A stretch of DNA of 64,000 nucleotides. Source: an uncultured Clostridia bacterium (GTDB lineage Bacteria; Bacillota; Clostridia; Christensenellales; Borkfalkiaceae). Positions 1 to 64,000 of this stretch are shown piece after piece. Below the pieces are notes generated by a model that made no database searches, had not been told where the DNA came from, and saw only the letters and a program-made list of their open reading frames with translations. The stretch spans positions 1 to 64,000 of the forward strand of contig CAMWME010000004.1 of NCBI GenBank assembly GCA_947175325.1, read 5' to 3'. Positions within the stretch are counted from its first letter, which is position 1. Every line of letters begins with the position of its first letter. A program made the translations under genes and the position numbers.

Positions 1-31
1 CGATACGTGCGCCGCCGCTGTAATTTTACTT

Positions 32-112
32 TTAAAACAATATCGCAATCATTATCACCGCCGCGGTACTTGCAACGGCAAGCTTTATAGCCTTCTTAAA
101 AAATTCTATCAT
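32..112 (-). CDS. 26-residue single-pass membrane peptide
   Basis: A short reading frame of 26 codons has an AGGAGG ribosome-binding site 5 nt before its ATG. The start codon overlaps the stop of the preceding 61-residue gene in an ATGA junction, which argues for real translational coupling. The peptide has a basic N-terminus (IEFFKKAIK) followed by a hydrophobic run of about 17 residues, so it is probably a one-helix membrane peptide. No family is recognised. It could be a toxin-like or regulatory peptide, but nothing in the sequence decides this. Confidence 0.5.
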   Translation of the reverse strand: MIEFFKKAIKLAVASTAAVIMIAILF

Positions 113-294
113 ACTACCCTCCTGAAATACATTCTTTCGCGGGTGTTAAGCCCCTTAACCTTGTCAAGTTCGGCAAACAGCTTATCACTTTCAGACATAG
201 GAATCACTTCACCTTTATCCAAAAGGAACAGCTCGCCCTCGTGGCGCTCCCTTATTAATCCCTTCTGTCTTTCAATATATGCCGTAAAGTTCAT
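109..294 (-). CDS. Small charged hypothetical protein (61 aa)
   Basis: I chose the ATG at 294 because a GGAGG site lies 8 nt upstream; an upstream in-frame ATG (324) has no such site. The product starts MNFTAYIERQ, is rich in charged residues and has no membrane segment. Its C-terminal half (DKLFAELDKVKGLNTRERMY) looks helical. It is coupled by ATGA overlap to the 26-residue membrane peptide, so the two probably work together. Function is unknown. Confidence 0.55.
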   Translation of the reverse strand: MNFTAYIERQKGLIRERHEGELFLLDKGEVIPMSESDKLFAELDKVKGLNTRERMYFRRVV

Positions 295-384
295 TTTTTG
301 TTCCTCCACAATGCCTCGTTGCAAAAGTTTTCGGCGCTTTTTTGCCCCTTAACTTATTTACAAGCTACATTTTACCGATTATAC

Positions 385-413
385 TTGACAGATATTGTCA
401 TATATGATAAAAT
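385..413 (+). promoter_or_regulatory. Promoter with operator palindrome for the WYL regulator
   Basis: TTGACA at 385-390 and TAAAAT at 408-413 are separated by 17 bp. The -35 box is embedded in a palindrome, TGACA-N5-TGTCA (386-400). This is the expected place for a repressor site and suggests autoregulation by the downstream WYL protein (inference). Confidence 0.7.
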
Positions 414-483
414 TTTTTTAATAAAATAACTAATTTTTTATTTTATCGGTTTATATTATGCCCAAGGGGGAGGTTATATAACT

Positions 484-1404
484 ATGAAGTACAACGTAAT
501 GCTGAAAATTTTAATGCTATTACTCCAAAAACGGAAGGTCACCGCAACCGAAATTGCCCGCCGTTACGAGGTATCGGTTAGAAGCGTCTACCGCTACATA
601 GAAGAGCTTATCGTGTGCGGCGTGCCAATAGACATTGCGCGCGGCCGTTACGGCGGAATAACCATTGCAGACACATTCCGTCTGCCCACGGGCTACTTCA
701 CGCGTGAGGAATACGCCTCCACCATCAACGCCCTCAACGCTATGGCTTCACAAATTTCCGACGAAAGCTTGATTTCCGCAAGAGAAAAGCTTGAAAGCAG
801 ACAAAAGAACGAAAAGCTTCAGCTCTCCGTCTGCGGCAATATAATTGTCGACGGCGGAACTTGGGGCGACAATATCAAATTCTCGGAAAAAATGAGGGTT
901 TGCGAGCAAGCCGTTGAGGAAAACAAAAGCTTGCTTATCGACTACATCTCGCGTGAGGGCGAGCACAGCAAGCGAGTAATCGACCCGCACGTTCTTATTC
1001 TCAAACAAAATATTTGGTACGTTTGGGCGTTCTGCCACACCAAACAAGAATTCAGAACGTTTAAAATAGGCAGAATGAAGTCGGCAACTTTTACCGGCAA
1101 AACTTTTGTAAAAAAAGAATTCACCCGCGATGACATTTACTTAAACTTCTACTATCGGAGTGACGAGCTTATTGAAGTAACCTTTGCCATTGAAAAGAAC
1201 TCGCTTGCCGACGCCGAAGATTGGCTAGGCATTGACAACATCGAGCCGCGCGGGGACGGCTTCGTTGCAACCATGACTTTGCCGAACGACAGCGTGCTTA
1301 TAAACAAAATTTTAAGCTGCGGCGGGGCGGTAAAAGTCGAAGCACCGCAAGACTTAAAAGAGCGCGTCAAGGCGGCGGCGCGAAAAATTTTAGAAGAAAC
1401 TTAA
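484..1404 (+). CDS. HTH/WYL-domain transcriptional regulator (YafY family)
   Basis: The 306-residue product has an N-terminal winged-helix HTH (about residues 8-60, with VTATEIARRYEVSVRSVYRY). A WYL domain follows at about 140-220, including IWYVWAFCHTKQEFRTFKIGRM. A C-terminal WCX-like region completes it. WYL proteins bind small ligands or nucleic acid and regulate transcription. The ATG follows a strong GGGGGAGG site. The palindrome over its own -35 box suggests it controls itself. No obvious target gene adjoins it, as the next genes are convergent. Confidence 0.85.
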   Translation: MKYNVMLKILMLLLQKRKVTATEIARRYEVSVRSVYRYIEELIVCGVPIDIARGRYGGITIADTFRLPTGYFTREEYASTINALNAMASQISDESLISAREKLESRQKNEKLQLSVCGNIIVDGGTWGDNIKFSEKMRVCEQAVEENKSLLIDYISREGEHSKRVIDPHVLILKQNIWYVWAFCHTKQEFRTFKIGRMKSATFTGKTFVKKEFTRDDIYLNFYYRSDELIEVTFAIEKNSLADAEDWLGIDNIEPRGDGFVATMTLPNDSVLINKILSCGGAVKVEAPQDLKERVKAAARKILEET

Positions 1405-1438
1405 AAAGGCGGCGGAGAAAATTCTCCGCCGCCTTTAA
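1403..1438. terminator. Bidirectional Rho-independent terminator
   Basis: A stem of about 14 bp (GGCGGCGGAGAA with TTCTCCGCCGCC) is flanked by A and T runs. It lies between the convergent WYL gene and hinT and can serve both. Confidence 0.85.
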
Positions 1439-1442
1439 ATTA

Positions 1443-1470
1443 GCGTTATTTCAAGCATATATGGGGGTCT
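1443..1470 (-). repeat. Dispersed ATATGC/CCCCC motif, copy 1
   Basis: The C-rich strand is the minus strand. It reads GACCCCC-ATATATGC-TTGAAATAACGC and is one of the closest copies to the consensus. It lies just downstream of the hinT stop codon. Confidence 0.7.
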
Positions 1471-1471
1471 A

Positions 1472-1810
1472 TCACCAACCGAGCACCTCGCCGCCGAGGA
1501 TATGCACGTGCAAATGGAACACGGTTTGACCCGCGTCGTCGCCTTGGTTTATTATAAGGCGATAGCCGTTTTCAAGTCCGTTTTCTTTTGCAATTTGAGG
1601 TATCTTTTTTAAGATATATTTTAAATCCTCAGCCCTATCTTCGTCCATTTCGGAAAGCAGTTTAAAATGGTTTTTAGGTATTGCCAAAAGGTGCACCTTT
1701 GCCTTGGGTTCAATATCCTTAAACACGAGCATTTTCTCGTCCTCGTACACCTTGGCAGAGGGGATTTCACCCCTTATGATTTTACAGAATAAACAGTCTT
1801 TATCAAGCAT
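1472..1810 (-). CDS. hinT: HIT family nucleotide-binding protein (HinT-like)
   Basis: The 112-residue protein has the normal length of bacterial HinT. It begins with the CLFCKIIRGEIPS signature and ends with the histidine triad HLHVHILGG (about residues 99-107). Family members hydrolyse purine nucleoside phosphoramidates and related adducts in the cytoplasm. It is last in a tight minus-strand run after prsW, with which its start overlaps by 8 bp. Confidence 0.92.
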   Translation of the reverse strand: MLDKDCLFCKIIRGEIPSAKVYEDEKMLVFKDIEPKAKVHLLAIPKNHFKLLSEMDEDRAEDLKYILKKIPQIAKENGLENGYRLIINQGDDAGQTVFHLHVHILGGEVLGW

Positions 1811-3542
1811 CTTTATTTCTCCTTGCTTTAATTTTTAAAGTAATAAACGCCGCGCTGCCGCCTATTAAAGTTGCACCCGCAAGCGTTGACAGCGCGATAA
1901 TCGAGCCAAGCCCTTCAAATTCCGTCTTGCCCGTCCACAAAAAAATCTCCTTGTTTTCACGGTCGTAGCCTATGGATAACGAATTATTCATATAAAAATA
2001 GCTGAATTCAAGTATGGGCTTTTTAGGCTCGGAAGGTTCTTCGGGTTCCGTAGGCTCGGGTTCCGTTATATCGGGCTCCTCAACCTCGGGCGGCGCTTCC
2101 TCCTCGTCCGGAATATCCGGCACGGCAGTATACCTGGGATAATTAAACCAATCAAAATACGCATCTTCAAAAACTTGAATAAGATGTACGTAATGAAGTC
2201 CTTTAACGCCTTTCACCTTCACCGCGATATTTTCAAGAATAGGTTGCCCGTCTTCAAAGGCGTAAACGTAAAAATAATTGCAATCGCCGTCCGTTTCTCT
2301 TTGGGTAGCACCAGCAAGCTGACCTTCAACAAAGTATCGGGTGTAGTCATCGGAGTCTTTATCGTACTCCCTTTCCCAATTTGCGTAAAGGGGCAAACCG
2401 TCTTGAATTCTGTCAATAAGGCTTGGCACGTCGTCAACCTTCTCAGTGATTGCTTTTTCGCCCGTCTTAATGCAGCAGCCCGCAAAGGCGAACACGCTTA
2501 GCACTACGGCGCAAAGCACCGCCGTCAAGTTCGCGGTATGCGAAATTCTTGCACTGATAGTAATCGGCTCCGGCTGATAAATTTCGGGCTTGCCTTCGAA
2601 ATACAGCTCTTTAAAACAGCTTTTCAAGGCGAAGAAAACCGCTATAAAAATTGCGGCAACTACCCCCGCTTCGATAGCCCAACCGACAGTTACACCCCGT
2701 AATATGTTGAGGTTATCGTCAAAAAACGGCACGTCGGCGAAGTAATGCAAAGCCATCATTGCAATTACTATTCCGTAAAAGCGGAAGTTAATAAACGGCT
2801 TTTTAAATTTGGCGAAAGCCCAGCAAATCATAGCCGTCCACGGCGCGTGCGAACACACGCACGAAAGTCCGCGCCCGACCGAAGTAAGCACCAGCCAGCC
2901 CGTTCCGTAAGAACGCGAAAGGGAATAAATATAACCTAAGTCTTCCGTAAAAGAATAGCCCGTTCCAACGGCAAAGCCTATTAAAAAGCAATAAAACGGA
3001 TTCTTCTTGCCGAGAATAAATATTGCCGCGATAGCAACGGCGCCCTTTATAAACTCTTCCCAAAAGCCCACCCACAGCGTGGAAATCCACACGTTCGGCT
3101 CGTTTACGGTGCTATAAATGTACTCGTACCCGAGCGTGATAATTACGGTTGAAATCACACCGCCTATCAAAAGTGCTGCACACAGCTTCAAAAGGCTTAA
3201 ATCGCGCTTAGGGTAAAGCTCGAAGGCTAATATAAAAAGCGGAACGTTGAAAAGAAGTCCGCCCGTCAAAATTGCGGTTTGATAATCCGCGGTATATCTT
3301 GCAAGCCTAAACGCGAATGCAATTATTGCAAATAAAATTACGTTCAGCGCAAACACGCGTATATAAAGCCAAGGCAGCTTTCTTGCAATATTTTCACTGC
3401 AATTATCACCGAGTCCGCGCGTAAAAACTTCGGCATATTCTTCCTTGGTGTGCGGGCGAAAGGTTTCTTTGAAGAAAAATTTCAGCTTTTCTTTGACGCG
3501 CTTATTTTTTGATTTTTCATCACCTTGTAATGAGTTTTGCAT
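1803..3542 (-). CDS. PrsW-family intramembrane protease with extra C-terminal ectodomain
   Basis: The first 310 residues or so are polytopic and carry the PrsW/CPBP-like signatures. These are WEEFIKG near residue 160, GTGYSFTEDLGY near 193, a conserved H in CSHAPWTAM and a late LHYFADVPF. PrsW proteins are glutamic-type intramembrane proteases of site-1 type. After a further hydrophobic segment (about 335-360) comes a 150-residue soluble domain, then a P/E-rich linker (EPEPTEPEEPSEP) and a final membrane helix with a basic tail. The tail is not part of the usual PrsW core (about 200-250 aa). The gene overlaps mtaB by 23 bp. Confidence 0.75.
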   Translation of the reverse strand: MQNSLQGDEKSKNKRVKEKLKFFFKETFRPHTKEEYAEVFTRGLGDNCSENIARKLPWLYIRVFALNVILFAIIAFAFRLARYTADYQTAILTGGLLFNVPLFILAFELYPKRDLSLLKLCAALLIGGVISTVIITLGYEYIYSTVNEPNVWISTLWVGFWEEFIKGAVAIAAIFILGKKNPFYCFLIGFAVGTGYSFTEDLGYIYSLSRSYGTGWLVLTSVGRGLSCVCSHAPWTAMICWAFAKFKKPFINFRFYGIVIAMMALHYFADVPFFDDNLNILRGVTVGWAIEAGVVAAIFIAVFFALKSCFKELYFEGKPEIYQPEPITISARISHTANLTAVLCAVVLSVFAFAGCCIKTGEKAITEKVDDVPSLIDRIQDGLPLYANWEREYDKDSDDYTRYFVEGQLAGATQRETDGDCNYFYVYAFEDGQPILENIAVKVKGVKGLHYVHLIQVFEDAYFDWFNYPRYTAVPDIPDEEEAPPEVEEPDITEPEPTEPEEPSEPKKPILEFSYFYMNNSLSIGYDRENKEIFLWTGKTEFEGLGSIIALSTLAGATLIGGSAAFITLKIKARRNKDA

Positions 3543-4740
3543 ATGCGCCGTCCTTAAAAATTTCAGTTAGCTCCACACCGTATTTTTTGCCGCATTCGAG
3601 ATATAAAGGTACGTAAACCTTAATATAGTTGGGGGTGTATCCAGTCGTGAAGCCTTCCGAGTACTCTTCCGCAATAAAGCTTAAAGGCTTATTTAAAAAC
3701 CTTTTTATATACTTTTCTGCCGCTACTTCACCCGCCGCCAAAAGCCTATGAAGGCGTTCACTTTTTATATCGGGCGGCAAATCTTTTAACTTATAAGCCA
3801 CCGTACCTTCACGCGGTGAAAACGCAAACGCGTGCACCCGCGCAAAGCCGACCTCTTCAATTATCGAAAGACTTTCTAAAAAGTCGACCTCAGTTTCGGT
3901 TGCAAACCCCGCAATAATATCGGTAGTTATCGCCGCATCGGGGAAAAATTGATAGATAAGCTTACACTTTTCTACGTATTCCTCACGCGTGTAGTGTCTG
4001 TTCATTGCCCTTAACACGGCGGAAGAACCGCTTTGCAAAGACAAGTGAAACTGAGGCGCAAAGTCCTTCAGCCCTTTAAGCGCGGTCAAAAATTCTTCGG
4101 TAATTATATTACATTCCAGCGAGCCGAGCCGCACTCGCTTATCGGTATCTTTAAGCGCACGGATTAAGTCGCAAAGAGTTGTATTTTCGTATCCGTAGGA
4201 AGAAATATTTATACCGTTTAAAACCACTTCGGGGCAGTCGGTTTTTGCGATTTCCCCCAATATATCCTCGACTTTCCGCGATTTTTCCCTTCCGCGAAGG
4301 TAGGGAATTATGCAGTATGAGCAGAAGTTATTGCACCCATCTTGTATCTTTATAAAGGCGCGGGTTTTAGTCTGTTTTGGAAAGGAAAGACCCGTATCCT
4401 CACAGCCGTAGCGGCTTGCGATTGCGGAAATAATTTTGCCCTTATTCCTTGCCCCGCTTACGAATGCTACTCCCTTTTCTTCATACGCTTTTTTGTCCTT
4501 TTCGGAAGCGCAGCCGCAAACAAAAATCTGTGCGTTCGGGTTGAACTTCCTCGCGCGGGCAACAAGCTGGCGGCTTTTCTTTTCCGCTTCTCTGGTCACG
4601 GCGCAAGTGTTCAAAACGAAAATATCCGCATAAGACAGCTTGTCCGAAACTTCCCAGCCGAACTTTTCAAGCGTAGCCATGATAGAGGCGCTTTCAACCT
4701 CGTTGACCTTGCACCCCAACGTAAAGACTACCGCCTTCAT
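3520..4740 (-). CDS. mtaB: tRNA (t6A37) methylthiotransferase MtaB
   Basis: This 406-residue radical-SAM enzyme converts t6A37 of tRNA to ms2t6A. The N-terminal MTTase domain opens with TLGCKVNEVES, the diagnostic MtaB form. The radical-SAM cluster motif CNNFCSYC (CxxxCxxC) lies near residue 137. A TRAM-like region closes the protein. Its start overlaps the rsmE stop by 4 bp, placing it in the prmA-rsmE-mtaB-prsW-hinT run, a familiar Firmicutes arrangement. Confidence 0.93.
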   Translation of the reverse strand: MKAVVFTLGCKVNEVESASIMATLEKFGWEVSDKLSYADIFVLNTCAVTREAEKKSRQLVARARKFNPNAQIFVCGCASEKDKKAYEEKGVAFVSGARNKGKIISAIASRYGCEDTGLSFPKQTKTRAFIKIQDGCNNFCSYCIIPYLRGREKSRKVEDILGEIAKTDCPEVVLNGINISSYGYENTTLCDLIRALKDTDKRVRLGSLECNIITEEFLTALKGLKDFAPQFHLSLQSGSSAVLRAMNRHYTREEYVEKCKLIYQFFPDAAITTDIIAGFATETEVDFLESLSIIEEVGFARVHAFAFSPREGTVAYKLKDLPPDIKSERLHRLLAAGEVAAEKYIKRFLNKPLSFIAEEYSEGFTTGYTPNYIKVYVPLYLECGKKYGVELTEIFKDGAYAKLITR

Positions 4741-5465
4741 TTCAGCTCACCCAAAGCATACGCAATTAGCGCACAGACGGTAATTGCCGCAGTTTCAGCG
4801 CGCAAAATTCTTTTACCGAGCGAAATTCCAGTAAAGCCGAGGGCTTGCGCGTTCTCGTATTCCTTATGCGAAAATCCACCCTCACTGCCCACTACGACTG
4901 CGGTAGAGCCCGTAAGGCAAGATAAGTCACCGCCGTTAGAGCTTTCTAAAAACTCGCAAGCAAACAGCTTGTTAGCGTAGTCGCCCGCAGATTTTAACGC
5001 GCTATCCAAATCGCCGAAATATTCTATCTCCGGCGCGCAAGAGCGTTGGCACTGTTTAGCCGCCTCACGGGCAACTTTTCTGAGCCGCTCCAATTTATTG
5101 TCGTTCATATAAGCAGAGCAGTATTCGGAAGAAAACACGCCTATTTTGGATACGCCGAGCTCGGTTGCCTTTTGAACGATAAGCTCGGTTTTGTCCCCCT
5201 TCAAAGCTCCGCAAAGTAAATAAATGGGGGTCTTGGGTTCTCTTTCACCCTCAATTGACCCCGTAATATGTGCCAACAAACGGTGTTTTTCGATTTTTGC
5301 GACTATCGCGGAATACTCCTTTCCGCTGCCGTCCAAAAGCACGATTTCCGTCCCCTCTTCAACCCTTAACACGGTTTTTGCGTGAACGAATTCTTCGCCT
5401 TCCAAATAAACTTCCGTTTCGCCCACGTTAAGTTTTTCGATAAAAAATCTTTTATGCGCGCTCAT
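4737..5465 (-). CDS. rsmE: 16S rRNA m3U1498 methyltransferase RsmE
   Basis: The 242-residue SPOUT-class methyltransferase has an N-terminal PUA-like part (VYLEGEEFVHAKTVLRVEEG). The C-terminal knot includes KATELGVSKI, VVVGSEGGFS and LGKRILRAETA, the last two being the SAM-binding knot motifs. It methylates U1498 of 16S rRNA. It overlaps prmA and mtaB by 4 bp on each side. One copy of the dispersed 30-bp motif lies within it, in a reading frame different from the tilS and ligA copies. Confidence 0.94.
   Translation of the reverse strand: MSAHKRFFIEKLNVGETEVYLEGEEFVHAKTVLRVEEGTEIVLLDGSGKEYSAIVAKIEKHRLLAHITGSIEGEREPKTPIYLLCGALKGDKTELIVQKATELGVSKIGVFSSEYCSAYMNDNKLERLRKVAREAAKQCQRSCAPEIEYFGDLDSALKSAGDYANKLFACEFLESSNGGDLSCLTGSTAVVVGSEGGFSHKEYENAQALGFTGISLGKRILRAETAAITVCALIAYALGELK
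5251..5284 (+). repeat. Dispersed motif, copy 2 (inside rsmE)
   Basis: The plus strand reads TCAATTGACCCC, then GTAATATGTGCC, then AACAAACGG. It retains both the TCAATTGA left end and the right flank, but lies inside rsmE where it encodes LLAHITGSIE. Confidence 0.6.
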
Positions 5466-6403
5466 AATTTAAACGATAGGGCAAGCCACTCGCCCTCTTT
5501 TAAAGTCTTTTCCAATTTAAGCCCTTGCGCCGTAAAAGCGGTGATAACCATTTCAAGTCGGCTTTCGATTATGCCGCTTAAAATAAGCGTGCCTCCCGCC
5601 TTTAAATTCTTGGGGATTGAGGGCGCAAGTCCGCACAGAATTTCCGCCGTGATGTTGGCAAGCATAATGTCGCCCTTGATTTCGGCGTTATCCAAAAGGT
5701 TGGAGTGCGCCACCGTAACGCTGTCCGCCACCCCGTTTATTTCCGAATTGTGCTTTGCGCTCTCGACTGCCACGTAGTCAATGTCGGTAAGGTATGCGTA
5801 CTTTGCGCCGAGTTTAATTGCGGAAATGCCGAGAATGCCGCTTCCGCAGCCCACGTCGATACAGACGCTTGACGGCGTTAAATATTCTTGCAACAGTTTA
5901 AGACACATAGCCGTGGTTTCGTGTTCGCCCGTGCCGAATGCCATATTGCTGTCCAGCTTCACCACTTCTTCAAATGGCTTTTTGTCGTAAGCAATCCACT
6001 CGGGGCACACGACGATTTTTTCGCCTATGTGCAAGGGGCGGAAATGGGTTTTCCAAATTTCAATCCAATCGTCACCCTCAACCTCTCGCAAGGTCGTTTC
6101 AAGCGAGCCGAGCTTAGTAAAGCCCGCGCAGTTTGAAGAAAGTTCTTCCAAGTCCTCGCGTATTTTGGGTAAGGTGGTTGCGGTTTCGTCGTTCGGCACG
6201 AAGGCTTTAACGAGCACGTCTTGCCGCTCGCTTAAAAGGTTTTCGTCTATGTAGTCCCAGTACAAAACTTTGTTCTGTTGAAGGGCGATGACGTCCTTAA
6301 CGTCGGATATCGCCACGCCGTAGTTAGTGTACCGCCACAAAATATCGGCGATAAGCTCACTACCTTCGGTAGTGGTATGTATAGTAAGTTCGGTGAATTT
6401 CAT
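5462..6403 (-). CDS. prmA: Ribosomal protein L11 methyltransferase PrmA
   Basis: The product of 313 residues has the PrmA layout: an N-terminal substrate-recognition domain (1-100) and a Rossmann methyltransferase domain. The motifs FGTGEHETT, VCIDVGCGSGILGISAIKLGA and MLANITAEIL are visible. It trimethylates L11. ATG 6403 follows an AAGGAC site. It heads the overlap-coupled group prmA-rsmE-mtaB-prsW-hinT. Confidence 0.95.
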   Translation of the reverse strand: MKFTELTIHTTTEGSELIADILWRYTNYGVAISDVKDVIALQQNKVLYWDYIDENLLSERQDVLVKAFVPNDETATTLPKIREDLEELSSNCAGFTKLGSLETTLREVEGDDWIEIWKTHFRPLHIGEKIVVCPEWIAYDKKPFEEVVKLDSNMAFGTGEHETTAMCLKLLQEYLTPSSVCIDVGCGSGILGISAIKLGAKYAYLTDIDYVAVESAKHNSEINGVADSVTVAHSNLLDNAEIKGDIMLANITAEILCGLAPSIPKNLKAGGTLILSGIIESRLEMVITAFTAQGLKLEKTLKEGEWLALSFKL

Positions 6404-6417
6404 AGTAGTCCTTATAT

Positions 6418-7098
6418 TTAACGGTCGCTTTCCGTCTTTTCGAGCGATACGACGAACGGATACTCTTGCAATGCTTTAAAGATAAACGCCGCATCCACCT
6501 GCATTCTGGTATGAATTACTGCGTGGTAGACAATCTCTTCTTCAACGCGGACAGCCTTGAATTCGGTAAAGCTTTTTATATCGAAAAGCTTTTTAATTAT
6601 CGTAAGGCAATCGTCGGTGTCGCTTTTGAAGGTAATTTTGATTTCGTTATAGTGCCTATCTTGGAAAAGGCGAATGGGCAAATGCAAGAAAAGCTGTATT
6701 AAAACGCTCAATACGGTAGCGCCGATTGCAACGTAGTACATACCGGCACCCGCCGCCATTGCTATTGCAGCGGTAAGCCAAATGCCCGCCGCAGAGGTAA
6801 GCCCTAAAACGGCGGTTTCCTTGTGCATAATCATACCAGCGCCGAGGAAGCCTATGCCCGTAACGACTTGCGCCGCTATACGGGCGGAATCACCGCCGAA
6901 AAGTTTACTGAAACCGAAAGATACGACGGTAAAAAGCGCAGCACCCGCAGCAACGACGACGTGCGTACGGATACCCGCAACTTTAAGGCGAAGCTGGCGC
7001 TCTACTCCGAGTGCAAAGCCCAAAACGGTTGCAAGTAGTATTCTTATTATACATTCAAGCCAGTATAAATCCTCCGGCAAAAACCAAGTAGCAAGCAT
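6418..7098 (-). CDS. MgtC/SapB family membrane protein
   Basis: The 226-residue product has about five membrane segments in its first 140 residues, including the family signature ALGVERQLRLKVAGIRTH and the glycine-rich VVTGIGFLGAGMI. A cytoplasmic ACT-like C-terminal domain (about 150-226) follows. Distant relatives of MgtC are tied to Mg2+ homeostasis or ATP synthase control; the role here is not shown. It lies 14 bp upstream of prmA. Confidence 0.88.
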   Translation of the reverse strand: MLATWFLPEDLYWLECIIRILLATVLGFALGVERQLRLKVAGIRTHVVVAAGAALFTVVSFGFSKLFGGDSARIAAQVVTGIGFLGAGMIMHKETAVLGLTSAAGIWLTAAIAMAAGAGMYYVAIGATVLSVLIQLFLHLPIRLFQDRHYNEIKITFKSDTDDCLTIIKKLFDIKSFTEFKAVRVEEEIVYHAVIHTRMQVDAAFIFKALQEYPFVVSLEKTESDR

Positions 7099-7185
7099 AA
7101 ATTTTACCTCATCAAAAAGTCATTTGTATATTCTATTACAATTTTAACACGAAAAGCCTTTAAATTCAAGTACTTATTTAAAATA

Positions 7186-7218
7186 AAAAGCGCGGCTTAA
7201 AATAAGCCGCGCTTAAAA
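7186..7218 (-). terminator. Terminator downstream of the thioredoxin-reductase-like gene
   Basis: The stem AAGCGCGGCTTA pairs with TAAGCCGCGCTT; the minus-strand side ends in a T-rich stretch. Confidence 0.7.
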
Positions 7219-7219
7219 A

Positions 7220-8068
7220 CTATTTTTCGCTTAAATATTCGATAGCCGAATGGGCGGCAACGTTACCTTCGCCCGCCGCTTTAACGTATTGATAAGGTCT
7301 GCCCGTGCAGTCGCCCGCGGCGTACAGCCCTTTTATATTAGTTTCCATTTTGCGGTTCACTAAGATATGACCGTCCTCGACTTTAAGCCCGTGCACCAAC
7401 GTCGCGGGTGAAAACGCGCTTTTCAGAACGAATACGCCGTCGACCTCTACTTTGCCGCCCGAATACTCCACGGCGGTAAGTCTGTTTTCGCCCAAAAAAC
7501 ACGTGGGGGCTTTTAAAATAATTTCGGCGTTCTTTGCCTTTATTTCGTAGCCCTTGTAGAGGGGCATAACGTAAACCTTTTCGGCAACCGAGCATAAAAA
7601 TTCGATTTCGCTTTCGTACCGCTTGTCCGTGCAGTAAACGGCGATTTTTTTGCCCTTGTATAAAAAGCCGTCGCAAGTGGCGCAATAGCTTACGCCCCGT
7701 CCTAAAAGCCGTTCCTCTCCGTCCACGGGCTTTTGGGTTTCAACGCCGAGGCACAAAATAACTGCCTTAGCCTCGTAATTTTTACTGCCCGCGAGCAAGC
7801 TGAACGAGCCGTCCATGGGGTAAATGCCCGTAATAATTTCGTTGACGGATTCTATGCCGAGGCTTTGCGTGTGCTTGTTAAAGGCTTTTGCCAAATCTTT
7901 GCCCGTAATATCGGGGAGTGCGGGGTAGTTTTTAATAAGCTCGGCACGCTCAACTTTTTTTGAAGATTCGCCGGAAGAAAACCATATAAAGCTTTTATTC
8001 AAAATTTTGGCGTTGATTACCGCGGAAACCCCCGCCGGCCCGCCGCCTATAATTGCTAAATCGTACAT
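7220..8068 (-). CDS. Thioredoxin reductase-like FAD/NAD(P) oxidoreductase
   Basis: The 282-residue protein has an N-terminal FAD site (LAIIGGGPAGVSA), the redox pair CATC near residue 133 and a C-terminal FAD motif (GLYAAGDCTGRPYQYVKAAGEG). Length and order fit low-molecular-weight thioredoxin reductases and their relatives. The central NADPH domain is short and lacks a clear GxGxxA motif, so the electron donor is uncertain (NADPH, ferredoxin or other). It lies downstream of the hydrogenase gene, separated by a hairpin. Confidence 0.8.
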   Translation of the reverse strand: MYDLAIIGGGPAGVSAVINAKILNKSFIWFSSGESSKKVERAELIKNYPALPDITGKDLAKAFNKHTQSLGIESVNEIITGIYPMDGSFSLLAGSKNYEAKAVILCLGVETQKPVDGEERLLGRGVSYCATCDGFLYKGKKIAVYCTDKRYESEIEFLCSVAEKVYVMPLYKGYEIKAKNAEIILKAPTCFLGENRLTAVEYSGGKVEVDGVFVLKSAFSPATLVHGLKVEDGHILVNRKMETNIKGLYAAGDCTGRPYQYVKAAGEGNVAAHSAIEYLSEK

Positions 8069-8098
8069 ATAATAAAGTTTGCACCTTTTTTTAAATTT

Positions 8099-8131
8099 TA
8101 AGCCCCGCGCCGCAAGGCGCGGGGCTGTTAT
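8099..8131. terminator. Hairpin between the hydrogenase and reductase genes
   Basis: A perfect 11-bp stem, AGCCCCGCGCC with GGCGCGGGGCT, and a 4-nt loop. The minus-strand tail is T/A-rich, so it probably ends hydrogenase transcripts. Confidence 0.75.
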
Positions 8132-8133
8132 AT

Positions 8134-9648
8134 TTAGTCCATTTTGGTAAGCTTTTCTGCCAAGTCTTCCATTTCTTTCGGGGGCACGGGCTGTGCGCTT
8201 GACTTCACTATCTGCTCAACCGCGAACTTTGCGCGCTCGGGCGGGATAATCGTTCCCACGCCCGCAACGCAACCGCCGGGGCAGCCCATTCCTTCTATCA
8301 TGTATCCGTTGAGCTTGCCAGCCTTTGCAAGCGTTAAAACCTTTTTGCAGTCAGTAAGCCCTTCGGCGTGCTGAATTTTTACCTCGGTTCCGGCGAAGTA
8401 CTCGTTAATGCAGCTTTCAATCGCGCTTGCAACACCGCCCGCACAAGCGTAGCCGCGTCCCGCGCCAGTTGCTTGTAAGCTGACGGGGAGCTCTTCCATC
8501 TCTTCAAGGTTCAAATTCTTTGCGTCGAACATACCCGCAAGCTCTTCAAAGGTAATTACGAAGTCCACGTGGCTTCTTACCGCCTTTCTTGAAGCTTCCA
8601 ATTTTTTAGCGGCGCAAGGTCCTATAAACACCACGCGCGCGTTGGGGCGGTTTACTTTAATCGAACGAGCCGTAGCTACCATGGGCGTAAGCTCCTCGGA
8701 AACCTCGCTTGCAAGGTCGGGGAACTGCTTCTTTACGAGCACAGCCCACGCAGGACAACAGCTTGTGAAAAGAAAGGGCAATTTGCCCGTTACGACCTCG
8801 TTTACGTAATGGTGCGCCTCGGCAATACAGCCTACGTCCGCGCCGACTGCAACCTCGTAAACGTCCTTAAAACCGAGCGCAAGAAGCGCGGATTTAAGCT
8901 TGCCGGGGGTAACCTTTGCGCCGAATTGCCCCACGATTGCGGGTGCAACTGCGGCAACTACTTCGTCGCCTTGTTTAATTGCTTTAATAAGCTGATAAAT
9001 CTGTGATTTATCGGCAATAGCTCCGAACGGGCAAGCCGACATACACTGTCCGCACGCCACGCAAATATCGTTATCTATGTGCGCTCTGCCGTAATCGTCC
9101 GAGGAAATAGCCTTCACCCCGCACGCTGCGGCGCAAGGTCTGACGTGGTGAGCGATAGCGTCGTAAGGGCAAGCCGCCTTGCACCTTCCGCATTTTATAC
9201 ACTTGGATTGGTCGATAAACGCCCTTCCGTCCACGATAGAAACCGCGCCCTTCGGGCAGTTCTTGATGCATGCGTGCGAAACGCAGTTGCGGCACTGATT
9301 GGAAACGACGTACTCGTTATCGGGGCAACAGTCGCACGCAGAGGGAATAACTTGCATAAGGGGCGGCTCGTAATACTTGTCGGCAATGGTGCTTTTATCT
9401 ACGCCCGCCGTGATATGTACCGGTTTGTTTGCGGGACGGAGCGAAAGCCCCATTGCAAGACGAACCCTTTCGGAAGCTATCTGCCTTTCGCGGTAGATGC
9501 TTTCACGGTACTTGGGTACCTCGTCGGGGGTGATTAAAAAGGGAATTTCCTCCAAATCACTTGCGGGGTTATCGGATTCGTATGCTACGCGCGCAACTGC
9601 CGTAAAGATTTTTCTTCTTAAATCGGTTACTACGCTTTGGCTTTTCAT
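8134..9648 (-). CDS. Monomeric [FeFe]-hydrogenase-like protein (group B type)
   Basis: The 504-residue protein carries N-terminal ferredoxin-like clusters, with CIKCGRCKAACP and CVACGQCMSACP around residues 155-215, plus extra Cys motifs before them. The H-cluster domain shows all three signatures: L1 TSCCPAW, L2 GPCAAKK and L3 EGMGCPGGC. The GPC form of L2 and the modular N-terminus resemble group B enzymes rather than classical CpI. Family members reversibly oxidise H2 or act in sensing; activity is inferred. The maturases HydEFG are not in this window. Its stop region overlaps nothing, while its start overlaps the lgt stop by 4 bp. Confidence 0.85.
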   Translation of the reverse strand: MKSQSVVTDLRRKIFTAVARVAYESDNPASDLEEIPFLITPDEVPKYRESIYRERQIASERVRLAMGLSLRPANKPVHITAGVDKSTIADKYYEPPLMQVIPSACDCCPDNEYVVSNQCRNCVSHACIKNCPKGAVSIVDGRAFIDQSKCIKCGRCKAACPYDAIAHHVRPCAAACGVKAISSDDYGRAHIDNDICVACGQCMSACPFGAIADKSQIYQLIKAIKQGDEVVAAVAPAIVGQFGAKVTPGKLKSALLALGFKDVYEVAVGADVGCIAEAHHYVNEVVTGKLPFLFTSCCPAWAVLVKKQFPDLASEVSEELTPMVATARSIKVNRPNARVVFIGPCAAKKLEASRKAVRSHVDFVITFEELAGMFDAKNLNLEEMEELPVSLQATGAGRGYACAGGVASAIESCINEYFAGTEVKIQHAEGLTDCKKVLTLAKAGKLNGYMIEGMGCPGGCVAGVGTIIPPERAKFAVEQIVKSSAQPVPPKEMEDLAEKLTKMD

Positions 9649-10604
9649 GACTCTCCTTCCGTTTCGTCTTGTACTTTATCTTCGGGCTCTGCGGGGACTA
9701 CTCTGCTAACTTCCGCGCCTTGTGCAAGAACGGGAGTGCCGTCCTCGGTCAGCTCGATTTTGTCTTTATTTTCTTCTTTGTGTTGAAGTTCGGGGTGCTT
9801 CATCAGCTTTCTCAAAAGATAGTATTGCAAGAAGAAATATCCTACACCCACGAGCACCATCAATATGCTCCAGAACTGTGAGGGCTGTAAGCCGAGAATA
9901 AGCGCGCCCCTATCGTCGTCGCGGAAAAACTCTATAACGAAACGCCAAATGCCGTACGCTATTGCGTAAACGCCGAAATTATAGTTGAATTTAAAGCGAA
10001 AATAAAGTAGCGCCATTACTCCCGCAAGCAGCAGAAGGAAGCACATTTCGAAAAGCTGCGTGGGAATAACGTTAACGGGAAGCGTAACGCCGTGAGGCGC
10101 GGCACACTGCAAGCCCCATTCCGCCTCTTGACCGTAGCAGCAGCCCGCCCAGAAACAACCGAATCTGCCGAAGGCGTGTGCAATCGCAATGCCGATAGGT
10201 ATGAAGGGCAACGCATCGGAAAGCCCCGCGTTCATATCCTTGCTCGTAAGCCACTTAATTTTTGTGCGCGGTCCTATAACGTAAACGTAAATATTCCACA
10301 CTGCAAGGAAGCTGACGACGCCGCCTAAAAGTCCGCCCATAAAGGTCATACCCGCAAGCTGGAAGGGCTTTGAAGGGTCCTTTGCGTAATTCAAAATGGA
10401 CTGCACGAGCATCGCCATAAAAATGCCGAAAGCCGTGCCTAAAATACCTATAACGAGTACGGCGTTGGTAGAAGTTTCGCTAAACTTTTTATACCACATC
10501 GTAAACAGCAAAAAGCCGAAACAAAGAATAATTCCGACTGCCATACATACGCCGTAGGCGTAAACGCCTTTACCGAAAATTTCAAATAAAGCCTCAGGAT
10601 GCAT
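9645..10604 (-). CDS. lgt: Prolipoprotein diacylglyceryl transferase Lgt
   Basis: The 319-residue membrane enzyme transfers diacylglycerol from phosphatidylglycerol to the lipobox cysteine of prolipoproteins. The essential signature HAFGRFGCFWAGCCYG lies near residue 163, and the late motif GIWRFVIEFFRDDDRG near 225. About seven membrane segments are followed by a charged cytoplasmic tail of about 50 residues, longer than usual. Several lipoproteins in this window would be substrates. ATG 10604 follows an AAGGAAA site. Confidence 0.95.
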   Translation of the reverse strand: MHPEALFEIFGKGVYAYGVCMAVGIILCFGFLLFTMWYKKFSETSTNAVLVIGILGTAFGIFMAMLVQSILNYAKDPSKPFQLAGMTFMGGLLGGVVSFLAVWNIYVYVIGPRTKIKWLTSKDMNAGLSDALPFIPIGIAIAHAFGRFGCFWAGCCYGQEAEWGLQCAAPHGVTLPVNVIPTQLFEMCFLLLLAGVMALLYFRFKFNYNFGVYAIAYGIWRFVIEFFRDDDRGALILGLQPSQFWSILMVLVGVGYFFLQYYLLRKLMKHPELQHKEENKDKIELTEDGTPVLAQGAEVSRVVPAEPEDKVQDETEGES

Positions 10605-10654
10605 AGTAAATTTCCTTAAACACGATTTGCCGCCTTAATGCGACAGTTTTTGCC

Positions 10655-10683
10655 ATTATATCATAGTAAACGCGCGCTGTCAA
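10655..10683 (-). promoter_or_regulatory. Promoter of the lgt-hydrogenase operon
   Basis: On the minus strand TTGACA (10678-10683) and TATAAT (10655-10660) are separated by 17 bp. Both boxes match the sigma-A consensus perfectly. The -35 box overlaps the last codons of the MATE gene. Confidence 0.85.
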
Positions 10684-12077
10684 TTAATATCGCCCGCGGG
10701 AGGGTTGGCAGTTGCTTCCTTTCGCAGCTTCCTTACCGTGAGAAGCCAGAACACGGCGGCGATAACCGCGCTTATGCTCCAACCTATCGCCCACGCCCAG
10801 CACACGCCCGAAAAGCCCCAGCCGCACGCAACCAAGACGTACACCAAAATTACCCTTAAAAGTAAATCCGTAAAGGTGCTTACGGTAAAGCCGAGGTTTC
10901 CACCGCAACCGCGCACACCGCAGTCCGAAATAATTTTTACCGACACTACGGGCAAAAAGCACGAAACTATCGTAAGATACTGAACCGAGTAGCCTAAGGC
11001 GATATCGTTGAGTTTGTCTTTCTGAATAAACAGCCTCGTTAGAAATTCGGGGCAAGAAACGAAAACGATTACAAAAATCAGAACTATTGCCATGGAATAA
11101 CACTGCATAACCCAATAGCCCTTTTTGACGCGGTCGTACTTGCCCGCCGCACGGTTCTGCGAAGCAAAGTTGGAAAATCCGTTTGACATCGCCACTACGC
11201 TCATCGTCGCCATGACCAGTACTTTGAAAGCCGTAGTAAAGCCCGTAGTTGCGTTGCCTTCCTCGTCGAGCCCGTTGATACAGCGGTTGACGAAAAAGTT
11301 GCCGACCGAAACGAAACTTTGCTGCAAAATTATAGGTACGGAAGCTATAGTAAGCTCTTTTAAAATCCTTGCGTTTATAACTTTCGGCTTTTCTTCCGAC
11401 CTAATAGAACGCACTTTTCTTACGAGTACGAAAACGGTCAAAATACAGCAAACCGCTTGCGAAATAAATGTTGCCCAAGCCGCACCCGCAACGTCCCAAT
11501 GAAGCCAGTAAACGAAGCATATATCCAGCCCAACGTTCATTACGGAAGAAATTACGAGGAAGATAAACGGCGTTTTGCTGTCCCCCAGAGCGGAGCAAAT
11601 TCCGCACCCCAAATTATAGAAAAATACGAAAGGCAGCGACCCGATATAAATATAAAGATAGCCTAAACAATCGTCGAAATAAGTGCCGTGAACGTCAAGC
11701 GCAACGAGCGATATATTGCCCAGCCCGAAACCGAGCGTAACTATTACCGCGCACAGCACCGCAGCCGCAATAAACGCCGTATTCACCGTCTCGCGCACTT
11801 TCTTGTTATCGTTCTCGCCGAAGTGCCTTGCAACTATTACCGAACAGCCGCCGTTCACACCGAGTGCAAAAGCCATCAACACGTTTATAATTACGGTTGC
11901 GTTGCCTATTGCGTCCACCGCAAGCGCACCCTCTTGCGCGAAGTTGCCCACGACGAGCAAGTCCGCCAAAGAATAAAGCTGTTGCACAAGCGCACTGCCG
12001 AAAAGCGGCAACGAATATAGCAAAAGCGTCTTCCACACGTTGCCGCCGGTTAAGTTTATCGTCTTACTCTTTTTCAT
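10680..12077 (-). CDS. MATE family efflux transporter
   Basis: The 465-residue product has about twelve membrane helices in the MATE arrangement, beginning NLTGGNVWKTLLLYSLPLFG, and a duplicated inward bundle. MATE proteins export drugs or metabolites using Na+ or H+ gradients; the substrate is unknown. I chose ATG 12077. A longer frame would start at TTG 12107 without a ribosome-binding site. A -10 box (TATAAT) lies only 10 nt before the ATG, so the mRNA may be nearly leaderless. Confidence 0.9.
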   Translation of the reverse strand: MKKSKTINLTGGNVWKTLLLYSLPLFGSALVQQLYSLADLLVVGNFAQEGALAVDAIGNATVIINVLMAFALGVNGGCSVIVARHFGENDNKKVRETVNTAFIAAAVLCAVIVTLGFGLGNISLVALDVHGTYFDDCLGYLYIYIGSLPFVFFYNLGCGICSALGDSKTPFIFLVISSVMNVGLDICFVYWLHWDVAGAAWATFISQAVCCILTVFVLVRKVRSIRSEEKPKVINARILKELTIASVPIILQQSFVSVGNFFVNRCINGLDEEGNATTGFTTAFKVLVMATMSVVAMSNGFSNFASQNRAAGKYDRVKKGYWVMQCYSMAIVLIFVIVFVSCPEFLTRLFIQKDKLNDIALGYSVQYLTIVSCFLPVVSVKIISDCGVRGCGGNLGFTVSTFTDLLLRVILVYVLVACGWGFSGVCWAWAIGWSISAVIAAVFWLLTVRKLRKEATANPPAGDIN

Positions 12078-12087
12078 TTCGGCTTTT

Positions 12088-12115
12088 ATTATAGTATTCG
12101 TTTTCAATTTTGCAA
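12088..12115 (-). promoter_or_regulatory. Promoter immediately before the MATE gene
   Basis: Minus-strand TTGCAA (12110-12115), a 16-bp spacer and TATAAT (12088-12093). Only 10 nt lie between the -10 box and ATG. Confidence 0.6.
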
Positions 12116-12150
12116 CTAAATAAGGGGCTGAAAAATATTTTTTTCTTAAA

Positions 12151-12180
12151 AGAAAAACGCCGCACTTACCGTGCGACGTT
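12151..12180 (-). terminator. Terminator of the SSB-like gene
   Basis: On the minus strand AACGTCGCAC pairs with GTGCGGCGTT (one mismatch), followed by TTTTTCTTTT. Confidence 0.75.
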
Positions 12181-12196
12181 GACGGGTGTTTCCGTA

Positions 12197-12883
12197 TTAT
12201 TCGTTATTCTGATATGCGTGCGGGGTTGAATAGAGGTCGAATTCTTCGTCAATATCGAAGTCCGCCTCGTCGTCGAACGCCGCAAGCTTGGAAATCGAAA
12301 CCTCGTAAGCGGTCATAGTGATAAAGGTTTCGTCGGGCTGTTTCTTTTGGTACTCTCTGGACTGAATTCTACCGGAAAGCGCAACTCTGTCCCCCACGGA
12401 TAAATTACGCACGAAGCGGGCGTTTCTGCCCCAAGCTATCGCGGGGATATAATCCGACTTGTTGTAGCTGCGGTTCACCGCAATTAAAAGGTCGGCAATC
12501 TCTCTGTTGAATGGCGTGGTGCGGTAAACGGGCGGTTTACAGATATAGCCCGAAAGAACTATCGAGTTGGGGTTCTTCCCCGGTTGCGTATCCAAAAGCT
12601 CTCTCACGAAAACGGTCAGCATCAAGCGCGATTTGCCGTCCTCTAACTTATTGTAAGAGCGGAATTGCCCAAGCGCGCAAATGTAACTGCCAACGCGCAT
12701 ATCTTCCGTCATTATCCTCTCGGATACGGTTACGGGCAGAATATCCGCTTGACCCGAAAGCCGCATAACCTTCACGAAAAATTCGTAAAAGCCTTCACCG
12801 TAGACCTCGTGTGAAAAGGTTGCCTCGGACACGATTTCGCCGTACACGTAAACCTTGTTGTTTTTCTCCGTGTTGTAATTCAT
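12197..12883 (-). CDS. Single-stranded DNA-binding-like protein with two OB folds
   Basis: The 228-residue product contains two consecutive OB-fold stretches. The first (about 10-95) is divergent. The second (about 98-200: NSIVLSGYICKPPVYRTTP ... GDRVALSGRIQSREY) resembles bacterial SSB. The C-terminus is acidic (DIDEEFDLYS) but lacks the canonical DDDIPF tip that recruits partner proteins. ATG 12883 is chosen because GGAGG lies 7 nt upstream; the longer frame starts at TTG. Probably an accessory ssDNA-binding protein rather than the essential SSB. Confidence 0.72.
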   Translation of the reverse strand: MNYNTEKNNKVYVYGEIVSEATFSHEVYGEGFYEFFVKVMRLSGQADILPVTVSERIMTEDMRVGSYICALGQFRSYNKLEDGKSRLMLTVFVRELLDTQPGKNPNSIVLSGYICKPPVYRTTPFNREIADLLIAVNRSYNKSDYIPAIAWGRNARFVRNLSVGDRVALSGRIQSREYQKKQPDETFITMTAYEVSISKLAAFDDEADFDIDEEFDLYSTPHAYQNNE

Positions 12884-12922
12884 ATATGCCTCCAAATTAA
12901 GTATTTCCTTGTAAAAAATTCG

Positions 12923-12951
12923 ATTGCCCCCAATATATGCCGCAAATAACG
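12923..12951 (+). repeat. Dispersed motif, copy 3 (intergenic)
   Basis: The plus strand reads ATTGCCCCCA, then ATATATGCCGC, then AAATAACG. It lies between the deacetylase stop and the start of the SSB-like gene. Confidence 0.7.
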
Positions 12952-12957
12952 GGGTTT

Positions 12958-13722
12958 TTAAATTGCCGCCTTCTGCATCCCCGTGCCGTCTATTACGTAG
13001 TTTTCGCGAAGAATAAGCTCGCCAACCGGCACGAATGAGTAGCCTCTGTTTTTCAAAGTTTCAAGTATTATGGGCACGGCTTCCGCAGTGTGAAGCCCGT
13101 TGTTGTGCATAAGTATTATCGAACCGTTTTTAACGCCGTTAATAACCCGCATCGCTATATCGGACGCCGATAAATCTTTCCAATCCAAGCTGTCAACGTC
13201 CCATTGAATGCTGTAATAGCCCAGCTCGGAAGCCGTCTTTATAAGCTCGTCGTCGTAGTCACCGTAGGGCGGGCGGAACAGCTCCACCTTCTTCCCCGTT
13301 ATATTTTCGATAGCCTCGGAGGACGTGGTAAGCTCTTGCTTTATGTCCTCGGCGTTCAGCTTGCTCATATAGGAATGCGTTGAAGAATGCGTGCCTATCT
13401 CACAGCCGTGCTCGTCGATTTTTTTCACGAACTCGGTGTATTTCTCGGTCCAAAATTCAACCATGAAGAAGGTTGCCCGCACGTCGCAGTTTTTAAGCGC
13501 CTTTAAAATATCGTCGGTATATTCAGTACCCCACGCGCAGTCAAAGGTAATCGAGCAAACCTTTTCCTCCCTCTCTACGCAGTAAATGGGTATCAGCCTC
13601 GGCGTGTTGCCGTAAAAGACCGCGTACGCGCCCGTAAAGTACACGGAAACGCTAAGTACCGCCGCCATCGCCACAGCGGCAAACGCAAGAATAACAGTTT
13701 TGAATTTAACCGTTTGTATCAA
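12958..13722 (-). CDS. Polysaccharide deacetylase (PdaA/PdaB-like, NodB domain)
   Basis: The product has an N-terminal membrane anchor (about 10-35) and a NodB homology domain. The catalytic/metal motifs are TFDCAWG (the usual TFDD is replaced by TFDC), HSSTHSYM and RPPYGDYD. Enzymes of this type deacetylate peptidoglycan or chitin-like sugars outside the membrane. Start TTG 13722 is preferred because CGGAGAG lies just upstream; an upstream TTG at 13743 has no site. The D-to-C change at the second aspartate is also typical of the PdaB subgroup, so activity is uncertain. Confidence 0.82.
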   Translation of the reverse strand: MIQTVKFKTVILAFAAVAMAAVLSVSVYFTGAYAVFYGNTPRLIPIYCVEREEKVCSITFDCAWGTEYTDDILKALKNCDVRATFFMVEFWTEKYTEFVKKIDEHGCEIGTHSSTHSYMSKLNAEDIKQELTTSSEAIENITGKKVELFRPPYGDYDDELIKTASELGYYSIQWDVDSLDWKDLSASDIAMRVINGVKNGSIILMHNNGLHTAEAVPIILETLKNRGYSFVPVGELILRENYVIDGTGMQKAAI

Positions 13723-13880
13723 CTTACTCTCCGATTTTAGCAAACCGCAAAACGCTTAATTTGTCTGCTTTAATTTGAATACTTGTTTTTTTGTCGAAAA
13801 CGCTTTAACCCGCTTTTCGGGCAGCGTTCGGCTTACGTTTTATATTTATTAAGCCCGTCCTCCTTTTATGTTTTATTGCA

Positions 13881-13920
13881 CGAAAAAAGCCGCGGCGGTT
13901 TTTGCAAACCACCGCGGCGC
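13881..13920 (-). terminator. Terminator of the 313-aa lipoprotein gene
   Basis: The minus-strand stem GCCGCGGTGGTTT pairs with AAACCGCCGCGGC (one mismatch) and is followed by TTTTTTC. Confidence 0.85.
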
Positions 13921-13934
13921 CGTACTATTTAGTT

Positions 13935-14876
13935 TTAATTCATCAAACTATCTGGAAAGTCGCTTTCCTTTAACTCAACCGATAAATCTATATACTGAAC
14001 CGTTCTGTATTCTTCCTTTTCGTGCCAATTAACGTTTTTAAACCCGTAATCAACTTCCTCGGTAATATCTATATAAACCTTCGTTGAATCGCTTGAAATA
14101 TACACTTTACCGCTTTTTATCCAATGCCCGTAGCCCGACGGCTCAACCAAAACGGTAGTATCATGGTTATTCGTATTCTTGCGGTAACGGTCTACGAAAA
14201 GACTTACGTATTCAGCCGGTTCGTAGCTGTACACGGCGTTGAAATTGTGTTCTTCATTTAAGGCGTTAAGGCGAAACTCTCCTCCGCCAATAATTTGGAA
14301 TATCGTATAAGTATCGTAAGCTTTAAGAGGTAAATCGTTATGTTTAAAATCCGTACTCTGATCAGATAAACGTTTCGGAGTTATTACTTCATTAAACTGT
14401 TCCGAAGCCGATTCACGGGACTTTACAGAACCGGCTTGAGTTTCTTCGTAGTTTTCGTTTTTTATACAAGTTTCCGTGTTCCCTGTGCCGTCGTACAACA
14501 CGGCGTTACCGCTTGTTTCGGTAGTTTTGTAGGAATAATTATCTGATTTAAAGGCGTACGCATTCCCGTTCGTCTTTAAAACGTTTATACTGACAACTTC
14601 TTCCTTCTCTTTAAAACTGTTAAAATTATCACCTTTATTAGGTCCGTAAATTTTGCTGTAGCTATACGTTTGAACGCTTAAAGCTTGTGCGTTAGACAGT
14701 TTGTCGCTATAAATTTTAAATAATTGTGAATCCGTATCGGTAACAAGCGTAAACTTTACTCCGCTAGGCATCTGCGGAATTTTACTGTTTTCGGGTTCTT
14801 CGGGTTTACAAGCCGCCAAGGATAGTATGCCAACGGACAAAACACCCGCAACCAATAACGCTGCAAATTTTTTCAT
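13935..14876 (-). CDS. Predicted lipoprotein, unknown function (313 aa)
   Basis: A lipoprotein signal peptide (MKKFAALLVAGVLSVGILSL) ends in the lipobox LAAC, with Cys at residue 23. The mature protein is Ser/Thr/Tyr/Asn-rich, without further membrane segments or motifs I recognise. It is probably a surface-exposed beta-rich protein. An AAGGGGC site precedes ATG. It sits 9 bp downstream of rarA on the same strand and ends at a strong terminator. Lipidation would depend on the lgt gene in this window. Confidence 0.75.
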   Translation of the reverse strand: MKKFAALLVAGVLSVGILSLAACKPEEPENSKIPQMPSGVKFTLVTDTDSQLFKIYSDKLSNAQALSVQTYSYSKIYGPNKGDNFNSFKEKEEVVSINVLKTNGNAYAFKSDNYSYKTTETSGNAVLYDGTGNTETCIKNENYEETQAGSVKSRESASEQFNEVITPKRLSDQSTDFKHNDLPLKAYDTYTIFQIIGGGEFRLNALNEEHNFNAVYSYEPAEYVSLFVDRYRKNTNNHDTTVLVEPSGYGHWIKSGKVYISSDSTKVYIDITEEVDYGFKNVNWHEKEEYRTVQYIDLSVELKESDFPDSLMN

Positions 14877-14885
14877 AAGTGCCCC

Positions 14886-16202
14886 TTATTTTAATTTGCC
14901 TTTTTTCTTTCTTATTTCCTTTACGGTTTGTTCAAAGCCGTAATCGGACGGGGTGTAATAAATTCTGTCCTTTAACTTATCGGGAAGATACTGCTGTTCA
15001 ACGTAGCCGCCCGCATAATCGTGCGGGTATTTGTACTTGGAGCTTTGCGCCTTCGTATCTCTATCACCGAAGGTGTTGTCTTTAAGGTAAGGCGGCACGC
15101 CCTCGTCGTCGCGCACCTCGCGCGCGTCCCGCTTTGCCGCGTTCATAGCAACTTCAACGGTATTGCTTTTGGGCGCTTCGCAGACGTAAACGATAGCTTC
15201 GCACAACGGCTCTAACCCTTCGGGGTAGCCCGTCTTTTCGAATATGTACATAGCCGACGCCGCAATATTCAGCGCGTTGGGGTCAGCCATACCCACGTCC
15301 TCCGCCGCATGAATCGACAGCCGCCTTGCAATAATCATAGGGTCGCAACCGCCCTCAACAAGCCGCATCGCATAGTAAAGTGCGGCGTTCGAATCACTGC
15401 CGCGCAAGGATTTGCAGAAAGCCGAAAGATAGTCGTAGTACGCGTCCTCGCTATAGGACATCGCCTTTTTCTGAATGGACTGTTCCGCATCGGACAAAGT
15501 AACCTTTATACTTCCGTCGGCTTGGGGCGGGGTGGTCAGCACGGCAAGCTCCAAAGCGTTGTACGCAGTACGCAAATCGCCGCCCGCAACACGCGCTATA
15601 TGGTCAAGTGCATCGTCGTCAACGGTTGCCGAATATTCCCCCAAACCTTTGCGTTTATCCGTCAAAGATTTTGCGATTGCCCCCCGAATATCCTCGAACG
15701 AAAGCCTTTTGAACTCAAAAACTCTGCACCTTGAAACTATTGCAGGAGTCATCGACGCATAGGGGTTTTCCGTGGTGGAACCTATGAAAATTATGGTGCC
15801 TTGCTCTATTGCGGGAAGAAGGCTGTCCGACTGAGTTTTGTTAAAACGGTGGCACTCGTCAAGCATCAAATAAGTGCGCTTGCCGTACATTTTTAAATTG
15901 TTCCTTGCGTCCTCTACCGCCTTCTTCACGTCGGATACGCCCGACTGCACCGCGTTCAGTTTTATAAATTCTCCGTGCGTAGTCTGGGCAATTATATTGG
16001 CAAGCGTGGTCTTGCCCGTTCCGGGAGGTCCCCAGAAAATGCAGCTTCCAAGCCTATCCAAGGATATTGCGCGCCTTAAAAGAGAGCCTTCCGCAACGAT
16101 ATGCTTCTGTCCTATAAATTCGTTTAAGTTGTTTGCGCGCATGCGCTCGGCAAGGGGCTTTGCCCCGCTTTCATTGCCGTTTAAATCGAAAAGGTCGTTC
16201 AT
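14886..16202 (-). CDS. rarA: AAA+ ATPase RarA/MgsA (replication-associated recombination protein)
   Basis: The 438-residue clamp-loader-like ATPase has Walker A GPPGTGKTTLA near residue 59, Walker B LMLDECHRF near 112 and an arginine finger region (STTENPYASMTPAIVSRCRVFEF). A C-terminal tetramerisation domain follows, with VEGGCDPMIIARRL and ASEDVGMADP-like AAEDVGMADPNAL. It acts at stalled forks. Its start overlaps the patatin gene stop by 4 bp. One dispersed motif copy lies inside. Confidence 0.94.
   Translation of the reverse strand: MNDLFDLNGNESGAKPLAERMRANNLNEFIGQKHIVAEGSLLRRAISLDRLGSCIFWGPPGTGKTTLANIIAQTTHGEFIKLNAVQSGVSDVKKAVEDARNNLKMYGKRTYLMLDECHRFNKTQSDSLLPAIEQGTIIFIGSTTENPYASMTPAIVSRCRVFEFKRLSFEDIRGAIAKSLTDKRKGLGEYSATVDDDALDHIARVAGGDLRTAYNALELAVLTTPPQADGSIKVTLSDAEQSIQKKAMSYSEDAYYDYLSAFCKSLRGSDSNAALYYAMRLVEGGCDPMIIARRLSIHAAEDVGMADPNALNIAASAMYIFEKTGYPEGLEPLCEAIVYVCEAPKSNTVEVAMNAAKRDAREVRDDEGVPPYLKDNTFGDRDTKAQSSKYKYPHDYAGGYVEQQYLPDKLKDRIYYTPSDYGFEQTVKEIRKKKGKLK
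15676..15705 (+). repeat. Dispersed motif, copy 4 (inside rarA)
   Basis: The plus strand reads ATTGCCCCCCGAATAT, identical to the left 16 bp of the ligA copy. The right half (CCTCGAACGAAAGC) is diverged. The region codes for EDIRGAI. Confidence 0.45.
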
Positions 16203-16990
16203 TTCAAAAGTTCCTTTATTTTATCCGCGTATGTCTTACCGGCCTTGTAACCTTCTTCGTAAGCGAAGTTTAAATCCTTTATAACGTATTGGCTCATTCC
16301 TCGGATTTCGGGCTCGATTAAAAGGTCGCACACCCCTTTTTCGTTTTCAAGCCTAAGCTTGGTCTGGTTTGCGTCCATTATATCGAAAACGCGCAAAACC
16401 ATACCCAAAATGTTATTTACGTCGTCAATGGTTTCGGTTGTGTTCTTTAAAACGTCCACCGCCACCACCACGTCGGCGCCCATATCTTTTACCGTTTTAA
16501 CGGGCAATCTGCATATGCACCCGCCGTCAACGAACATTTTTCCGCCTATCTGCACGGGACGGAAAACCGTGGGAATACAGCTTGAAGCTTGAATTGCCTT
16601 TGCGGCGTTCCCCTTTGAAAATACGTGCAATTCGCCCGAATACAGCTCGGTTGCAACGCATCTGAACGGCAAGGGCATATCTTCTAAATATTGCACGCGC
16701 AAGTGCTTAATCAACAGATTTAGCACCTTTCTGCCGCGCAGAAGGGACATTTTAGTTATAACTGCGGGGGACACGTCCAAAATATCGCGCATTTTCAACG
16801 CAAGCACGACTTCCTTCATTTCTGCAACGGACATTCCGCTTGCGTAACAGCCGCCCACGACTGCGCCCATAGAGCAACCCGCAATATAGTCGGGCTTGAT
16901 GCCTTCTTCTTCCAAAGCCTCTAAAAAGCCTACGTGAGCCACTCCGCGAGAGCCGCCGCTACCAAGCGCAAGCCCCAAAGTTTTACTCAT
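16199..16990 (-). CDS. Patatin-like phospholipase (RssA/YchK-type)
   Basis: The 263-residue protein shows the patatin oxyanion motif GSGGSRGVAHVGFL near residues 10-23, the nucleophile elbow GCSMG near 40 and the catalytic Asp motif DGG (MFVDGGCICRLPV). Such enzymes are Ser-Asp dyad lipases or acyl hydrolases. Start ATG 16990 follows GGAGAG; a longer frame has no site. It is coupled to rarA by a 4-bp overlap. Substrate unknown. Confidence 0.88.
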   Translation of the reverse strand: MSKTLGLALGSGGSRGVAHVGFLEALEEEGIKPDYIAGCSMGAVVGGCYASGMSVAEMKEVVLALKMRDILDVSPAVITKMSLLRGRKVLNLLIKHLRVQYLEDMPLPFRCVATELYSGELHVFSKGNAAKAIQASSCIPTVFRPVQIGGKMFVDGGCICRLPVKTVKDMGADVVVAVDVLKNTTETIDDVNNILGMVLRVFDIMDANQTKLRLENEKGVCDLLIEPEIRGMSQYVIKDLNFAYEEGYKAGKTYADKIKELLK

Positions 16991-17072
16991 ATACTCTCCT
17001 TTAAACAAAATCAACCGCATGGATAAGCGGTTTGTGATTTTCGCCCGTAACTTTAAATATATTTAAATCGTA

Positions 17073-18014
17073 ATGAAAAAGAAAATCGGTTACGTTTTTT
17101 TGTGCTTCGCCCTAATATTTTTCGCCGCGGCGATAATAATCCACCCCGAGCGCTACGTTACGAGCTGCTTTCAAGGCTTTGCCATGTGGGCGGAATGTGT
17201 TCTTCCCGCACTGTTCCCGTTTATGTGCATAACCTTGATTTTCGTTAAGACGGGACTTGCCGAGAAGGCGTCCCTACCCCTAAAACGCGTAACGGGGAAG
17301 CTCAAATTTCCACCCGCCGCCGCGGCTTGCTTTCTTTTAAGCGTCTGCTCGGGCTATCCCGCGGGCAGTAAAGTCGTTAGTGAGTTCTACGAAGGCGGTG
17401 CGTTCTCCAAAAAAGAAAGCGGCAAAGTCGCCTATCTTTGCTCCACGTCCGGTCCGCTGTTTATTATAGGCAGCGTAGGTTTTAAGATGTTCGGGGACAA
17501 ACTTACGGGTGTAAAAATCTTAATTGCCCACGTGTTTGCAGTAACCGTCGTATCCTTAATTATTGCCCTCGTTTCAAAAAAAAGTACTTCCACCGAATTG
17601 AAACGCGCGTTGCCAAAAAGCAACGTCTTATACGACGCCTTTTACGGCGCGGTAATAGCCGTAACGGTTGCGGGCGGGTTCATTGCGTTCTTTTACGTCG
17701 TAGCAAATTTCTGCGCCGACTTTCACCTATTCTACCCGCTTGAAAAATTCTTCAATTTGTTCCTTGACGAACAAACTTCTTCCGCGCTGTGCCTCGGGCT
17801 CGTTGAAGCAACCACGGGCTGCCGCGCGCTGTCAGCCGTCGGCGGAAAACTGCAAGTTGCCCTTGCGGGTTTTTTGATAACCTTCGGCGGGCTGTCCATT
17901 CTTTTGCAACAGCTAAGCTACCTTTTGGGTGCGGGGGTAAAGCCGTTTAAGTTTATAGGCGTCAAACTGTTGCAAGCCGTAGTATGCTTTCTTTTACTGC
18001 TAATAATTGCGTAA
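17073..18014 (+). CDS. ylbJ: YlbJ-like integral membrane protein (sporulation/nucleoside-recognition family)
   Basis: The 313-residue polytopic protein has the YlbJ signatures LFPFMCITLIFVKTG, SVCSGYPAGSKVV and AYLCSTSGPLFIIGSVG. YlbJ is needed for spore formation in Bacillus, and homologues contain gate domains of unclear substrate. Its presence hints at a spore-forming lineage, though relatives also occur in non-sporulating gut Clostridia. No clear Shine-Dalgarno site precedes ATG 17073, so translation may be nearly leaderless. Confidence 0.82.
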   Translation: MKKKIGYVFLCFALIFFAAAIIIHPERYVTSCFQGFAMWAECVLPALFPFMCITLIFVKTGLAEKASLPLKRVTGKLKFPPAAAACFLLSVCSGYPAGSKVVSEFYEGGAFSKKESGKVAYLCSTSGPLFIIGSVGFKMFGDKLTGVKILIAHVFAVTVVSLIIALVSKKSTSTELKRALPKSNVLYDAFYGAVIAVTVAGGFIAFFYVVANFCADFHLFYPLEKFFNLFLDEQTSSALCLGLVEATTGCRALSAVGGKLQVALAGFLITFGGLSILLQQLSYLLGAGVKPFKFIGVKLLQAVVCFLLLLIIA

Positions 18015-18022
18015 AACTGCGG

Positions 18023-18052
18023 TTAACCCCCACATATGCTTGAAATAACGCG
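18023..18052 (+). repeat. Dispersed motif, copy 5 (between convergent genes)
   Basis: The plus strand reads TTAACCCCCAC, then ATATGC, then TTGAAATAACGCG. It fills the 39-bp gap between the convergent ylbJ and pheA stop codons. Confidence 0.72.
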
Positions 18053-18053
18053 T

Positions 18054-18851
18054 TTAGTACGCGCCCAAAAGCTTGAAAGATTTAGCCGATTTTTTAACGC
18101 CGTCTAAAACTTTTCTAACCGCACCGTCGGCGTAGTTCCCTTCAACCTCTATGAAAAATCTGTACTCTCCCGCTCTGTCTTTTATGGGGCGGGACTGTAT
18201 TTTAGTCATGTTAAGCCCACCCGCGCGCATCGGCTCTAAAATATCCAAAAGCGCACCAGAAGCGTGCAAGCAAGTTACCGAAAAATAAATCTTTGAGGAC
18301 TGCACTTTATCGCTAACGCTTCCGCGCTTTATTAAAAGAAAGTGAGTAAAGTTACTTTTGCCGTCCGAAATATTTTCTTCGGAAAGAACTATGCCCTCCC
18401 TTTTTACGTGCGCGCCGACGATAGCCGCGTCCGACAAAGTTTTAACCATATCAAGGCTTGCCGCCGTGGACGAAGTAGCTATAAGCTGTGCCGAGGGGAA
18501 GCTTTTCGCAAGGTACTCGCCGCACTGCGCCAAAGGCTGTTCATGCGAATAAATGCGCGAAATACCGCTATATGCAGCCCCTTTTAATGTGGCGATACGG
18601 TGGTCGAGCGGCAACGCAGTTTCCTCAACCGCAACCACGCTTTCCGCCGCTTGTAAAAGGTCGATATTTTGAAGCACACCGCCGTTTAAGGTGTTCTCTA
18701 TGGGGATAACCGCTACATTACACTCGCCCGTTTCAACGGCGTTTATTACGGCGCGGAAATTCCCGTATGCAATCAGTTCGTCAGCGGGGCGCATCTTAGT
18801 TGCGGCAAGGTGGCTATAACTGCCGCAAGGCCCCAAATAGGCGCATTTCAT
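18054..18851 (-). CDS. pheA: Prephenate dehydratase
   Basis: The 265-residue enzyme converts prephenate to phenylpyruvate in phenylalanine synthesis. Visible signatures are YLGPCGSYSHLAA at the N-terminus, VIPIENTLNGGV near residue 49 and the substrate-pocket region IVGAHVKREG with NFTHFLLI. A C-terminal ACT domain with the feedback motif QSRPIKDRAGEYRFFIEVEG follows, so Phe inhibition is likely. It lies 3 bp downstream of the DAHP synthase gene, forming a two-gene aromatic amino-acid unit. Confidence 0.94.
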   Translation of the reverse strand: MKCAYLGPCGSYSHLAATKMRPADELIAYGNFRAVINAVETGECNVAVIPIENTLNGGVLQNIDLLQAAESVVAVEETALPLDHRIATLKGAAYSGISRIYSHEQPLAQCGEYLAKSFPSAQLIATSSTAASLDMVKTLSDAAIVGAHVKREGIVLSEENISDGKSNFTHFLLIKRGSVSDKVQSSKIYFSVTCLHASGALLDILEPMRAGGLNMTKIQSRPIKDRAGEYRFFIEVEGNYADGAVRKVLDGVKKSAKSFKLLGAY

Positions 18852-18854
18852 AAT

Positions 18855-19877
18855 TTACGCTTTCTCCGCTATGTCTAAAATAAGCCTTTCCGTATCGTTC
18901 CAGCCGAGGCAAGCGTCGGTAATCGACTTACCGTAAACTATATCCTCTTTCTGGTTTCCTTCCTCCAAAAAGCTTTCAATCATAAAACCTTTAACGATTT
19001 TCTTGAAGTCGTTATCGTAATTTCTGTTCTGCATAACTTCTTCACAAATTCTTATCTGCTGCTTGAACTTCTTACCGCTGTTAGAGTGATTTGCGTCGAT
19101 AATTATCGCGGGGTTCTTTATGCCGGATTTTGCATAGCCGTCCGCAACCTGCATAACCGTTTCATAGTGGAAGTTAGGGATATCGTTACCGTAGCCGTCA
19201 ACCGCGCCGCGAAGTATAGCGTGCGCCAACGGGTTGCCGTCCGTCTTTACTTGCCAGCCGTTAAGCTTAAACGTCTGACCGCTCTGCGCCGCGTAAATGG
19301 AGTTTAAAAGCACCAATACGGAGCCGCTCATCGGGTTCTTTACGCCAACGCTGACGTCAATTCCGCTCGCAACGAGGCGGTGCATTTGGTTTTCGCTACT
19401 TCTTGCACCAACGGCGATGTACGAAAGCAAATCTTCCACGTAGTAAATGTTTTCGGGATACAGCATCTCGTCGGCAGCGGTAAGCCCGCTCGATTCAATC
19501 GCCTTTATGTTCAAATCCCTTATGGCGTAGATGCCCTTTAAAATGTCCTCCGACTTGGTAGGGTCGGGCTGAGAGAACATACCTTTATACCCCACGCCCT
19601 TCGAGCGCGGCTTATTGGTGTAAATTCTGGGCACGAGAACGAGCTTGTCCTTAACCTTTTCGTTAAGCTTGCCAAGCCTTTCAACGTAATCCAAAACGGG
19701 CTTCGCTTCGTGTGCGGAGCAAGGCCCCACTATCATCAAAAGCTTATTGCTTTTGCCGCTTATAACGTCGGCAACGAGCTTATCCCTTTCTTCCTTAATC
19801 TTTTTAAGGCTTGAGGGCAAGGGGGTCTTATTGACTATTTCCTCTGCGGAAGGTATTTCTATCTGCTTTTCAAACAT
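18855..19877 (-). CDS. aroF: 3-deoxy-7-phosphoheptulonate (DAHP) synthase, class I
   Basis: The 340-residue enzyme condenses PEP and erythrose 4-phosphate at the head of the shikimate pathway. Signatures include IVGPCSAHE, RIYTNKPRSKGVGYKGM, ARSSENQMHRLVASG and the late IIDANHSNSGKK. Length and the N-terminal extension match the AroF/G/H type, which is usually feedback-regulated. I cannot say which isoform it is. Its start overlaps the coaD stop by 8 bp. Confidence 0.93.
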   Translation of the reverse strand: MFEKQIEIPSAEEIVNKTPLPSSLKKIKEERDKLVADVISGKSNKLLMIVGPCSAHEAKPVLDYVERLGKLNEKVKDKLVLVPRIYTNKPRSKGVGYKGMFSQPDPTKSEDILKGIYAIRDLNIKAIESSGLTAADEMLYPENIYYVEDLLSYIAVGARSSENQMHRLVASGIDVSVGVKNPMSGSVLVLLNSIYAAQSGQTFKLNGWQVKTDGNPLAHAILRGAVDGYGNDIPNFHYETVMQVADGYAKSGIKNPAIIIDANHSNSGKKFKQQIRICEEVMQNRNYDNDFKKIVKGFMIESFLEEGNQKEDIVYGKSITDACLGWNDTERLILDIAEKA

Positions 19878-20364
19878 TTTTACTCTCCAAAATCTTTTGT
19901 AATTTTTCCTTTATCTTTTCGGGGATATATTCCGAATAATCCTTTTTAAATTTGATTGAATTTTTAACGAGCGAAGAACTTATATGCAAATCTTGCTGTT
20001 CTGCGGGCAAATACACCGTTACGATATCTTTTTTAAGTTTTTTGTTTGCAAAGAAGTTTGCGTTCTCGTACTCGAAATCAACGGTATTTCTTATTCCGCG
20101 AACGTAGAACGGGGTATTTTCTTCTTCTAAAAGGTCTACCACTACGCCGCTAAACGTGCGTATTTTTACCCTTTTTTCGCCCGAAAACAGCGTTTTTAAC
20201 AGCAAAACCCGCTCGTCCTCACTGAAATACGGCGTTTTGTCCGGATTAATCATCACCGCAACAACCACTTCGTCAAACAGTTTTTGGCAGCCTTCAACCA
20301 CCTTTTCGTGCCCCGTAGTCGGCGGGTCGAACGTCCCCGCAAACACGCACTTTTTCTTTTCCAC
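19870..20364 (-). CDS. coaD: Phosphopantetheine adenylyltransferase CoaD
   Basis: The 164-residue nucleotidyltransferase makes dephospho-CoA from phosphopantetheine and ATP. The T/HxGH motif appears as AGTFDPPTTGHEKV. FYVRGIRNTVDFEYE and the late ISSSLVKN complete the pattern. In CoaD the first motif is normally GSFDPxTxGH, so this is close. It follows rsmD by 2 bp, the classical rsmD-coaD pairing. Confidence 0.95.
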   Translation of the reverse strand: MEKKKCVFAGTFDPPTTGHEKVVEGCQKLFDEVVVAVMINPDKTPYFSEDERVLLLKTLFSGEKRVKIRTFSGVVVDLLEEENTPFYVRGIRNTVDFEYENANFFANKKLKKDIVTVYLPAEQQDLHISSSLVKNSIKFKKDYSEYIPEKIKEKLQKILESKNV

Positions 20365-20366
20365 GT

Positions 20367-20903
20367 CTAAGCCTCCTTTTCAAAAAAGGTTAAATAAGTT
20401 TTTCCGTATTTTCTTTCGTCAATCTTTTTAAGACCCGCTATTTCGCCTTCGAAGCTTCTGTCGCGCTCGAATACGACCAAACCGCCCGCTTTTAAAAGGT
20501 TTCCAGCGCCGATAAGTTTAAGCGCGTCAACGCCGATTTCAAGACGGTAAGGCGGGTCGATAAATATCAAATCATACTTGTCCGCCCTTGATAAGCACAC
20601 GAAATAGTCGTAATTAGTTATTTTAAACTGTTGCGGATTTTTTAAACGGGCAAGGTTCTTCTTTAAAATTTCAAGGCTTGCGGTAGAAATATCGTTAAAG
20701 TGCACGCACTCCGCACCCCTTGATAGGCACTCTATACCCAAATTGCCGCTACCGCAAAACAAATCCAGCACGGTTGCGCCCACAACTTGTCCGTATAAAA
20801 CGTTAAAAAGGCTTTCCTTTACTCTGTCCGCCGTGGGTCTTACGTCGTTACCGTCGAAATCGGCAAGTTTCAAGCCCCTATATTTACCGCTTATAATTCT
20901 CAT
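20367..20903 (-). CDS. rsmD: 16S rRNA m2G966 methyltransferase RsmD
   Basis: The 178-residue Rossmann methyltransferase has the family start MRIISGKYRGLKL, then VRPTADRVKESLFN, motif I LDLFCGSGNLGIE and motif IV FIDPPYR. It methylates G966 of 16S rRNA. Its start overlaps the upstream membrane-protein gene by 4 bp and coaD follows immediately. Confidence 0.95.
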   Translation of the reverse strand: MRIISGKYRGLKLADFDGNDVRPTADRVKESLFNVLYGQVVGATVLDLFCGSGNLGIECLSRGAECVHFNDISTASLEILKKNLARLKNPQQFKITNYDYFVCLSRADKYDLIFIDPPYRLEIGVDALKLIGAGNLLKAGGLVVFERDRSFEGEIAGLKKIDERKYGKTYLTFFEKEA

Positions 20904-21520
20904 TTTTTCTTATTGCCCTTAACTTCTTCAACGGCGGCAAGCTGGTCTTGCTTTTTCTTTTCGACTTTTCCGCTCCAAATATACGCGCCGAGATGAACGC
21001 CCGCATAAGGAATTATCCATATCAGATTCAGCCACTGCGAAAGCCCCGCAAGCTTAAAGGGAAAATACGCCCAGCCGAATGCGTACATAAGCGCAAATTG
21101 GCATACGTCGTTATGATACGCGCCCTCTATAATCTGAAAGATTATAAACGGTACACAGCTTATTAAAGGAATCAGTACACCCTTTACCAAAGAGTACTCG
21201 CCGATATACAGCCGCGAGCCGTCGTCAGTTGCGCCCACTTTGCGTTTGTTGCCGTTTTGCACCGTCTTTTTATAAGCCGTCGTGCCGTTCTGCTTGCCAA
21301 AAATTACCGTTGCGGCAATAATCAGCACTTCGCCGACCAACAGAACCACTATTTTAAGCGCAATATCGTCCTCGTTACCGTACGCCGCGTAACTGATGAC
21401 GGTTGAGCTTAATATAAGCGAAAGCATAAGCGGAAAAGCTGCGCCTACGAGTAGGTCTTTAAGCTCTAAAAGAAACTTCTTCCCAAAATCTTTTGAAGCA
21501 ATTTTTTCTCTGTTTTCCAA
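20900..21520 (-). CDS. Polytopic membrane protein, unknown (206 aa)
   Basis: Five hydrophobic segments are visible, near residues 20-45, 55-75, 112-132, 140-158 and 163-182. The N-terminus is cytoplasmic-like and charged, and the C-terminus is very basic (KVEKKKQDQL ... KGNKKK). No motif identifies a function. It overlaps rsmD by 4 bp, so it is cotranscribed with rsmD-coaD-aroF-pheA, but the context does not predict its role. Confidence 0.65.
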   Translation of the reverse strand: MENREKIASKDFGKKFLLELKDLLVGAAFPLMLSLILSSTVISYAAYGNEDDIALKIVVLLVGEVLIIAATVIFGKQNGTTAYKKTVQNGNKRKVGATDDGSRLYIGEYSLVKGVLIPLISCVPFIIFQIIEGAYHNDVCQFALMYAFGWAYFPFKLAGLSQWLNLIWIIPYAGVHLGAYIWSGKVEKKKQDQLAAVEEVKGNKKK

Positions 21521-21587
21521 ATCCGTAAACCCCTTTTCGGTTAAAAACTCGCCAAAGGCTCGTCCAAACCGTCTTGAAAAAATTATC

Positions 21588-22562
21588 TTACCGTAAATAC
21601 ACCCTTTCGGAACGCTTGGTAACCGAAGTTAGCACCTCGTAAGAGATAGTCCCCGCAAGCCTTGCATATGCGTCCGCGTCGGCTAAAACGCACTTCAAAT
21701 CCTCGCCGCCGATTGATATAAAAGCGTCCATGCACAACGTCTTTTCACCAAGCGGAACGCCCCTGAAAAAACCGTCCGCATAACCCAAGCGGTAAACGCT
21801 TAATTTGCCGTAATTTTTATCTGCAATATTGTAGCCTATGCCACCGCCGATGAATTGCGTCTGTTGGGTTCTTCTTGCATAAACTTTAAGCGCGGGCGTA
21901 AAGCCCTTTGCGTAAAATCCGCTAGGCGCATAGCCGTACAAAAGTATGCCCGCACGCGCCCCTTCCTTAAGGTATTCACCGCCCCGCAAAACGCCTCCGC
22001 TTGCCGATAGGTGCCCGAATATGTTGGAGTTTCGCGCTTTTACAAGCTTTTCAGCACGGTCGAAAAGCGCAAGCTGTTTTCTGCTTTCAGCCGAATTTTC
22101 GGGGGCGTATAAATGCGAATACACGCTAACTATATTATCGGCTTTCACCGCGTCTAAAACCTTAGGAAGTTCTGAAAAATTGCAGCCCGAACGGTTCATT
22201 CCCGTATTCACTTTTATATGGCACAAATTATCGCCGCAAAGCGCCGCCGTATGAACCGAATTGACGGTCAGTTCAAGAGCATAAAAAGCAGCCCTTAATG
22301 CGTCGCCTTTATCCAGCGGCGGAGTGAATACCAAAACGGGTTTGGATACCCCCGCAACCCTAAGCGCAATACCTTCGTCAATTATTGCAACGCAAAAGCC
22401 GTCAACTACGTCCTCGATGGCGCGAGCAACTTCCTCCGCACCGTGCCCGTAAGCGTCCGCCTTTACGACCGCATAAAAAAATCTGTTACCCAAAATTTTA
22501 CGCAAATTCAAAGCGTTTTGTCTAATTGCCCTAAGGTCTATTACTGAAACGGTTTTCTGCAT
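21588..22562 (-). CDS. alr: Alanine racemase (short form)
   Basis: The PLP lysine motif FYAVVKADAYGHGAEEVA places Lys near residue 34. Later motifs include VNTGMNRSG, GARAGILLYGYAP, GGGIGYN (catalytic Tyr region), GYADGF and CMDAF. Alr interconverts L- and D-alanine for peptidoglycan. At 324 residues it is shorter than the usual 360-390, with small loops missing but no key motif absent. ATG 22562 has no clear ribosome-binding site; a TACAAT box lies 6 nt upstream. Confidence 0.9.
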   Translation of the reverse strand: MQKTVSVIDLRAIRQNALNLRKILGNRFFYAVVKADAYGHGAEEVARAIEDVVDGFCVAIIDEGIALRVAGVSKPVLVFTPPLDKGDALRAAFYALELTVNSVHTAALCGDNLCHIKVNTGMNRSGCNFSELPKVLDAVKADNIVSVYSHLYAPENSAESRKQLALFDRAEKLVKARNSNIFGHLSASGGVLRGGEYLKEGARAGILLYGYAPSGFYAKGFTPALKVYARRTQQTQFIGGGIGYNIADKNYGKLSVYRLGYADGFFRGVPLGEKTLCMDAFISIGGEDLKCVLADADAYARLAGTISYEVLTSVTKRSERVYLR

Positions 22563-22634
22563 ACGAACATTGTATGCTTAAAAACCGAAAAGTGTATAAA
22601 GACATTTTAACACATACTACTTCTTATTGCAAGC

Positions 22635-22668
22635 AAAAAAAATCCGCCTTTAAGGCGGTATTTTTTAA
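22635..22668. terminator. Bidirectional terminator at the end of bioY
   Basis: CCGCCTT pairs with AAGGCGG. An A-run lies on one side and TTTTTT on the other. It overlaps the last codons of bioY. Confidence 0.75.
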
Positions 22669-23276
22669 TCTTCTTGCTTATTCGGGGCATAAGTTTGCTT
22701 CAGCTTATTTCTGCCCCTTCTTATGTGCGGAAGAACTTGCCACGCAAGCACCGCCGCCAAAAGACACAGCGCCAAATCCTTAGGCATATACAAAAGGTTG
22801 AATTCAACGACGTACTTCCAAAGGTCGGGCGAATGAAGATAGAATTGCCACACAAGCGCAAAATAGGGCACCCCTACGGCGTAATTAACTATAAACGCCG
22901 CTACTGCCGCGACCATATACCGCCAGAACGGCAATCCGTCTTTGCGTACCAAAAGCCCCGCAACCAGCGCACTTAAAATAAAGCCGAGAACGTATCCGAA
23001 GGTCGGTTTTAAAACGTAGGCAATTCCGCCGCCGAGCCCCGTAAAAACGGGTATGCCTATAAGCCCGGCAACGCAGTAAACCGCCATGCTTATCGCCCCT
23101 TTCTTCCAGCCGAGAAGCAAGCCGGCAAGCACGCTTAAAACCGTTTGAAAGGTAAGCGGCACGGGGAAGAAAGGGATACTTATATTTGCCCCCGCCGTCA
23201 TCAGCGCAACGAAAAGCGCACACTCGGCAATATCCGCCGCAATAAGCTTTGCACTTATTTTTTTGGTCTTTTCCAT
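22665..23276 (-). CDS. bioY: BioY family biotin transporter (ECF S component)
   Basis: The 203-residue protein has six hydrophobic segments and the BioY signatures ANISIPFFPVPLTFQTVLSV and LLGWKKGAISMAVYCVAGLIGIPVF, plus AVGVPYFALVWQFY. BioY captures biotin and usually works with the EcfAAT energizing module, which is not in this window. ATG 23276 is preferred over an upstream TTG. There is no good ribosome-binding site. A BirA-like operator lies 14-45 bp upstream. Confidence 0.93.
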   Translation of the reverse strand: MEKTKKISAKLIAADIAECALFVALMTAGANISIPFFPVPLTFQTVLSVLAGLLLGWKKGAISMAVYCVAGLIGIPVFTGLGGGIAYVLKPTFGYVLGFILSALVAGLLVRKDGLPFWRYMVAAVAAFIVNYAVGVPYFALVWQFYLHSPDLWKYVVEFNLLYMPKDLALCLLAAVLAWQVLPHIRRGRNKLKQTYAPNKQED

Positions 23277-23290
23277 ACTCAAACCGAAAT

Positions 23291-23321
23291 ATTGTCAACC
23301 CGCTTTTTTCGGGTTGACAAT
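23291..23321 (-). promoter_or_regulatory. BirA-like biotin operator over the bioY promoter
   Basis: A perfect inverted repeat has half-sites ATTGTCAACC and GGTTGACAAT separated by 11 bp (inner C/G also pair). The half-sites match the TTGTnAACC type of BirA operators, though the spacer is shorter than the usual 14-16 bp. TTGTCA and GACAAT (18 bp apart) could be the -35 and -10 boxes on the minus strand. Confidence 0.55.
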
Positions 23322-23330
23322 ACAACTTAA

Positions 23331-24335
23331 TTATTCTTTATTTTCCGTTTGAGAGGTTTCCGCCTCTACTTCGGGTTGGCCTTGAGGCGCGCTATCTGAA
23401 GGGGCTTTGCCCGCCGCTTTTTTCTTCTTTAAAGAGAGATACCCCCCAACATATGCTGCAACTAACGCAACTACGACCGCAACTATTATACTTAATAACA
23501 ATATTTTTACAAGCGACATTCCGCCTTGTTCAACGATAATATTAGGTTGAACGAACGCCACGGACGTAGCCTTTTCGTAAACCGCCTTACTCGTGTTTTT
23601 AAATGTTTCGGTAAGCTTTTTAACGGTTTCGGCTTCGTATTGCTTTACGTCCGTTTCAACGCCGAGATAAGCCGTAACTTCTTGAGCATAAGAAATCAAA
23701 GTTCTACCATCAACGACAAAAGTATTACCGTACGTCGCAATAAGCGAGCCGTATTCTTGCGTCAAAAATTCCAACTGCTGCTTTAACATATTATTGTCAT
23801 AAGAATCGAAGCCTTCGAGTAAGTCATAATTTATTTCCATAGATTTGAGATACTCGGCGGGATATTCGGCAACAGAAGTTAAAAATTCTTTTGCTTCATT
23901 AGCATTGCCGAAATACTTCATTTTTGCACTTACTTTATAAACCGTTTCCTTGTAAACGTTGGTGCCGTCCGCAGATAAAGGAGTAACCGTTACGTTACGC
24001 GTGATACTTATATCACCGTTTTTAACCATTTTGTCCACGTTAACGTTTGAAAAATTGCCCTTTTCCTTTATCTCGTTAAGCGTTTTCACGGAAGTCATTT
24101 CAGAATAATAAAACAGTTTTCCGTCGGGATAGCTGTAAAAAGCACCGTTATCGCTCCCAGGCAAATTCAAGCTGAACTCAGTTTCATAAGTCTTTATGCT
24201 GGGATTGTACACGTAATTAATCAAAACCGCGCACGCAAGCGCCACCAAAACCGCAACTATAAGTGCAAGCCACTTTTTCAGCCAAATGGTCTTGCAAATG
24301 TCTTTCAGCGTCATACCTTTGTTCTCGTCTTCCAT
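23331..24335 (-). CDS. Wzz/GumC-like chain-length determinant family protein
   Basis: The 334-residue protein starts cytoplasmic (GMTLKDICKTIWLKKWLAL), crosses the membrane at about 20-42 and has a 230-residue extracytoplasmic helical domain. A second helix follows at about 280-305 and a charged, low-complexity tail ends it. This is the topology of Wzz/Wzc-N proteins, which set polysaccharide length. No glycosyltransferases or tyrosine kinase adjoin it. A copy of the dispersed motif encodes VAAYVGGY at the start of the second helix. A GAGGAGA site precedes ATG. Confidence 0.72.
   Translation of the reverse strand: MEDENKGMTLKDICKTIWLKKWLALIVAVLVALACAVLINYVYNPSIKTYETEFSLNLPGSDNGAFYSYPDGKLFYYSEMTSVKTLNEIKEKGNFSNVNVDKMVKNGDISITRNVTVTPLSADGTNVYKETVYKVSAKMKYFGNANEAKEFLTSVAEYPAEYLKSMEINYDLLEGFDSYDNNMLKQQLEFLTQEYGSLIATYGNTFVVDGRTLISYAQEVTAYLGVETDVKQYEAETVKKLTETFKNTSKAVYEKATSVAFVQPNIIVEQGGMSLVKILLLSIIVAVVVALVAAYVGGYLSLKKKKAAGKAPSDSAPQGQPEVEAETSQTENKE
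23441..23468 (+). repeat. Dispersed motif, copy 6 (inside the wzz-like gene)
   Basis: The plus strand reads ACCCCCCAAC, then ATATGC, then TGCAACTAACGC. The core is well preserved and the right flank is slightly diverged. Confidence 0.55.
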
Positions 24336-24381
24336 AATTTTCTCCTCATTTCATATTAATCGTTAATCGCCCGTACGCGCG

Positions 24382-24927
24382 CTACTTCTCGTAAACGCTC
24401 GGTTTTAAAATTCCTATGTACGGAATGTGCCTATACTGCTCGTCATAGTCAAGTCCGTATCCCACTACGAACTCGTTTTCGATATCAAAGCAGTTATAAT
24501 CGGGCTCGATATCGTACTCGCGCCGTTCAGCCTTGTTCAAGAGGGTAACTATTTTAACGGACGCCGCGCCGCGCTCCAACAAAAGCGCTTTTAAATTCGC
24601 AAGCGTAAATCCGCTGTCGATAATGTCCTCCACGATTATCACGTCTCTTGCGGCAACGTCCCTATCCAAATCCTTTTTAATGTTAAGCTTACCGGAAGAA
24701 ACCGTACCCGAGCCGTAGCTTGATACAACCATAAAATCAAGTTCTATTGGCATCGTAAGAAACCGTATAAAATCCGCATAGAAAATTATACTGCCCTTTA
24801 AAATTCCTACGACGAGAGGGCGCTTCCCCGCGTATTCTTCGTCAACGGCAAGGGCGACTTCCTTCACGCGCTGTTTAAGCTGCTCCTCAGTGAGCATAAC
24901 GCGCTCGAAATCGGGATGCTTATTCAT
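24382..24927 (-). CDS. hpt: Hypoxanthine phosphoribosyltransferase
   Basis: The 181-residue purine salvage enzyme makes IMP/GMP from hypoxanthine or guanine and PRPP. The PRPP motif VIIVEDIIDSGFTLANL lies near residue 95. Other family parts are VGILKGSIIFYADFIR, MVVSSYGSGTVSSG and VGYGLDYDEQYRHIPYIGIL. A strong AGGAG site precedes ATG 24927. It follows the MIF-like and tilS genes; tilS-hpt is a classic Firmicutes pair. Confidence 0.95.
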   Translation of the reverse strand: MNKHPDFERVMLTEEQLKQRVKEVALAVDEEYAGKRPLVVGILKGSIIFYADFIRFLTMPIELDFMVVSSYGSGTVSSGKLNIKKDLDRDVAARDVIIVEDIIDSGFTLANLKALLLERGAASVKIVTLLNKAERREYDIEPDYNCFDIENEFVVGYGLDYDEQYRHIPYIGILKPSVYEK

Positions 24928-24956
24928 AACTTTCTCCTAAGTCGTGTTAATTTAAC

Positions 24957-25298
24957 TTAAAAATTTCCGCCGTTCCAACCCCAGTCCGATATGCCTTGAT
25001 AGGTAACGTAAACGGAAGAAGGCTGAATATTCAGTTTGTCTTTTAAAACGTTGCAAATTGCCGCCGTCATACGCTCACAATCGCTTGAAGAAGGGTTTCC
25101 GAACAGTTTGACCCCCACATATGCCGCGTTTTCCAGCTTTTTGCCCGCAAAATACAAATCGTAATTATCGGCAATTCCGACCATCAAATAGCTTTCGGGC
25201 TTGTGCATAATCGCAATATTTTTGCCGAGTTCAGTCTTTAAAATTTCCTTCTTTTCATCGGTAAGTTTCGCTGAAATTTTGCAATCGATAAAAGGCAT
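24957..25298 (-). CDS. MIF/tautomerase superfamily protein
   Basis: The 113-residue product keeps the catalytic Pro next to Met (MPFIDCKIS). It has the length and layout of macrophage migration inhibitory factor-like tautomerases, including a KPESYLMVGI stretch and a C-terminal VYVTYQGISDWGWNGGNF close to MIF. Family members tautomerise phenylpyruvate-like enols; the physiological substrate is unknown. It lies between tilS and hpt with an AGGAG site. A dispersed motif copy encodes AAYVGVK. Confidence 0.85.
   Translation of the reverse strand: MPFIDCKISAKLTDEKKEILKTELGKNIAIMHKPESYLMVGIADNYDLYFAGKKLENAAYVGVKLFGNPSSSDCERMTAAICNVLKDKLNIQPSSVYVTYQGISDWGWNGGNF
25107..25130 (+). repeat. Dispersed motif, copy 7 (inside the MIF-like gene)
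   Basis: The plus strand reads TTTGACCCCCAC, then ATATGCCGCGTT. The left and core parts are intact; the right AAATAACGC flank is absent. Confidence 0.5.
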
Positions 25299-25307
25299 AA
25301 TTAACTC

Positions 25308-26621
25308 CTAAAATTTTTCACTGATAATAAATCCCACTTTGCGGGTTTTATCCTTAATTTGAATCTTATCGGATATTTCAACCCCGCAAACGGCAAGAAT
25401 TTCATTGCCGTTTGCAATTAACGGGATTGTTTTTCTTAATCTTACGGGGATTTTTCTATCCGTGAAGAAGTCACCCAAGCTTTTCGTTCCGCCGCCGAAT
25501 TTTGTAAACTTGTCCCCGCTTTCAATAAAGCGAACGACTGCGGTTTGAGGTATAGCTGCAAGGTCGAACTTCAATATTTTTTTATCAGAAAAAGCAGTAA
25601 AATCACTGCAATTTTCCGTTATTTTAAGCAATTGCCCCCCATATATGCTTGATTTACCGCACATATAGTCAAAAAAAGGTACTTCACAGTCTGCCCCTTC
25701 AGAAACGGTTTTCATTATAGAAATACCGCGGGCTTCCTTGTAAGCAGTCAGCCCCAAAAACTCGAACTTTTTTCCGTTTTCGGCAAACTGTAATTTATAC
25801 AAAACTTCAACTTGCGTAGAAGTGTAATCCTTCCTTTTGAAAAAATCTTTAATAACCGCAACCGCCGCACGAGAAAACAACGGTTTTTCGCAACTTTTGA
25901 TAATTGCAGTATCGCCGTCAAACTTCAACAGACCGCGTCTTTCAACTTCGGCGCTGATAAACGCCTCGTCCTCTGCCGCAAGCCGTGAAAATCTGTAAAT
26001 GGCTTTTGCCGCGTCGGGAACGGCTTTTTCAAGCGCGGGAAGTACGTTATTTCGAATATAGTTGCGGGTGTATGCGTCCGTGAAGTTAGTTTCGTCGTCA
26101 ACGTATGGCACGGCGTTTTCTGCAACGTAAGCGTTAATTTCTGCCCTCGTGCAAGCGATAAGCGGGTGAATTAAATTCAGCTTGTCCCCTTCACTGCTCG
26201 TAACAACGGCGTCGGTTATTCCCGTAGCGCCCGCAAGCGCGCTGCCGCGTGCAAGGTTAAAAAGCACGGTTTCCGCATTGTCGTCCAAGTGGTGAGCGGT
26301 TGCAATAAAGTCTGCGCCTTTTGCCGCTTTGAAATAACAGCTTCTGCGCCAATCGCGCGCCTCCGCCTCTGTTTTAAGCGCGAGCTCGTCGGCTTTGAAG
26401 CAAAGCAAATCAATGCCGTTCTCGCCGCACCAATTTTTAACGAACTCGCTGTCGCTTGCAGAGCTTACGCGCATTTCGTGGTCGCAATTCAAAGCGGAAA
26501 GGGTAATCCCGTACTCCTCTTTGTGCGCGTTCATAAAGTGCAGAAGCGCCATCGAATCTCTGCCGCCGGACACGGCAACGCAAATTTTCTTGCCCCTATA
26601 TGCGGCGAGTTCAAGTTTCAT
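25308..26621 (-). CDS. tilS: tRNA(Ile)-lysidine synthetase TilS
   Basis: The 437-residue enzyme converts C34 of tRNA-Ile(CAU) to lysidine. The PP-loop SGGRDS lies at residues 18-23. The motifs HHLDDNAETVLFNLARGS and DDETNFTDAYTRNYIRNNVLPAL follow. A C-terminal TilS domain ends with FGGGTKSLGDFFTDRKIP and VCGVEIS. ATG 26621 is chosen because the family starts near the PP-loop and a -10 box lies 7 nt before it. A dispersed motif copy encodes KSSIYGGQL within the linker/C-terminal part. Confidence 0.94.
   Translation of the reverse strand: MKLELAAYRGKKICVAVSGGRDSMALLHFMNAHKEEYGITLSALNCDHEMRVSSASDSEFVKNWCGENGIDLLCFKADELALKTEAEARDWRRSCYFKAAKGADFIATAHHLDDNAETVLFNLARGSALAGATGITDAVVTSSEGDKLNLIHPLIACTRAEINAYVAENAVPYVDDETNFTDAYTRNYIRNNVLPALEKAVPDAAKAIYRFSRLAAEDEAFISAEVERRGLLKFDGDTAIIKSCEKPLFSRAAVAVIKDFFKRKDYTSTQVEVLYKLQFAENGKKFEFLGLTAYKEARGISIMKTVSEGADCEVPFFDYMCGKSSIYGGQLLKITENCSDFTAFSDKKILKFDLAAIPQTAVVRFIESGDKFTKFGGGTKSLGDFFTDRKIPVRLRKTIPLIANGNEILAVCGVEISDKIQIKDKTRKVGFIISEKF
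25629..25660 (+). repeat. Dispersed motif, copy 8 (inside tilS)
   Basis: The plus strand reads CAATTGCCCCCC, then ATATATGC, then TTGATTTACCGC. The reverse strand encodes SSIYGGQL in the same frame as the ligA copy. Confidence 0.65.
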
Positions 26622-26628
26622 AAAAGTT

Positions 26629-26657
26629 ATTATAGCATATTTGTATATAAGTTGCAA
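26629..26657 (-). promoter_or_regulatory. Promoter placing the tilS start at or near +1
   Basis: Minus-strand TTGCAA (26652-26657), 17 bp, TATAAT (26629-26634). Only 7 nt separate the -10 box from ATG and no Shine-Dalgarno is present. Confidence 0.65.
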
Positions 26658-26704
26658 GTTACAAAGTAAATTTTAATAAAAATTTTATTAGCGCCGAAAA
26701 ACAG

Positions 26705-26733
26705 TTGACAAATTTTTGATTTTTTAATATTAT
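26705..26733 (+). promoter_or_regulatory. Promoter of the tRNA cluster
   Basis: TTGACA (26705-26710) and TATTAT (26728-26733) with a 17-bp spacer, 28 bp upstream of tRNA-fMet. Confidence 0.7.
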
Positions 26734-26760
26734 GATATAGCTTTGTTGAAAAGCGCATAT

Positions 26761-26838
<78 letters not shown>

Positions 26839-26862
26839 CTTCTTCCCTTATTTAGGGAATAT

Positions 26863-26940
26863 GGCGACGTAGCTTAGTTGGTCTATAGCGGCCGGTTCAT
26901 ACCCGGCAGGTCGGCGGTTCGAATCCACCCGTCGCTACCA
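26863..26940 (+). tRNA. tRNA-Met (CAT), probably elongator
   Basis: GGCGACG pairs with CGTCGCT. The anticodon arm GCCGG-TTCATAC-CCGGC gives CAT, and CCA is encoded. A CAT anticodon could also be the lysidine-modified tRNA-Ile, but the overall sequence looks like elongator Met. Confidence 0.85.
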
Positions 26941-26991
26941 AAATAATTAACGCATACGCGTTTTACATATAAGGCTTTAAGCCTAAAATAA

Positions 26992-27066
26992 GGCCCGTTG
27001 GTCAAGCGGTTAAGACATCACCCTTTCACGGTGGTAACATGGGTTCGATTCCCGTACGGGTCACCA
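26992..27066 (+). tRNA. tRNA-Glu (TTC)
   Basis: GGCCCGT pairs with ACGGGTC. The anticodon loop CTTTCAC gives TTC, and CCA is encoded. The last 9 nt and the following terminator recur at 28624-28670. Confidence 0.94.
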
Positions 27067-27103
27067 CGAAAAAGACACAGTTAACGCTGTGTCTTTTTTC
27101 GTG
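27058..27103 (+). repeat. Direct repeat, left copy: tRNA-Glu 3' end plus terminator
   Basis: The 46-nt stretch from GGGTCACCACG through the terminator to TTTTTTCGTG is repeated at 28624-28670 with one substitution and one extra T. It behaves like the left end of an integrated element. Confidence 0.7.
27067..27103 (+). terminator. Terminator T1 after tRNA-Glu
   Basis: The stem arms GACACAG and CTGTGTC (with variation in the loop) are followed by TTTTTT. The outer bases CGAAAAA and TTTTTTCG also pair. Confidence 0.85.
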
Positions 27104-27120
27104 TTACCGTACTCTGAACC

Positions 27121-27188
27121 GAGCCCATCGTTCGCGCGAGCGAAGCGAAGTTCTGCCGAAAGCTTCCGCTTGCGGAAAGCGGCAGATT
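27121..27188. other. Palindrome-rich non-coding segment
   Basis: Within the 211-bp gap after tRNA-Glu, TCTGCCG pairs with CGGCAGA around an inner TTCCGC/GCGGAA stem. A second short palindromic stretch (TTCGCGCGAGCGAA) precedes it. No reading frame or known RNA is apparent. Confidence 0.4.
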
Positions 27189-27314
27189 CCCATGCATCAC
27201 TCCTCCACATTTTTTAAACACCCGTCATATCATCCAATAATATTTTTTGTAATATGTTGCTTTTAAAATATAAAAGTACTATAATTGAAACAAATAAAAA
27301 AGGAAATTAAGCAT

Positions 27315-27716
27315 ATGAAAAAACTGTTTACATCTATATTAGTTTGCATATTGTCCGTTTTAGCGCTATCTTTGATGGCTTGTAATGACAATAAAAACGG
27401 AACATATTTCCCTAGTAGCGATGAAATGAAAACAAACCTTGAGAGCGGCGGTTATACTGTGACGGTTACAACCGATTTAGGAAATAAAAACGGCACGTAC
27501 CTTTCTGCAACAAAAGATAGTGAATACATTTATTTTTATTGGCTTGATAACATTGAGGATTGCGATTATTTTTATAATCTTTTAGAAGAAAATCACACAA
27601 ATTATAATTCTTTAGTTAAAATAGAAAATGACGATAAATTCGGGAATTTAGTATATTGCGGAACTACAAATGCCGTGAACATCGCGGGAATTAAAGTGGT
27701 AAAGGTTAAGGTTTAA
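27315..27716 (+). CDS. Small predicted lipoprotein (133 aa)
   Basis: Start ATG 27315 follows AAGGAA. The signal peptide MKKLFTSILVCILSVLALSL ends in the lipobox LMAC. The mature part is Asn/Tyr/acid-rich (FYWLDNIEDCDYFYNLLEEN) with no recognised family. It is AT-rich compared with the core genes and is the first gene of the island bracketed by the tRNA-Glu repeats, so it was probably acquired. Confidence 0.7.
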   Translation: MKKLFTSILVCILSVLALSLMACNDNKNGTYFPSSDEMKTNLESGGYTVTVTTDLGNKNGTYLSATKDSEYIYFYWLDNIEDCDYFYNLLEENHTNYNSLVKIENDDKFGNLVYCGTTNAVNIAGIKVVKVKV

Positions 27717-27795
27717 ATCTGATTTAAACACATATCTTTATTAAAATGTTATTTGCGATATTAAAAGTTTGTAGATAGATTAGATTTAAAAGATT

Positions 27796-28596
27796 ATGAA
27801 AGATAAAAAAGATTTTACATTTGGAAAATTTATAAAAAAATTGTGGTGGGTTCTATTAATTCTTACAATTATTCCACTATCCGCATTAGCTACTTTTATT
27901 GGTTTAATGGCAAATGGTATTTGTAATATTTCAGATTTAGGTTCAATGCTTGGAGGGCTTCTTGCATACATAGGAACTATTTTGTTAGGTTTAGTTTCTG
28001 TATGGCAAGTCGAGCGCCAACGTAAAGAAAATCAAGAGGCAATTTTACAGCAGAATTTTGAACAAAGTAAGGGCGTATTACAAATTTATATTGAAGTCAT
28101 TAATAATTCTGTAGTACTGGTTGTTAAAAATATGGGACAAGCAGAAATCCGTAAAGGCAGTATTGAATTTAATGAAGAATGGTTAAAGCAAATAGATACT
28201 TTTGGGGATATAGCAATTTCATTTAAAAAAAGCCTTTTAAAGAGCCTTTCTAATGAAATTTACTTAGCTTCAAATCAAGATGTGAGATTTCTAATATATT
28301 ACATAGGTTTAGACAGAAATTATTATAATTTTTTACTTAATAATAATTGTGCCGTAAAAATCAGTTATGTAACATTAGAGAGAACGATTGAACAGTGTTT
28401 AGAAATTGATTTTCATTCTGTATTATCAAGTTACTACGGATTAAATATTGAAGAAGAAAAGATTAGTGAAATAGAGAAAATATCCAAAAACCAAATAAAA
28501 GAAATTAAAAATATAAGTGATGAAATTAAAAAACTGAATTCAAATATTATTTCAGTAAATAATCAATTAAAAGATATTGGCAAAAAAATGCAGTAG
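27796..28596 (+). CDS. Two-helix membrane protein with coiled-coil tail, unknown (266 aa)
   Basis: Two hydrophobic segments (about 14-37 and 49-70) are followed by a cytoplasmic part. This part includes a soluble beta-rich stretch (GVLQIYIEVINNSVVLVVKN) and a C-terminal heptad-like region (EKISEIEKISKNQIKEIKNI) that predicts a coiled coil. Gene and flanks are very AT-rich. It is the second gene of the small island at tRNA-Glu. Membrane proteins of this layout are frequent among accessory genes, including candidate phage-defence proteins, but no defence motif is visible. Confidence 0.65.
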   Translation: MKDKKDFTFGKFIKKLWWVLLILTIIPLSALATFIGLMANGICNISDLGSMLGGLLAYIGTILLGLVSVWQVERQRKENQEAILQQNFEQSKGVLQIYIEVINNSVVLVVKNMGQAEIRKGSIEFNEEWLKQIDTFGDIAISFKKSLLKSLSNEIYLASNQDVRFLIYYIGLDRNYYNFLLNNNCAVKISYVTLERTIEQCLEIDFHSVLSSYYGLNIEEEKISEIEKISKNQIKEIKNISDEIKKLNSNIISVNNQLKDIGKKMQ

Positions 28597-28623
28597 GTCT
28601 ATTATCCGAATAAAACTGAATAT

Positions 28624-28670
28624 GGGTCACCACGAAAAAGACACAGTTAAAGCTGTGTCTTTTTTTCGTG
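28624..28670 (+). repeat. Direct repeat, right copy: tRNA-Glu 3' end plus terminator
   Basis: The 47-nt copy of 27058-27103 includes GGGTCACCA, although no tRNA precedes it. This is the expected signature of site-specific integration into, or duplication of, the 3' end of a tRNA gene. Confidence 0.7.
28633..28670 (+). terminator. Terminator T2 closing the small island
   Basis: GACACAG with CTGTGTC and an 8-T run; same hairpin as T1, T3 and T4. Confidence 0.85.
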
Positions 28671-28722
28671 GTCCCGCATTTAGGAATCGCCCCTACCTCC
28701 GTTCGTTGAGTGTAGCAAATCT

Positions 28723-28751
28723 TTGCGTTTTAAATTAATTCTTGTTATAAT
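28723..28751 (+). promoter_or_regulatory. Promoter of the 133-aa gene
   Basis: TTGCGT (28723-28728), 17 bp, TATAAT (28746-28751). Confidence 0.6.
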
Positions 28752-28784
28752 ACCTACGAGAAAAACAAAAAATTTGAGGGATTT

Positions 28785-29186
28785 ATGTTTGAGAAATATA
28801 TTGATTATGGATTACACGATACTTCGGTAAACGATATTACTATTGAAGAAAACGGCTTAGCCTTTATTTTTGACGAGGGCGTATATATTTTAAATGATGC
28901 CGGCAAAGAGGCTACCTTATCAAAGCCGTGCAGAATGAAGATTAATATTGAAGATTTTTACGGAGATAAGCTTTTTGAACATTGTTCTTTTTACAAATGC
29001 CATAAAAAACGTTTTTCCGAAGTTGATTTCTCGGAAGTCAAAAAGCTATTGTTAAAAAGCCGTTTTGACATTGATTTGGATTTTTATTCGCCATTTGCAC
29101 GAGCAATCGCACTCAAAGGCTATATTGGGAAATATATGATAGAAATAAGGATAACCGAAATTCTGTCTATAGAGTTTCAAACGTAA
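28785..29186 (+). CDS. Hypothetical soluble protein (133 aa)
   Basis: The gene has its own promoter and a GAGGG site. The product is acidic, beta-rich and without membrane segments (YIDYGLHDTSVNDITIEENG, then FARAIALKGYIGKYMIEIRI). The size and style resemble small immunity-type or enzyme-accessory proteins scattered in Firmicutes, but I recognise no family and no toxin partner is adjacent. It sits alone between terminators T2 and T3. Confidence 0.6.
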   Translation: MFEKYIDYGLHDTSVNDITIEENGLAFIFDEGVYILNDAGKEATLSKPCRMKINIEDFYGDKLFEHCSFYKCHKKRFSEVDFSEVKKLLLKSRFDIDLDFYSPFARAIALKGYIGKYMIEIRITEILSIEFQT

Positions 29187-29191
29187 GTCCT

Positions 29192-29237
29192 TTTAACGCG
29201 GTGGCAATTGACATATTATTTAACGCGGTGATACAAT
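29192..29237 (+). promoter_or_regulatory. Promoter with 12-bp direct repeats around the -35 box
   Basis: TTGACA (29208-29213) and TACAAT (29232-29237) are 18 bp apart. TTTAACGCGGTG occurs twice (29192-29203 and 29219-29230), one copy on each side of the -35 box, suggesting a tandem activator or repressor site. Confidence 0.6.
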
Positions 29238-29270
29238 ACTTATAATTTTTTAACACAAAGGAGAAAGAAT

Positions 29271-29540
29271 ATGAACAATATAGAATTAGACGAAATCAAC
29301 AGACTGCCGACAAAATACCGCCCCATGGGTGCATGGTCCTACTTCGGGTATCAGATTTTATTCTCGATTCCGCTCATCGGATTTATTGCTTTGTTGGTAT
29401 GCGCTTTCAGCGACACGAATATCAATAGGCGCAGCTTTGCAAGAAGTTACTTCTGCGTTTTGATTATCGCTATCATAATAGCGGTTATTCTTGTGGTTGC
29501 GTTGGGCGGATGTGCTGCTATTGCCGGCGTGTTTAATTAA
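29271..29540 (+). CDS. Small two-helix membrane protein (89 aa)
   Basis: GGAG lies 8 nt before ATG. The N-terminus (LPTKYRPMGAWSYFGYQILF) is followed by helices at about 26-48 and 62-84, linked by SDTNINRRSFARSYF. Short proteins of this exact layout are common in gut Clostridia and have no assigned role. It stands alone before terminator T3. Confidence 0.7.
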   Translation: MNNIELDEINRLPTKYRPMGAWSYFGYQILFSIPLIGFIALLVCAFSDTNINRRSFARSYFCVLIIAIIIAVILVVALGGCAAIAGVFN

Positions 29541-29554
29541 GAACAAGATTAAAG

Positions 29555-29590
29555 CAAAAAAGACACGGTTACGCTGTGTCTTTTTTCGTG
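29555..29590 (+). terminator. Terminator T3
   Basis: The same family as T1, T2 and T4: GACACGG/CTGTGTC stem, TTTTTTCGTG tail. Confidence 0.85.
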
Positions 29591-29642
29591 TTCAGTACAC
29601 CGCCACTCGTTCGCGGGAATACGACGGCATCTATATTTGGAA

Positions 29643-29671
29643 TTGACATAAAAGCCAAATAATGATATAAT
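29643..29671 (+). promoter_or_regulatory. Consensus promoter of the BspA-like gene
   Basis: TTGACA (29643-29648), a 17-bp spacer and TATAAT (29666-29671); a perfect sigma-A match. Confidence 0.85.
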
Positions 29672-29702
29672 ACGTTTTATAATAATGAGGAGGGCATTTG
29701 CA

Positions 29703-32297
29703 ATGAAGTTAAGAAATAAGTTACTTATTCTTTTTGCTGTATGCGCTTTCTTTTGTCTTCTTGTCTTATCCGTTGTTTTCATAGCGCAATCAAACAAAAC
29801 CGAAGTTGAATTCGGAGATTGGCAAACCGTAACCGCACCGACTTGCGAGGAAACGGGCGTAGAAATGCGAGTAGCGCTGAAAGACCCTTCAATAAAAGAA
29901 TACCGCACTATACCCGCCACGGGGCACGACTGGAACGAGTGGGAAACCACAACGGAGCCAACTTGCCTTGTTAACGGCGTAAAAAACCGTAGTTGCAATA
30001 ACTGTGAAAATTTGGATATAGGTTCAATACCCGCATTAGGACATAACTGGGGCGCATGGGAAACTGTTTTGGAAGCCGATTGCGAAAACAGCGGCACGAA
30101 AACAAGAGTATGCCTACGCGACGAAAACCATACCGATATGCAACCTATCCCCAGTCTTGGGCACGATTACGGCGATTGGGTGGTAACTATTGCACCCACT
30201 TGCACGACAGGCGGCACGGAAACCAGATACTGCCGCAACGAAAATAAACATATCGAGGAGCGCGCGGTAGACCCTTACGGGCACAAATGGAGCCCGTTTG
30301 TAACAATAACCCCCGCCACTTGCACGGAGGAAGGTGAAGGCGCTTACGTATGCAGTAACGACGCGTCGCATAAGATTACTTCAACTATTAATGCACGCGG
30401 ACACTCATTCGGAGATTGGGTGGCTTCAGTGCCCGCAACCGAAAACGAGGACGGCGTAGATATTCGAGTTTGCAGACACGACTCATCTCACACCGAAACC
30501 CGCGTTGCCCCCGCAATAGGTAGCGACGGTTTAAAATATACTTTAAACTCTGCCGGCACGGAATACAGTGTAAAATACGATTACCCCCGTCCTTCCGGCA
30601 CCGTTTATATCCCCGCCGTACATAACGGCTTACCGGTTACGGCTTTGGGCAGCAGCGCTTTCCAGAGCTGTAAAGATATAGAGAGTATCGTATTCCTCGG
30701 CAACAATCTTCAAACGATATGGTCAAACGCTTTTGCATACTGCGAAAAATTAGAGAGCATTGAATTACCGGAAGGCGTAACGACAATTTGCGCCCATCCC
30801 TTTACCAGATGTGAAAATCTGAAAAGCGTTTCCTTCCCTTCAACGGTAACTTATATGGGAATGAATTACGGAGACCACGGTTCTTTTATCGGGGTTTTCC
30901 GCGAATGCCCTAAGCTTGAAACCATTACGGTTGCGGAAGACAACGCAGTCTACAAGGTTGAAAGCGGCTGCCTGATTGAAAAAGAATCAAACGCTTTGAT
31001 TACCGGCACTAAAAACGCGGTTATCCCTAACTACGTAACGGAAATTAAACGCGCGGCATTTATCGGCTCCGGAATAGAAAGCATTCATATTCCGGCAAGC
31101 ATTGCAAACATAGAAGATTCCGCATTTAACGGTTGCTTACAATTAAAAGAAATTATCTTCGAAAACGGCGAACTTGAAACTTTGGGCTATTCTCATTATT
31201 CAATGTTCAGCGGCTGCGTCAGCCTTGAAAAAATCGAATTGCCCGAGAACATAACCGGAATTTACGGCTCTGCTTTCAGCGGTTGCACTTCTCTTAAAGA
31301 GGTGGTCTTCGGCAGTAATCTGCAAATAATAGATGCATATGCTTTCAGAAATTGCAACGCCATTGAGATTTGCGAAATCCCGGCAAGCGTTACGCAGATA
31401 TACGCCACATCGTTTATGGGGGCGGCAGTTTCCGCAATTACGATTGACGAAGGAAATACTACTTACAAAAAAGACGGCAATTGTATAATAGAAATAGCGA
31501 CAAACACCATCGTTGCGGGCGCAGACAACTCTGTTATTCCCGATTACGTTACGGAAATCGGTTCCTACGCGTTCCATGGACGGGATATTAAAAGCATAGT
31601 AATACCGAGCAACGTGCAAGCTATCGGGGATTATGCATTTGCAGAGTGTGCTTCCCTTCAAAGCGTTTCGTTCAATATGGGAAGCAAGCTCGAAGTTATA
31701 GGAAAATTTGCATTCACTAAATGTACAAGTTTAAACTCCATTATGCTGCCCGAAAAGCTTAGTGAAATTTCTTCAAATGCATTTTCCTATTGCACGATAC
31801 TGTCTTCGGTTACTTTCGGTTACAGCGACGGAATGCTCGTTTACGGAGCGTCAAGTCTTGAAAGTATCGGGGGCGCCGCATTTGCGTACACGGCTTTAAA
31901 GTCATTTAAAATCCCCAAAACCGTAACGAGTATCGGACAAAATGCGTTTTGGCGTTGCGAGAACCTTACTTCATTAACGGTTGAAAAAGAAAATACAGTC
32001 TATAAAATGGTTACGGGGTGTCTAGTTGAAATCGCAACAAGAACGGTTGTGTTTGCGCTTGACGGAGCAACGCTTCCCGAAGAAACGGAAATTATCGGTA
32101 CAGATGCTTTCGCCAATTGTACGAATGCCACGATAGTAATTCCCGCGGGTGTTGAAGTTAAACAGTATGCATTTGAATACTGGACGGCTGAACAGACGAT
32201 TATCGTAAAAGGCTTTGCTTCCGAGGAGGAAGCCGACGCCGCATGGGGCAGTAATTGGCGCTATAACTGTAAAGCGGTAATTGTTTACGAAGGTTAA
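29703..32297 (+). CDS. BspA-like leucine-rich repeat surface protein with aromatic/Cys repeats
   Basis: The 864-residue product has an N-terminal signal anchor (LLILFAVCAFFCLLVLSVVFI). Five repeats of about 48 residues follow (about 36-280), each with a W-x2-W pair, a TC near an ATC/PTC and a later R-x-C. The rest is a series of BspA-type (LRR_5) repeats such as IGSYAFHGRDIKSIVIPSNV and SAFSGCTSLKEV, interrupted by VYKVESGCLIE segments. No sorting motif is seen. Such proteins mediate adhesion or binding. ATG 29703 is chosen for its GAGGAGG site. Confidence 0.85.
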   Translation: MKLRNKLLILFAVCAFFCLLVLSVVFIAQSNKTEVEFGDWQTVTAPTCEETGVEMRVALKDPSIKEYRTIPATGHDWNEWETTTEPTCLVNGVKNRSCNNCENLDIGSIPALGHNWGAWETVLEADCENSGTKTRVCLRDENHTDMQPIPSLGHDYGDWVVTIAPTCTTGGTETRYCRNENKHIEERAVDPYGHKWSPFVTITPATCTEEGEGAYVCSNDASHKITSTINARGHSFGDWVASVPATENEDGVDIRVCRHDSSHTETRVAPAIGSDGLKYTLNSAGTEYSVKYDYPRPSGTVYIPAVHNGLPVTALGSSAFQSCKDIESIVFLGNNLQTIWSNAFAYCEKLESIELPEGVTTICAHPFTRCENLKSVSFPSTVTYMGMNYGDHGSFIGVFRECPKLETITVAEDNAVYKVESGCLIEKESNALITGTKNAVIPNYVTEIKRAAFIGSGIESIHIPASIANIEDSAFNGCLQLKEIIFENGELETLGYSHYSMFSGCVSLEKIELPENITGIYGSAFSGCTSLKEVVFGSNLQIIDAYAFRNCNAIEICEIPASVTQIYATSFMGAAVSAITIDEGNTTYKKDGNCIIEIATNTIVAGADNSVIPDYVTEIGSYAFHGRDIKSIVIPSNVQAIGDYAFAECASLQSVSFNMGSKLEVIGKFAFTKCTSLNSIMLPEKLSEISSNAFSYCTILSSVTFGYSDGMLVYGASSLESIGGAAFAYTALKSFKIPKTVTSIGQNAFWRCENLTSLTVEKENTVYKMVTGCLVEIATRTVVFALDGATLPEETEIIGTDAFANCTNATIVIPAGVEVKQYAFEYWTAEQTIIVKGFASEEEADAAWGSNWRYNCKAVIVYEG

Positions 32298-32303
32298 AAT
32301 CAC

Positions 32304-32338
32304 AAAAAGACACAGTTAAAGCTGTGTCTTTTTTCGTG
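32304..32338 (+). terminator. Terminator T4 after the BspA-like gene
   Basis: Hairpin of GACACAG and CTGTGTC with the same loop as T2 and the same TTTTTTCGTG tail. Confidence 0.87.
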
Positions 32339-32368
32339 TTCCACCTCTACCACCGCCGCGATTTTTAG

Positions 32369-32397
32369 TTGACTTTGGCGTAGCATTCGGATACAAT
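32369..32397 (+). promoter_or_regulatory. Promoter of pnuC
   Basis: TTGACT (32369-32374), 17 bp, TACAAT (32392-32397). Confidence 0.7.
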
Positions 32398-32414
32398 GAT
32401 AAAAAATAAATTTA

Positions 32415-32502
32415 GCAAGTGCTACCGAGTACTTGCGGATGCAACAGCATTTTACTTATATCGTTAGGTCTTAGAAGATATAAGCGAAGTGCTATTTTTT
32501 TT
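32415..32502 (+). promoter_or_regulatory. Attenuator-like structured leader (candidate riboswitch) of pnuC
   Basis: Hairpin P1 pairs GCAAGT (32415-32420) with ACTTGC (32431-32436). A 17-bp terminator stem pairs 32446-32462 with 32477-32493 (one A-C mismatch, two G-U) and is followed by 8 T. AAGTGCT (32417-32423) can instead pair with AGCATTT (32446-32452). That pairing would break both P1 and the terminator. This mutually exclusive design is typical of a transcription-attenuating riboswitch. The aptamer class is not recognised. Confidence 0.6.
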
Positions 32503-32510
32503 GAGGCGTC

Positions 32511-33227
32511 ATGAAAAAGTTTCTAAAAAGCATTACACTCGCCGAATGGTTGATTTGGGGCTTAAGCGTAATTTCGATAATAGTCTTTTTCTTCGTTTTT
32601 AAAAACACGCAATATCTGTATCTTGCCGGCTCTTTAATCGGCGCAACCGCTTTGATATTCGTTTCTAAGGGCAACCCTATCGGACAGTTTTTAACGATAG
32701 TATTCAGTGTGTTTTACGGCATAATTTCCTACTCGTTCAGTTACTACGGCGAAATGATAACGTATTTGGCAATGACCGCGCCTATTGCTATTTGGGCTTT
32801 AATATCGTGGCTACGCAACCCCTATAAAGGAAACAAAAGCGAGGTCAAGGTTAATACCGTTTCCCGCAAAGAATGGTGCATATTCTTAGCCGCGGCGGTT
32901 GCCGTAACGGTTGCGTTTTACTTCATACTACAAGCACTTAATACCGCGAACTTAATCGTCAGTACCGTTTCGGTTTTAACCTCGTTTATGGCGGCTTACT
33001 TGACGGCGCGAAGAAGTCGGTTTTACGCAATATTTTACAGCTTAAACGACGTGGTGTTGATTGTTATGTGGAGTATGGCAAGCTACGAAAATATCACCTA
33101 CTTACCTATGGTAATTTGTTTTATTGCGTTTTTCGTGATGGATATTTACGGTTTTATAAATTGGAGTATTATGAACAAAAAACAAACTGCGGGGGGAAAC
33201 GATGTTTCGGAAAATGAGAAGATTTAA
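32511..33227 (+). CDS. pnuC: PnuC family nicotinamide riboside transporter
   Basis: The 238-residue protein has about seven membrane helices. PnuC features include YLAMTAPIAIWALISWLRNP, the RRSRFYAIFYSLNDVVLIVMW segment and the final IYGFINWSIM. PnuC imports nicotinamide riboside by facilitated diffusion for NAD synthesis. The gene follows the attenuator-like leader, suggesting control by a ligand, perhaps NAD-related (inference). It overlaps the next gene by 26 bp. Confidence 0.92.
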   Translation: MKKFLKSITLAEWLIWGLSVISIIVFFFVFKNTQYLYLAGSLIGATALIFVSKGNPIGQFLTIVFSVFYGIISYSFSYYGEMITYLAMTAPIAIWALISWLRNPYKGNKSEVKVNTVSRKEWCIFLAAAVAVTVAFYFILQALNTANLIVSTVSVLTSFMAAYLTARRSRFYAIFYSLNDVVLIVMWSMASYENITYLPMVICFIAFFVMDIYGFINWSIMNKKQTAGGNDVSENEKI

Positions 33228-33678
33228 GCAAGAATTGCAGCAAGACGAAATCGAACGGATTTTACGGGATAATACTTCGGGCGTTTTGGCTGTTATAGAT
33301 ACTGACGGCTACCCCTATTCCGTACCATTAAGCTACGTTTACTCGAACGGTAAAATTTATTTTCACAGCGCCAAATCGGGGCACAAAATCGACGCAATAA
33401 AAAACTGCAAAAAAGCGACGTTTTGCATTATAGATAAAGACGACGTACAGCCCGAAAAATATACTACTTTTTATAAAAGCGTTATTGCTTTCGGCAACGT
33501 CGAAATCGTTGAAGATAGCGCGGAAACATTGTACGCCATTAAAGAATTAGGCGAAAAATATTACCCTAATCACGATAAAGAACTGCAAGCGGAAATAGAA
33601 AAATTCAAATCTGCATTTTTAATTATAAGATTAGATATAGAGCACGTAACGGGCAAGCAAGCAATTGAATTGGTTTAA
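33202..33678 (+). CDS. Pyridoxamine 5'-phosphate oxidase-like FMN-binding protein (NimA-like)
   Basis: The 158-residue split-barrel protein begins with helical EIERILRDNTSGVLAVIDTDGYPYSVPLSYVY, typical of the NimA/PPOX group, and continues IYFHSAKSGHKIDAIKNC. Family members bind FMN or heme and reduce small molecules, sometimes nitroimidazoles. GGGGGG lies 9 nt before ATG. The overlap with pnuC indicates co-expression and perhaps a link to pyridine nucleotide or flavin metabolism. Confidence 0.83.
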   Translation: MFRKMRRFKQELQQDEIERILRDNTSGVLAVIDTDGYPYSVPLSYVYSNGKIYFHSAKSGHKIDAIKNCKKATFCIIDKDDVQPEKYTTFYKSVIAFGNVEIVEDSAETLYAIKELGEKYYPNHDKELQAEIEKFKSAFLIIRLDIEHVTGKQAIELV

Positions 33679-33687
33679 CTGCACTTT

Positions 33688-33705
33688 GTACAAATTTTTG
33701 TACAC
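33688..33705. promoter_or_regulatory. 18-bp palindrome downstream of the NimA-like gene
   Basis: TGTACAAA and TTTGTACA are separated by 2 bp. It could be a weak terminator or a protein-binding site; nothing decides this. Confidence 0.35.
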
Positions 33706-33764
33706 TATTCCTTCACTTTTTATTCAAGCACATGTTACGTTGTACACAATTACTCGGCTTACAA

Positions 33765-33810
33765 ATGTGACTCAAAGTCCGTTGCTATAAAAGTCACATA
33801 ATAGTATAAT
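33765..33810 (+). promoter_or_regulatory. Promoter and operator of the controller/restriction genes
   Basis: TTGCTA (33782-33787) and TATAAT (33805-33810) are 17 bp apart. The half-sites ATGTGACT (33765-33772) and AGTCACAT (33792-33799) are perfect inverted repeats, one upstream of -35 and one in the spacer. GACT/AGTC boxes are typical of C-protein operators. Confidence 0.65.
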
Positions 33811-33833
33811 TTATTTCAATACGAGGTGTTTTA

Positions 33834-34040
33834 ATGGATATTAAACAAGCTGTTGGAAAGCGAGTAAAAGAGCTACGTAATAAAATTGGTATAAGTCAAG
33901 AGGAATTAGCGGATAACGCACAACTTGATAGAACTTATATTACAAGCGTTGAGTGTGGCAAACGTAACATTTCTATCATCAATATAGAAAAATTAGCTAA
34001 CGCTTTAAATGTTACACTTGCCGAATTTTTTACATTTTAG
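33834..34040 (+). CDS. XRE-family controller (C) protein of the restriction-modification system
   Basis: The 68-residue protein is a single helix-turn-helix domain (GKRVKELRNKIGISQEELADNAQLDRTYITSVECGKRNIS), exactly the size of C proteins. These bind operators before their own gene and delay restriction-enzyme expression until methylation is established. The gene is immediately followed by the restriction gene and preceded by a palindromic operator with GACT/AGTC boxes. Confidence 0.88.
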   Translation: MDIKQAVGKRVKELRNKIGISQEELADNAQLDRTYITSVECGKRNISIINIEKLANALNVTLAEFFTF

Positions 34041-34052
34041 GTGGAATTATTA

Positions 34053-34832
34053 ATGAGTACTACTTTTGAAATATTTAAAAAAAGATTTTTAGAAATAGAG
34101 CAAATGGGTTGGATTTCAAGTCATAGAGCTGGCAATGACGGCGGCGTAGGTAACACGTTAGAAGATTTGTTAGATATAGCAGAAAATAATTATCAGTTGC
34201 CAGATATGGGTGAATGGGAAATAAAAAGTCATCGTTCTGCTTCAAGTTCGCTTTTAACATTATTCCATACCGAACCAGAGCCGAGAAGTGCAAAAATAGT
34301 CCCCTCTATTTTGTTACCTCAATATGGTTGGCAACATCAAGAAGCTGGTCTGAAATATCCTAACTCAGAAAGAAGTTTTCGTGCAACTTTACATTTTACT
34401 GAATATAGTGATAGAGGTTTTAAAGTATCTCTCGATTACAGTAAAAAACAATTATATATTGACTTTAATTATAAAAAAATCAGCGAACGGCATAATGCTT
34501 GGAAAGAAGCATTAGAAAAGGGCGTTGGCCTTAATAATTTTGCCATACGCCCTTATTGGAGTTTTGATAATATTCAAAGAATTTTAGAAACAAAGATTGC
34601 AAATCTGCTTTATGTGAATGTTGATAGAAAAACAATAGACGGCATTGAGTATTTTAAATATCAAAATTTTGAGGCCTATATGCAACCTACATTAGAACGT
34701 TTTTTAAAATTAGTCGAAGATGGCTCAATTTATGTAGATTTTGACGCTCGTACAAAGCATAATCACGGCACTAAAATTAGAATAAAGCCGTCAAGAAAAA
34801 TCGATTTATATGACATACATATTGAGGTTTAA
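34053..34832 (+). CDS. MvaI/BcnI-family type II restriction endonuclease
   Basis: The 259-residue enzyme shows GNTLEDLLDIAENN and the catalytic line PDMGEWEIKSHR, with D51, E56 and K58 in the D-x4-E-x-K spacing of MvaI. MvaI and BcnI cleave CC(W/S)GG-type sites as monomers; the recognition site here is not deducible. ATG 34053 is chosen for the AGGTGG site. A longer frame starts at GTG 34041, right after the controller stop. Its stop overlaps the convergent methyltransferase stop by 4 bp. AT-rich, consistent with transfer. Confidence 0.85.
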   Translation: MSTTFEIFKKRFLEIEQMGWISSHRAGNDGGVGNTLEDLLDIAENNYQLPDMGEWEIKSHRSASSSLLTLFHTEPEPRSAKIVPSILLPQYGWQHQEAGLKYPNSERSFRATLHFTEYSDRGFKVSLDYSKKQLYIDFNYKKISERHNAWKEALEKGVGLNNFAIRPYWSFDNIQRILETKIANLLYVNVDRKTIDGIEYFKYQNFEAYMQPTLERFLKLVEDGSIYVDFDARTKHNHGTKIRIKPSRKIDLYDIHIEV

Positions 34833-35683
34833 TCTTTTACAAAATTCAAAATATATTCAAAAGTTGTTCCCATCGTTATATAATTAGTCGGCCAACCAAA
34901 AATGCCAATTCTATTGACTATATTACGTCTATCCCAAATAATTGTATTCTTTAAGCAGTATCCCGCTGCTCGCATAGCGTTAATAACATTAATATGTAAC
35001 GGAACCCTTTTTTTATCTATCCAAGCGTCAGTAATATTTATTAAAACATTAGAATTTTCTGTCAATATGGGTTTTATGTTGGAAAAAACTTCTGTTATTG
35101 CCTTTTCAAAAATAGGTGCTTCCAAAATACCAAGGTCTCTTGGGTCTTGACTATATTGCTCTATCTTTCCATATTGCTCATTATGCCTTTCATCACCTCT
35201 GCGACTTTTATTTGTACGTTGATGATTTAAAATATTAGCATAAGGCGGTGAAGTAACAACTAATTTTACTGATTTTGGTTCAATATAATTAGATATGTTC
35301 CTAGCGTCATCACAAATCGCTATTGCCTTCGCAACTGAATTATCTACTATACGTGATTTCGCTAACTCTATGTATTTTTCATTTAGGTCAAAACCAATAG
35401 CGTTACGCTCACAGTCTTGTGCAGCAACTAATGTTGTACCAGAACCGACAAAAGGATCAAGCACAAGCTCGCCTTTATGCGTAAATAGTTCAATAATTTT
35501 TTTGGGTAGAGAAATCGGGAATGTGGCAGGATGCAAGTTCTTATCACGTACATCACGTTGCTCATATTTAAATTCCCATACCCCAATTTGACATTTCATC
35601 CATTCTCTTGGAGGCAAGCAAGACAACAATTTGCTTGAACAGTCACACGTTTTTGAATGATTTATTTCAATAAAACTGCTCAT
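34829..35683 (-). CDS. DNA methyltransferase A (amino-methylating, motif I before IV)
   Basis: The 284-residue protein carries the SAM motif LDPFVGSGTTLVAA (residues 75-88) followed by the catalytic TSPPYANILN (SPPY at 145-148). SPPY suggests an N4-cytosine or N6-adenine methyltransferase. The order, SAM motif before SPPY, is opposite to that in methyltransferase B. It lies 2 bp downstream of methyltransferase B and probably protects one strand or half-site of the restriction target, as paired enzymes do in BcnI-type systems (inference). Confidence 0.87.
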   Translation of the reverse strand: MSSFIEINHSKTCDCSSKLLSCLPPREWMKCQIGVWEFKYEQRDVRDKNLHPATFPISLPKKIIELFTHKGELVLDPFVGSGTTLVAAQDCERNAIGFDLNEKYIELAKSRIVDNSVAKAIAICDDARNISNYIEPKSVKLVVTSPPYANILNHQRTNKSRRGDERHNEQYGKIEQYSQDPRDLGILEAPIFEKAITEVFSNIKPILTENSNVLINITDAWIDKKRVPLHINVINAMRAAGYCLKNTIIWDRRNIVNRIGIFGWPTNYITMGTTFEYILNFVKD

Positions 35684-35685
35684 TG

Positions 35686-36726
35686 CTATTTCCTTAATGC
35701 ATTTATAAAACGCGAATAGGCATATTGCACAAATTCACTATTTATTTCGTGGCCAATAAAATTGCGCTTCAATTTCTCACAGACAACCCAAGTTGTGCCA
35801 GTACCCATAAACGGGTCATACACAATTCCATTTTTAGGCGAAGCTGCCATAACAATTTGCTCAATCAATTTTTCAGGGAATGAAGCAGTATGGTTGCCGT
35901 CCAAAGGCTGTGTATTGATAGACCAAACATCACCTGGGTTCTTCATTTTGCCATTTGCGCCAAGCACCTTCACCGCATTTAAATCAAAGAAATACGATTT
36001 GCTTTTTACAAAATGATAAACGTGTTCATATGTATTATTAAATCTGTCAGTTACACTTGCCGGTATTCTATTCGGCTTATGCCATATAATATCGTCGCGT
36101 AATATCCAACCGCTTTCTTGCATAGCAATAGCAAATCTTGCAGGAATTAAAAGCAGTTGTTTATTTTGGTATAGCTTTCCATTTTGTTGAATTTTAGGTT
36201 GTAAAGGTTTAGTTGTAAAATACTTCTCTTTTCTCTCTTTTTGGTATTCGGTGACATTGCCGTCATCATCTAAATACTTACTCCAAGCACCCGCACCAGA
36301 GCCAAAAAACGTGTCACCAATATTGACAAACAAGTTCCCATCTTTTTTTAATTTAGATTTAAATTTATCAAAATAAGAAACAAGCGTAGAAACATATAAT
36401 TCCGGTGTGGCCTCAGAGCCTAATTCGCCAGACCCATTATAAATTCGTTTTGCCCAATAAGGCGGTGACGTAACAATAAGGTCTAATGATTCATTTTGAA
36501 TTTCTTCGATAAGTTGCAAACAATCACCACACTTAATGCTGTTTGTTACTTCTATGTCATCTTTTTTATATCTAGAATCTACGGGCTTGTGTGCATCAAT
36601 AGGAATAAGCCAAACACTACCCCTCTTAATTGCACCTTCAATTTTGCCATCATTACAGTAATTATATATTTGACGTTCCGTTACGTTCCATTGCTCGGCT
36701 GTTTCTTTAGCTGTAACATAATCCAT
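35686..36726 (-). CDS. DNA methyltransferase B with N-terminal HTH domain
   Basis: Residues 1-50 form an excisionase/MerR-like HTH (YVTAKETAEQWNVTERQIYNYC, then KRGSVWLIP). The methyltransferase body has catalytic VTSPPYWAKR (SPPY at 87-90) and C-terminal SAM motif DPFMGTGTT (304-312), i.e. the beta-class order. It is an N4C or N6A enzyme. The fused HTH suggests binding to its own promoter, where a palindrome lies between -35 and -10. ATG 36726 is chosen for the AGGGG site and the HTH start; a longer frame to 36789 has no support. Confidence 0.87.
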   Translation of the reverse strand: MDYVTAKETAEQWNVTERQIYNYCNDGKIEGAIKRGSVWLIPIDAHKPVDSRYKKDDIEVTNSIKCGDCLQLIEEIQNESLDLIVTSPPYWAKRIYNGSGELGSEATPELYVSTLVSYFDKFKSKLKKDGNLFVNIGDTFFGSGAGAWSKYLDDDGNVTEYQKERKEKYFTTKPLQPKIQQNGKLYQNKQLLLIPARFAIAMQESGWILRDDIIWHKPNRIPASVTDRFNNTYEHVYHFVKSKSYFFDLNAVKVLGANGKMKNPGDVWSINTQPLDGNHTASFPEKLIEQIVMAASPKNGIVYDPFMGTGTTWVVCEKLKRNFIGHEINSEFVQYAYSRFINALRK

Positions 36727-36756
36727 AAAAGTACCCCTATTGCGCTTATTGGAAAT

Positions 36757-36785
36757 ATTATATTTCTTTTTACAGAAATATGCAA
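36757..36785 (-). promoter_or_regulatory. Methyltransferase promoter with internal operator
   Basis: Minus-strand TTGCAT (36780-36785), 17 bp, TATAAT (36757-36762). The inverted repeat ATATTTC/GAAATAT (36760-36766 and 36775-36781) occupies the spacer. Confidence 0.65.
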
Positions 36786-36847
36786 GCAAATAAACTATGC
36801 TCGTAGGTTGAGTAAAATTATTCGAATAATCCTAAATAAATCTTACC

Positions 36848-36880
36848 AAAAAAAAGACGGTCAAATACCGTCTTTTTTTT
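36848..36880. terminator. Terminator between the methyltransferase promoter and the pectate lyase gene
   Basis: AAAGACGGT pairs with ACCGTCTTT; long A and T runs on both sides. A different stem from T1-T4. Confidence 0.75.
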
Positions 36881-36918
36881 GTGGCGTTGCGGTTTGCACA
36901 TATGTGCAGATTTTTGTA

Positions 36919-36971
36919 TTGACTTTTTATATATCGAGGAATATAATAACGTTAGATTAATTTATTAATCT
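36919..36971 (+). promoter_or_regulatory. Promoter and 5'-UTR hairpin of the PL9-like gene
   Basis: TTGACT (36919-36924), 17 bp, TATAAT (36942-36947). AGATTAA and TTAATCT pair at 36954-36971, just before the GGGGGAAAT ribosome-binding site. Confidence 0.65.
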
Positions 36972-36982
36972 ATGGGGGAAAT

Positions 36983-38593
36983 ATGGATAAGAAACAGATT
37001 TTAAAGCGCTTGGCCGTAGCTTTGGCTTGCTTAGGGTTAAGCTCGTTTACGTTTTTCGGTTGTGCAACGGGTGAAGATACAGACGGCACCGACAGCGCAA
37101 ACAACACGGTAGATATCGGCAACGGCAACACCGATGACATCACCGGAGGTGACAAGACGGACGACGACACCACCGACGACGATAAACGCGGACCCGGAGG
37201 CGGCAACCACGGCAGCACAATCAAAAACCCAGACGAGCCCGATATCAAGGTTTTCGAGGACGATAAAAACGGCGTTCAGCCTACCGTAAAGGATACTTCC
37301 ATTTGGCTTTCCGCAGACGGCAATGACAACAACGACGGCAGCAAGAACGCGCCCTTGTACTCTTTGGCGAAGGCCGTTGAAAAGGCTTCCGCGGGTACTA
37401 CCATTTTCTGTATGCCCGGCGTTTATCATTATTCGGAAAGGGTCAATTTGGCTAAGAGCGGCACGGCGGAACAGCCCATAACCATTCAAGCGTATAACTG
37501 GGGCAACGTTGAGTTCAATTTCAGCGAGCAAGCTCCCGGCAACAACACCCCTGCCGCTATCGGTGTGTTAATTACGGGCGACTACTGGAAGTTACACGGC
37601 TTAACCGTTTGTTACGCGGGCGATAACGGAATCAAAATCGAGGGCTCGTACAACTACCTCGGCAGATGTATTACCCACCACAATTTGGATACGGGTGTTC
37701 AGCTCGGTTTCGGGCACGCAACGAGCAACCCCAATGGCGCACTGTGCAGCAATAACCTTATTGAAAACTGCGACTCTTACCTAAACTGCGACCACGATTC
37801 GAACTACGGCGCAGACGCGGACGGATTTGCTTGCAAAATGTACGCGGGCATCAACAACGCGTTTATAGGTTGCCGCGCGTGGAGAAACGCAGACGACAAC
37901 TGGGACCTTTACGAGATGGACTACTCCGTTCTTATTCAAGATTGTTGGGCTTGGGAAGCCGGCAAAAAGGCAGACTTTATTAGCCCCGAGAAAGGCGTTA
38001 AGGGCTGGGTACAAGAGAGAATTGAAGCATTTCCTCTTGACATAAACGGAAAAGCAATAAAGTACAGAGGTGACGGGTCTTTTAACGGCAACGGAAACGG
38101 CATAAAGCTTGGCGGCAACAGTTCAAACGGTGTTCAGCTAGTTAAAAACTGCGTATCGTTCGGACATAATATTACGAACTCCGTAAAGGGCTTTGACCAG
38201 AACCACAATAAGGGCGGAATTTATTTAACAAACTGCGTTGCGTGGGACAACGGTTATAATTATATGCTTGACGAATCCAGTAAATTCGGACACACTATTG
38301 TGAACTGCTTGTCAATGTATTATCCTAATACGACCGGCAAGGTAAACAAAAACCCCGGCTATCTAAGGGGCACTGGTAAAACTGAAAACAGCAACTTCGG
38401 TTTAACCAGCAGTGGCAAAGGCGACTTACAATACGACACGAATTACGGCACGCTGACTGTGGACGACTTTATAACTTTGAGCGAGGAAGCCGCACTTGCG
38501 CCCCGCCAAAAGGACGGCTCGCTGCCCGACAGCGGATTTGCAAGGCTGAAAGAAACCTCCCCCTTCTACGGCAAGGGTATGGGCTTAGTTTAA
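36983..38593 (+). CDS. Secreted pectate lyase-like lipoprotein (PL9 type beta-helix)
   Basis: The 536-residue product has a lipoprotein signal (lipobox TFFGC, Cys 27), a D/T/G-rich linker to about residue 75 and a right-handed beta-helix domain. The stretch DADGFACKMYAGINNAFIGC, followed by RAWRNADDNWDLYEMD, is characteristic of polysaccharide lyase family 9, whose members use Ca2+ and a lysine base to cleave pectate. It is anchored to the outer face of the membrane by lipidation. It stands alone between strong promoters and terminators at the end of the accessory block. Confidence 0.83.
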   Translation: MDKKQILKRLAVALACLGLSSFTFFGCATGEDTDGTDSANNTVDIGNGNTDDITGGDKTDDDTTDDDKRGPGGGNHGSTIKNPDEPDIKVFEDDKNGVQPTVKDTSIWLSADGNDNNDGSKNAPLYSLAKAVEKASAGTTIFCMPGVYHYSERVNLAKSGTAEQPITIQAYNWGNVEFNFSEQAPGNNTPAAIGVLITGDYWKLHGLTVCYAGDNGIKIEGSYNYLGRCITHHNLDTGVQLGFGHATSNPNGALCSNNLIENCDSYLNCDHDSNYGADADGFACKMYAGINNAFIGCRAWRNADDNWDLYEMDYSVLIQDCWAWEAGKKADFISPEKGVKGWVQERIEAFPLDINGKAIKYRGDGSFNGNGNGIKLGGNSSNGVQLVKNCVSFGHNITNSVKGFDQNHNKGGIYLTNCVAWDNGYNYMLDESSKFGHTIVNCLSMYYPNTTGKVNKNPGYLRGTGKTENSNFGLTSSGKGDLQYDTNYGTLTVDDFITLSEEAALAPRQKDGSLPDSGFARLKETSPFYGKGMGLV

Positions 38594-38604
38594 TAAGTAA
38601 AATA

Positions 38605-38636
38605 AAAAGGCACGGTAACACTCCGTGTCTTTTTTA
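38605..38636 (+). terminator. Terminator T6 after the PL9-like gene
   Basis: GCACGG pairs with CCGTGT, followed by TTTTTT. The stem is related to T1-T4 (GACACxG type) but diverged. Confidence 0.78.
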
Positions 38637-38755
38637 ACGTACTATGCTGCACACTTATTCACTTCTTCAACTTTACAGCTTTGCATATATTCATATATAC
38701 GTTTTTGCAACTCTCCCCTTCAAATTTTTGGCAAGCGGAAGATTTTGCGCTACCG

Positions 38756-38784
38756 TTGACTATTATATATTAGTATGATATAAT
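38756..38784 (+). promoter_or_regulatory. Promoter of nfeD-flotillin
   Basis: TTGACT (38756-38761), 17 bp, TATAAT (38779-38784). Confidence 0.75.
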
Positions 38785-38893
38785 AGTTTCGTTCGGAAAA
38801 TTCAAAATATTTAATAATTCGATAAAAATTTATCTAATTTATGTTTTATAATAATTCACACGGTTTATAAGTATATTGTAGGAGGTTGACGAA

Positions 38894-39511
38894 ATGATTG
38901 AATGGTATTCGGGGCTTACCGTTTTAGAGCAGATTTATTTCTGGCTGGGTATAGCCGCAACCGTGTTTTTAATTATACAGATAGTAATGCTGTGTTTTAC
39001 TTCCTTCGGCGGCGACGTTGATTTGGACGGCGACGGCGATATCGACGTAGACACCGACTCGGGCGTATCCATCTTCACCGTGAAAAGCGTTACCGCTTTC
39101 TTCGCGGTGGGTAGCTGGGCGGGCTTGCTCACTTGTGCACTTATTGCCCAAAACCTACAATGGGTTTCGATAATAGTTGCCCTCGTAGCGGGCTCGGCGG
39201 CGTTTGCGGTGGTGGTTCTCTTGTTGCGGTTTCTGTATAAAATGCAGTCCAACGGAAATTTACAGCTCGACAAGCTTGTGGGCAAGCGCGCAACGGTTTA
39301 CGTTTCCATTCCCGAAAACCGTTCGGGCCGCGGCAAAATAACCATGAACGCGCAAGGGAAATTCGTTGAGCTTGACGCAATGACGGACGGCGAGAGACTT
39401 TCCGTAGACGACGCAGTTGAAATAGTAGCAACCGAAAACGAATGTATGGTTGTTGCAAGAGTTAGCGAAAACGTAGAAAATCCCGAAACGGATACTCCCG
39501 TTGAAGGTTAA
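38894..39511 (+). CDS. NfeD-like membrane protein
   Basis: The 205-residue protein has membrane segments at about 15-36, 62-85 and 90-115, an acidic loop with repeated Asp (DVDLDGDGDIDVD) between the first two and a C-terminal OB-fold-like domain (VGKRATVYVSIPENRSGRGK). NfeD proteins partner flotillins in membrane microdomains. AGGAGG lies 9 nt before ATG and the flotillin gene follows 25 bp later. Confidence 0.83.
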   Translation: MIEWYSGLTVLEQIYFWLGIAATVFLIIQIVMLCFTSFGGDVDLDGDGDIDVDTDSGVSIFTVKSVTAFFAVGSWAGLLTCALIAQNLQWVSIIVALVAGSAAFAVVVLLLRFLYKMQSNGNLQLDKLVGKRATVYVSIPENRSGRGKITMNAQGKFVELDAMTDGERLSVDDAVEIVATENECMVVARVSENVENPETDTPVEG

Positions 39512-39536
39512 AAATATTTTATAAGGAGAAATAAAA

Positions 39537-40979
39537 ATGAACAATTTGTTGGCTATGGGTACCGGCGAAACGATAGGTATCGTTGTCGGAATCGTTGTGG
39601 GACTTGTGCTTTTGATGCTTCTTCTCGTATGCATTGCAAGGTACAAAAAATGTCCTTCGGACAAAGTAATGATTATCTACGGTAAAGTATCCAAGAACAA
39701 GGACGGCACGGGCAGAAGCGCGAAGTGTATTCACGGCGGCGCGGCGCTGGTAGTTCCTTTCTTCCAGTCCTACACCTTCCTTGACTTGACACCCCTTTCC
39801 ATTTCGGTAGACCTTAAAAACGCGCTGTCAAAGCAGAATATCCGTATCGACGTTCCCTCCGTTTTCACGGTTGGTATTTCGACCGACCCCGCGATTATGC
39901 AGAACGCGGCGGAAAGACTTTTAGGCTTACAGCTTAAACAGATTTCCGAACTTGCAAAGGACGTTATCTTCGGTCAGCTCCGTCTGGTTATCGCAACCAT
40001 GGACATCGAGGAAATCAACACCGACCGTGACAAGTTCCTTGAAGCGATTTCCAGAAACGTAGAGGGCGAACTCAAAAAGTTAGGTCTTAAATTAATCAAC
40101 GTTAACGTGACCGATATTTCAGACGAGTCGGGATACATAGCTGCGCTCGGTAAAGAGGCTGCGGCAAAGGCAATAAACGACGCGAAGATTTCGGTTGCGG
40201 AAGAGAATAAGAAAGGTTCCATAGGTGAGGCGAAGGCTCAGATGGAACAGCGTATCAACGTAGCCGAGGCGGAAAGCCGCGCAATCGAGGGCGAAAACAA
40301 AGCTAAGGCAGACATAGCGCAGTCCAAGGCAACCCTCCGTCAACGTGAGGCTGAGGCAATGAAACTTGCGGTTACGGCGGAAAACGTTCAGGCGGCAAAG
40401 GCTAAAGAAGAAAGCTATGCGGCAGAGCAAGCGGCGGAAATCGCGCGTGCAAGTCGTGAAAAGGCAACGAAAGAGGCCGACGTCATCGTTGCAACCGAAA
40501 TCGAAAAGAGAAGAATCGAAATCGAGGCGGACGCGGAAGCGGAAAATATCCGCCGTCGTGCAAAGGGTGAAGCGGATGCTATCTATGCAAGAATGGAAGC
40601 TGAGGCGCGCGGTGTATTGCAAACCTTGACGAAACAAGCCGAAGGTATGCAGAAGCTGGTTAAAGCTGCCGGCAGTGCGGACGAGGCTGTTCGCCTTATG
40701 ATAGCCGACAAGCTCGAAGACCTTGTTGCAACCCAAGTTGAAGCAATCAAGAATATCAAGATTGACAAGGTTACCGTTTGGGACGGCGGACAGAACGGCG
40801 AAGGCAAAACGGCTACTGCGAACTTCCTTTCGGGAATGCTTAAATCCCTTCCTCCGCTTGACGATTTGTACGGAATGGCGGGCTTGAAGATGCCCAAAAT
40901 TATCGCACCCGAAAGCGCGGAAGAGGCCAAGGCGGAGTCCGCGGCACCCGTTGAAACGGCTGAACCCACGGAAGAATAA
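39537..40979 (+). CDS. floT: Flotillin-like SPFH/band 7 protein (FloT/YqiK type)
   Basis: The 480-residue protein has an N-terminal membrane segment (about 10-32), an SPFH domain (about 40-200) and a long Ala/Glu-rich helical region with EAKAQMEQRINVAEAESRAI that forms coiled coils. The tail is acidic. Flotillins organise membrane microdomains and oligomerise. It follows nfeD in the usual two-gene operon, with AAGGAG before ATG. Confidence 0.9.
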   Translation: MNNLLAMGTGETIGIVVGIVVGLVLLMLLLVCIARYKKCPSDKVMIIYGKVSKNKDGTGRSAKCIHGGAALVVPFFQSYTFLDLTPLSISVDLKNALSKQNIRIDVPSVFTVGISTDPAIMQNAAERLLGLQLKQISELAKDVIFGQLRLVIATMDIEEINTDRDKFLEAISRNVEGELKKLGLKLINVNVTDISDESGYIAALGKEAAAKAINDAKISVAEENKKGSIGEAKAQMEQRINVAEAESRAIEGENKAKADIAQSKATLRQREAEAMKLAVTAENVQAAKAKEESYAAEQAAEIARASREKATKEADVIVATEIEKRRIEIEADAEAENIRRRAKGEADAIYARMEAEARGVLQTLTKQAEGMQKLVKAAGSADEAVRLMIADKLEDLVATQVEAIKNIKIDKVTVWDGGQNGEGKTATANFLSGMLKSLPPLDDLYGMAGLKMPKIIAPESAEEAKAESAAPVETAEPTEE

Positions 40980-41017
40980 TCTTGCATATGTTTAAAACTG
41001 CAAATTACTTTTAAAAA

Positions 41018-41056
41018 ATATGTGCCCGCGAGCAAATGCTCGCGGGCACATTTATT
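41018..41056. terminator. Bidirectional terminator between flotillin and mscS
   Basis: A 13-bp perfect stem (TGTGCCCGCGAGC with GCTCGCGGGCACA) and a 4-nt loop, between convergent genes. Confidence 0.88.
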
Positions 41057-41066
41057 TTTATTTAAT

Positions 41067-42023
41067 TTAATCTGCGTTATGGATAACGATTTGATTGAAC
41101 GGAATGTTGATGCCGTTTTTGTCGAACATATTTTTGAGTTCGCCGTTTAAAGCACGCTGTACCGAGAATATATCAGTTTCCTTGCACTTGACTGAAAAAT
41201 AAAGCTGTACGCCCGACGCGCCGAGTGAGCTTACGCCGTTGTAGGTTACCCCCTCCACCGCGCCTTCTATTTTAATTTCGGGCAAGCAACGCGCAATAAT
41301 TTCTTCCACCTTGCCGAGGTCTGCGCCGTATTCTATATCTATATACGCCTTAGCAACGGACGGCTCTATCGTCTGATTCAAAATCTTCCTTAAATCGCTG
41401 TTGTTGAAAATTTTTATATTTCCTTCGGCTTTCAGCTTGGTCGTGCGGATACCCATTTCAACGACCTCGCCGCGGAAGTCGTCCACGGTTATAATATCGC
41501 CCAAATTGAACTCGTTTTCAAACACTATGAAAAGCCCCGCAATGACGTCGGCAATAAGGCTTTGCATACCGAGTCCGACCACGAGCGTAAGCACGCCCGC
41601 GCCGGTTATCAGCGCCGTAGTGTCTACTCCCCACACCGCCAAAACGACGATTACGAGGATTATCGCCACCACCCATTTTATGAGGTTACAGCACAGCCTT
41701 GAAACGGTTTTACTTCTTTGCGACTTCGTAAAAAGGCGTGAAATAACGAACAGCACGAGCGTCGTTATTATAGCGGTTATGGTTATAATCTGCACGCACC
41801 GGATTATCTTCGGGATAGCCCCCATCAAGCCGTTTACAAAGTCAGAGCCGTAGTTTACGGTAAACACCGTCCACTCGCCGAAGATATAATCGTACAGCAC
41901 GAACGAGCACACCGTACCGACCGCAAGAATCGATAAAATTACAAGCTTTACCGGCCCCAATTTTTTTGCCCTTGCCTTTACCTTTTCGCGTTCTTGTTTG
42001 AACGCCTCTTTACTCTTTTTCAT
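41067..42023 (-). CDS. mscS: MscS-family mechanosensitive ion channel
   Basis: The 318-residue product has membrane helices near 28-50, 75-97 and 112-150. The third is the pore helix with ALITGAGVLTLVVGLGMQSLIAD. A beta domain (NEFNLGDIITVDDFRGEVVEMGIRTTKLK) and an alpha/beta C-terminal domain follow. It opens on membrane tension to release solutes. ATG 42023 is chosen for the GGGAA site; GTG 42038 is an alternative. It lies 36 bp downstream of the topoisomerase pair. Confidence 0.9.
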   Translation of the reverse strand: MKKSKEAFKQEREKVKARAKKLGPVKLVILSILAVGTVCSFVLYDYIFGEWTVFTVNYGSDFVNGLMGAIPKIIRCVQIITITAIITTLVLFVISRLFTKSQRSKTVSRLCCNLIKWVVAIILVIVVLAVWGVDTTALITGAGVLTLVVGLGMQSLIADVIAGLFIVFENEFNLGDIITVDDFRGEVVEMGIRTTKLKAEGNIKIFNNSDLRKILNQTIEPSVAKAYIDIEYGADLGKVEEIIARCLPEIKIEGAVEGVTYNGVSSLGASGVQLYFSVKCKETDIFSVQRALNGELKNMFDKNGINIPFNQIVIHNAD

Positions 42024-42059
42024 TTCGTTTTCCCGCACGCAGAATTATTAACACAAATT

Positions 42060-44534
42060 TTAAAATTTAATCTGTACCGCGCCGCCGTCGTATTCCGACT
42101 TATACTTCATTCCGACGACCTTAGTGATATTCTCTATACCCTTAATGGGCTTGCCCTTGAACACGCGGGTTTCGATTGATATATCTTCGCTGTCTACCTC
42201 GAACATAACCCTCTGCGCCGTATAGAACGCTAAGTTGTAAGGCACGGTTACGTAGCCCGCAAAAATCAGCTCGCCCTTGCCCTTTATGTCCGCTATCATG
42301 ACGCCCTTCGCGCCGCGGTTGTAGGTTTCGAACAAGGAAGAAATAACGCGCTTTACGCCGCCTAAGGAAGTAACTACTATAATCTCGCCCTCGCCGTTTT
42401 GCTGGGTTGCAAATATAACCTCGTCGCCCGTGTTTAAGCCTACGCCCTTTACACCGCCCGCAGCCTTGCCTTGAACGGGCACGTCGTCCTTTGCCGCGCT
42501 TAAACACATTGCCTTTTTAGTAACGAAAAGCATCGTCGAGAACTCGTCGTCATCGTACTTTTCAACGGTAAGAAGCTCGTCACCCGCCTTTAATTTAAAG
42601 GCTTGCGTAATCTTTCTGCCTATTTCGAACTCGGCAAACTCAGTGCGCTTTACCGCGCCTTGCTTGGTGAAGAACAGAAGCTCGCCCTCGGGCGTACCCT
42701 TCACCGCAAACAGCGCAACGGGGTACTCCTTCTTTTCCGCGCCGTCGCAAACATTCTCTATCTTCACGCCCGCAGCACGGTAGTCGATGGGCTCGGTTTC
42801 GTTCAAATCTATCTTGACGCAGTTGCCGAGGTTGGTGAAGCAATATACCGTGTCCTCGTTAGTGCAGTGAACGACTTGCTTATAAACCACGTTAAGGTTA
42901 GAGGTCGCGTTCAGCTTCTTTTTATAGTGGCTGTCGAACTCCTCCCTTATCATACATTTAAGGTTGTCCGCACCGGTTATCGCCACCGTCCAGTTGGGTA
43001 TAAACACCTTAACGTCCGCGCGGCGCACGGTAATTTGCTCAACGCTTTCGAAAATCTGAGTGCGCCTATCGCTCTTGTACTTCGCCTTGATTTCGCGCAT
43101 CTCGTCTTTGACGATTTTCCACTGCAAGTCCTTGTTTTCGAGTATGCGGTTAAGCTCCGCAATTCTCTTAACGAGTGCGGCGTGCTCGTCCTCAAGCTTG
43201 GTGACTTCGAGTTTGGCAAGACGGGCAAGCCTTAAATCAAGAATAGCTTGCGCTTGTTTTTCGGAAAGTTCAAACCTTTCAATTAATTTGCGTCTTGCGT
43301 CGCCCGTATTCTCCGAGGTTTTAATAATCTTAACTACTTCGTCCACGTTGTGAACGCCTACTATCAAGCCCTCTAAAATATGGCAACGCGCCTCGGCTTC
43401 TTTAAGCTCGTACTTGCAACGCCTTACTACCACTTGACGCTGGTAGTTTACGTAGTGTCTTATAATTTCCAACAGCCCCAACTGCTTAGGCTTACCGCCC
43501 GCAATTGCGACCATGTTGATACCGAAGGTACACTCTAAATCGGTGTACTTGAACAGCACCTTCAAAATAGCGTCAACGTCCGCTTCCTTCTTCACGGCAA
43601 TGACCGCGCGCATACCCGTTCTGTCGCTTTCGTCCACGATGTCGGTTATGCCCGATAAAAGCTCCTTCTTGTCCTCTTTAAGGAGCATAATCTTGCGAAG
43701 TAAATCCGCCTTGTTGGTTTGGTACGGAAGCTCGGTTATAACTATCAGCTTCTTGCCGTAATCGCCTTGCTCAACCGCGTACTTCGCGCGCAAAACTATC
43801 TTACCCTTGCCCGTTTCGTACGCTTGCTTCAGCTCGTTCGCAATAATGTATCCGCCGGTAGAAAAATCGGGGCCGGGGATAATCTTCATCATCTCGTTTA
43901 AGGAAATGGACGGCTTGTCGATGTACGCACAGCAGCCTTCTATTACCTCGCCCAAATTGTGCGTGGGAATGTTCGTTGCAAGTCCTACGGCGATACCGTT
44001 CGCGCCGTTTACCAAAAGGTTAGGGTAATGTCCGGGCAAAAGGTCGGGCTCCAACAAACTGTCGTCGAAGTTGAAGGAAAACGGCACCGTTTCCTTTTCA
44101 AGGTCTTTAAGTAGCTCCATTGCAAGGGGCTCGAGCCTTGCCTCGGTGTACCTCATAGCCGCGGCGGGGTCGCCGTCAACCGAGCCGAAGTTACCGTGCC
44201 CGTTGACAAGCGTCATACGCATATTGAAGGGCTGAGCCATTCTGACCATCGCGTCGTAAACCGAGCTGTCGCCGTGCGGGTGATATTTACCCATGCAATC
44301 GCCGACGATACGCGCCGACTTCTTGTGCGGCTTGTCGGGGGTCAAGCCCATCTCGTACATAGTGTATAAAATTCTGCGCTGTACGGGCTTTAAGCCGTCC
44401 TCGACGCGGGGCAACGCGCGGTCCAAAATAACGAACTCCGCGTACGGCAGCATCGAGCCGGGCATAACCTCCTCGATGCTCTGAATATATACGTTACCTT
44501 GCGGAATAGTAGTCTGAAAATCTTTCTTAGCCAT
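42060..44534 (-). CDS. Type IIA DNA topoisomerase subunit A (gyrase/topoisomerase IV)
   Basis: The 824-residue subunit has [20 protein letters not shown], the quinolone-pocket helix [20 protein letters not shown] and catalytic Tyr 129 in [11 protein letters not shown]-terminal beta-pinwheel follows. A gyrase-box-like stretch (YNRGAKGV) is present but the canonical QRRGGKG is not exact. The residues around the active site are more gyrase-like than in Gram-positive ParC. The B-A order away from dnaA suggests a second, topoisomerase-IV-like set. It overlaps the B gene by 1 bp (TGATG). Confidence 0.88.
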
Positions 44535-46612
44535 CAGTCAACCACCTCCGCGTTATTTTCGTTTTTAAAGTTCACCTTCTCGATAAACCCGTCAACCTTA
44601 TTGAAGTTCGCGTTTTTAGCAAGGAAGTCCTTTCTGCCTTCAACCTTATCGCCCATCAGCATATCTATAACGTCCGCCGCTTGCGCCGCGTTCTCGATAG
44701 TAACTTGAATAAGGTTGCGCGTTGCGGGGTTCATCGTCGTATCCCAAAGCTGGTCTGCGGACATTTCGCCCAAGCCCTTGTAGCGTTGAAGCTTGTAGCC
44801 TTTGCCAACCTTTTTAATCTTTTCGTCAAGCTCGGCGTCGTCGTAAGCGTACTCAACCGTGTCGCCCTTGTACACCTTGTAAAGGGGCGGCATACCGATG
44901 TACACGCACCCCGCGTTCACAAGGTCGCGCATATACTTGAAAAAGAAGGTAAGCAAAATACACCGAATGTGCATACCGTCTTGGTCTGCATCGGATAGAA
45001 TAATTACCTTTTTATACTTCGTCTTTTCCACGTCGAAGTTGCGGTTGAACCCCGCCCCTATCGCGGAAATCAAAGTTTTAATTTCCTCGTTTTGAAGTGC
45101 TTGCAACGCGGTCTTTTTCTGCACGTTCAAGGGCTTGCCCCTTAAAGGCAAAATAGACTGGTACTGCCTAACCCTCGCTTGCTTTGCCGTGCCGCCCGCC
45201 GAATCGCCCTCGACTATGAACAGCTCGTTGAGTTCCGGGTTTCTGCCCGAACAAGAGGCTAATTTACCTACAAGGTTCAACCCGTCGTTCTCGGACGCGG
45301 CTTTGGCAACGTCGCGCTCTGCACGGTGCTTAATTCTGTCGTCCGCCGCAAACTTCGCCTTCTGCGCTATCTTGTCAAATACCGTCTTATTGCCGCGCAC
45401 TTCGGCAAGCTTTTGCAAGCCCTCGATAACCGTCTGCTCAACGGGCGCCTTAACCTCGGGGTTGCCAAGCTTCGTCTTGGTCTGACCCTCGAATTCCACG
45501 TTTTGCATTTTCACGGTTAAAACGGCGGTCAAGCCTTCCTTGATATCGTCGGCAACGAAAGGCGCGTCCTTCGCCTTCAAAACGCCGTTAGATTTAGCAA
45601 AATCGTTAATAGCTTTCAAAAGTCCGTTGTGGAAGCCCGTCTCGTGATAGCCGCCCTCCACGGTGGAAATATTGTTTACGAACGAGAACAAGCTCTCGGT
45701 GTCGTCCTTAGTGTGGGCTAAGGCAAACTCGATTTTAATCTTGCCCGCGGGCGCACCCTTAACTTGAATATCCTTAATCGCGCTGTAATAAAGGGGCTCG
45801 GGGTAGAGTACGGTTTTATCCTCGTTCATATGTTTGACGAAGTCAACGAGTCCGCCGTCGAACTTGAAGGTAACGGGCTCGCGGTCGGGCAGCTTAACCT
45901 TAACTTTGGTTTCGTTGCCGTCCTCGTCCTCGCCTTCCTCGTACGCGTAAAGCTCGCGCTCGTCAAGAAGGTTTATCTGCACGCCCTTGTTCAAAAAGGC
46001 AAGCTCTTTAAGGCGGGTCGCCACTGTGTCGTAGTTCCATTCGACCGTCTCGAAAACTTCCTTATCGGGCTTGAACTGCACGAAGGTACCCTTTTCTTTG
46101 GTCTTTTCGCCCGTGTTTTTAAGGGGCGCAACCGGCTGACCGCAACGCCACTTCTTCGCATCTTTGTCGTAGGTGGACTTAAAGTCCATAACGAATTTGT
46201 TTCCGCGGTAAACTTCCACGTGCAGCCATTCGGAAAGCGCGTTGGTAACCGAAGCGCCCACGCCGTGCAACCCGCCCGAAAAGGCGTAGTTGCCCGTATC
46301 GAACTTACCGCCCGCGTGAAGCTTGGTAAATATAATTTCAACGCCGCTCATCTTGACCTTGGTGTTCACGTCGGTGGGCATACCGCGCCCGTTGTCGCGC
46401 ACCGAAGCCGAACCGTCCTTGTGCAGTATTACGGTTATCTCGTCGGCGTATCCGTTCGCCGCCTCGTCGATAGAGTTGTCCACTATCTCCCAAAGAATAT
46501 GGTGCAAGCCCTTAATGCCCGTCGACCCGATATACATACCGGGGCGCACGCGCACTGCCTCGAGCCCCTCTAAAATTTTTAAATCGTCCGCGTTATAACT
46601 CTTTTCTGCCAT
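44534..46612 (-). CDS. Type IIA DNA topoisomerase subunit B (GyrB/ParE)
   Basis: The 692-residue ATPase subunit has the GHKL motifs [22 protein letters not shown] and [14 protein letters not shown], then the TOPRIM region [14 protein letters not shown] with [13 protein letters not shown] and [11 protein letters not shown]-terminal YKGLGEM region completes it. It is the ATP-driven partner of the adjacent A subunit. GyrB versus ParE cannot be settled by eye. A sigma-A promoter lies about 35 bp before ATG. Confidence 0.9.
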
Positions 46613-46645
46613 AAAATATCCTTTATAGTGTTAACTAACTTAGTT

Positions 46646-46674
46646 ATTATACCATATATAGGGCATTTTGTAAA
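46646..46674 (-). promoter_or_regulatory. Promoter of the topoisomerase operon
   Basis: Minus-strand TTTACA (46669-46674), 17 bp, TATAAT (46646-46651). Confidence 0.65.
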
Positions 46675-46721
46675 GTGCAAATTGTAAAAATTTACCTTGA
46701 CAAAGTGTGCTTTTAAACTTA

Positions 46722-46758
46722 ATAAAGGCTCTCGGATTGAATTCCCGAAAGCCTTTTA
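46722..46758 (-). terminator. Terminator of the peptidase E-like gene
   Basis: AAAGGCTcTCGG pairs with CCcGAaAGCCTTT with small bulges; T-rich tail on the minus strand. Confidence 0.6.
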
Positions 46759-46788
46759 CTATATAGTGTGATTAAGTTTAATTGAAAT

Positions 46789-47409
46789 TTATGTACGGCA
46801 TACAACAGTTTCACTTCCGTCAATAATAACGCCATCGCCATCATTAATACGTATAACTTTAATATTATGACGTTCTTCATAGGCAGAGCATATTTCCTCG
46901 ACGTGCTCAAATGTTGTATTTAATTTAGTATTTAATCTGCTGTAATGTGGTAACACTTGAATGTCTGTCAGAGCCAAAGCATTCAAGTCAGTTAATCCCA
47001 TAAAATTCATTTCCGGAGAAAAGCTATTCACCAACTCAAGCGTAGGACTGAATACAAAAGCCGCCGCACTCCAGCCAATCAAAATTCTCTTGTTTGCTAA
47101 ATCTTTTAATATATCTGTGGCGCAATTTTCTTTAATAGAACGCAGTAAATAGAACGGATTTCCACCTATAAACTCAACCACGTCATAATTTAGCAACAAT
47201 TCGGCAGGCTGTTTATCTAAATCAAATAAATCTACACGTAAATTCAGTGCCGTAAGTTCTTTTATACATCTGTCGACGTGGTAATTCTCTTCCTTATATT
47301 CATTGTCAGCGGTAACAACTAATGCTGCGGTTTTCTGTCCGATAATCATGTTGCGGACGCACGATATGAGTTTTTCACTTGATAATCCATTTGAGCATAA
47401 AACAAGCAT
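46789..47409 (-). CDS. Peptidase E-like (S51 family) hydrolase
   Basis: The 206-residue protein has FIGGNPFYLLRSI near residue 78, the nucleophile motif GWSAAAFVFSP near 112 (family GxSAG) and the catalytic-His region VLPHYSR. PepE cleaves Asp-X dipeptides, and relatives include cyanophycinase. The Ala-Ala after the Ser is slightly off the classical form. Codon use is more AT-rich than its neighbours, so it may be a later arrival between topoisomerase and ligA. Confidence 0.82.
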   Translation of the reverse strand: MLVLCSNGLSSEKLISCVRNMIIGQKTAALVVTADNEYKEENYHVDRCIKELTALNLRVDLFDLDKQPAELLLNYDVVEFIGGNPFYLLRSIKENCATDILKDLANKRILIGWSAAAFVFSPTLELVNSFSPEMNFMGLTDLNALALTDIQVLPHYSRLNTKLNTTFEHVEEICSAYEERHNIKVIRINDGDGVIIDGSETVVCRT

Positions 47410-47513
47410 TTTTCTTTATCTCCGCTAAATTACTTTTTATCGCACAACCATTGTATCGTAAAAGCGACAGAAATTCAACCGATTGATTTATGGGTCAAAA
47501 ATCAGCCAAAAAC

Positions 47514-49454
47514 CTACTTTATCATTTCTTTAAAAGTGGCTTCGTCGATAATCTTTATGCCGAGCTTTTTAGCCTTGTCAAGCTTACTGCCCGCGGACTC
47601 GCCCGCAATAACCAAAGTCGTTTTTGCGGTAACCGAGCTTTGACATTCGCCGCCGTTTTCTTCTATTATTTTCTGCGCTTCCGAACGCTTAAAATCTTGC
47701 AAGGTTCCGGTCAATACAACGAATTGCCCCCCGAATATGCTTGAAATAACGCTCTTTTGCGCCGTTTGCGGGTTCACGCCCGCCGAAAGCAAACTATCAA
47801 TTTCTGCAAGGTTCTTTTCGTCCTTAAACCAGTTGACGATAGCCTCCGCTGTAATATCACCAACGTTCTCAAGCTCCAAAAGCTCGTCTTTTGTGGCACT
47901 TTTAAGATTATCAATATTTTTAAAGGCTTTAACCAAATCTTTTGCGGCAACCTTACCGACTCCGTCGATACCCAAAGCAAAGATAAATCTTTCTAAGGAA
48001 ACGGTTTTGCTTTTTTCGATTGCGCCCAATAAATTATTTATTTTCTTATCTTTAAAGCCCTCTAAGCTACTGAAATCTTCGTAAGTATAATTGTAAACTT
48101 GCGAGCATTCACGCAAGCCAAGCTTATCGTACATAAGCTCTGCCGTCTTTTCGGAGAGGCCCTCAATATCCATAGCGTCTTTTGAGGCAAAATGTTCAAC
48201 CTTGCCCACGACACGCGGCGGGCAATACTTATTCGGGCAGAAAAGGTTTGCCCCCACTTCTTCCACCGAACTTCCGCAGAACGGGCAATTTTTCGGCTTT
48301 TCTACGTTTAAACTGCCTTCAACGTGCTCCACTGCACCTAAAATCTCGGGGATAACTTCATTCGAGCGGCGTATTAAAACTTTGCTTCCGACCTTTACGT
48401 CTTTGCGAGTAAGGTCGCCGAAGTTATTTAAAGTTGCCTTTCTTACGGTTGCGCCCGCAAGCTCAACGGGTTCGACAATCGCAAGCGGGGTAAGTTTTCC
48501 CGTTCTGCCGACTTGCCAAACTACTTCTTTTACGGTAGTAATACTTTCCTCTGCCTCGAACTTATAAGCCATAGCCCAGCGCGGAAATTTGTCCGTATAC
48601 CCCAATATATCCCTTACTTTCGTGGTATTCAGCTTAATAACCGCCCCGTCCGTAAGTACGTCTAAATTCTTTCTTTCAATCTCTATTTCTTCGATAGCGG
48701 CTTTCACCTCGTCCTCGTTTTTGCACAGCCGCAAAAACTCGAACACCTTGAAGCCTTGCTCCCTTAAAAAGTCGAAGTGTGCCGTTTGCGAAGGCAGCTC
48801 GCCCTCGCTCATGTAGTTCACGTTATAGAATAAAATTTCTGGCTTTCTTTCGGCGGTAATTTTCGGGTCAAGGTTTCTTATCGCCCCCGCCACCGCGTTC
48901 CGCGCGTTTTTAAGCTGCTCCTTTGCCGTTTTGTTGTATTCTTCCAAAACGCTTAAACGGATAACCGCCTCGCCTTGCACCTCCAAAGTTCCCTTATAAG
49001 GTATTGCAAGCGGGAATGATTTTATAGTTAAACATTGCGCCGTAACGTCTTCGCCTTCGACGCCGTTACCGCGGGTAGTTGCCCGCACGAACTTGCCGCC
49101 GTCGTAAGTTAAACACATCGTAAGCCCGTCGAACTTGTACTCAACCGTGTACTCGGGGTTTTCTTCAACCTTTTTAATGCGCGTAAAAAAGGTGTCAAGC
49201 TCGTCGTAAGTTACGGACTTATCAAGGCTGTAAAGCCGCGAAATGTGCGCGTGCTTTTCAAAGCCCTTTATAGGTTCGCCGCCGACACGCTTCGTCGGAC
49301 TGTCAAACTCCACCTTGCCCGTGCTTTCTTCCAAGGCGCGAAGCTCGTCGTAAAGTTTGTCGTACTCTCTATCCGAAACGGACGGATTATCTAAAACGTA
49401 GTACTCGTACGCCCATTTATTAAGTTGGTCGATTAAGGCGCGCATTTTATCCAT
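47514..49454 (-). CDS. ligA: NAD+-dependent DNA ligase LigA
   Basis: The 646-residue enzyme has the adenylation motif VEYKFDGLTM (Lys near 107), an OB fold, the Cys4 zinc site (CPFCGSS ... CPNKYCPPR), helix-hairpin-helix repeats and a C-terminal BRCT domain (FGGQFVVLTGTLQDFKR). It seals Okazaki fragments. Length is near the typical 660-680. It follows pcrA by 42 bp, the usual Firmicutes pair. Dispersed motif copies lie in the pcrA-ligA gap and at the start of the BRCT domain. Confidence 0.96.
   Translation of the reverse strand: MDKMRALIDQLNKWAYEYYVLDNPSVSDREYDKLYDELRALEESTGKVEFDSPTKRVGGEPIKGFEKHAHISRLYSLDKSVTYDELDTFFTRIKKVEENPEYTVEYKFDGLTMCLTYDGGKFVRATTRGNGVEGEDVTAQCLTIKSFPLAIPYKGTLEVQGEAVIRLSVLEEYNKTAKEQLKNARNAVAGAIRNLDPKITAERKPEILFYNVNYMSEGELPSQTAHFDFLREQGFKVFEFLRLCKNEDEVKAAIEEIEIERKNLDVLTDGAVIKLNTTKVRDILGYTDKFPRWAMAYKFEAEESITTVKEVVWQVGRTGKLTPLAIVEPVELAGATVRKATLNNFGDLTRKDVKVGSKVLIRRSNEVIPEILGAVEHVEGSLNVEKPKNCPFCGSSVEEVGANLFCPNKYCPPRVVGKVEHFASKDAMDIEGLSEKTAELMYDKLGLRECSQVYNYTYEDFSSLEGFKDKKINNLLGAIEKSKTVSLERFIFALGIDGVGKVAAKDLVKAFKNIDNLKSATKDELLELENVGDITAEAIVNWFKDEKNLAEIDSLLSAGVNPQTAQKSVISSIFGGQFVVLTGTLQDFKRSEAQKIIEENGGECQSSVTAKTTLVIAGESAGSKLDKAKKLGIKIIDEATFKEMIK
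47722..47752 (+). repeat. Dispersed motif, copy 9 (inside ligA)
   Basis: The plus strand reads AATTGCCCCCCGA, then ATATGC, then TTGAAATAACGC. All three parts are intact; the reverse strand encodes VISSIFGGQF. Confidence 0.68.
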
Positions 49455-49460
49455 AATATA

Positions 49461-49491
49461 TCAATTGACCCCCATATATGCTTGATTTAAC
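49461..49491 (+). repeat. Dispersed motif, copy 10 (pcrA-ligA gap)
   Basis: The plus strand reads TCAATTGACCCCC, then ATATATGC, then TTGATTTAAC. It fills most of the 42-bp gap. Its GGGGG (minus strand) lies 16 nt before the ligA ATG and is the only purine-rich site there. Confidence 0.7.
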
Positions 49492-49496
49492 TAGGT

Positions 49497-51776
49497 TTAC
49501 AGTATCGTAAGAGGTGCTAAACTCGCGGACAATTCTTTGATGCCTTGCCCGTCAAAAGCTACGTTGATAATGTTTCCGTCGTTCTTTAACGCAACGACCA
49601 TTCCAACACCGAATTTGGGGTGCCTTACGTGCATACCGACGGAGTATTTGCCCGTGCCGTTTGCCTTACTTTCGCTCTTTTTTGCTCCGCCGAAAAAGCC
49701 CTTGAAGCTGCTGGCTTGCTGTGTACTGCCTTCGAATTCTTCATACTCGGAATACAGCGCTTTGCCGCTTGACTGCACGGCACCTCCACCGTAGGAAGAG
49801 CCGCCGTAAGAGTTGCCGTACTTCCTCATTCCGCCGGAATAACCAAAGGTCGGCCTTTCGTACGCCGCCGCACCCAACACGGGCGCAAGCTCGGCAATAA
49901 AGCGCGAGGGGCGCGTTAAATCTCTGTGTCCGTAGAGGTAGCGCGATTTTGAACGGGTCAAATAAAGCTTTTCCTTTGCGCGGGTTATCGCAACGTACAT
50001 AAGCCGCCGTTCCTCTTCCTCGCTTCTGCCGTCTTCCGAAAGCCTTGACGAGGGCATAATTCCGTCTTCAAGCCCGCAGATAAATACCGTGGGGAATTCA
50101 AGCCCCTTTACGGCGTGAATAGTTGCCAAAGTTACGTAATCGCCGTCATCCATTTCGTCCAAATCGGAAGACAGAGTTACTTGATTTAAATATTCGTCCA
50201 GCGTGGCCGTGGGGTTTAAGCGCGAAAAATCGTCTACCGAGGCGATAAATTCGTCAATATTGGCAAGCTTGCTGTCGCCGTCGTCCGTGCCGTCGTCGTA
50301 GGCGGAACGGATATTGGTTTTATTGAGCACGTCCCGCACGAGTTGAGCAACGGGCATATCCACCGCCGAAATAATAAGCCCTTTTATAAGGTCGGCAAAG
50401 TCTTTTATTTTGTCCTTAGTGCCGCGCGTCAAGGGCAGTTCTTCGCAGTCAACCGCCGCATCGTATAAGGTAAGGCCCGTGCTTTGCGCGTATTCGTACA
50501 TAATCTGAACGGTTCTGCCCCCTATCCCGCGCTTGGGAACGTTGATTATTCTTTCAACCGCCTCACTGTCGTACGGATTGGAAATGATACGAAGGTATGC
50601 GAGAATATCTTTAATTTCCTTTCTTTCGAAGAATCGGAAGCCGCCGAATACCTTATAAGGTATTCCGTATTTTGTAAACTCTTGCTCGTAGGAGCGCGTT
50701 AAGGCGTTTATACGCATTAAAACCGCAAAATCTGAATACTTTTTACCGCGTGCAACGGCGTCGGTTATAGCGCGCGCAGTGTAAAGCGCCTCGCCCGCTT
50801 CTTCTTCGGCTTGGTAATAAACGGGGTTATCGCCATCGCCCGCCTCAGTCCACAGCTCTTTGCCGCGGCGTTCTACGTTGTTCTTAATAATGCAGTTGGC
50901 AAGCTTTAAAATGGATTTGGTGGAGCGGTAGTTACGCTCTAATTTGTAAATTTTAGCGTTTGGGAAGTCCTTATCGAACTTTAAAATATTATCTATTTCC
51001 GCCCCGCGCCAGCCGTAAATTGACTGGTCGTCGTCTCCGACGACGAAAAGGTTGCCGTGCTTGGACGATAAAAGCTTAATAATTTGGTACTGAACCGAGT
51101 TCGTGTCTTGAAACTCGTCAACCAAAACGTATTTGAACTTGTCCGAAAGATACTCGCGCGTTTCTTCGTCGCGCTTTAAAAGGCGCAAGGTTTCAATAAG
51201 TAAATCGTCAAAATCAAGCGCGTTGTTTTCTTTTAAGTGCTTATCATACTTCTCGTATATAACGACGATATCGTCCATTCCGCGCTCGTGGACGTATTTG
51301 TTGCCGTATTCTTCGGGGGACAATCCTAACATTTTGGCGTTGCCGATATGAAATTTGGCGTTTTTTAAAAGCTTATCGTCGTCGAAATCAAGCTCTTGAA
51401 AGGACTTTTTTATTACGTTTGCGCGCTCGGTTTCGCTGTATATCGAAAAATTGGGCTTAATACCCGCCTTTTCGGCGAACTGCCTTAAAATTTTAACGCA
51501 CATAGAGTGGATAGTACAAATCCACTTACTATCACCGGCTTCGTCGCCCAGCATGCGCTGTAAGCGCTCCTTCATCTCGCCCGCAGCTTTGTTCGTGAAA
51601 GTGATGGCAAGTATCTCAGATAGACTTGCCTTTTCCTCTCTTAATATGTAGGCTATGCGAGAAGTTAAAACGCGGGTTTTGCCGCTGCCCGCGCCCGCAA
51701 GAACGAGGACCGCGCCCTCGGTATCGCATACGGGTTTTAACTGTTCTTCGTTAAGGTTTTTCAAGAGTTCGTCCAT
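49497..51776 (-). CDS. pcrA: ATP-dependent 3'-5' DNA helicase PcrA (UvrD family)
   Basis: The 759-residue SF1A helicase begins MDELLKNLNEEQLKPV and shows Walker A VLAGAGSGKTRVL, VDEFQDTNSVQY, the motif GDDDQSIYGWRGAE, LERNYRST, TIHAVKGLEFPTVF and VAITRAKEKLYLTR. A Gly/Ser/Tyr-rich linker and the RNA-polymerase-binding Tudor-like tail (VGMHVRHPKFGVGMVV) close it. ATG 51776 fits the family start and lies 7 nt after a TATAAT box; the longer frame is upstream of the promoter. Confidence 0.96.
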   Translation of the reverse strand: MDELLKNLNEEQLKPVCDTEGAVLVLAGAGSGKTRVLTSRIAYILREEKASLSEILAITFTNKAAGEMKERLQRMLGDEAGDSKWICTIHSMCVKILRQFAEKAGIKPNFSIYSETERANVIKKSFQELDFDDDKLLKNAKFHIGNAKMLGLSPEEYGNKYVHERGMDDIVVIYEKYDKHLKENNALDFDDLLIETLRLLKRDEETREYLSDKFKYVLVDEFQDTNSVQYQIIKLLSSKHGNLFVVGDDDQSIYGWRGAEIDNILKFDKDFPNAKIYKLERNYRSTKSILKLANCIIKNNVERRGKELWTEAGDGDNPVYYQAEEEAGEALYTARAITDAVARGKKYSDFAVLMRINALTRSYEQEFTKYGIPYKVFGGFRFFERKEIKDILAYLRIISNPYDSEAVERIINVPKRGIGGRTVQIMYEYAQSTGLTLYDAAVDCEELPLTRGTKDKIKDFADLIKGLIISAVDMPVAQLVRDVLNKTNIRSAYDDGTDDGDSKLANIDEFIASVDDFSRLNPTATLDEYLNQVTLSSDLDEMDDGDYVTLATIHAVKGLEFPTVFICGLEDGIMPSSRLSEDGRSEEEERRLMYVAITRAKEKLYLTRSKSRYLYGHRDLTRPSRFIAELAPVLGAAAYERPTFGYSGGMRKYGNSYGGSSYGGGAVQSSGKALYSEYEEFEGSTQQASSFKGFFGGAKKSESKANGTGKYSVGMHVRHPKFGVGMVVALKNDGNIINVAFDGQGIKELSASLAPLTIL

Positions 51777-51783
51777 ATATTTT

Positions 51784-51812
51784 ATTATATCATAAGTTAT
51801 CGTAAAATTCAA
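51784..51812 (-). promoter_or_regulatory. Promoter placing pcrA start at or near +1
   Basis: Minus-strand TTGAAT (51807-51812), 17 bp, TATAAT (51784-51789); 7 nt to ATG, no Shine-Dalgarno. Confidence 0.65.
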
Positions 51813-52193
51813 TTAAATAATGCCCGCTTCCTTCTCTTTTCTGTAACGCTGCAAGGCGCTCAGATATTTTGAAGAAAGCTCCAAATTGTACCTTTGCTTT
51901 TCCTCGTAAGATAAGGTGGAGTAATATTCTTTATCGGTTAGTCTGCCCAAGGCGTCGGAAACTTCCCCTTCGGCTTCAAGCAACTCTTTTACTTTTTTGT
52001 AGAACTCGTCTTGCTTTTCGCCCTTGATTTCGCTTTTTACGCGGCTTTTAATGGAAGATTTAACCTTGATTTCACTAAGCCCTTTGTTTTTCGCGTCAAT
52101 AGTGTTTTTCTCAATGTTTTCCTTACAGTCTGCCCAGTAATTACTTTTAAGTCTGTTTTTAGCCGCTTTCGCCATTCGCTTTAAGTCATCCAT
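51813..52193 (-). CDS. Hypothetical helical, highly charged protein (126 aa)
   Basis: Start ATG 52193 lies about 15 nt after an AAAGGAGG site; a longer frame to 52271 would run through the rpsU terminator. The product is Lys/Glu-rich (MAKAAKNRLKSNYWADCKEN, IKSRVKSEIKGEKQDEFYKK) and predicts a helical bundle without membrane segments. It lies between rpsU and pcrA. In many Firmicutes a YqeY-like gene follows rpsU, but I see no clear YqeY match. Confidence 0.6.
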   Translation of the reverse strand: MDDLKRMAKAAKNRLKSNYWADCKENIEKNTIDAKNKGLSEIKVKSSIKSRVKSEIKGEKQDEFYKKVKELLEAEGEVSDALGRLTDKEYYSTLSYEEKQRYNLELSSKYLSALQRYRKEKEAGII

Positions 52194-52235
52194 AAAAATG
52201 CAAAATCCTCCTTTACTCGACATTTTCCGTAATGA

Positions 52236-52268
52236 AAAAAGTCCGTCGGACTTGCGTCCAACAGACTT
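52236..52268 (-). terminator. Terminator of rpsU
   Basis: On the minus strand AGTCTGTTGGAC pairs with GTCCGACGGACT (12 bp, two G-U) and is followed by TTTTTT. Confidence 0.82.
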
Positions 52269-52273
52269 CAAAA

Positions 52274-52450
52274 TTAATTTTTGTTTCTCTTTCTTGCAGC
52301 TTCTGCTTTCTTTCTGCGCTTAACGGAAGGTGATTCGTAGAATTCCTTCTTGCGAAGGTCGCCGATTATACCGTCACGCGAGCACTTTCTTTTAAAACGA
52401 CGAAGCGCGCTTTCAACTGATTCGTTCTCGCCTACTTTGATAGTTGACAT
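52274..52450 (-). CDS. rpsU: 30S ribosomal protein S21
   Basis: The 58-residue product is clearly bS21: [20 protein letters not shown], then [20 protein letters not shown] and the basic tail [15 protein letters not shown]. It binds near the 3' end of 16S rRNA and assists initiation. A promoter (52508-52536) gives a 60-70 nt leader, and a strong terminator follows. The gene is too short for many ORF cut-offs. Confidence 0.95.
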
Positions 52451-52507
52451 CTCTTTTCACCTACCCTTGCCTACGCGTTATTTGCTGAAAATTCAAACAG
52501 CTTTATA

Positions 52508-52536
52508 AGTATAACAAACGAATAAAATTAAGTCAA
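52508..52536 (-). promoter_or_regulatory. Promoter of rpsU
   Basis: Minus-strand TTGACT (52531-52536), 17 bp, TATACT (52508-52513). Confidence 0.75.
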
Positions 52537-52622
52537 TTGTTTTTAAGGAATTTATTACCATTATTTTTGTGTGGTTTTTAAAGCGCTTTTTACGCTCGAT
52601 TTTTGGGCGGTAAATATGCATA

Positions 52623-52649
52623 GACCCGCACATATGTGCCAAATAACGC
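52623..52649 (+). repeat. Dispersed motif, copy 11 (between FtsX-like gene and rpsU)
   Basis: The plus strand reads GACCCGCAC, then ATATGTGCC, then AAATAACGC. The C-run is broken by G but core and right flank are intact. Confidence 0.6.
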
Positions 52650-52663
52650 ACTTTTTCGACAAA

Positions 52664-54571
52664 TTACTCAATGGCTTTTAAGCTTTCGTTCATATCGATT
52701 TTTACGATTTTGCGCTTTAACATTAAAGTAACTATGAAGGCGAAGAAAATCACGATTGCGGGAGCGATTAGCCACCAGAACCAGTTTACGCCGCCTATAG
52801 AGCCGACAGCTATTACACTAAAAACGAGCCACATTATCAGCGTTGACAAGGGGTAGCCGAAGACTATGCCCACGGCGGTATCAATATAAACCTCACGGTA
52901 GATATAACCCGCCACTTCCTTTTCTTGATAGCCGAGAACCTTTAGCGTTGCAAGCTCGCGGTTTCTTTCGCTGACGTTGATATTAGTTAAAGTGTAGATA
53001 ACTGCGGCAGTTAATAGCCCCGCAAAGATTATTACGACGACTGCAATTGCCATAACCGACGGAGAATTTATTCCGCCGAACAGACAAACATCTAAAAGGG
53101 CAAGCCCCGCCATTACGAGTGCAGTTGACACTGCAACCGCCACCACCGTCATAATAAACCGCCCTAAATACCTTAAAACGTTACGCATCGTAGATTTGTA
53201 TTTAAACGAGAGGGCGTTCCAAATGAACGGAATTTTTTCCAAAAACACCTTTTTACCCGCCTTTGGCGGTTTGGGGCGGAGAAGATTTGCGGGCGTTTCG
53301 CTTGTCAGCTTTAAGCCCGCTATTAGCGTAGCTAATAAAGTTATGGCAACGATTACGAAAAATACTATTACATAGAAGGGCAACGCAACAGTTGAAGATA
53401 CGGGCGGCATTGCAAAGCTGTAATTGAATACGTAATAAATAAGATGTGCAAGCCCTAACCCCACGAAGTAGGAAGCCACGCCGCCTATACCCGCGGCAAT
53501 CATAGCAAACAATACGTATTTGAATACGATTTTAAATGAAGAATAACCGAGGGTTCTGAGGCACGCGATTTGCGCCCTTTCTTCTTCCATTAGCCTAGTC
53601 ATAGTGGACTGCGCGACGAGTGCGGTTACGAATACGAACGCGACCATCAAAACGAGCCCTATGCCCATAACCTTGTCTGCGTAAGAATTTAGCGAAACGA
53701 AGCTGTAATTGTCTTTAAGCGTCAGAATCTTTACGTCGGAGCTCTCGGCGTCTAATTCAAGTGCGGCGCTGACGACTGACTTTTGCTCTGCCAAATAGCT
53801 ATCGTATTTTTTATCGAATGCGTTGAATTTGTCTTTATCGCTGAATGAAAGATATACCGTATTCGTGGAAATAAGAGGCGCACCGGTAAACGGATTTTTC
53901 GGGATTAGGCTTGAGGACAAATACAAGATATTATCCAAAGTGTCAAGTGCGTTTGCCGCGTCGATGGTGTCGGGGACTTCCATATCCTCGTCGTTAAAAT
54001 CGCTGGGCTCGCCGTCGTTTGCAAAGGTCAACGGACTTAGTACTATACCCGCTATTTTGACGTCGATTTTGGGCAGTTGAGCCGCTAAACTCAAGGATAT
54101 ATGGGCACCAATCGAAAAACCGAGTATCTTGTTGTCGACTTTTTCACACAGTACTTCACCCTCTTTTGAAGGCATTTTTCCGTCGATAAGGTCGGGCTTA
54201 TTTACCGTCCACTCGCCCTCGGAATAGCCGTCCAAAAAGCACAAGCGCACCGTTTGCTTAACGCCGTCGATTTCCGTTTCGACGTCGAGCTGAACGCTCG
54301 TGCTTACGTTGTTAGCGCCGTAAGTTTCCTTCAAGATGTCGATACCCGATAGTTGACTTTCGCTAAACCCCGTAAGTGCTGTGCTTCGCAGCACCAAGTC
54401 GCTGACGTTTTGGGCTTTGTAGTAATCCGTCATGGAGTACTTTATTTTGTCCGTAGATGTACCGATGCCCGAAATAAAACCCACCGCCACTATGACGATA
54501 AAGATTATTGAGATGAAACGCGTTATATGCTTTTTGAACATTCGCGTTAGGGTTTTTAAGTAGGTTTTCAT
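52664..54571 (-). CDS. FtsX-like ABC transporter permease
   Basis: The 635-residue protein begins with an inner-membrane helix (about 14-36), has a 240-residue extracytoplasmic MacB-like domain, three helices (about 300-420), then a second FtsX domain with helices to about 615. It is a MacB/YhaP/FtsX-class permease of the type that exports peptides or senses antibiotics rather than translocating small solutes. The ATPase gene lies 1 bp upstream. A weak copy of the dispersed motif lies inside. Confidence 0.85.
   Translation of the reverse strand: MKTYLKTLTRMFKKHITRFISIIFIVIVAVGFISGIGTSTDKIKYSMTDYYKAQNVSDLVLRSTALTGFSESQLSGIDILKETYGANNVSTSVQLDVETEIDGVKQTVRLCFLDGYSEGEWTVNKPDLIDGKMPSKEGEVLCEKVDNKILGFSIGAHISLSLAAQLPKIDVKIAGIVLSPLTFANDGEPSDFNDEDMEVPDTIDAANALDTLDNILYLSSSLIPKNPFTGAPLISTNTVYLSFSDKDKFNAFDKKYDSYLAEQKSVVSAALELDAESSDVKILTLKDNYSFVSLNSYADKVMGIGLVLMVAFVFVTALVAQSTMTRLMEEERAQIACLRTLGYSSFKIVFKYVLFAMIAAGIGGVASYFVGLGLAHLIYYVFNYSFAMPPVSSTVALPFYVIVFFVIVAITLLATLIAGLKLTSETPANLLRPKPPKAGKKVFLEKIPFIWNALSFKYKSTMRNVLRYLGRFIMTVVAVAVSTALVMAGLALLDVCLFGGINSPSVMAIAVVVIIFAGLLTAAVIYTLTNINVSERNRELATLKVLGYQEKEVAGYIYREVYIDTAVGIVFGYPLSTLIMWLVFSVIAVGSIGGVNWFWWLIAPAIVIFFAFIVTLMLKRKIVKIDMNESLKAIE
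54091..54114 (-). repeat. Dispersed motif, weak copy (inside the FtsX-like gene)
   Basis: The plus strand reads TCAAGGATATATGGG, close to the reverse-complement core TCAAGCATATATGGG. The rest is diverged. Confidence 0.3.
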
Positions 54572-54572
54572 T

Positions 54573-55274
54573 TTACCACTCTATATCCTCAATGGGGCTG
54601 GGGTTAGGATTTACTACGATATTTTCGATTTTGCCGCTTTTTATGTACACGACCTTGTCCGCCATATCTTTGAGCGCGGAGTTATGCGTAACGACTATGA
54701 CGAGGCGCTTACTTGTTTTGCATACGTCGTGTAAAAGTTTCAAAATTTTCTTGCCAGTGTTATAGTCGAGCGCGCCCGTGGGCTCGTCGCATAAAAGAAG
54801 CTTGGGATTCTTTGCTATCGCGCGCGCGATGGAAACGCGCTGTTGCTCTCCGCCAGATAGCTGTGCGGGGAAGTTTGAAAGCCTTTCTTCAAGCCCGACT
54901 TCTGTTAAAACCTCCTTGGGATCAAGGTGGTCTTTGCAGATTTCGACTGCGATTTCAACGTTTTCGAGCGCTGTGAGATTGGGCATAAGGTTGTAGAACT
55001 GGAACACGAAGCCCACCTCGTTGCGCCTAAACTGAGTTAAGCCGCGCTTATCGAGAGAGGTTATCTTTTTGCCATCGAGAATAATTTCGCCCGAGGTGGC
55101 GTTATCCATTCCGCCCAAGAGATTTAAAAGAGTGGTTTTGCCCGCGCCCGAACTGCCGAGAATGACGACGAACTCGCCGTCCTCCAACTCGAAAGAAACG
55201 TCCGATAAAGCGGTTACGCTGACCGTGCCCGTTTTGTATTCTTTGCCGACACCCGTTAAAGTGAGAAAGCCCAT
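54573..55274 (-). CDS. ABC transporter ATP-binding protein (MacB/LolD type)
   Basis: The 233-residue ATPase has Walker [17 protein letters not shown] near residue 38, the Q-loop [10 protein letters not shown], signature [14 protein letters not shown] and Walker [13 protein letters not shown] with a D-loop. It energises the FtsX-like permease encoded immediately downstream. No two-component system adjoins, so the antibiotic-sensing class is not proven. Confidence 0.93.
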
Positions 55275-55335
55275 AATAACCTCGAATACTTTTTTATAAA
55301 TTAAAACATTAATTTTGACGATTGTAAAGTATAAC

Positions 55336-55364
55336 TTGACTTTTTAAAAAAGTTTCATTAAAAT
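55336..55364 (+). promoter_or_regulatory. Promoter of tRNA-Leu
   Basis: TTGACT (55336-55341), 17 bp, TAAAAT (55359-55364), 28 bp upstream of the tRNA. Confidence 0.7.
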
Positions 55365-55391
55365 ATCACTTAATCGATATTGAATATTTTT

Positions 55392-55473
55392 GCGGATATG
55401 GCGGAACGGCAGACGCGCTGGACTTAGAATCCAGTGAGAAATCGTGTAGGTTCAAATCCTATTATCCGCACCA
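55392..55473 (+). tRNA. tRNA-Leu (TAG)
   Basis: GCGGATA pairs with TATCCGC. The anticodon arm CTGGA-CTTAGAA-TCCAG gives TAG. There is a longer variable region, and CCA is encoded. Length is 82 nt. Confidence 0.92.
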
Positions 55474-55640
55474 TAAAGCTTTGGTGAAAGTAATTTTGCC
55501 GAGGCTTTTATTTTGCAAAAAACGTGTAAAACGCGCGCAAAAGAGAAAAAATGGAAATATTCTAAAAAATTGTCTAAAAACGCACATATTGGCGGGGCAA
55601 TGCGCTTTTTGCGCTGATTTAATAACTAAAACACCCCGAA

Positions 55641-55667
55641 AGTGCGGCATATATGGGGGGCAATTGA
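55641..55667 (-). repeat. Dispersed motif, copy 12
   Basis: The C-rich strand is the minus strand: TTCAATTGCCCCCC, then ATATATGCCGCACT. Confidence 0.65.
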
Positions 55668-55707
55668 AATTTTGACGGTTTTTAAAAAATGCGAATAAAA
55701 AATAAAA

Positions 55708-55731
55708 CCGCTATATGTGCGGGGCAATTGA
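55708..55731 (-). repeat. Dispersed motif, copy 13
   Basis: The minus strand reads TCAATTGCCCCGCAC, then ATATAGCGG. It is 41 bp from copy 12 and in the same orientation. Confidence 0.55.
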
Positions 55732-55773
55732 AAAATTTTTGAGTTTAAATTTACAATTTTATTACAAAGTCTA

Positions 55774-55802
55774 TTGACTATTTTCAGATTTTTGCGTATA
55801 AT
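55774..55802 (+). promoter_or_regulatory. Promoter of yitT
   Basis: TTGACT (55774-55779), 17 bp, TATAAT (55797-55802). Confidence 0.75.
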
Positions 55803-55830
55803 TTAAGTGATAAATTCGGAGGCTTGGAAT

Positions 55831-56760
55831 TTGAAATCCGTCAAAAAAAACGGCAGCGGTAAGATTACGAAAAAAGCGGTTTTAAAAATTTTAAAGGACT
55901 ATTCGATAATTACGCTGGGCTGTATAATTTATTCCCTTGGCGTTGCCTTATTCCTTGACCCGTACAATATCGCGCCCGGCGGGGCAACGGGTATTGCAAT
56001 TATCATTAACGAAATATTGCCGATAGAAACGAACATAACGGGAATCCTGATTATTGCGATAAACGTTCCGCTGTTTATTTTGGGGGCGGTGTTCGTTGGA
56101 AAGAAGTTCGCAATTTCAACCTTGTTCGCGACGGTGGTTTCCTCCCTTATGATAGAGCTTTGGAACTTTGCTTTCAAGGACTGTGAAATTTTCAAGACGG
56201 ACGGACTCTTAATTCCCGCACTTATCGGCGGCGCGATGTTCGGGATAGGACTGGGACTTATATTCAGAATGGACTCCTCCACCGGCGGCACCGATATAAT
56301 AGTAAAGATTTTAAGAAAAAAATTCCGCTATATCAAGACCGGCATCATATCTATGATTATCGACGTAACGATAATGGGTGTGGCGTTTGCGGTTTTCCAA
56401 GACTTCGAGCTTGCGTGCTATACGCTTATAGCGATAGTCGTTTTCACCTTACTTTTCGATTTGGTTTTGTACGGCGGAAATTCCGCAAAGCTTTTATACA
56501 TTATTACCACGGAAGAAAAATCGGCGCTTATTTGCGACAAGATTTTAAAGGAGCTTGACATAGGCGCGACCTACGTTGAAGGCGAAGGCGCTTATACGGG
56601 CGAGGGACGGCGTATTATTATGTGCGCGGCTAAAAACTTCCAATACCCGAAAATCAGGGACGTTGTGAAAGGGATTGACCCCCACGCCTTTATGATAGTT
56701 TCTTCGGCGAAAGAAATTTACGGCGAAGGCTACAAAGACCACTTTGATGACGAGCTTTGA
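55831..56760 (+). CDS. YitT family membrane protein (DUF161 + DUF2179)
   Basis: The 309-residue product has five membrane helices (about 20-185) with the YitT signatures DPYNIAPGGATGIAII and RMDSSTGGTDIIVKIL. A C-terminal DUF2179 domain follows (TTEEKSALICDKILKELDIGATYVEGEGAYTGEGRRIIMC). The function of the family is not established. TTG 55831 is preferred because GGAGG lies 8 nt upstream; a longer frame starts at GTG 55807 without a site. Confidence 0.88.
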   Translation: MKSVKKNGSGKITKKAVLKILKDYSIITLGCIIYSLGVALFLDPYNIAPGGATGIAIIINEILPIETNITGILIIAINVPLFILGAVFVGKKFAISTLFATVVSSLMIELWNFAFKDCEIFKTDGLLIPALIGGAMFGIGLGLIFRMDSSTGGTDIIVKILRKKFRYIKTGIISMIIDVTIMGVAFAVFQDFELACYTLIAIVVFTLLFDLVLYGGNSAKLLYIITTEEKSALICDKILKELDIGATYVEGEGAYTGEGRRIIMCAAKNFQYPKIRDVVKGIDPHAFMIVSSAKEIYGEGYKDHFDDEL

Positions 56761-56880
56761 TTTCTCAAAACAGTGGACACCCACTGTTTTGCAAAGCGAG
56801 ATGAGCAAACGCATAAGGGGCGTTTGCGGTGCCCGAGGCGGCTGCTTCTCCTTACAGCCGACGAGAGAGCTTTGATTTCG
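56749..56880. repeat. 115-bp insertion-like segment flanked by 13-bp direct repeats
   Basis: GAGCTTTGATTTC occurs at 56752-56764 (yitT 3' end) and 56867-56879. Between them lie a perfect 10-bp hairpin (AAAACAGTGG/CCACTGTTTT, 56767-56790), which could be the yitT terminator, and a second stem (GCAAACG/CGTTTGC, 56805-56827). Confidence 0.45.
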
Positions 56881-56938
56881 TCTATTTAAAACTTGAAAAC
56901 TAAATTCGAACCACGGATAAATATAGAGGATGCAAAAA

Positions 56939-58498
56939 ATGAGTAAAGTTATAGCTTTAACGGGAACGTCCGGCGCAATGGGCGGCGAAGTGCTTTTAAG
57001 CCTTTTGCAGTCGGATAAAAACTTTAAAGTAAGATGTATTTTATTTGAGGATGAAAAGTCTATCCCTCCGTTCGTAAAAAAGACTATAAAAAAATATCGG
57101 GACAGAATTTACGCTTTTAAGGGCGATATTGCACACTACGACGACTGCGTGCATTTAATCGATGGGGCGGATTACGTGATAAACTGCGCCTCTTTGATAC
57201 CGCCTAAATCCGACCACGACCCGATGGGGACTTATAAGAGTAATTACATAGGCACCAAGAATATAGTTGACGCGATACTTGCAAGCGGGCGTGAAAAGGA
57301 AATAGCTTACGTACATATTGCTACCGTTGCTATGTATGGGCACAGAGCTTACCCCCACCTTTGGATTCGCGTGGGCGACCCGATGATTTCAAGCGATTAC
57401 GACGTGTATTCTATGCACAAAATGAAAGCCGAAAAGTACGTTTTGGAGAGCGGACTTAAAAGGTTTATATCTTTAAGGCAGACTGCCGTTCTTCATAAGT
57501 ATATGTTCAAGAATAATTTGAAGGACGGGCTTATGTTCCATACGGTATGGAACGGCGCGCTTGAATGGGTTACGGACGTTGACAGCGGTATCCTTTGCAA
57601 GAAAATCGTTGAAAAGGATTCTTCGGGAGAGCTTGACGGATTTTGGAATAAGATATACAATATAGGCGGCGGAATTAATTGCCGAGTTACGGGCTACGAA
57701 TCGATAAACGACGGGTTCAAGCTTATGGGCAAGGGCGTGAAGAAATTCTTCAAGCCTAACTGGAATATATCGAGGAACTTCCACGGCGGATGGTTCTACG
57801 ACAGTGACGAGTTGGAAAACGCATTGCACTACCGCACGGAATCAAACGATATTTTCTGGCAGAGAATGGGCAAGAAGTACTGGTACTTCAAGCTTGGCAA
57901 GATAGTGCCCTCTTCCCTCATTTCGACCCTTGCGATAAAGCGGCTTTTCAAAAACACAAACTCGCCTACGTACTGGTTGAAGCACGACAAGGAAGGACGC
58001 GTGCGCGCATTCTTCGGAGGGCGTGAAAAGTACGAGAGCATTCCTTCTAAGTGGGAAGATTATCCCCTTTTGTGCGAAGGCAAGCTTGAGGACGGCACCG
58101 CGGTGGACTACAACGCAATTAGGGACGGCAAGAACGCCGAGCCTATGCTTTTAGACCACGGCTACGACGATAAGAAGCCCATAGAAAAATGGACGCTTGA
58201 AGATTTGCAGAAAGCTGCCGCCTTCCGCGGAGGCAAGTGCCTTTCTACCGAATACGACGGCAACCCTTACAACAAGGTTTTGTGGGAGTGCCGCGACGGT
58301 CACAAGTTTGCGCTTACACCCTACACCGTGTTAAAGGGCGGGTATTGGTGCAATTTTGACGAACCTAAGCCTTGGCGCTACGGTGCGTTTGCGGATATAC
58401 CGTTCTACGGGCAAGTGTACTTTGACTCTCACGAGGAAAGCGAAACCGACAATACCTATCCGCTTACTGACCACGAAGAAGATTTTATTAAAAAATGA
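56939..58498 (+). CDS. NAD-dependent epimerase/dehydratase (SDR) with C-terminal extension
   Basis: Residues 1-300 form an extended SDR: cofactor motif LTGTSGAMGGEVL, and the Tyr-Lys pair in YSMHKMKAEKYV. The C-terminal 200 residues are unusual. About 405-475 contains KCLSTEYDGNPYNKVLWECR and GHKFALTPYTVLKGGYWC, a treble-clef-like spacing of Cys and His. Substrate unknown. Start ATG 56939 follows AGAGGA. Its stop overlaps the EFR1 ferredoxin gene by 4 bp, so it may work with that redox protein. Confidence 0.8.
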   Translation: MSKVIALTGTSGAMGGEVLLSLLQSDKNFKVRCILFEDEKSIPPFVKKTIKKYRDRIYAFKGDIAHYDDCVHLIDGADYVINCASLIPPKSDHDPMGTYKSNYIGTKNIVDAILASGREKEIAYVHIATVAMYGHRAYPHLWIRVGDPMISSDYDVYSMHKMKAEKYVLESGLKRFISLRQTAVLHKYMFKNNLKDGLMFHTVWNGALEWVTDVDSGILCKKIVEKDSSGELDGFWNKIYNIGGGINCRVTGYESINDGFKLMGKGVKKFFKPNWNISRNFHGGWFYDSDELENALHYRTESNDIFWQRMGKKYWYFKLGKIVPSSLISTLAIKRLFKNTNSPTYWLKHDKEGRVRAFFGGREKYESIPSKWEDYPLLCEGKLEDGTAVDYNAIRDGKNAEPMLLDHGYDDKKPIEKWTLEDLQKAAAFRGGKCLSTEYDGNPYNKVLWECRDGHKFALTPYTVLKGGYWCNFDEPKPWRYGAFADIPFYGQVYFDSHEESETDNTYPLTDHEEDFIKK

Positions 58499-59442
58499 GA
58501 GTAATTTTATACGTATTTTCAGGCACGGGCAACACTTTGAAGGTTGCGGGTCTGTATAAAAAATACTTGGAAAAAGCAAATACAGAAAATGCCACGGACG
58601 CGCCCGATGAGGGCGCGTCCGTGACGGTAGATATCTACCGCGTTTCCCAAAAGAGCGGCGAGATGCCCTCTCCCGACGGATACGATTTGGTGGGTATAGG
58701 CTATCCTATACACGGATTTTCGGCACCCGAGCCCGCAATTAAACTGTGCAAGGCTTTACCGCAAGTTGAAAACAAGCCCACCTTCTTTTTTAAGTCTTCG
58801 GGCGAGGGGCTGCATTTAAACGACTGCTCCTCGCAAAAGTGCCTTAAAATATTGACGAAAAAGGGCTACGACGTTATGTGCGAGAGACACATAGTTATGC
58901 CCTATAATATGATATACCGCCACAAGGACGCAATGGCGAAGCAGATGTGGATTTACGCACACGCGCTGGTTGATTTGCACTGCCGCGAGCTTTTGGAAGG
59001 CAAGCGGGAAAAAGTTAAGCGCAGCGTTTTAAAAGCAATGTGGGTTGCGCCCGTCCGCTTTTTAGAGCAAAAGTTCGCGCACCTACACGGACCCTTATTC
59101 AAGGTGCACAAGGATAAGTGCGTGAATTGTATGAGGTGCGTCAACGTTTGTCCGCAGAATAATATTAAATACGAGGACGGGAAATTCAAATTCGGGCACG
59201 ACTGCGTGCTTTGTATGGGGTGTTCCTTCGGGTGCCCCGCAGACGCGATTAGCGTGGGTGTGTTCGGGCTTTGGAAGGTTAACGGAAGCTACCGTGTGGA
59301 CGAGCTTGTAAAGGACGAGAGCATACCCTTCCCCTTTATCCCCGACGGGGCGAAAGGAATTTACAGACTCTATAAAAAGTATTACCGCGAGTGCGACGAA
59401 AAACTTGCGTTAGCGGGAATTGAGATAAACGATTATATTTAA
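58495..59442 (+). CDS. EFR1 family flavodoxin-ferredoxin fusion protein
   Basis: The 315-residue protein has an N-terminal flavodoxin-like domain (VFSGTGNTLKVAG near residues 7-19, then GYPIHGFSAPEPA). Two 4Fe-4S motifs follow near 205-245 (CVNCMRCVNVCPQNN and CVLCMGCSFGCPADAI). It is an electron-transfer protein of the EFR1 type, common in gut Clostridia. The 4-bp overlap with the SDR gene suggests it delivers or accepts electrons for that enzyme (inference). Confidence 0.88.
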   Translation: MRVILYVFSGTGNTLKVAGLYKKYLEKANTENATDAPDEGASVTVDIYRVSQKSGEMPSPDGYDLVGIGYPIHGFSAPEPAIKLCKALPQVENKPTFFFKSSGEGLHLNDCSSQKCLKILTKKGYDVMCERHIVMPYNMIYRHKDAMAKQMWIYAHALVDLHCRELLEGKREKVKRSVLKAMWVAPVRFLEQKFAHLHGPLFKVHKDKCVNCMRCVNVCPQNNIKYEDGKFKFGHDCVLCMGCSFGCPADAISVGVFGLWKVNGSYRVDELVKDESIPFPFIPDGAKGIYRLYKKYYRECDEKLALAGIEINDYI

Positions 59443-59455
59443 TTACAATATTTAA

Positions 59456-59484
59456 TTGACCCGACTTATAAAGTCGGGTATAAT
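59456..59484 (+). promoter_or_regulatory. Promoter with inverted repeat, also the end of the SDR-EFR1 operon
   Basis: TTGACC (59456-59461), 17 bp, TATAAT (59479-59484). ACCCGACTT and AAGTCGGGT (59459-59479) form a perfect inverted repeat that fills the spacer. It could be an operator, or a terminator of the upstream operon, or both. The ATG is 8 nt after the -10 box. Confidence 0.65.
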
Positions 59485-59492
59485 TATTTTGA

Positions 59493-60449
59493 ATGAAAAA
59501 TAACCATTTGATGAAAATCGGCGCGATTGCGGCTATTGCGGTATTCGGGATATACGGAATCGGCGTAAGCGTTATGCAATTTTTAAAGGGCGGCGACGGC
59601 ATTTTTAACGGAATAGGAACGCTGTTCGTCGGCTTTGTATTTTGCCTTATCGTTTACCTTTCGTTCTTTGGTAAATGGGGCGCTTTTTTGAGAAAATTCG
59701 GTGGCGCGAGGCACGGTGCGGACGCTGACGCATTAGACGCCGCCTACGAAGCGAGCACGGTTGATAAGTCGGGTTGGTATTCAGAAAGCGAAGAATTTAA
59801 GAAAGAGATGCGCGAAAGGCGCAAAAGAGAATATAAAGAAAAGAAATTCAAATTTAAAAAGGCGTGCATTGCGCCTTGCCTGATTTGCATTATAGGCTCC
59901 GCCGTTTGTTTTGCGATTGCGGGGGCGGAAATTTCTAAAATATACGGCGACGTCTACGTGAAGGCGCAAGCCGAAATAATAAATTACGTTACCGACGACG
60001 GGAAATCGCGGCTGGTATTTCAAATTATAGAAAACGGCAAAACCTATATTACTGCGGGCGCGGACAGCTGGTCGGGCGTCGACTTTATTGCGGGTAACAC
60101 CGTTACCGTGTATCACCCCGCGCTTCATCCCGAAGTTGTTTGGCAGCCCTCTACCGCCATTATGCTGTGCGCGGGCGGCGTTATGCTACTTGTTATGAGC
60201 CTTGTAATCTTTATGGCTATACACGGTATGACGGGTTACGTGGGCTTGCCGGTAGGGCTTATTTTTACGGGTATGTGCATAGCCGTCGAGGTTTCAATAG
60301 GCATTGCCGGAGGGTTTACGTTTTTTCAAATTACGTTTAGCGGGGCTTTCGTTTGCGCCGCTAACGGACTGCTCGGCTTTGGCGTTTTGTTCATTTGCAT
60401 AGGGTGCATAAACGTTTACCGCAGATTTACGGGGGACGAATTACTATGA
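59493..60449 (+). CDS. DUF3592-like membrane protein (318 aa)
   Basis: N-terminal helices (about 5-27 and 40-62), a charged linker with EMRERRKREYKEKKFKFKKA, then a helix at about 128-150. An extracytoplasmic DUF3592-type domain follows (VKAQAEIINYVTDDGKSRLVFQIIENGKTYITAG ... VTVYHPALHPEVVW), then three helices. Role unknown. The stop overlaps the next gene by 4 bp, and both share the domain type. Confidence 0.7.
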   Translation: MKNNHLMKIGAIAAIAVFGIYGIGVSVMQFLKGGDGIFNGIGTLFVGFVFCLIVYLSFFGKWGAFLRKFGGARHGADADALDAAYEASTVDKSGWYSESEEFKKEMRERRKREYKEKKFKFKKACIAPCLICIIGSAVCFAIAGAEISKIYGDVYVKAQAEIINYVTDDGKSRLVFQIIENGKTYITAGADSWSGVDFIAGNTVTVYHPALHPEVVWQPSTAIMLCAGGVMLLVMSLVIFMAIHGMTGYVGLPVGLIFTGMCIAVEVSIGIAGGFTFFQITFSGAFVCAANGLLGFGVLFICIGCINVYRRFTGDELL

Positions 60450-60883
60450 GCAGAACCGAGGGCAAAGGTCCGTATATTTTGGCACTGATAATGTCAATAG
60501 TTTTCTTCTCGGTCGGGTGCGGGCTTATATGCCTTTTTATTACTACGGTTACGGACAACGCGGATAAGACCACTACCGAGGCAACGGTTATTCACGTTGA
60601 CGTGTGGGCGGGCGAAAAAGAACTGTTGGCGCAAGAAACCTACGAATATTACGTTGACGGTGTAAGATACGAACAGAAAAGCTCTCACGTAAAATCGGCA
60701 AACGCGTCACGGTACGAGGGTCAAACCTTTAAGATAAAGTATGACCCGAGCAATCCCGAAAAAGTGTTTATTCAAGACGGAACGGTGTTTATTCCGCTTG
60801 GAGCCGGAATAGTTATAGGGGCTGTCGGCGCGGGAATGTTCGTGTTTGCTGTCAGAGCTTTAAAGAATAAAGATTATATTTAA
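60446..60883 (+). CDS. DUF3592-like membrane protein (145 aa)
   Basis: A short version of the preceding protein: helix at about 10-35, an extracytoplasmic segment (TTEATVIHVDVWAGEKE ... QTFKIKYDPSNPEKVF) and a C-terminal helix. The ATG overlaps the upstream stop (ATGA), and GGGGGAC precedes it. The pair is probably one functional unit. Role unknown. Confidence 0.72.
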   Translation: MSRTEGKGPYILALIMSIVFFSVGCGLICLFITTVTDNADKTTTEATVIHVDVWAGEKELLAQETYEYYVDGVRYEQKSSHVKSANASRYEGQTFKIKYDPSNPEKVFIQDGTVFIPLGAGIVIGAVGAGMFVFAVRALKNKDYI

Positions 60884-60908
60884 CGGAAGTTTAAAGTAAA
60901 ATATATTT

Positions 60909-61829
60909 ATGAAAGTGAAGGAATTTTTCAAAAACTTCGGGCTTGGCGCGGGAATTGGCGTTGCTATGATTATCCCAGGCGTAAGCGGCGGAACGATTGC
61001 CGTTCTGTTTAACGTTTACGACAAGCTGATAAGCGCGATAAGCGATTTAAGGAAAGACTTTAAAAATAGCTTTTTCTTCCTTTTGCCCATCGTTTTGGGG
61101 GCTTTGGTCGGGATTGCGGCAATGTTTTTCCCTTTGAAGTACGCAATTGAATACGCGCCTATGCCAACGATACTGCTGTTTGCTGGACTTATGGTCGGCT
61201 CTTGCCCGAAACTTTTTAAGGACACCCGTAAAAACGGATTTAAGCTAATTGATATTGTTTCAACGGTTTTGCCGTTTTTAGTGGTCGTAGGACTCGGCTG
61301 TATTTCGGTTTTGGGCGTGAAAGGCGTTATGCCTTACCTTGAAGCCGACTTGGGCGTTGGTATGCCCGTTTGGGGATACTTCGTGCTTGTTTTAATCGGG
61401 GCGGTTGCGTCGTGTGCGCTAGTCGTGCCCGGTGTGAGCGGGTCGCTGCTTCTACTTATCTTCGGTTATTATCAACCCATTTTGGACACGATTTCCGCGC
61501 TTTTGACGAGCTTCGGGCACTCGGTTTTGGTGCTTGCATTGTTTGCGTTGGGGCTTGTAGTCGGGTTCTTCACCATTGCAAAACTTATGAAGTTTTTAAT
61601 GAAGAAATTCCCGCGCGGCACGGGTTGGGCTATATTCGGGTTTGTAATCGGCTCTATCCCCGCCATTTTTATGACGAAGGAATTTATTACCGCCCCCGTT
61701 GACGGCGTGCAGATAGCAATCGGTGCGATTTTGTGCCTTGCGGGCGTTATAGCAAGCTACGCCTTAGCCGCATATGCGGAAGGGCACAGTTCAACGAAAA
61801 CGCATATGGACGATACCACACAAGTATAA
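60909..61829 (+). CDS. DUF368 (PopT-like) polyprenyl-phosphate flippase candidate
   Basis: The 306-residue membrane protein has the DUF368 signatures AMIIPGVSGGTIAVLFNVYDKLI and ALVVPGVSGSLLLLIFGYYQPIL, in two inverted halves of about four helices each. DUF368 proteins have been identified as undecaprenyl-phosphate translocases that recycle the carrier lipid. No clear Shine-Dalgarno site; a short AT-rich leader follows the DUF3592 pair. Confidence 0.87.
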   Translation: MKVKEFFKNFGLGAGIGVAMIIPGVSGGTIAVLFNVYDKLISAISDLRKDFKNSFFFLLPIVLGALVGIAAMFFPLKYAIEYAPMPTILLFAGLMVGSCPKLFKDTRKNGFKLIDIVSTVLPFLVVVGLGCISVLGVKGVMPYLEADLGVGMPVWGYFVLVLIGAVASCALVVPGVSGSLLLLIFGYYQPILDTISALLTSFGHSVLVLALFALGLVVGFFTIAKLMKFLMKKFPRGTGWAIFGFVIGSIPAIFMTKEFITAPVDGVQIAIGAILCLAGVIASYALAAYAEGHSSTKTHMDDTTQV

Positions 61830-61847
61830 AGATTCACATAAAATTTA

Positions 61848-61888
61848 AAGGCGTAGAAAGCTAAAATTCGCTTTCTGCGCCTTTTTGT
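61848..61888. terminator. Bidirectional terminator
   Basis: AAAGGCGTAGAAAGC pairs with GCTTTCTGCGCCTTT (one mismatch), then TTTTT; between convergent DUF368 and TfoX-like genes. Confidence 0.85.
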
Positions 61889-61905
61889 TAATTTCTTAAT
61901 AGTGA

Positions 61906-62160
61906 TTATTTTAATGAGTCGCTGAACGCTTTCAATTCAGCCTTCGTTTCCTTGGAAAGGCAGTTAAATTCTACGTTTTGAATTGCGCCTTCCAGCGTGT
62001 ACAAATGCACCAAACACACTTGCGGATATTTTGTTTTCAGTCTGAAAAACGCTGCCTTAGAGCCAAGCTCAATAAGTTTTTCGGCACAATCGATATCAAC
62101 GCTTTTCAGCTTAACAGCCATCGCTTTGCCGATATTTATCATTGTTGTAAGTTCTGTCAT
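61906..62160 (-). CDS. TfoX C-terminal domain protein
   Basis: The 84-residue product matches TfoX_C: MINIGKAMAVKLKSVDI, IELGSKAAFFRLKTKYPQVC and HLYTLEGAIQNV. This helix-hairpin-helix-like domain is found in competence regulators of Proteobacteria but also stands alone in many Firmicutes, where its role is not known. It lies 13 bp downstream of the YdeI-like gene and is probably cotranscribed. Confidence 0.82.
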   Translation of the reverse strand: MTELTTMINIGKAMAVKLKSVDIDCAEKLIELGSKAAFFRLKTKYPQVCLVHLYTLEGAIQNVEFNCLSKETKAELKAFSDSLK

Positions 62161-62173
62161 AGTATTCTTCCTA

Positions 62174-62734
62174 TTACATAGGCTTTAAATTTTTATTGAG
62201 CCTATCTACTATCCAGACAAGCCGTTTTTGTTTGCCAGCGTCCGTTTTTGCGTCGAAATACGCGCGGGTGTAGGTTTTCTTTACGGATAGCGGCATTGCT
62301 TGAAAATTTGCGTAAGCCGGTTCGTACGCTTTTAGCAGTTCGGAAAGAACAGCTATCTCTTCCGTACCAAGCGACATTAAATCGGGGGCGTCCCACTGTC
62401 CGTTCTGTTGGGCTTCCTCTATCTTCTCTCTGCCGAAAGCCGTCATAAGTCCACGCTTTTCAAGACTTTTTACAAGTGCTTTATTTTTATCCGACCACTT
62501 GCTTTTCGCTCTGCGCTTGGAAAAATATTTTTTATAAGTTTTGTCGCCCAAACTTTGCATTTGTCCGTCAATCCAGCCAAAACATAACGCCTCTTCAAGC
62601 GCTTCTTCCGACTTTAACGTTTTGGGACCGCCGTTTTTTCCGAATAAAAGCCAAACGCCGTCATCGGACAAGCAATTGTCGTGAAGCCACCGTCTGAATT
62701 CTTCTCGGCTTGTAAAAGTAAGTATTTCGTTCAT
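62174..62734 (-). CDS. YdeI/OmpD-associated family protein
   Basis: The 186-residue protein has the family core FTSREEFRRWLHDN, WLLFGKNGGPKTLKSEEALEEALCFGWIDGQ and YKKYFSKRRAKSKWSDKN. The Lys/Arg-rich RRAKSKWS part is typical. It is a soluble protein of unproven function, sometimes linked to peptide resistance in Bacillus. The -10 box TATAAT lies 6 nt before ATG. Confidence 0.86.
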   Translation of the reverse strand: MNEILTFTSREEFRRWLHDNCLSDDGVWLLFGKNGGPKTLKSEEALEEALCFGWIDGQMQSLGDKTYKKYFSKRRAKSKWSDKNKALVKSLEKRGLMTAFGREKIEEAQQNGQWDAPDLMSLGTEEIAVLSELLKAYEPAYANFQAMPLSVKKTYTRAYFDAKTDAGKQKRLVWIVDRLNKNLKPM

Positions 62735-62740
62735 ATTGCT

Positions 62741-62769
62741 ATTATACCATTTAGACTGAACGTAAGCAA
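62741..62769 (-). promoter_or_regulatory. Promoter placing the YdeI-like start at +1
   Basis: Minus-strand TTGCTT (62764-62769), 17 bp, TATAAT (62741-62746); 6 nt to ATG. Confidence 0.65.
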
Positions 62770-62789
62770 GCGAGATTTACATTTTAATA

Positions 62790-62824
62790 AAAGCGGCGGA
62801 GCTGTTAGGCTCCGCCGCTTTGTT
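62790..62824. terminator. Terminator at the end of rpoC
   Basis: AAGCGGCGGAGC pairs with GCTCCGCCGCTT (loop TGTTAG) and has T-rich flanks on both strands. Confidence 0.85.
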
Positions 62825-62834
62825 TTACTTTAAA

Positions 62835-64000
62835 TTAGATTTTGTCCAAGGGATCAACTACGCTGGTGTAGCTCGTGTTGATTACGGGGGACATATTCTT
62901 GTATTCCTTAACGCCGGTGCCGGCGGGGATAAGTTTACCGATTATGACGTTCTCTTTAAGACCGATAAGCGGGTCAACCTTGTTCTTGATAGCTGCGTCG
63001 GTGAGTACCCTTGCGGTTTCCTGGAAGGACGCTGCGGACAAGAAACTGTCGGTAGAGAGCGCCGCTTTGGTGATACCGAGAAGCACGCGCTTTTGAAGTG
63101 CGGGGGTTCCGCCGTTTTCGATAGCGGTTCTGTTCTCTTCCTCTACGGTGAACATATCGACCGTTTCGCCGGGGAGAAGGTTCGTGGAGCCCGCGCTTTC
63201 GATTCTTACCTTTCTGAGCATTTGGCGAACGATTATTTCAACGTGTTTATCGTTGATATCAACGCCTTGCGAACGGTAAACGGACTGAACTTGTTCAAGG
63301 ATATAGTCTTGAACGCCCTTTACGCCCGATACTCTTAAGATGTCTTGAGGATATACCGAGCCGGCGTTGAGTACCGTGCCGGGTTGAACGGTGTCGCCCG
63401 TCTTTACGTGAAGCTCTGCATTGAAGGGCAACGAGTACTCCTTCTTCACTTCCTTCGTTACGGGGTCGCGGATAATTACGTGCTTTAAGTTGTCCTTATC
63501 GTCGATAGCAACTACGCCCGAAACCTCGCAAAGGGTTGCACAGCCCTTGGGCTTACGCGCCTCGAAAAGCTCTTCTACACGGGGAAGACCTTGGGTAATG
63601 TCGCCCGTAGCCGCGATACCGCCCGTATGGAAGGTACGCATGGTAAGCTGGGTACCGGGCTCGCCGATGGATTGAGCCGCGATAACGCCGACTGCTTCGC
63701 CCGCTTGAACGGGTGAGTTGGTTGCCATGTTCTTGCCGTAGCACTTTGCACACACGCCGAAACGCGAGTTGCAAGTGAATACCGAACGGATAGAAACTTC
63801 TTCGATGCCAGCCGCGATAACCTCTTTAGCGAGCGCATCGGTTACGAAGCCGTTCTGAGGAACGATAACGTTGCCGTTTTTATCCTTGACGTCTTCGGAA
63901 ACGAATCTGCCTTGAATTCTGTCCTCTAAGCCTTCGATAACTTCGCCGTTGGGTCCGATAATTGCCCTTACGACCATACCGCGGGGTTTCTTCATACCGG
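62835..64000 (-). CDS. rpoC: RNA polymerase beta' subunit, C-terminal part (window edge)
   Basis: The frame is open to the right edge and continues upstream in the genome. The visible 388 residues include the second zinc site (CNSRFGVCAKCYGKN), the trigger-loop region AVGVIAAQSIGEPGTQLTMRTFHTGG, and the C-terminal DITQGLPRVEELFEARKPKG and EKRVLLGITKAALSTDSFLSAASFQETARVL motifs, all classic bacterial RpoC. It ends ...YTSVVDPLDKI. The start lies outside the window. Confidence 0.97.
   Translation of the reverse strand, partial: GMKKPRGMVVRAIIGPNGEVIEGLEDRIQGRFVSEDVKDKNGNVIVPQNGFVTDALAKEVIAAGIEEVSIRSVFTCNSRFGVCAKCYGKNMATNSPVQAGEAVGVIAAQSIGEPGTQLTMRTFHTGGIAATGDITQGLPRVEELFEARKPKGCATLCEVSGVVAIDDKDNLKHVIIRDPVTKEVKKEYSLPFNAELHVKTGDTVQPGTVLNAGSVYPQDILRVSGVKGVQDYILEQVQSVYRSQGVDINDKHVEIIVRQMLRKVRIESAGSTNLLPGETVDMFTVEEENRTAIENGGTPALQKRVLLGITKAALSTDSFLSAASFQETARVLTDAAIKNKVDPLIGLKENVIIGKLIPAGTGVKEYKNMSPVINTSYTSVVDPLDKI

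What the first reader, a model, noticed from the sequence alone, without database searches (positions are those of the whole stretch)
1443..55731. Unrecognised 30-bp motif dispersed about 13 times through the core genes
Seen: the C-rich strand has a left end (TCA)ATTG-A/C-CCCC(C), a 1-3 nt step, a nearly invariant ATATGC/ATATGTGC core, and a right flank close to TTGAAATAACGC or GCAAATAACGC. Good copies lie at 1443, 5251, 12923, 18023, 23441, 25107, 25629, 47722, 49461, 52623, 55641 and 55708, with a half-diverged copy at 15676 and weak ones at 26590 and 54091. Both orientations occur. I found none between 27 and 47 kb, which includes the accessory block. The spacing and degeneracy exclude CRISPR and simple IS ends. 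Possible meanings are a chromosome-organising or uptake-like word, the binding site of a lineage-specific nucleoid protein, or remnants of a very small mobile repeat.
Basis: seen in the sequence. Interest (0 to 1): 0.78.

Follow-up and report, generated by a model that had tools for sequence, protein, structure and literature searches.

The report
Genus-specific dispersed DNA-wrapping chromosome site
A gut bacterium carries well over a hundred copies of a roughly 35-base DNA word, kept by selection inside and between its genes, scarce near the end point of replication and set in DNA that looks shaped for wrapping, so it is probably the docking site of an unidentified protein that organises the chromosome.

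Summary
A matrix trained on 12 window copies finds 89 sites of 18 bits or more in 398,643 bases outside the window, against a mean of 7.75 in codon-preserving shuffles. The word is fixed-spaced, 32-36 bp, near C[GA]AT[TA]G[AC]CCCCCANATATGCNNNAA[AT]TAACGC, on both strands and in all codon phases. It does not behave as a mobile element: in ligA it arose by substitution, and inside genes it diverges at 30-40% of the flank rate. It occurs in one genus, is nearly missing from two of its clades and was found once in 74 genomes of 17 sister genera. New here: AT content around the sites oscillates every 11-12 bp out to about 125 bp on both sides, and sites are scarce in the terminus region of three genomes, though other empty zones exist. 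Best explanation: nucleation sites of an unidentified DNA-wrapping chromosome-organising protein that spares the terminus, working like Noc or SlmA sites but not the Noc system (no paralogue). Rivals: strong gyrase sites, DNA uptake sequences. The protein was not found.

The parts
1442..1474 (-). site, 40.0 bits, between convergent genes
   Evidence: orthologue in L006
2688..2720 (+). weak site, 18.2 bits, inside 1803-3542 (PrsW-like protease)
5252..5284 (+). site, 30.5 bits, inside 4737-5465 (RNA methyltransferase)
   Evidence: counterparts in L006, L014, L019
12921..12953 (+). site, 42.0 bits, intergenic between polysaccharide deacetylase and SSB genes
   Evidence: nearly identical in relative L005, 89% identical over the aligned 901 bp
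15674..15706 (+). site, 29.3 bits, inside 14886-16202 (MgsA-type AAA+ ATPase)
18020..18052 (+). site, 39.2 bits, between convergent genes
22005..22037 (+). site, 24.9 bits, inside 21588-22562 (alanine racemase N-terminal family)
23437..23469 (+). site, 35.0 bits, inside 23331-24335
25105..25137 (+). site, 26.8 bits, inside 24957-25298 (MIF family)
25629..25661 (+). site, 39.1 bits, inside 25308-26657 (TilS)
26043..26075 (-). site, 24.1 bits, inside 25308-26657 (TilS)
47721..47753 (+). site, 37.8 bits, inside 47514-49454 (LigA)
   Evidence: identical core in G000, G004, G009
49462..49494 (+). site, 34.1 bits, intergenic between ligA and a UvrD/PcrA helicase gene
52618..52650 (+). site, 34.4 bits, intergenic
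54082..54114 (-). site, 28.4 bits, inside 52664-54571 (FtsX-like permease)
55571..55603 (-). site, 18.8 bits, first of a tandem array of three spaced 63-64 bp
55634..55666 (-). site, 36.0 bits, second of the tandem array
55697..55732 (-). partial site, 15.3 bits, third of the tandem array
12810..13062 (.). example of the ~250-bp phased footprint inferred around a site (from the average of all sites, not shown for this one alone)

Best explanation
The word is the nucleation site of an unidentified, genus-specific protein (or complex) that wraps or bends DNA and organises the chromosome while sparing the terminus, much as Noc and SlmA sites serve nucleoid occlusion. Shown: a specific core of about 32-36 bp centred on ATAT; AT/GC phasing of 11-12 bp on both flanks to about 125 bp, with a best mirror centre at ATAT; constraint on sites inside genes; preference for gene 3' ends and convergent spacers; scarcity in the terminus region of three genomes; restriction to one genus, with two clades that nearly lack it. 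Inferred: a protein reads the core and holds about 250 bp of phased flank on one face; many such complexes on the arms and few at the terminus give the cell a position-dependent chromosome mark, used to compact or tether the arms or to time division to the end of replication. Which of these uses, and which protein, is not known.
For: Independent enrichment over codon-preserving shuffles. Flank phasing over 121 sites: power 0.287 (left) and 0.140 (right) against control maxima 0.018 and 0.016 in 200 random sets; 0.041 and 0.064 at 84-143 bp against 0.020 and 0.019; best symmetry centre 1.0 (r 0.87), then 1.5 (0.78). Background windows matched for near-flank phase lose coherence beyond 57 bp (0.008-0.018) where sites keep 0.046-0.099, s.e. 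~0.022. Near-flank phasing recurs in G009, G004, G021 and G002+G016+G008. Inside genes the core differs by 3.2% against 10.5-11.8% in flanks (G009) and 8.3% against 20-23% (G004); 41 of 44 and 25 of 30 aligned sites stay at 12 bits or more, and 3 of the 5 G004 'losses' still show a site broken by an alignment gap. Terminus: on the 823,664-bp contig of G021 (710,000 bases read) 47 sites lie in 275,000 bases of 102-405 kb and 5 in 335,000 bases beyond 405 kb, P 7.8e-12 (boundaries chosen after seeing the map), the skew switch lying near 600 kb. Own genome: none of the 147 listed matches between C1:46,328 and C1:243,421, a stretch that spans the skew switch; G004 has 1 site in 60 kb orthologous to C1:40-85 kb. 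The empty C1:100-120 kb carries genes for DNA polymerase III alpha, IF-3, ThrRS and YebC, besides a phage-type integrase. Convergent spacers 2.01 sites/kb, tandem 0.89, divergent 0.58; 15 of 19 tandem-spacer sites nearer the 3' end.
Against: No protein was identified. The terminus is not the only empty zone: C2:1-159 kb of the own genome, beside the ParB gene and an origin-type skew switch, also has none of the 147 listed matches; the 10 proteins I annotated there are mixed (Big_2, DUF2207, BspA-type repeats and restriction-modification, but also RNase E/G), so accessory content explains it only in part. G021 C1:1-50 kb is also empty, although G000 has sites in part of the corresponding region. 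The mirror centre is not unique: 7.0 and -4.5 score r 0.77 and 0.76; segment fits of the period give 11.3-11.8 bp but a joint fit of both near flanks gives 12.3. In intergenic sites the core does not diverge more slowly than its surroundings in G009 (9.7% against 7.7-16.4%), though it does in G004 (16% against 20-27%). Phasing beyond 57 bp is 2-4 standard errors per bin and weak in G002+G016+G008. Pair spacings do not settle on multiples of 11.25 bp (16 pairs).
Confidence: 0.5

Rival explanations
1. Strong DNA gyrase (or topoisomerase IV) sites: the enzyme holds the core as gate segment, wraps the phased flanks round its C-terminal domains, and the sites place it downstream of genes.
For: The E. 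coli gyrase motif is symmetric, with a 36-bp centre (-16 to 19) and flanks with 10.75-bp GC periodicity; gyrase shows an ori-ter gradient and sits downstream of transcription (PMC6379681, passages). Ours has a similar centre, core length and phasing and prefers 3' ends and convergent spacers.
Against: With ATAT as the 4-bp overhang, the -4G/+8C preference reported for E. coli, B. anthracis and M. tuberculosis enzymes (PMC12324340, passages) is not met: column -4 is C in 84%. The AT profile does not pick the annotated Mu gyrase cut at 17,879-17,880 (z -1.6 to 0.2 there, -0.1 to 1.0 at 17,876; best within 12 bp ranks 207 to 2,016 of 36,437). Phasing reaches ~125 bp against ~65 and the period is longer. 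At least two type IIA A-subunit matches occur in 19 of 21 genus genomes, with and without the word.
Confidence: 0.17
2. A DNA uptake sequence: the competence machinery prefers DNA with this word, and biased transformation spreads it by molecular drive.
For: USS evolve by point mutation, are not inserted, and have AT tracts beside a core (PMC7811141, passages). ComEC is found in 10 of 11 rich genomes (own included) and in none of the 3 members of one poor clade. The window's 27-47 kb block, in part accessory, has no site.
Against: ComEC has an open frame in the other poor clade (G006, G013, G017). Drive does not predict empty housekeeping genes round the terminus or phasing out to 125 bp. I recall no uptake sequence in Firmicutes; not searched.
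Confidence: 0.13
3. Operators of an ordinary transcription regulator with a very large regulon.
For: A specific conserved DNA word of protein-binding size.
Against: Divergent spacers have the lowest density of the three spacer kinds, tandem-spacer sites lie nearer 3' ends, and 86 of 123 sites lie inside ORFs in all phases.
Confidence: 0.08
4. Remnants of a very small mobile repeat.
For: In the deacetylase-SSB spacer the word is present in spacers of 62 (window), 66, 67, 74 and 165 nt and absent in spacers of 14, 32 and 37 nt; L008 (62 nt) is unclear (read by eye).
Against: Two long spacers there (216 and 282 nt) also lack it. The ligA site arose by substitution with no more than one residue of length change; sites persist at orthologous places.
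Confidence: 0.03

Closest known systems
Noc-binding sites (B. subtilis, S. aureus) and SlmA-binding sites (E. coli)
   Same: Many sequence-specific sites scattered over the chromosome and under-represented at the terminus (PMC4726725, passages).
   Different: Those are palindromes (14 bp for Noc), about 70 and 24-52 sites; here a 32-36 bp asymmetric core with phased flanks and over 120 sites. No second ParB-type protein in the own genome.
DNA gyrase motif and strong gyrase sites (Mu SGS, pSC101, BIME-2)
   Same: Symmetric phased AT/GC flanks round a 36-bp centre; downstream of genes.
   Different: The gyrase motif is too degenerate for motif finders; here the core is highly specific, the cleavage preference is not met and the Mu cut site is not picked.
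Uptake sequences (USS/DUS) of Pasteurellaceae and Neisseriaceae
   Same: Dispersed, lineage-specific words that arise by point mutation.
   Different: Core of 9-10 bp and about 1,400-2,200 copies there; here a longer core, phased flanks, fewer copies found and a sparse terminus.
Class A flexible patterns (11-bp periodic bias of genomes)
   Same: Helically phased signals in coding and non-coding DNA (PMC1242344, abstract and one section).
   Different: Those are short discontinuous patterns that cover up to half of a genome; matched background does not explain the phasing here.

Membership tests
Noc nucleoid-occlusion system | A Noc protein, paralogue of ParB | tested here: not met
   Exactly one ParB_N match in 17 of 21 genus genomes, own included; two in G006 (second below cut-off), four in G014, none in G003 and G015
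Noc nucleoid-occlusion system | Sites under-represented at the terminus | tested here: met
   G021, own genome and G004; other empty zones exist too
Noc nucleoid-occlusion system | 14-bp palindromic site | tested here: not met
   Asymmetric 32-36 bp core
Strong gyrase sites | Symmetric phased flanks around a ~36-bp centre | tested here: met
   longer reach and period than E. coli, mirror centre not unique
Strong gyrase sites | -4G/+8C and -2A/+6T cleavage-domain preference at the dyad | tested here: not met
   -4 C 84%, +8 (column 7) mixed, -2 A 60%, +6 (column 5) C 63%
Strong gyrase sites | Binding and cleavage by gyrase | not testable with these tools
   Needs purified enzyme
DNA uptake sequences | Word evolves by point mutation at orthologous sites | tested here: met
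   ligA
DNA uptake sequences | Presence tracks competence | tested here: inconclusive
   ComEC missing in one poor clade, present in the other; missing in one rich genome of 84% completeness; other competence genes not tested
DNA uptake sequences | Preferential uptake of DNA bearing the word | not testable with these tools
   Needs a cultured strain
Mobile repeat | Copies are insertions with empty orthologous sites | tested here: not met
   One gene tested, ligA, no insertion; one intergenic spacer is ambiguous

The most novel reading that the evidence does not exclude
A new chromosome-organising system: an unknown protein of one Clostridia genus recognises a ~36-bp asymmetric core and wraps about 250 bp of pre-phased DNA around it, at well over a hundred selected sites on the chromosome arms that stop short of the terminus; the phased flanks are written into protein-coding sequence.
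Probability: 0.42. Interest if true: 0.86.

Novelty: new variant of a known kind. Interest (0 to 1): 0.68.

Why it matters
Dispersed, terminus-avoiding chromosome sites are known to me for very few proteins (recalled; Noc and SlmA). If this is such a system it is not the Noc system, has a different site architecture, and shows a nucleosome-like wrapping signal kept by selection in bacterial coding DNA. Because the word is widespread in the genus and nearly missing from two clades, the protein can be sought by gene-content subtraction, which makes the question testable.

Tried and rejected
Chance and codon bias: rejected. CRISPR and IS ends: dispersed copies and a substitution origin in ligA. 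RNA element: no Rfam match at gathering score in the window other than four tRNAs, and none in L118, L128, L129. Ori-ter strand polarity: not seen (56 of 123). Noc: no second ParB-type protein in the own genome. Topoisomerase presence/absence: no link seen; columns separating rich from poor in GyrA (8; 10 rich, 4 poor) and ParC (28; 6 rich, 4 poor) were not tested against a baseline and I draw nothing from them. Mu gyrase site: not picked. Looking for the protein gene in the hot region beside ParB: most of the genes compared there occur in both rich and poor genomes and none tracked the word; genes beyond the stretches fetched could not be judged. Helical multiples in pair spacing: not supported. 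The labels rich (40 or more matches), poor (under 15) and middle (G001, G011, G014, G018) are mine.

Papers: PMC6379681, PMC12393610, PMC12324340, PMC4726725 and PMC7811141: passages only; PMC1242344: abstract, outline and one section; others only as search listings. That the word is not in print rests (four fragments of it, 0 papers); searches listed no paper on such a system in this genus, by title and the start of the abstract only.
Full report
1. Observation. The word is in the sequence at the stated places, at fixed spacing. Iterating a 36-column matrix over the window and 20 further stretches of the same genome (462,643 bases) gives 147 sites at 11 bits or more and 1 in the reversed sequence. 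Because that matrix was trained on the same sites, I made an independent test: a matrix from 12 window copies alone finds 89 sites at 18 bits or more in 398,643 bases outside the window; 20 shuffles that keep protein and codon use give a mean of 7.75 and a maximum of 12. The genome (1,538,294 bases, 25 contigs; the window is C4:1-64000) gave 147 matches to the 12-copy model at E<=10, 150 of 754 candidates having been scored. Related records are mostly Clostridia MAGs, among them 'Candidatus Coproplasma'.

2. Anatomy. Columns are counted from the A of ATAT = 0. ATAT is near invariant (0.95-1.00); -7 to -4 are C in 77-89%; T at -11 is 93%; 9-16 read A-A-[AT]-T-A-A-C-G. Neighbouring columns covary strongly (-2/-1, 10/13, 5/6), columns of different halves little. 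In the 37 intergenic or partly intergenic copies an AT stretch at -21 to -16 and a T run at 20-23 extend the core to about 45 bp.

3. Flanks. AT content oscillates in register with the word (121 sites). Outside the core the power is 0.287 (left) and 0.140 (right) against control maxima of 0.018 and 0.016; it is above control to about 143 bp and not beyond. Segment fits give periods of 11.3-11.8 bp, a joint fit 12.3. The best mirror centre is 1.0 (r 0.87), next 1.5 (0.78), the middle of ATAT; centres half a period away score 0.77 and 0.76, so the dyad is likely, not proved. Bacterial genomes are reported to carry an 11-bp bias of their own (PMC1242344), so I drew background windows matched to each site's near-flank phase: they lose coherence beyond 57 bp, the sites do not. 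The near flanks show a similar phase in G009, G004, G021 and the deeper G002+G016+G008 set; the far flanks there are weaker. At 15 orthologous places in poor or middle genomes only 1 keeps the word, against 14 of 23 in rich ones; phase in the poor set is changed or weak, on small numbers. I infer wrapping or one-sided binding over about 250 bp; sequence alone does not prove it.

4. Place. Of 123 sites at 18 bits or more, 86 lie inside ORFs (both strands, all codon phases), 29 between and 8 across ends (ORFs called mechanically). Density is 0.98/kb in spacers and 0.20/kb inside; mean score is 36.1 outside against 28.6 inside; convergent spacers are densest and tandem-spacer sites hug 3' ends (15 of 19). 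Sites are mildly clustered (own genome: 32 adjacent gaps of 400 bp or less, 13.1 expected, part of which reflects the empty zones), and a few form tandem pairs or arrays 63-68 or 78-79 bp apart.

5. Evolution. In ligA the own, G004 and G009 genes carry an identical core at a place where the other species shown have related protein sequence, equal in length to within a residue, without it: the site was made by substitutions and then kept. Across aligned orthologous sites inside genes the core diverges at 3.2% against 10.5-11.8% in flanks (G009) and 8.3% against 20-23% (G004); 41 of 44 and 25 of 30 aligned sites, genic and intergenic together, stay at 12 bits or more. Intergenic cores are not slower than flanks in G009 and somewhat slower in G004; they change between equivalent letters. 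Within 21 genomes of the genus, R1 matches at E<=0.01 range from 1 to 128. Direct scans at 12 bits support real loss: 0 sites in 60 kb of G019, 1 in 80 kb of G006, 3 each in 80 kb of G013 and G017 (controls 0, 0, 1, 0), against 23 in 91 kb of G004 (control 2), whose stretches had been chosen for hits. In the region beside ParB, G014 has 0 in 40 kb, G017 3 in 60 kb and G013 5 in 31.8 kb; G002 has 20 in 60 kb, G016 13 in 40, G008 9 in 40, G004 14 in 20, G011 4 in 20, but G012, a rich genome, only 3 in 40. A LigA tree of 20 genomes places the 6 poor genomes in two supported groups and needs two changes of the rich/poor label (2 of 500 shuffles as low for rich, 0 for poor); a single change is not excluded by the firmly supported branches. 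In 81 genomes of the family, 4 of 7 of this genus have matches at E<=0.001; of 74 in 17 other genera, one genome has a single match (stricter filters, and a model trained on the own genome).

6. Chromosome map. On contig C1 of G021 (823,664 bases; 710,000 read) GC skew changes from + to - near 600 kb, the expected mark of a terminus. Density at 15 bits is 2.6-3.0 per 10 kb at 100-200 kb and 250-300 kb (1.3 at 200-250 kb), falls to 0.4 by 350-400 kb and is 0-0.5 from there to the end, on both sides of the switch; 58 sites in all, control 2. The matrix was refitted on half of this contig. In the own genome, contig C1 has the same switch between 85 and 100 kb, its part 25-195 kb lies over G021 C1:506-750 kb, and none of the 147 listed matches falls between 46,328 and 243,421. 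G004 has 1 site in 60 kb orthologous to C1:40-85 kb, where the own genome has 2 in the parts read. Ten proteins of the empty C1:100-120 kb were annotated; they include DNA polymerase III alpha, IF-3, ThrRS and YebC, and one phage-type integrase. Sites do occur close to dnaA (own C19: 6 in 18.6 kb; G021: 4 within 3.3 kb). Against a simple terminus rule, C2:1-159 kb beside ParB is also empty; the proteins annotated there are mixed, partly accessory, as in the window's 27-47 kb block.

7. What it works like. Noc and SlmA sites are the nearest functional picture: many sites, under-represented at the terminus, telling the division machinery where unsegregated chromosome lies (PMC4726725, passages). 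It is not the Noc system. Gyrase is the nearest structural picture (PMC6379681, passages), but cleavage preference, Mu test and distribution over species speak against it. Uptake sequences are the nearest evolutionary picture (PMC7811141, passages); the ComEC pattern is suggestive in one clade and contrary in the other, and the sparse terminus is not predicted.

8. Verdict. A real, conserved dispersed site system, not found in print within the searches made (named in Tried and rejected). The mechanism is inferred and the protein unknown.

Noticed in passing
L118 ~8,095-8,195 and ~13,740-13,840; L128 ~800-905; L129 ~6,240-6,340: Four sites sit directly 3' of a ~100-nt repeated element with hairpins (four copies by eye, three of them recovered; z -3.0 for one copy); similar elements occur in L038 and L045 without the word; no Rfam family at gathering score in L118, L128 or L129.
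   Followed up: partly
27055-32334: Four copies of a hairpin with AAAAAGACACAG ... CTGTGTCTTTTT arms (one diverged) in the site-free block, terminator-like.
   Followed up: no
42060-46612: ParC and ParE (topoisomerase IV) genes lie inside the site-free 27-47 kb block, which also holds a leucine-rich-repeat protein and a DNA methylase gene.
   Followed up: partly
L118:3-1883 and L118:2615-4630: Two large proteins (626 and 671 aa) with no Pfam match at 1e-10 in the densest site region near ParB.
   Followed up: no
G010, G019, G020: Three same-genus genomes of one clade have no ComEC match although 93-97% complete.
   Followed up: no
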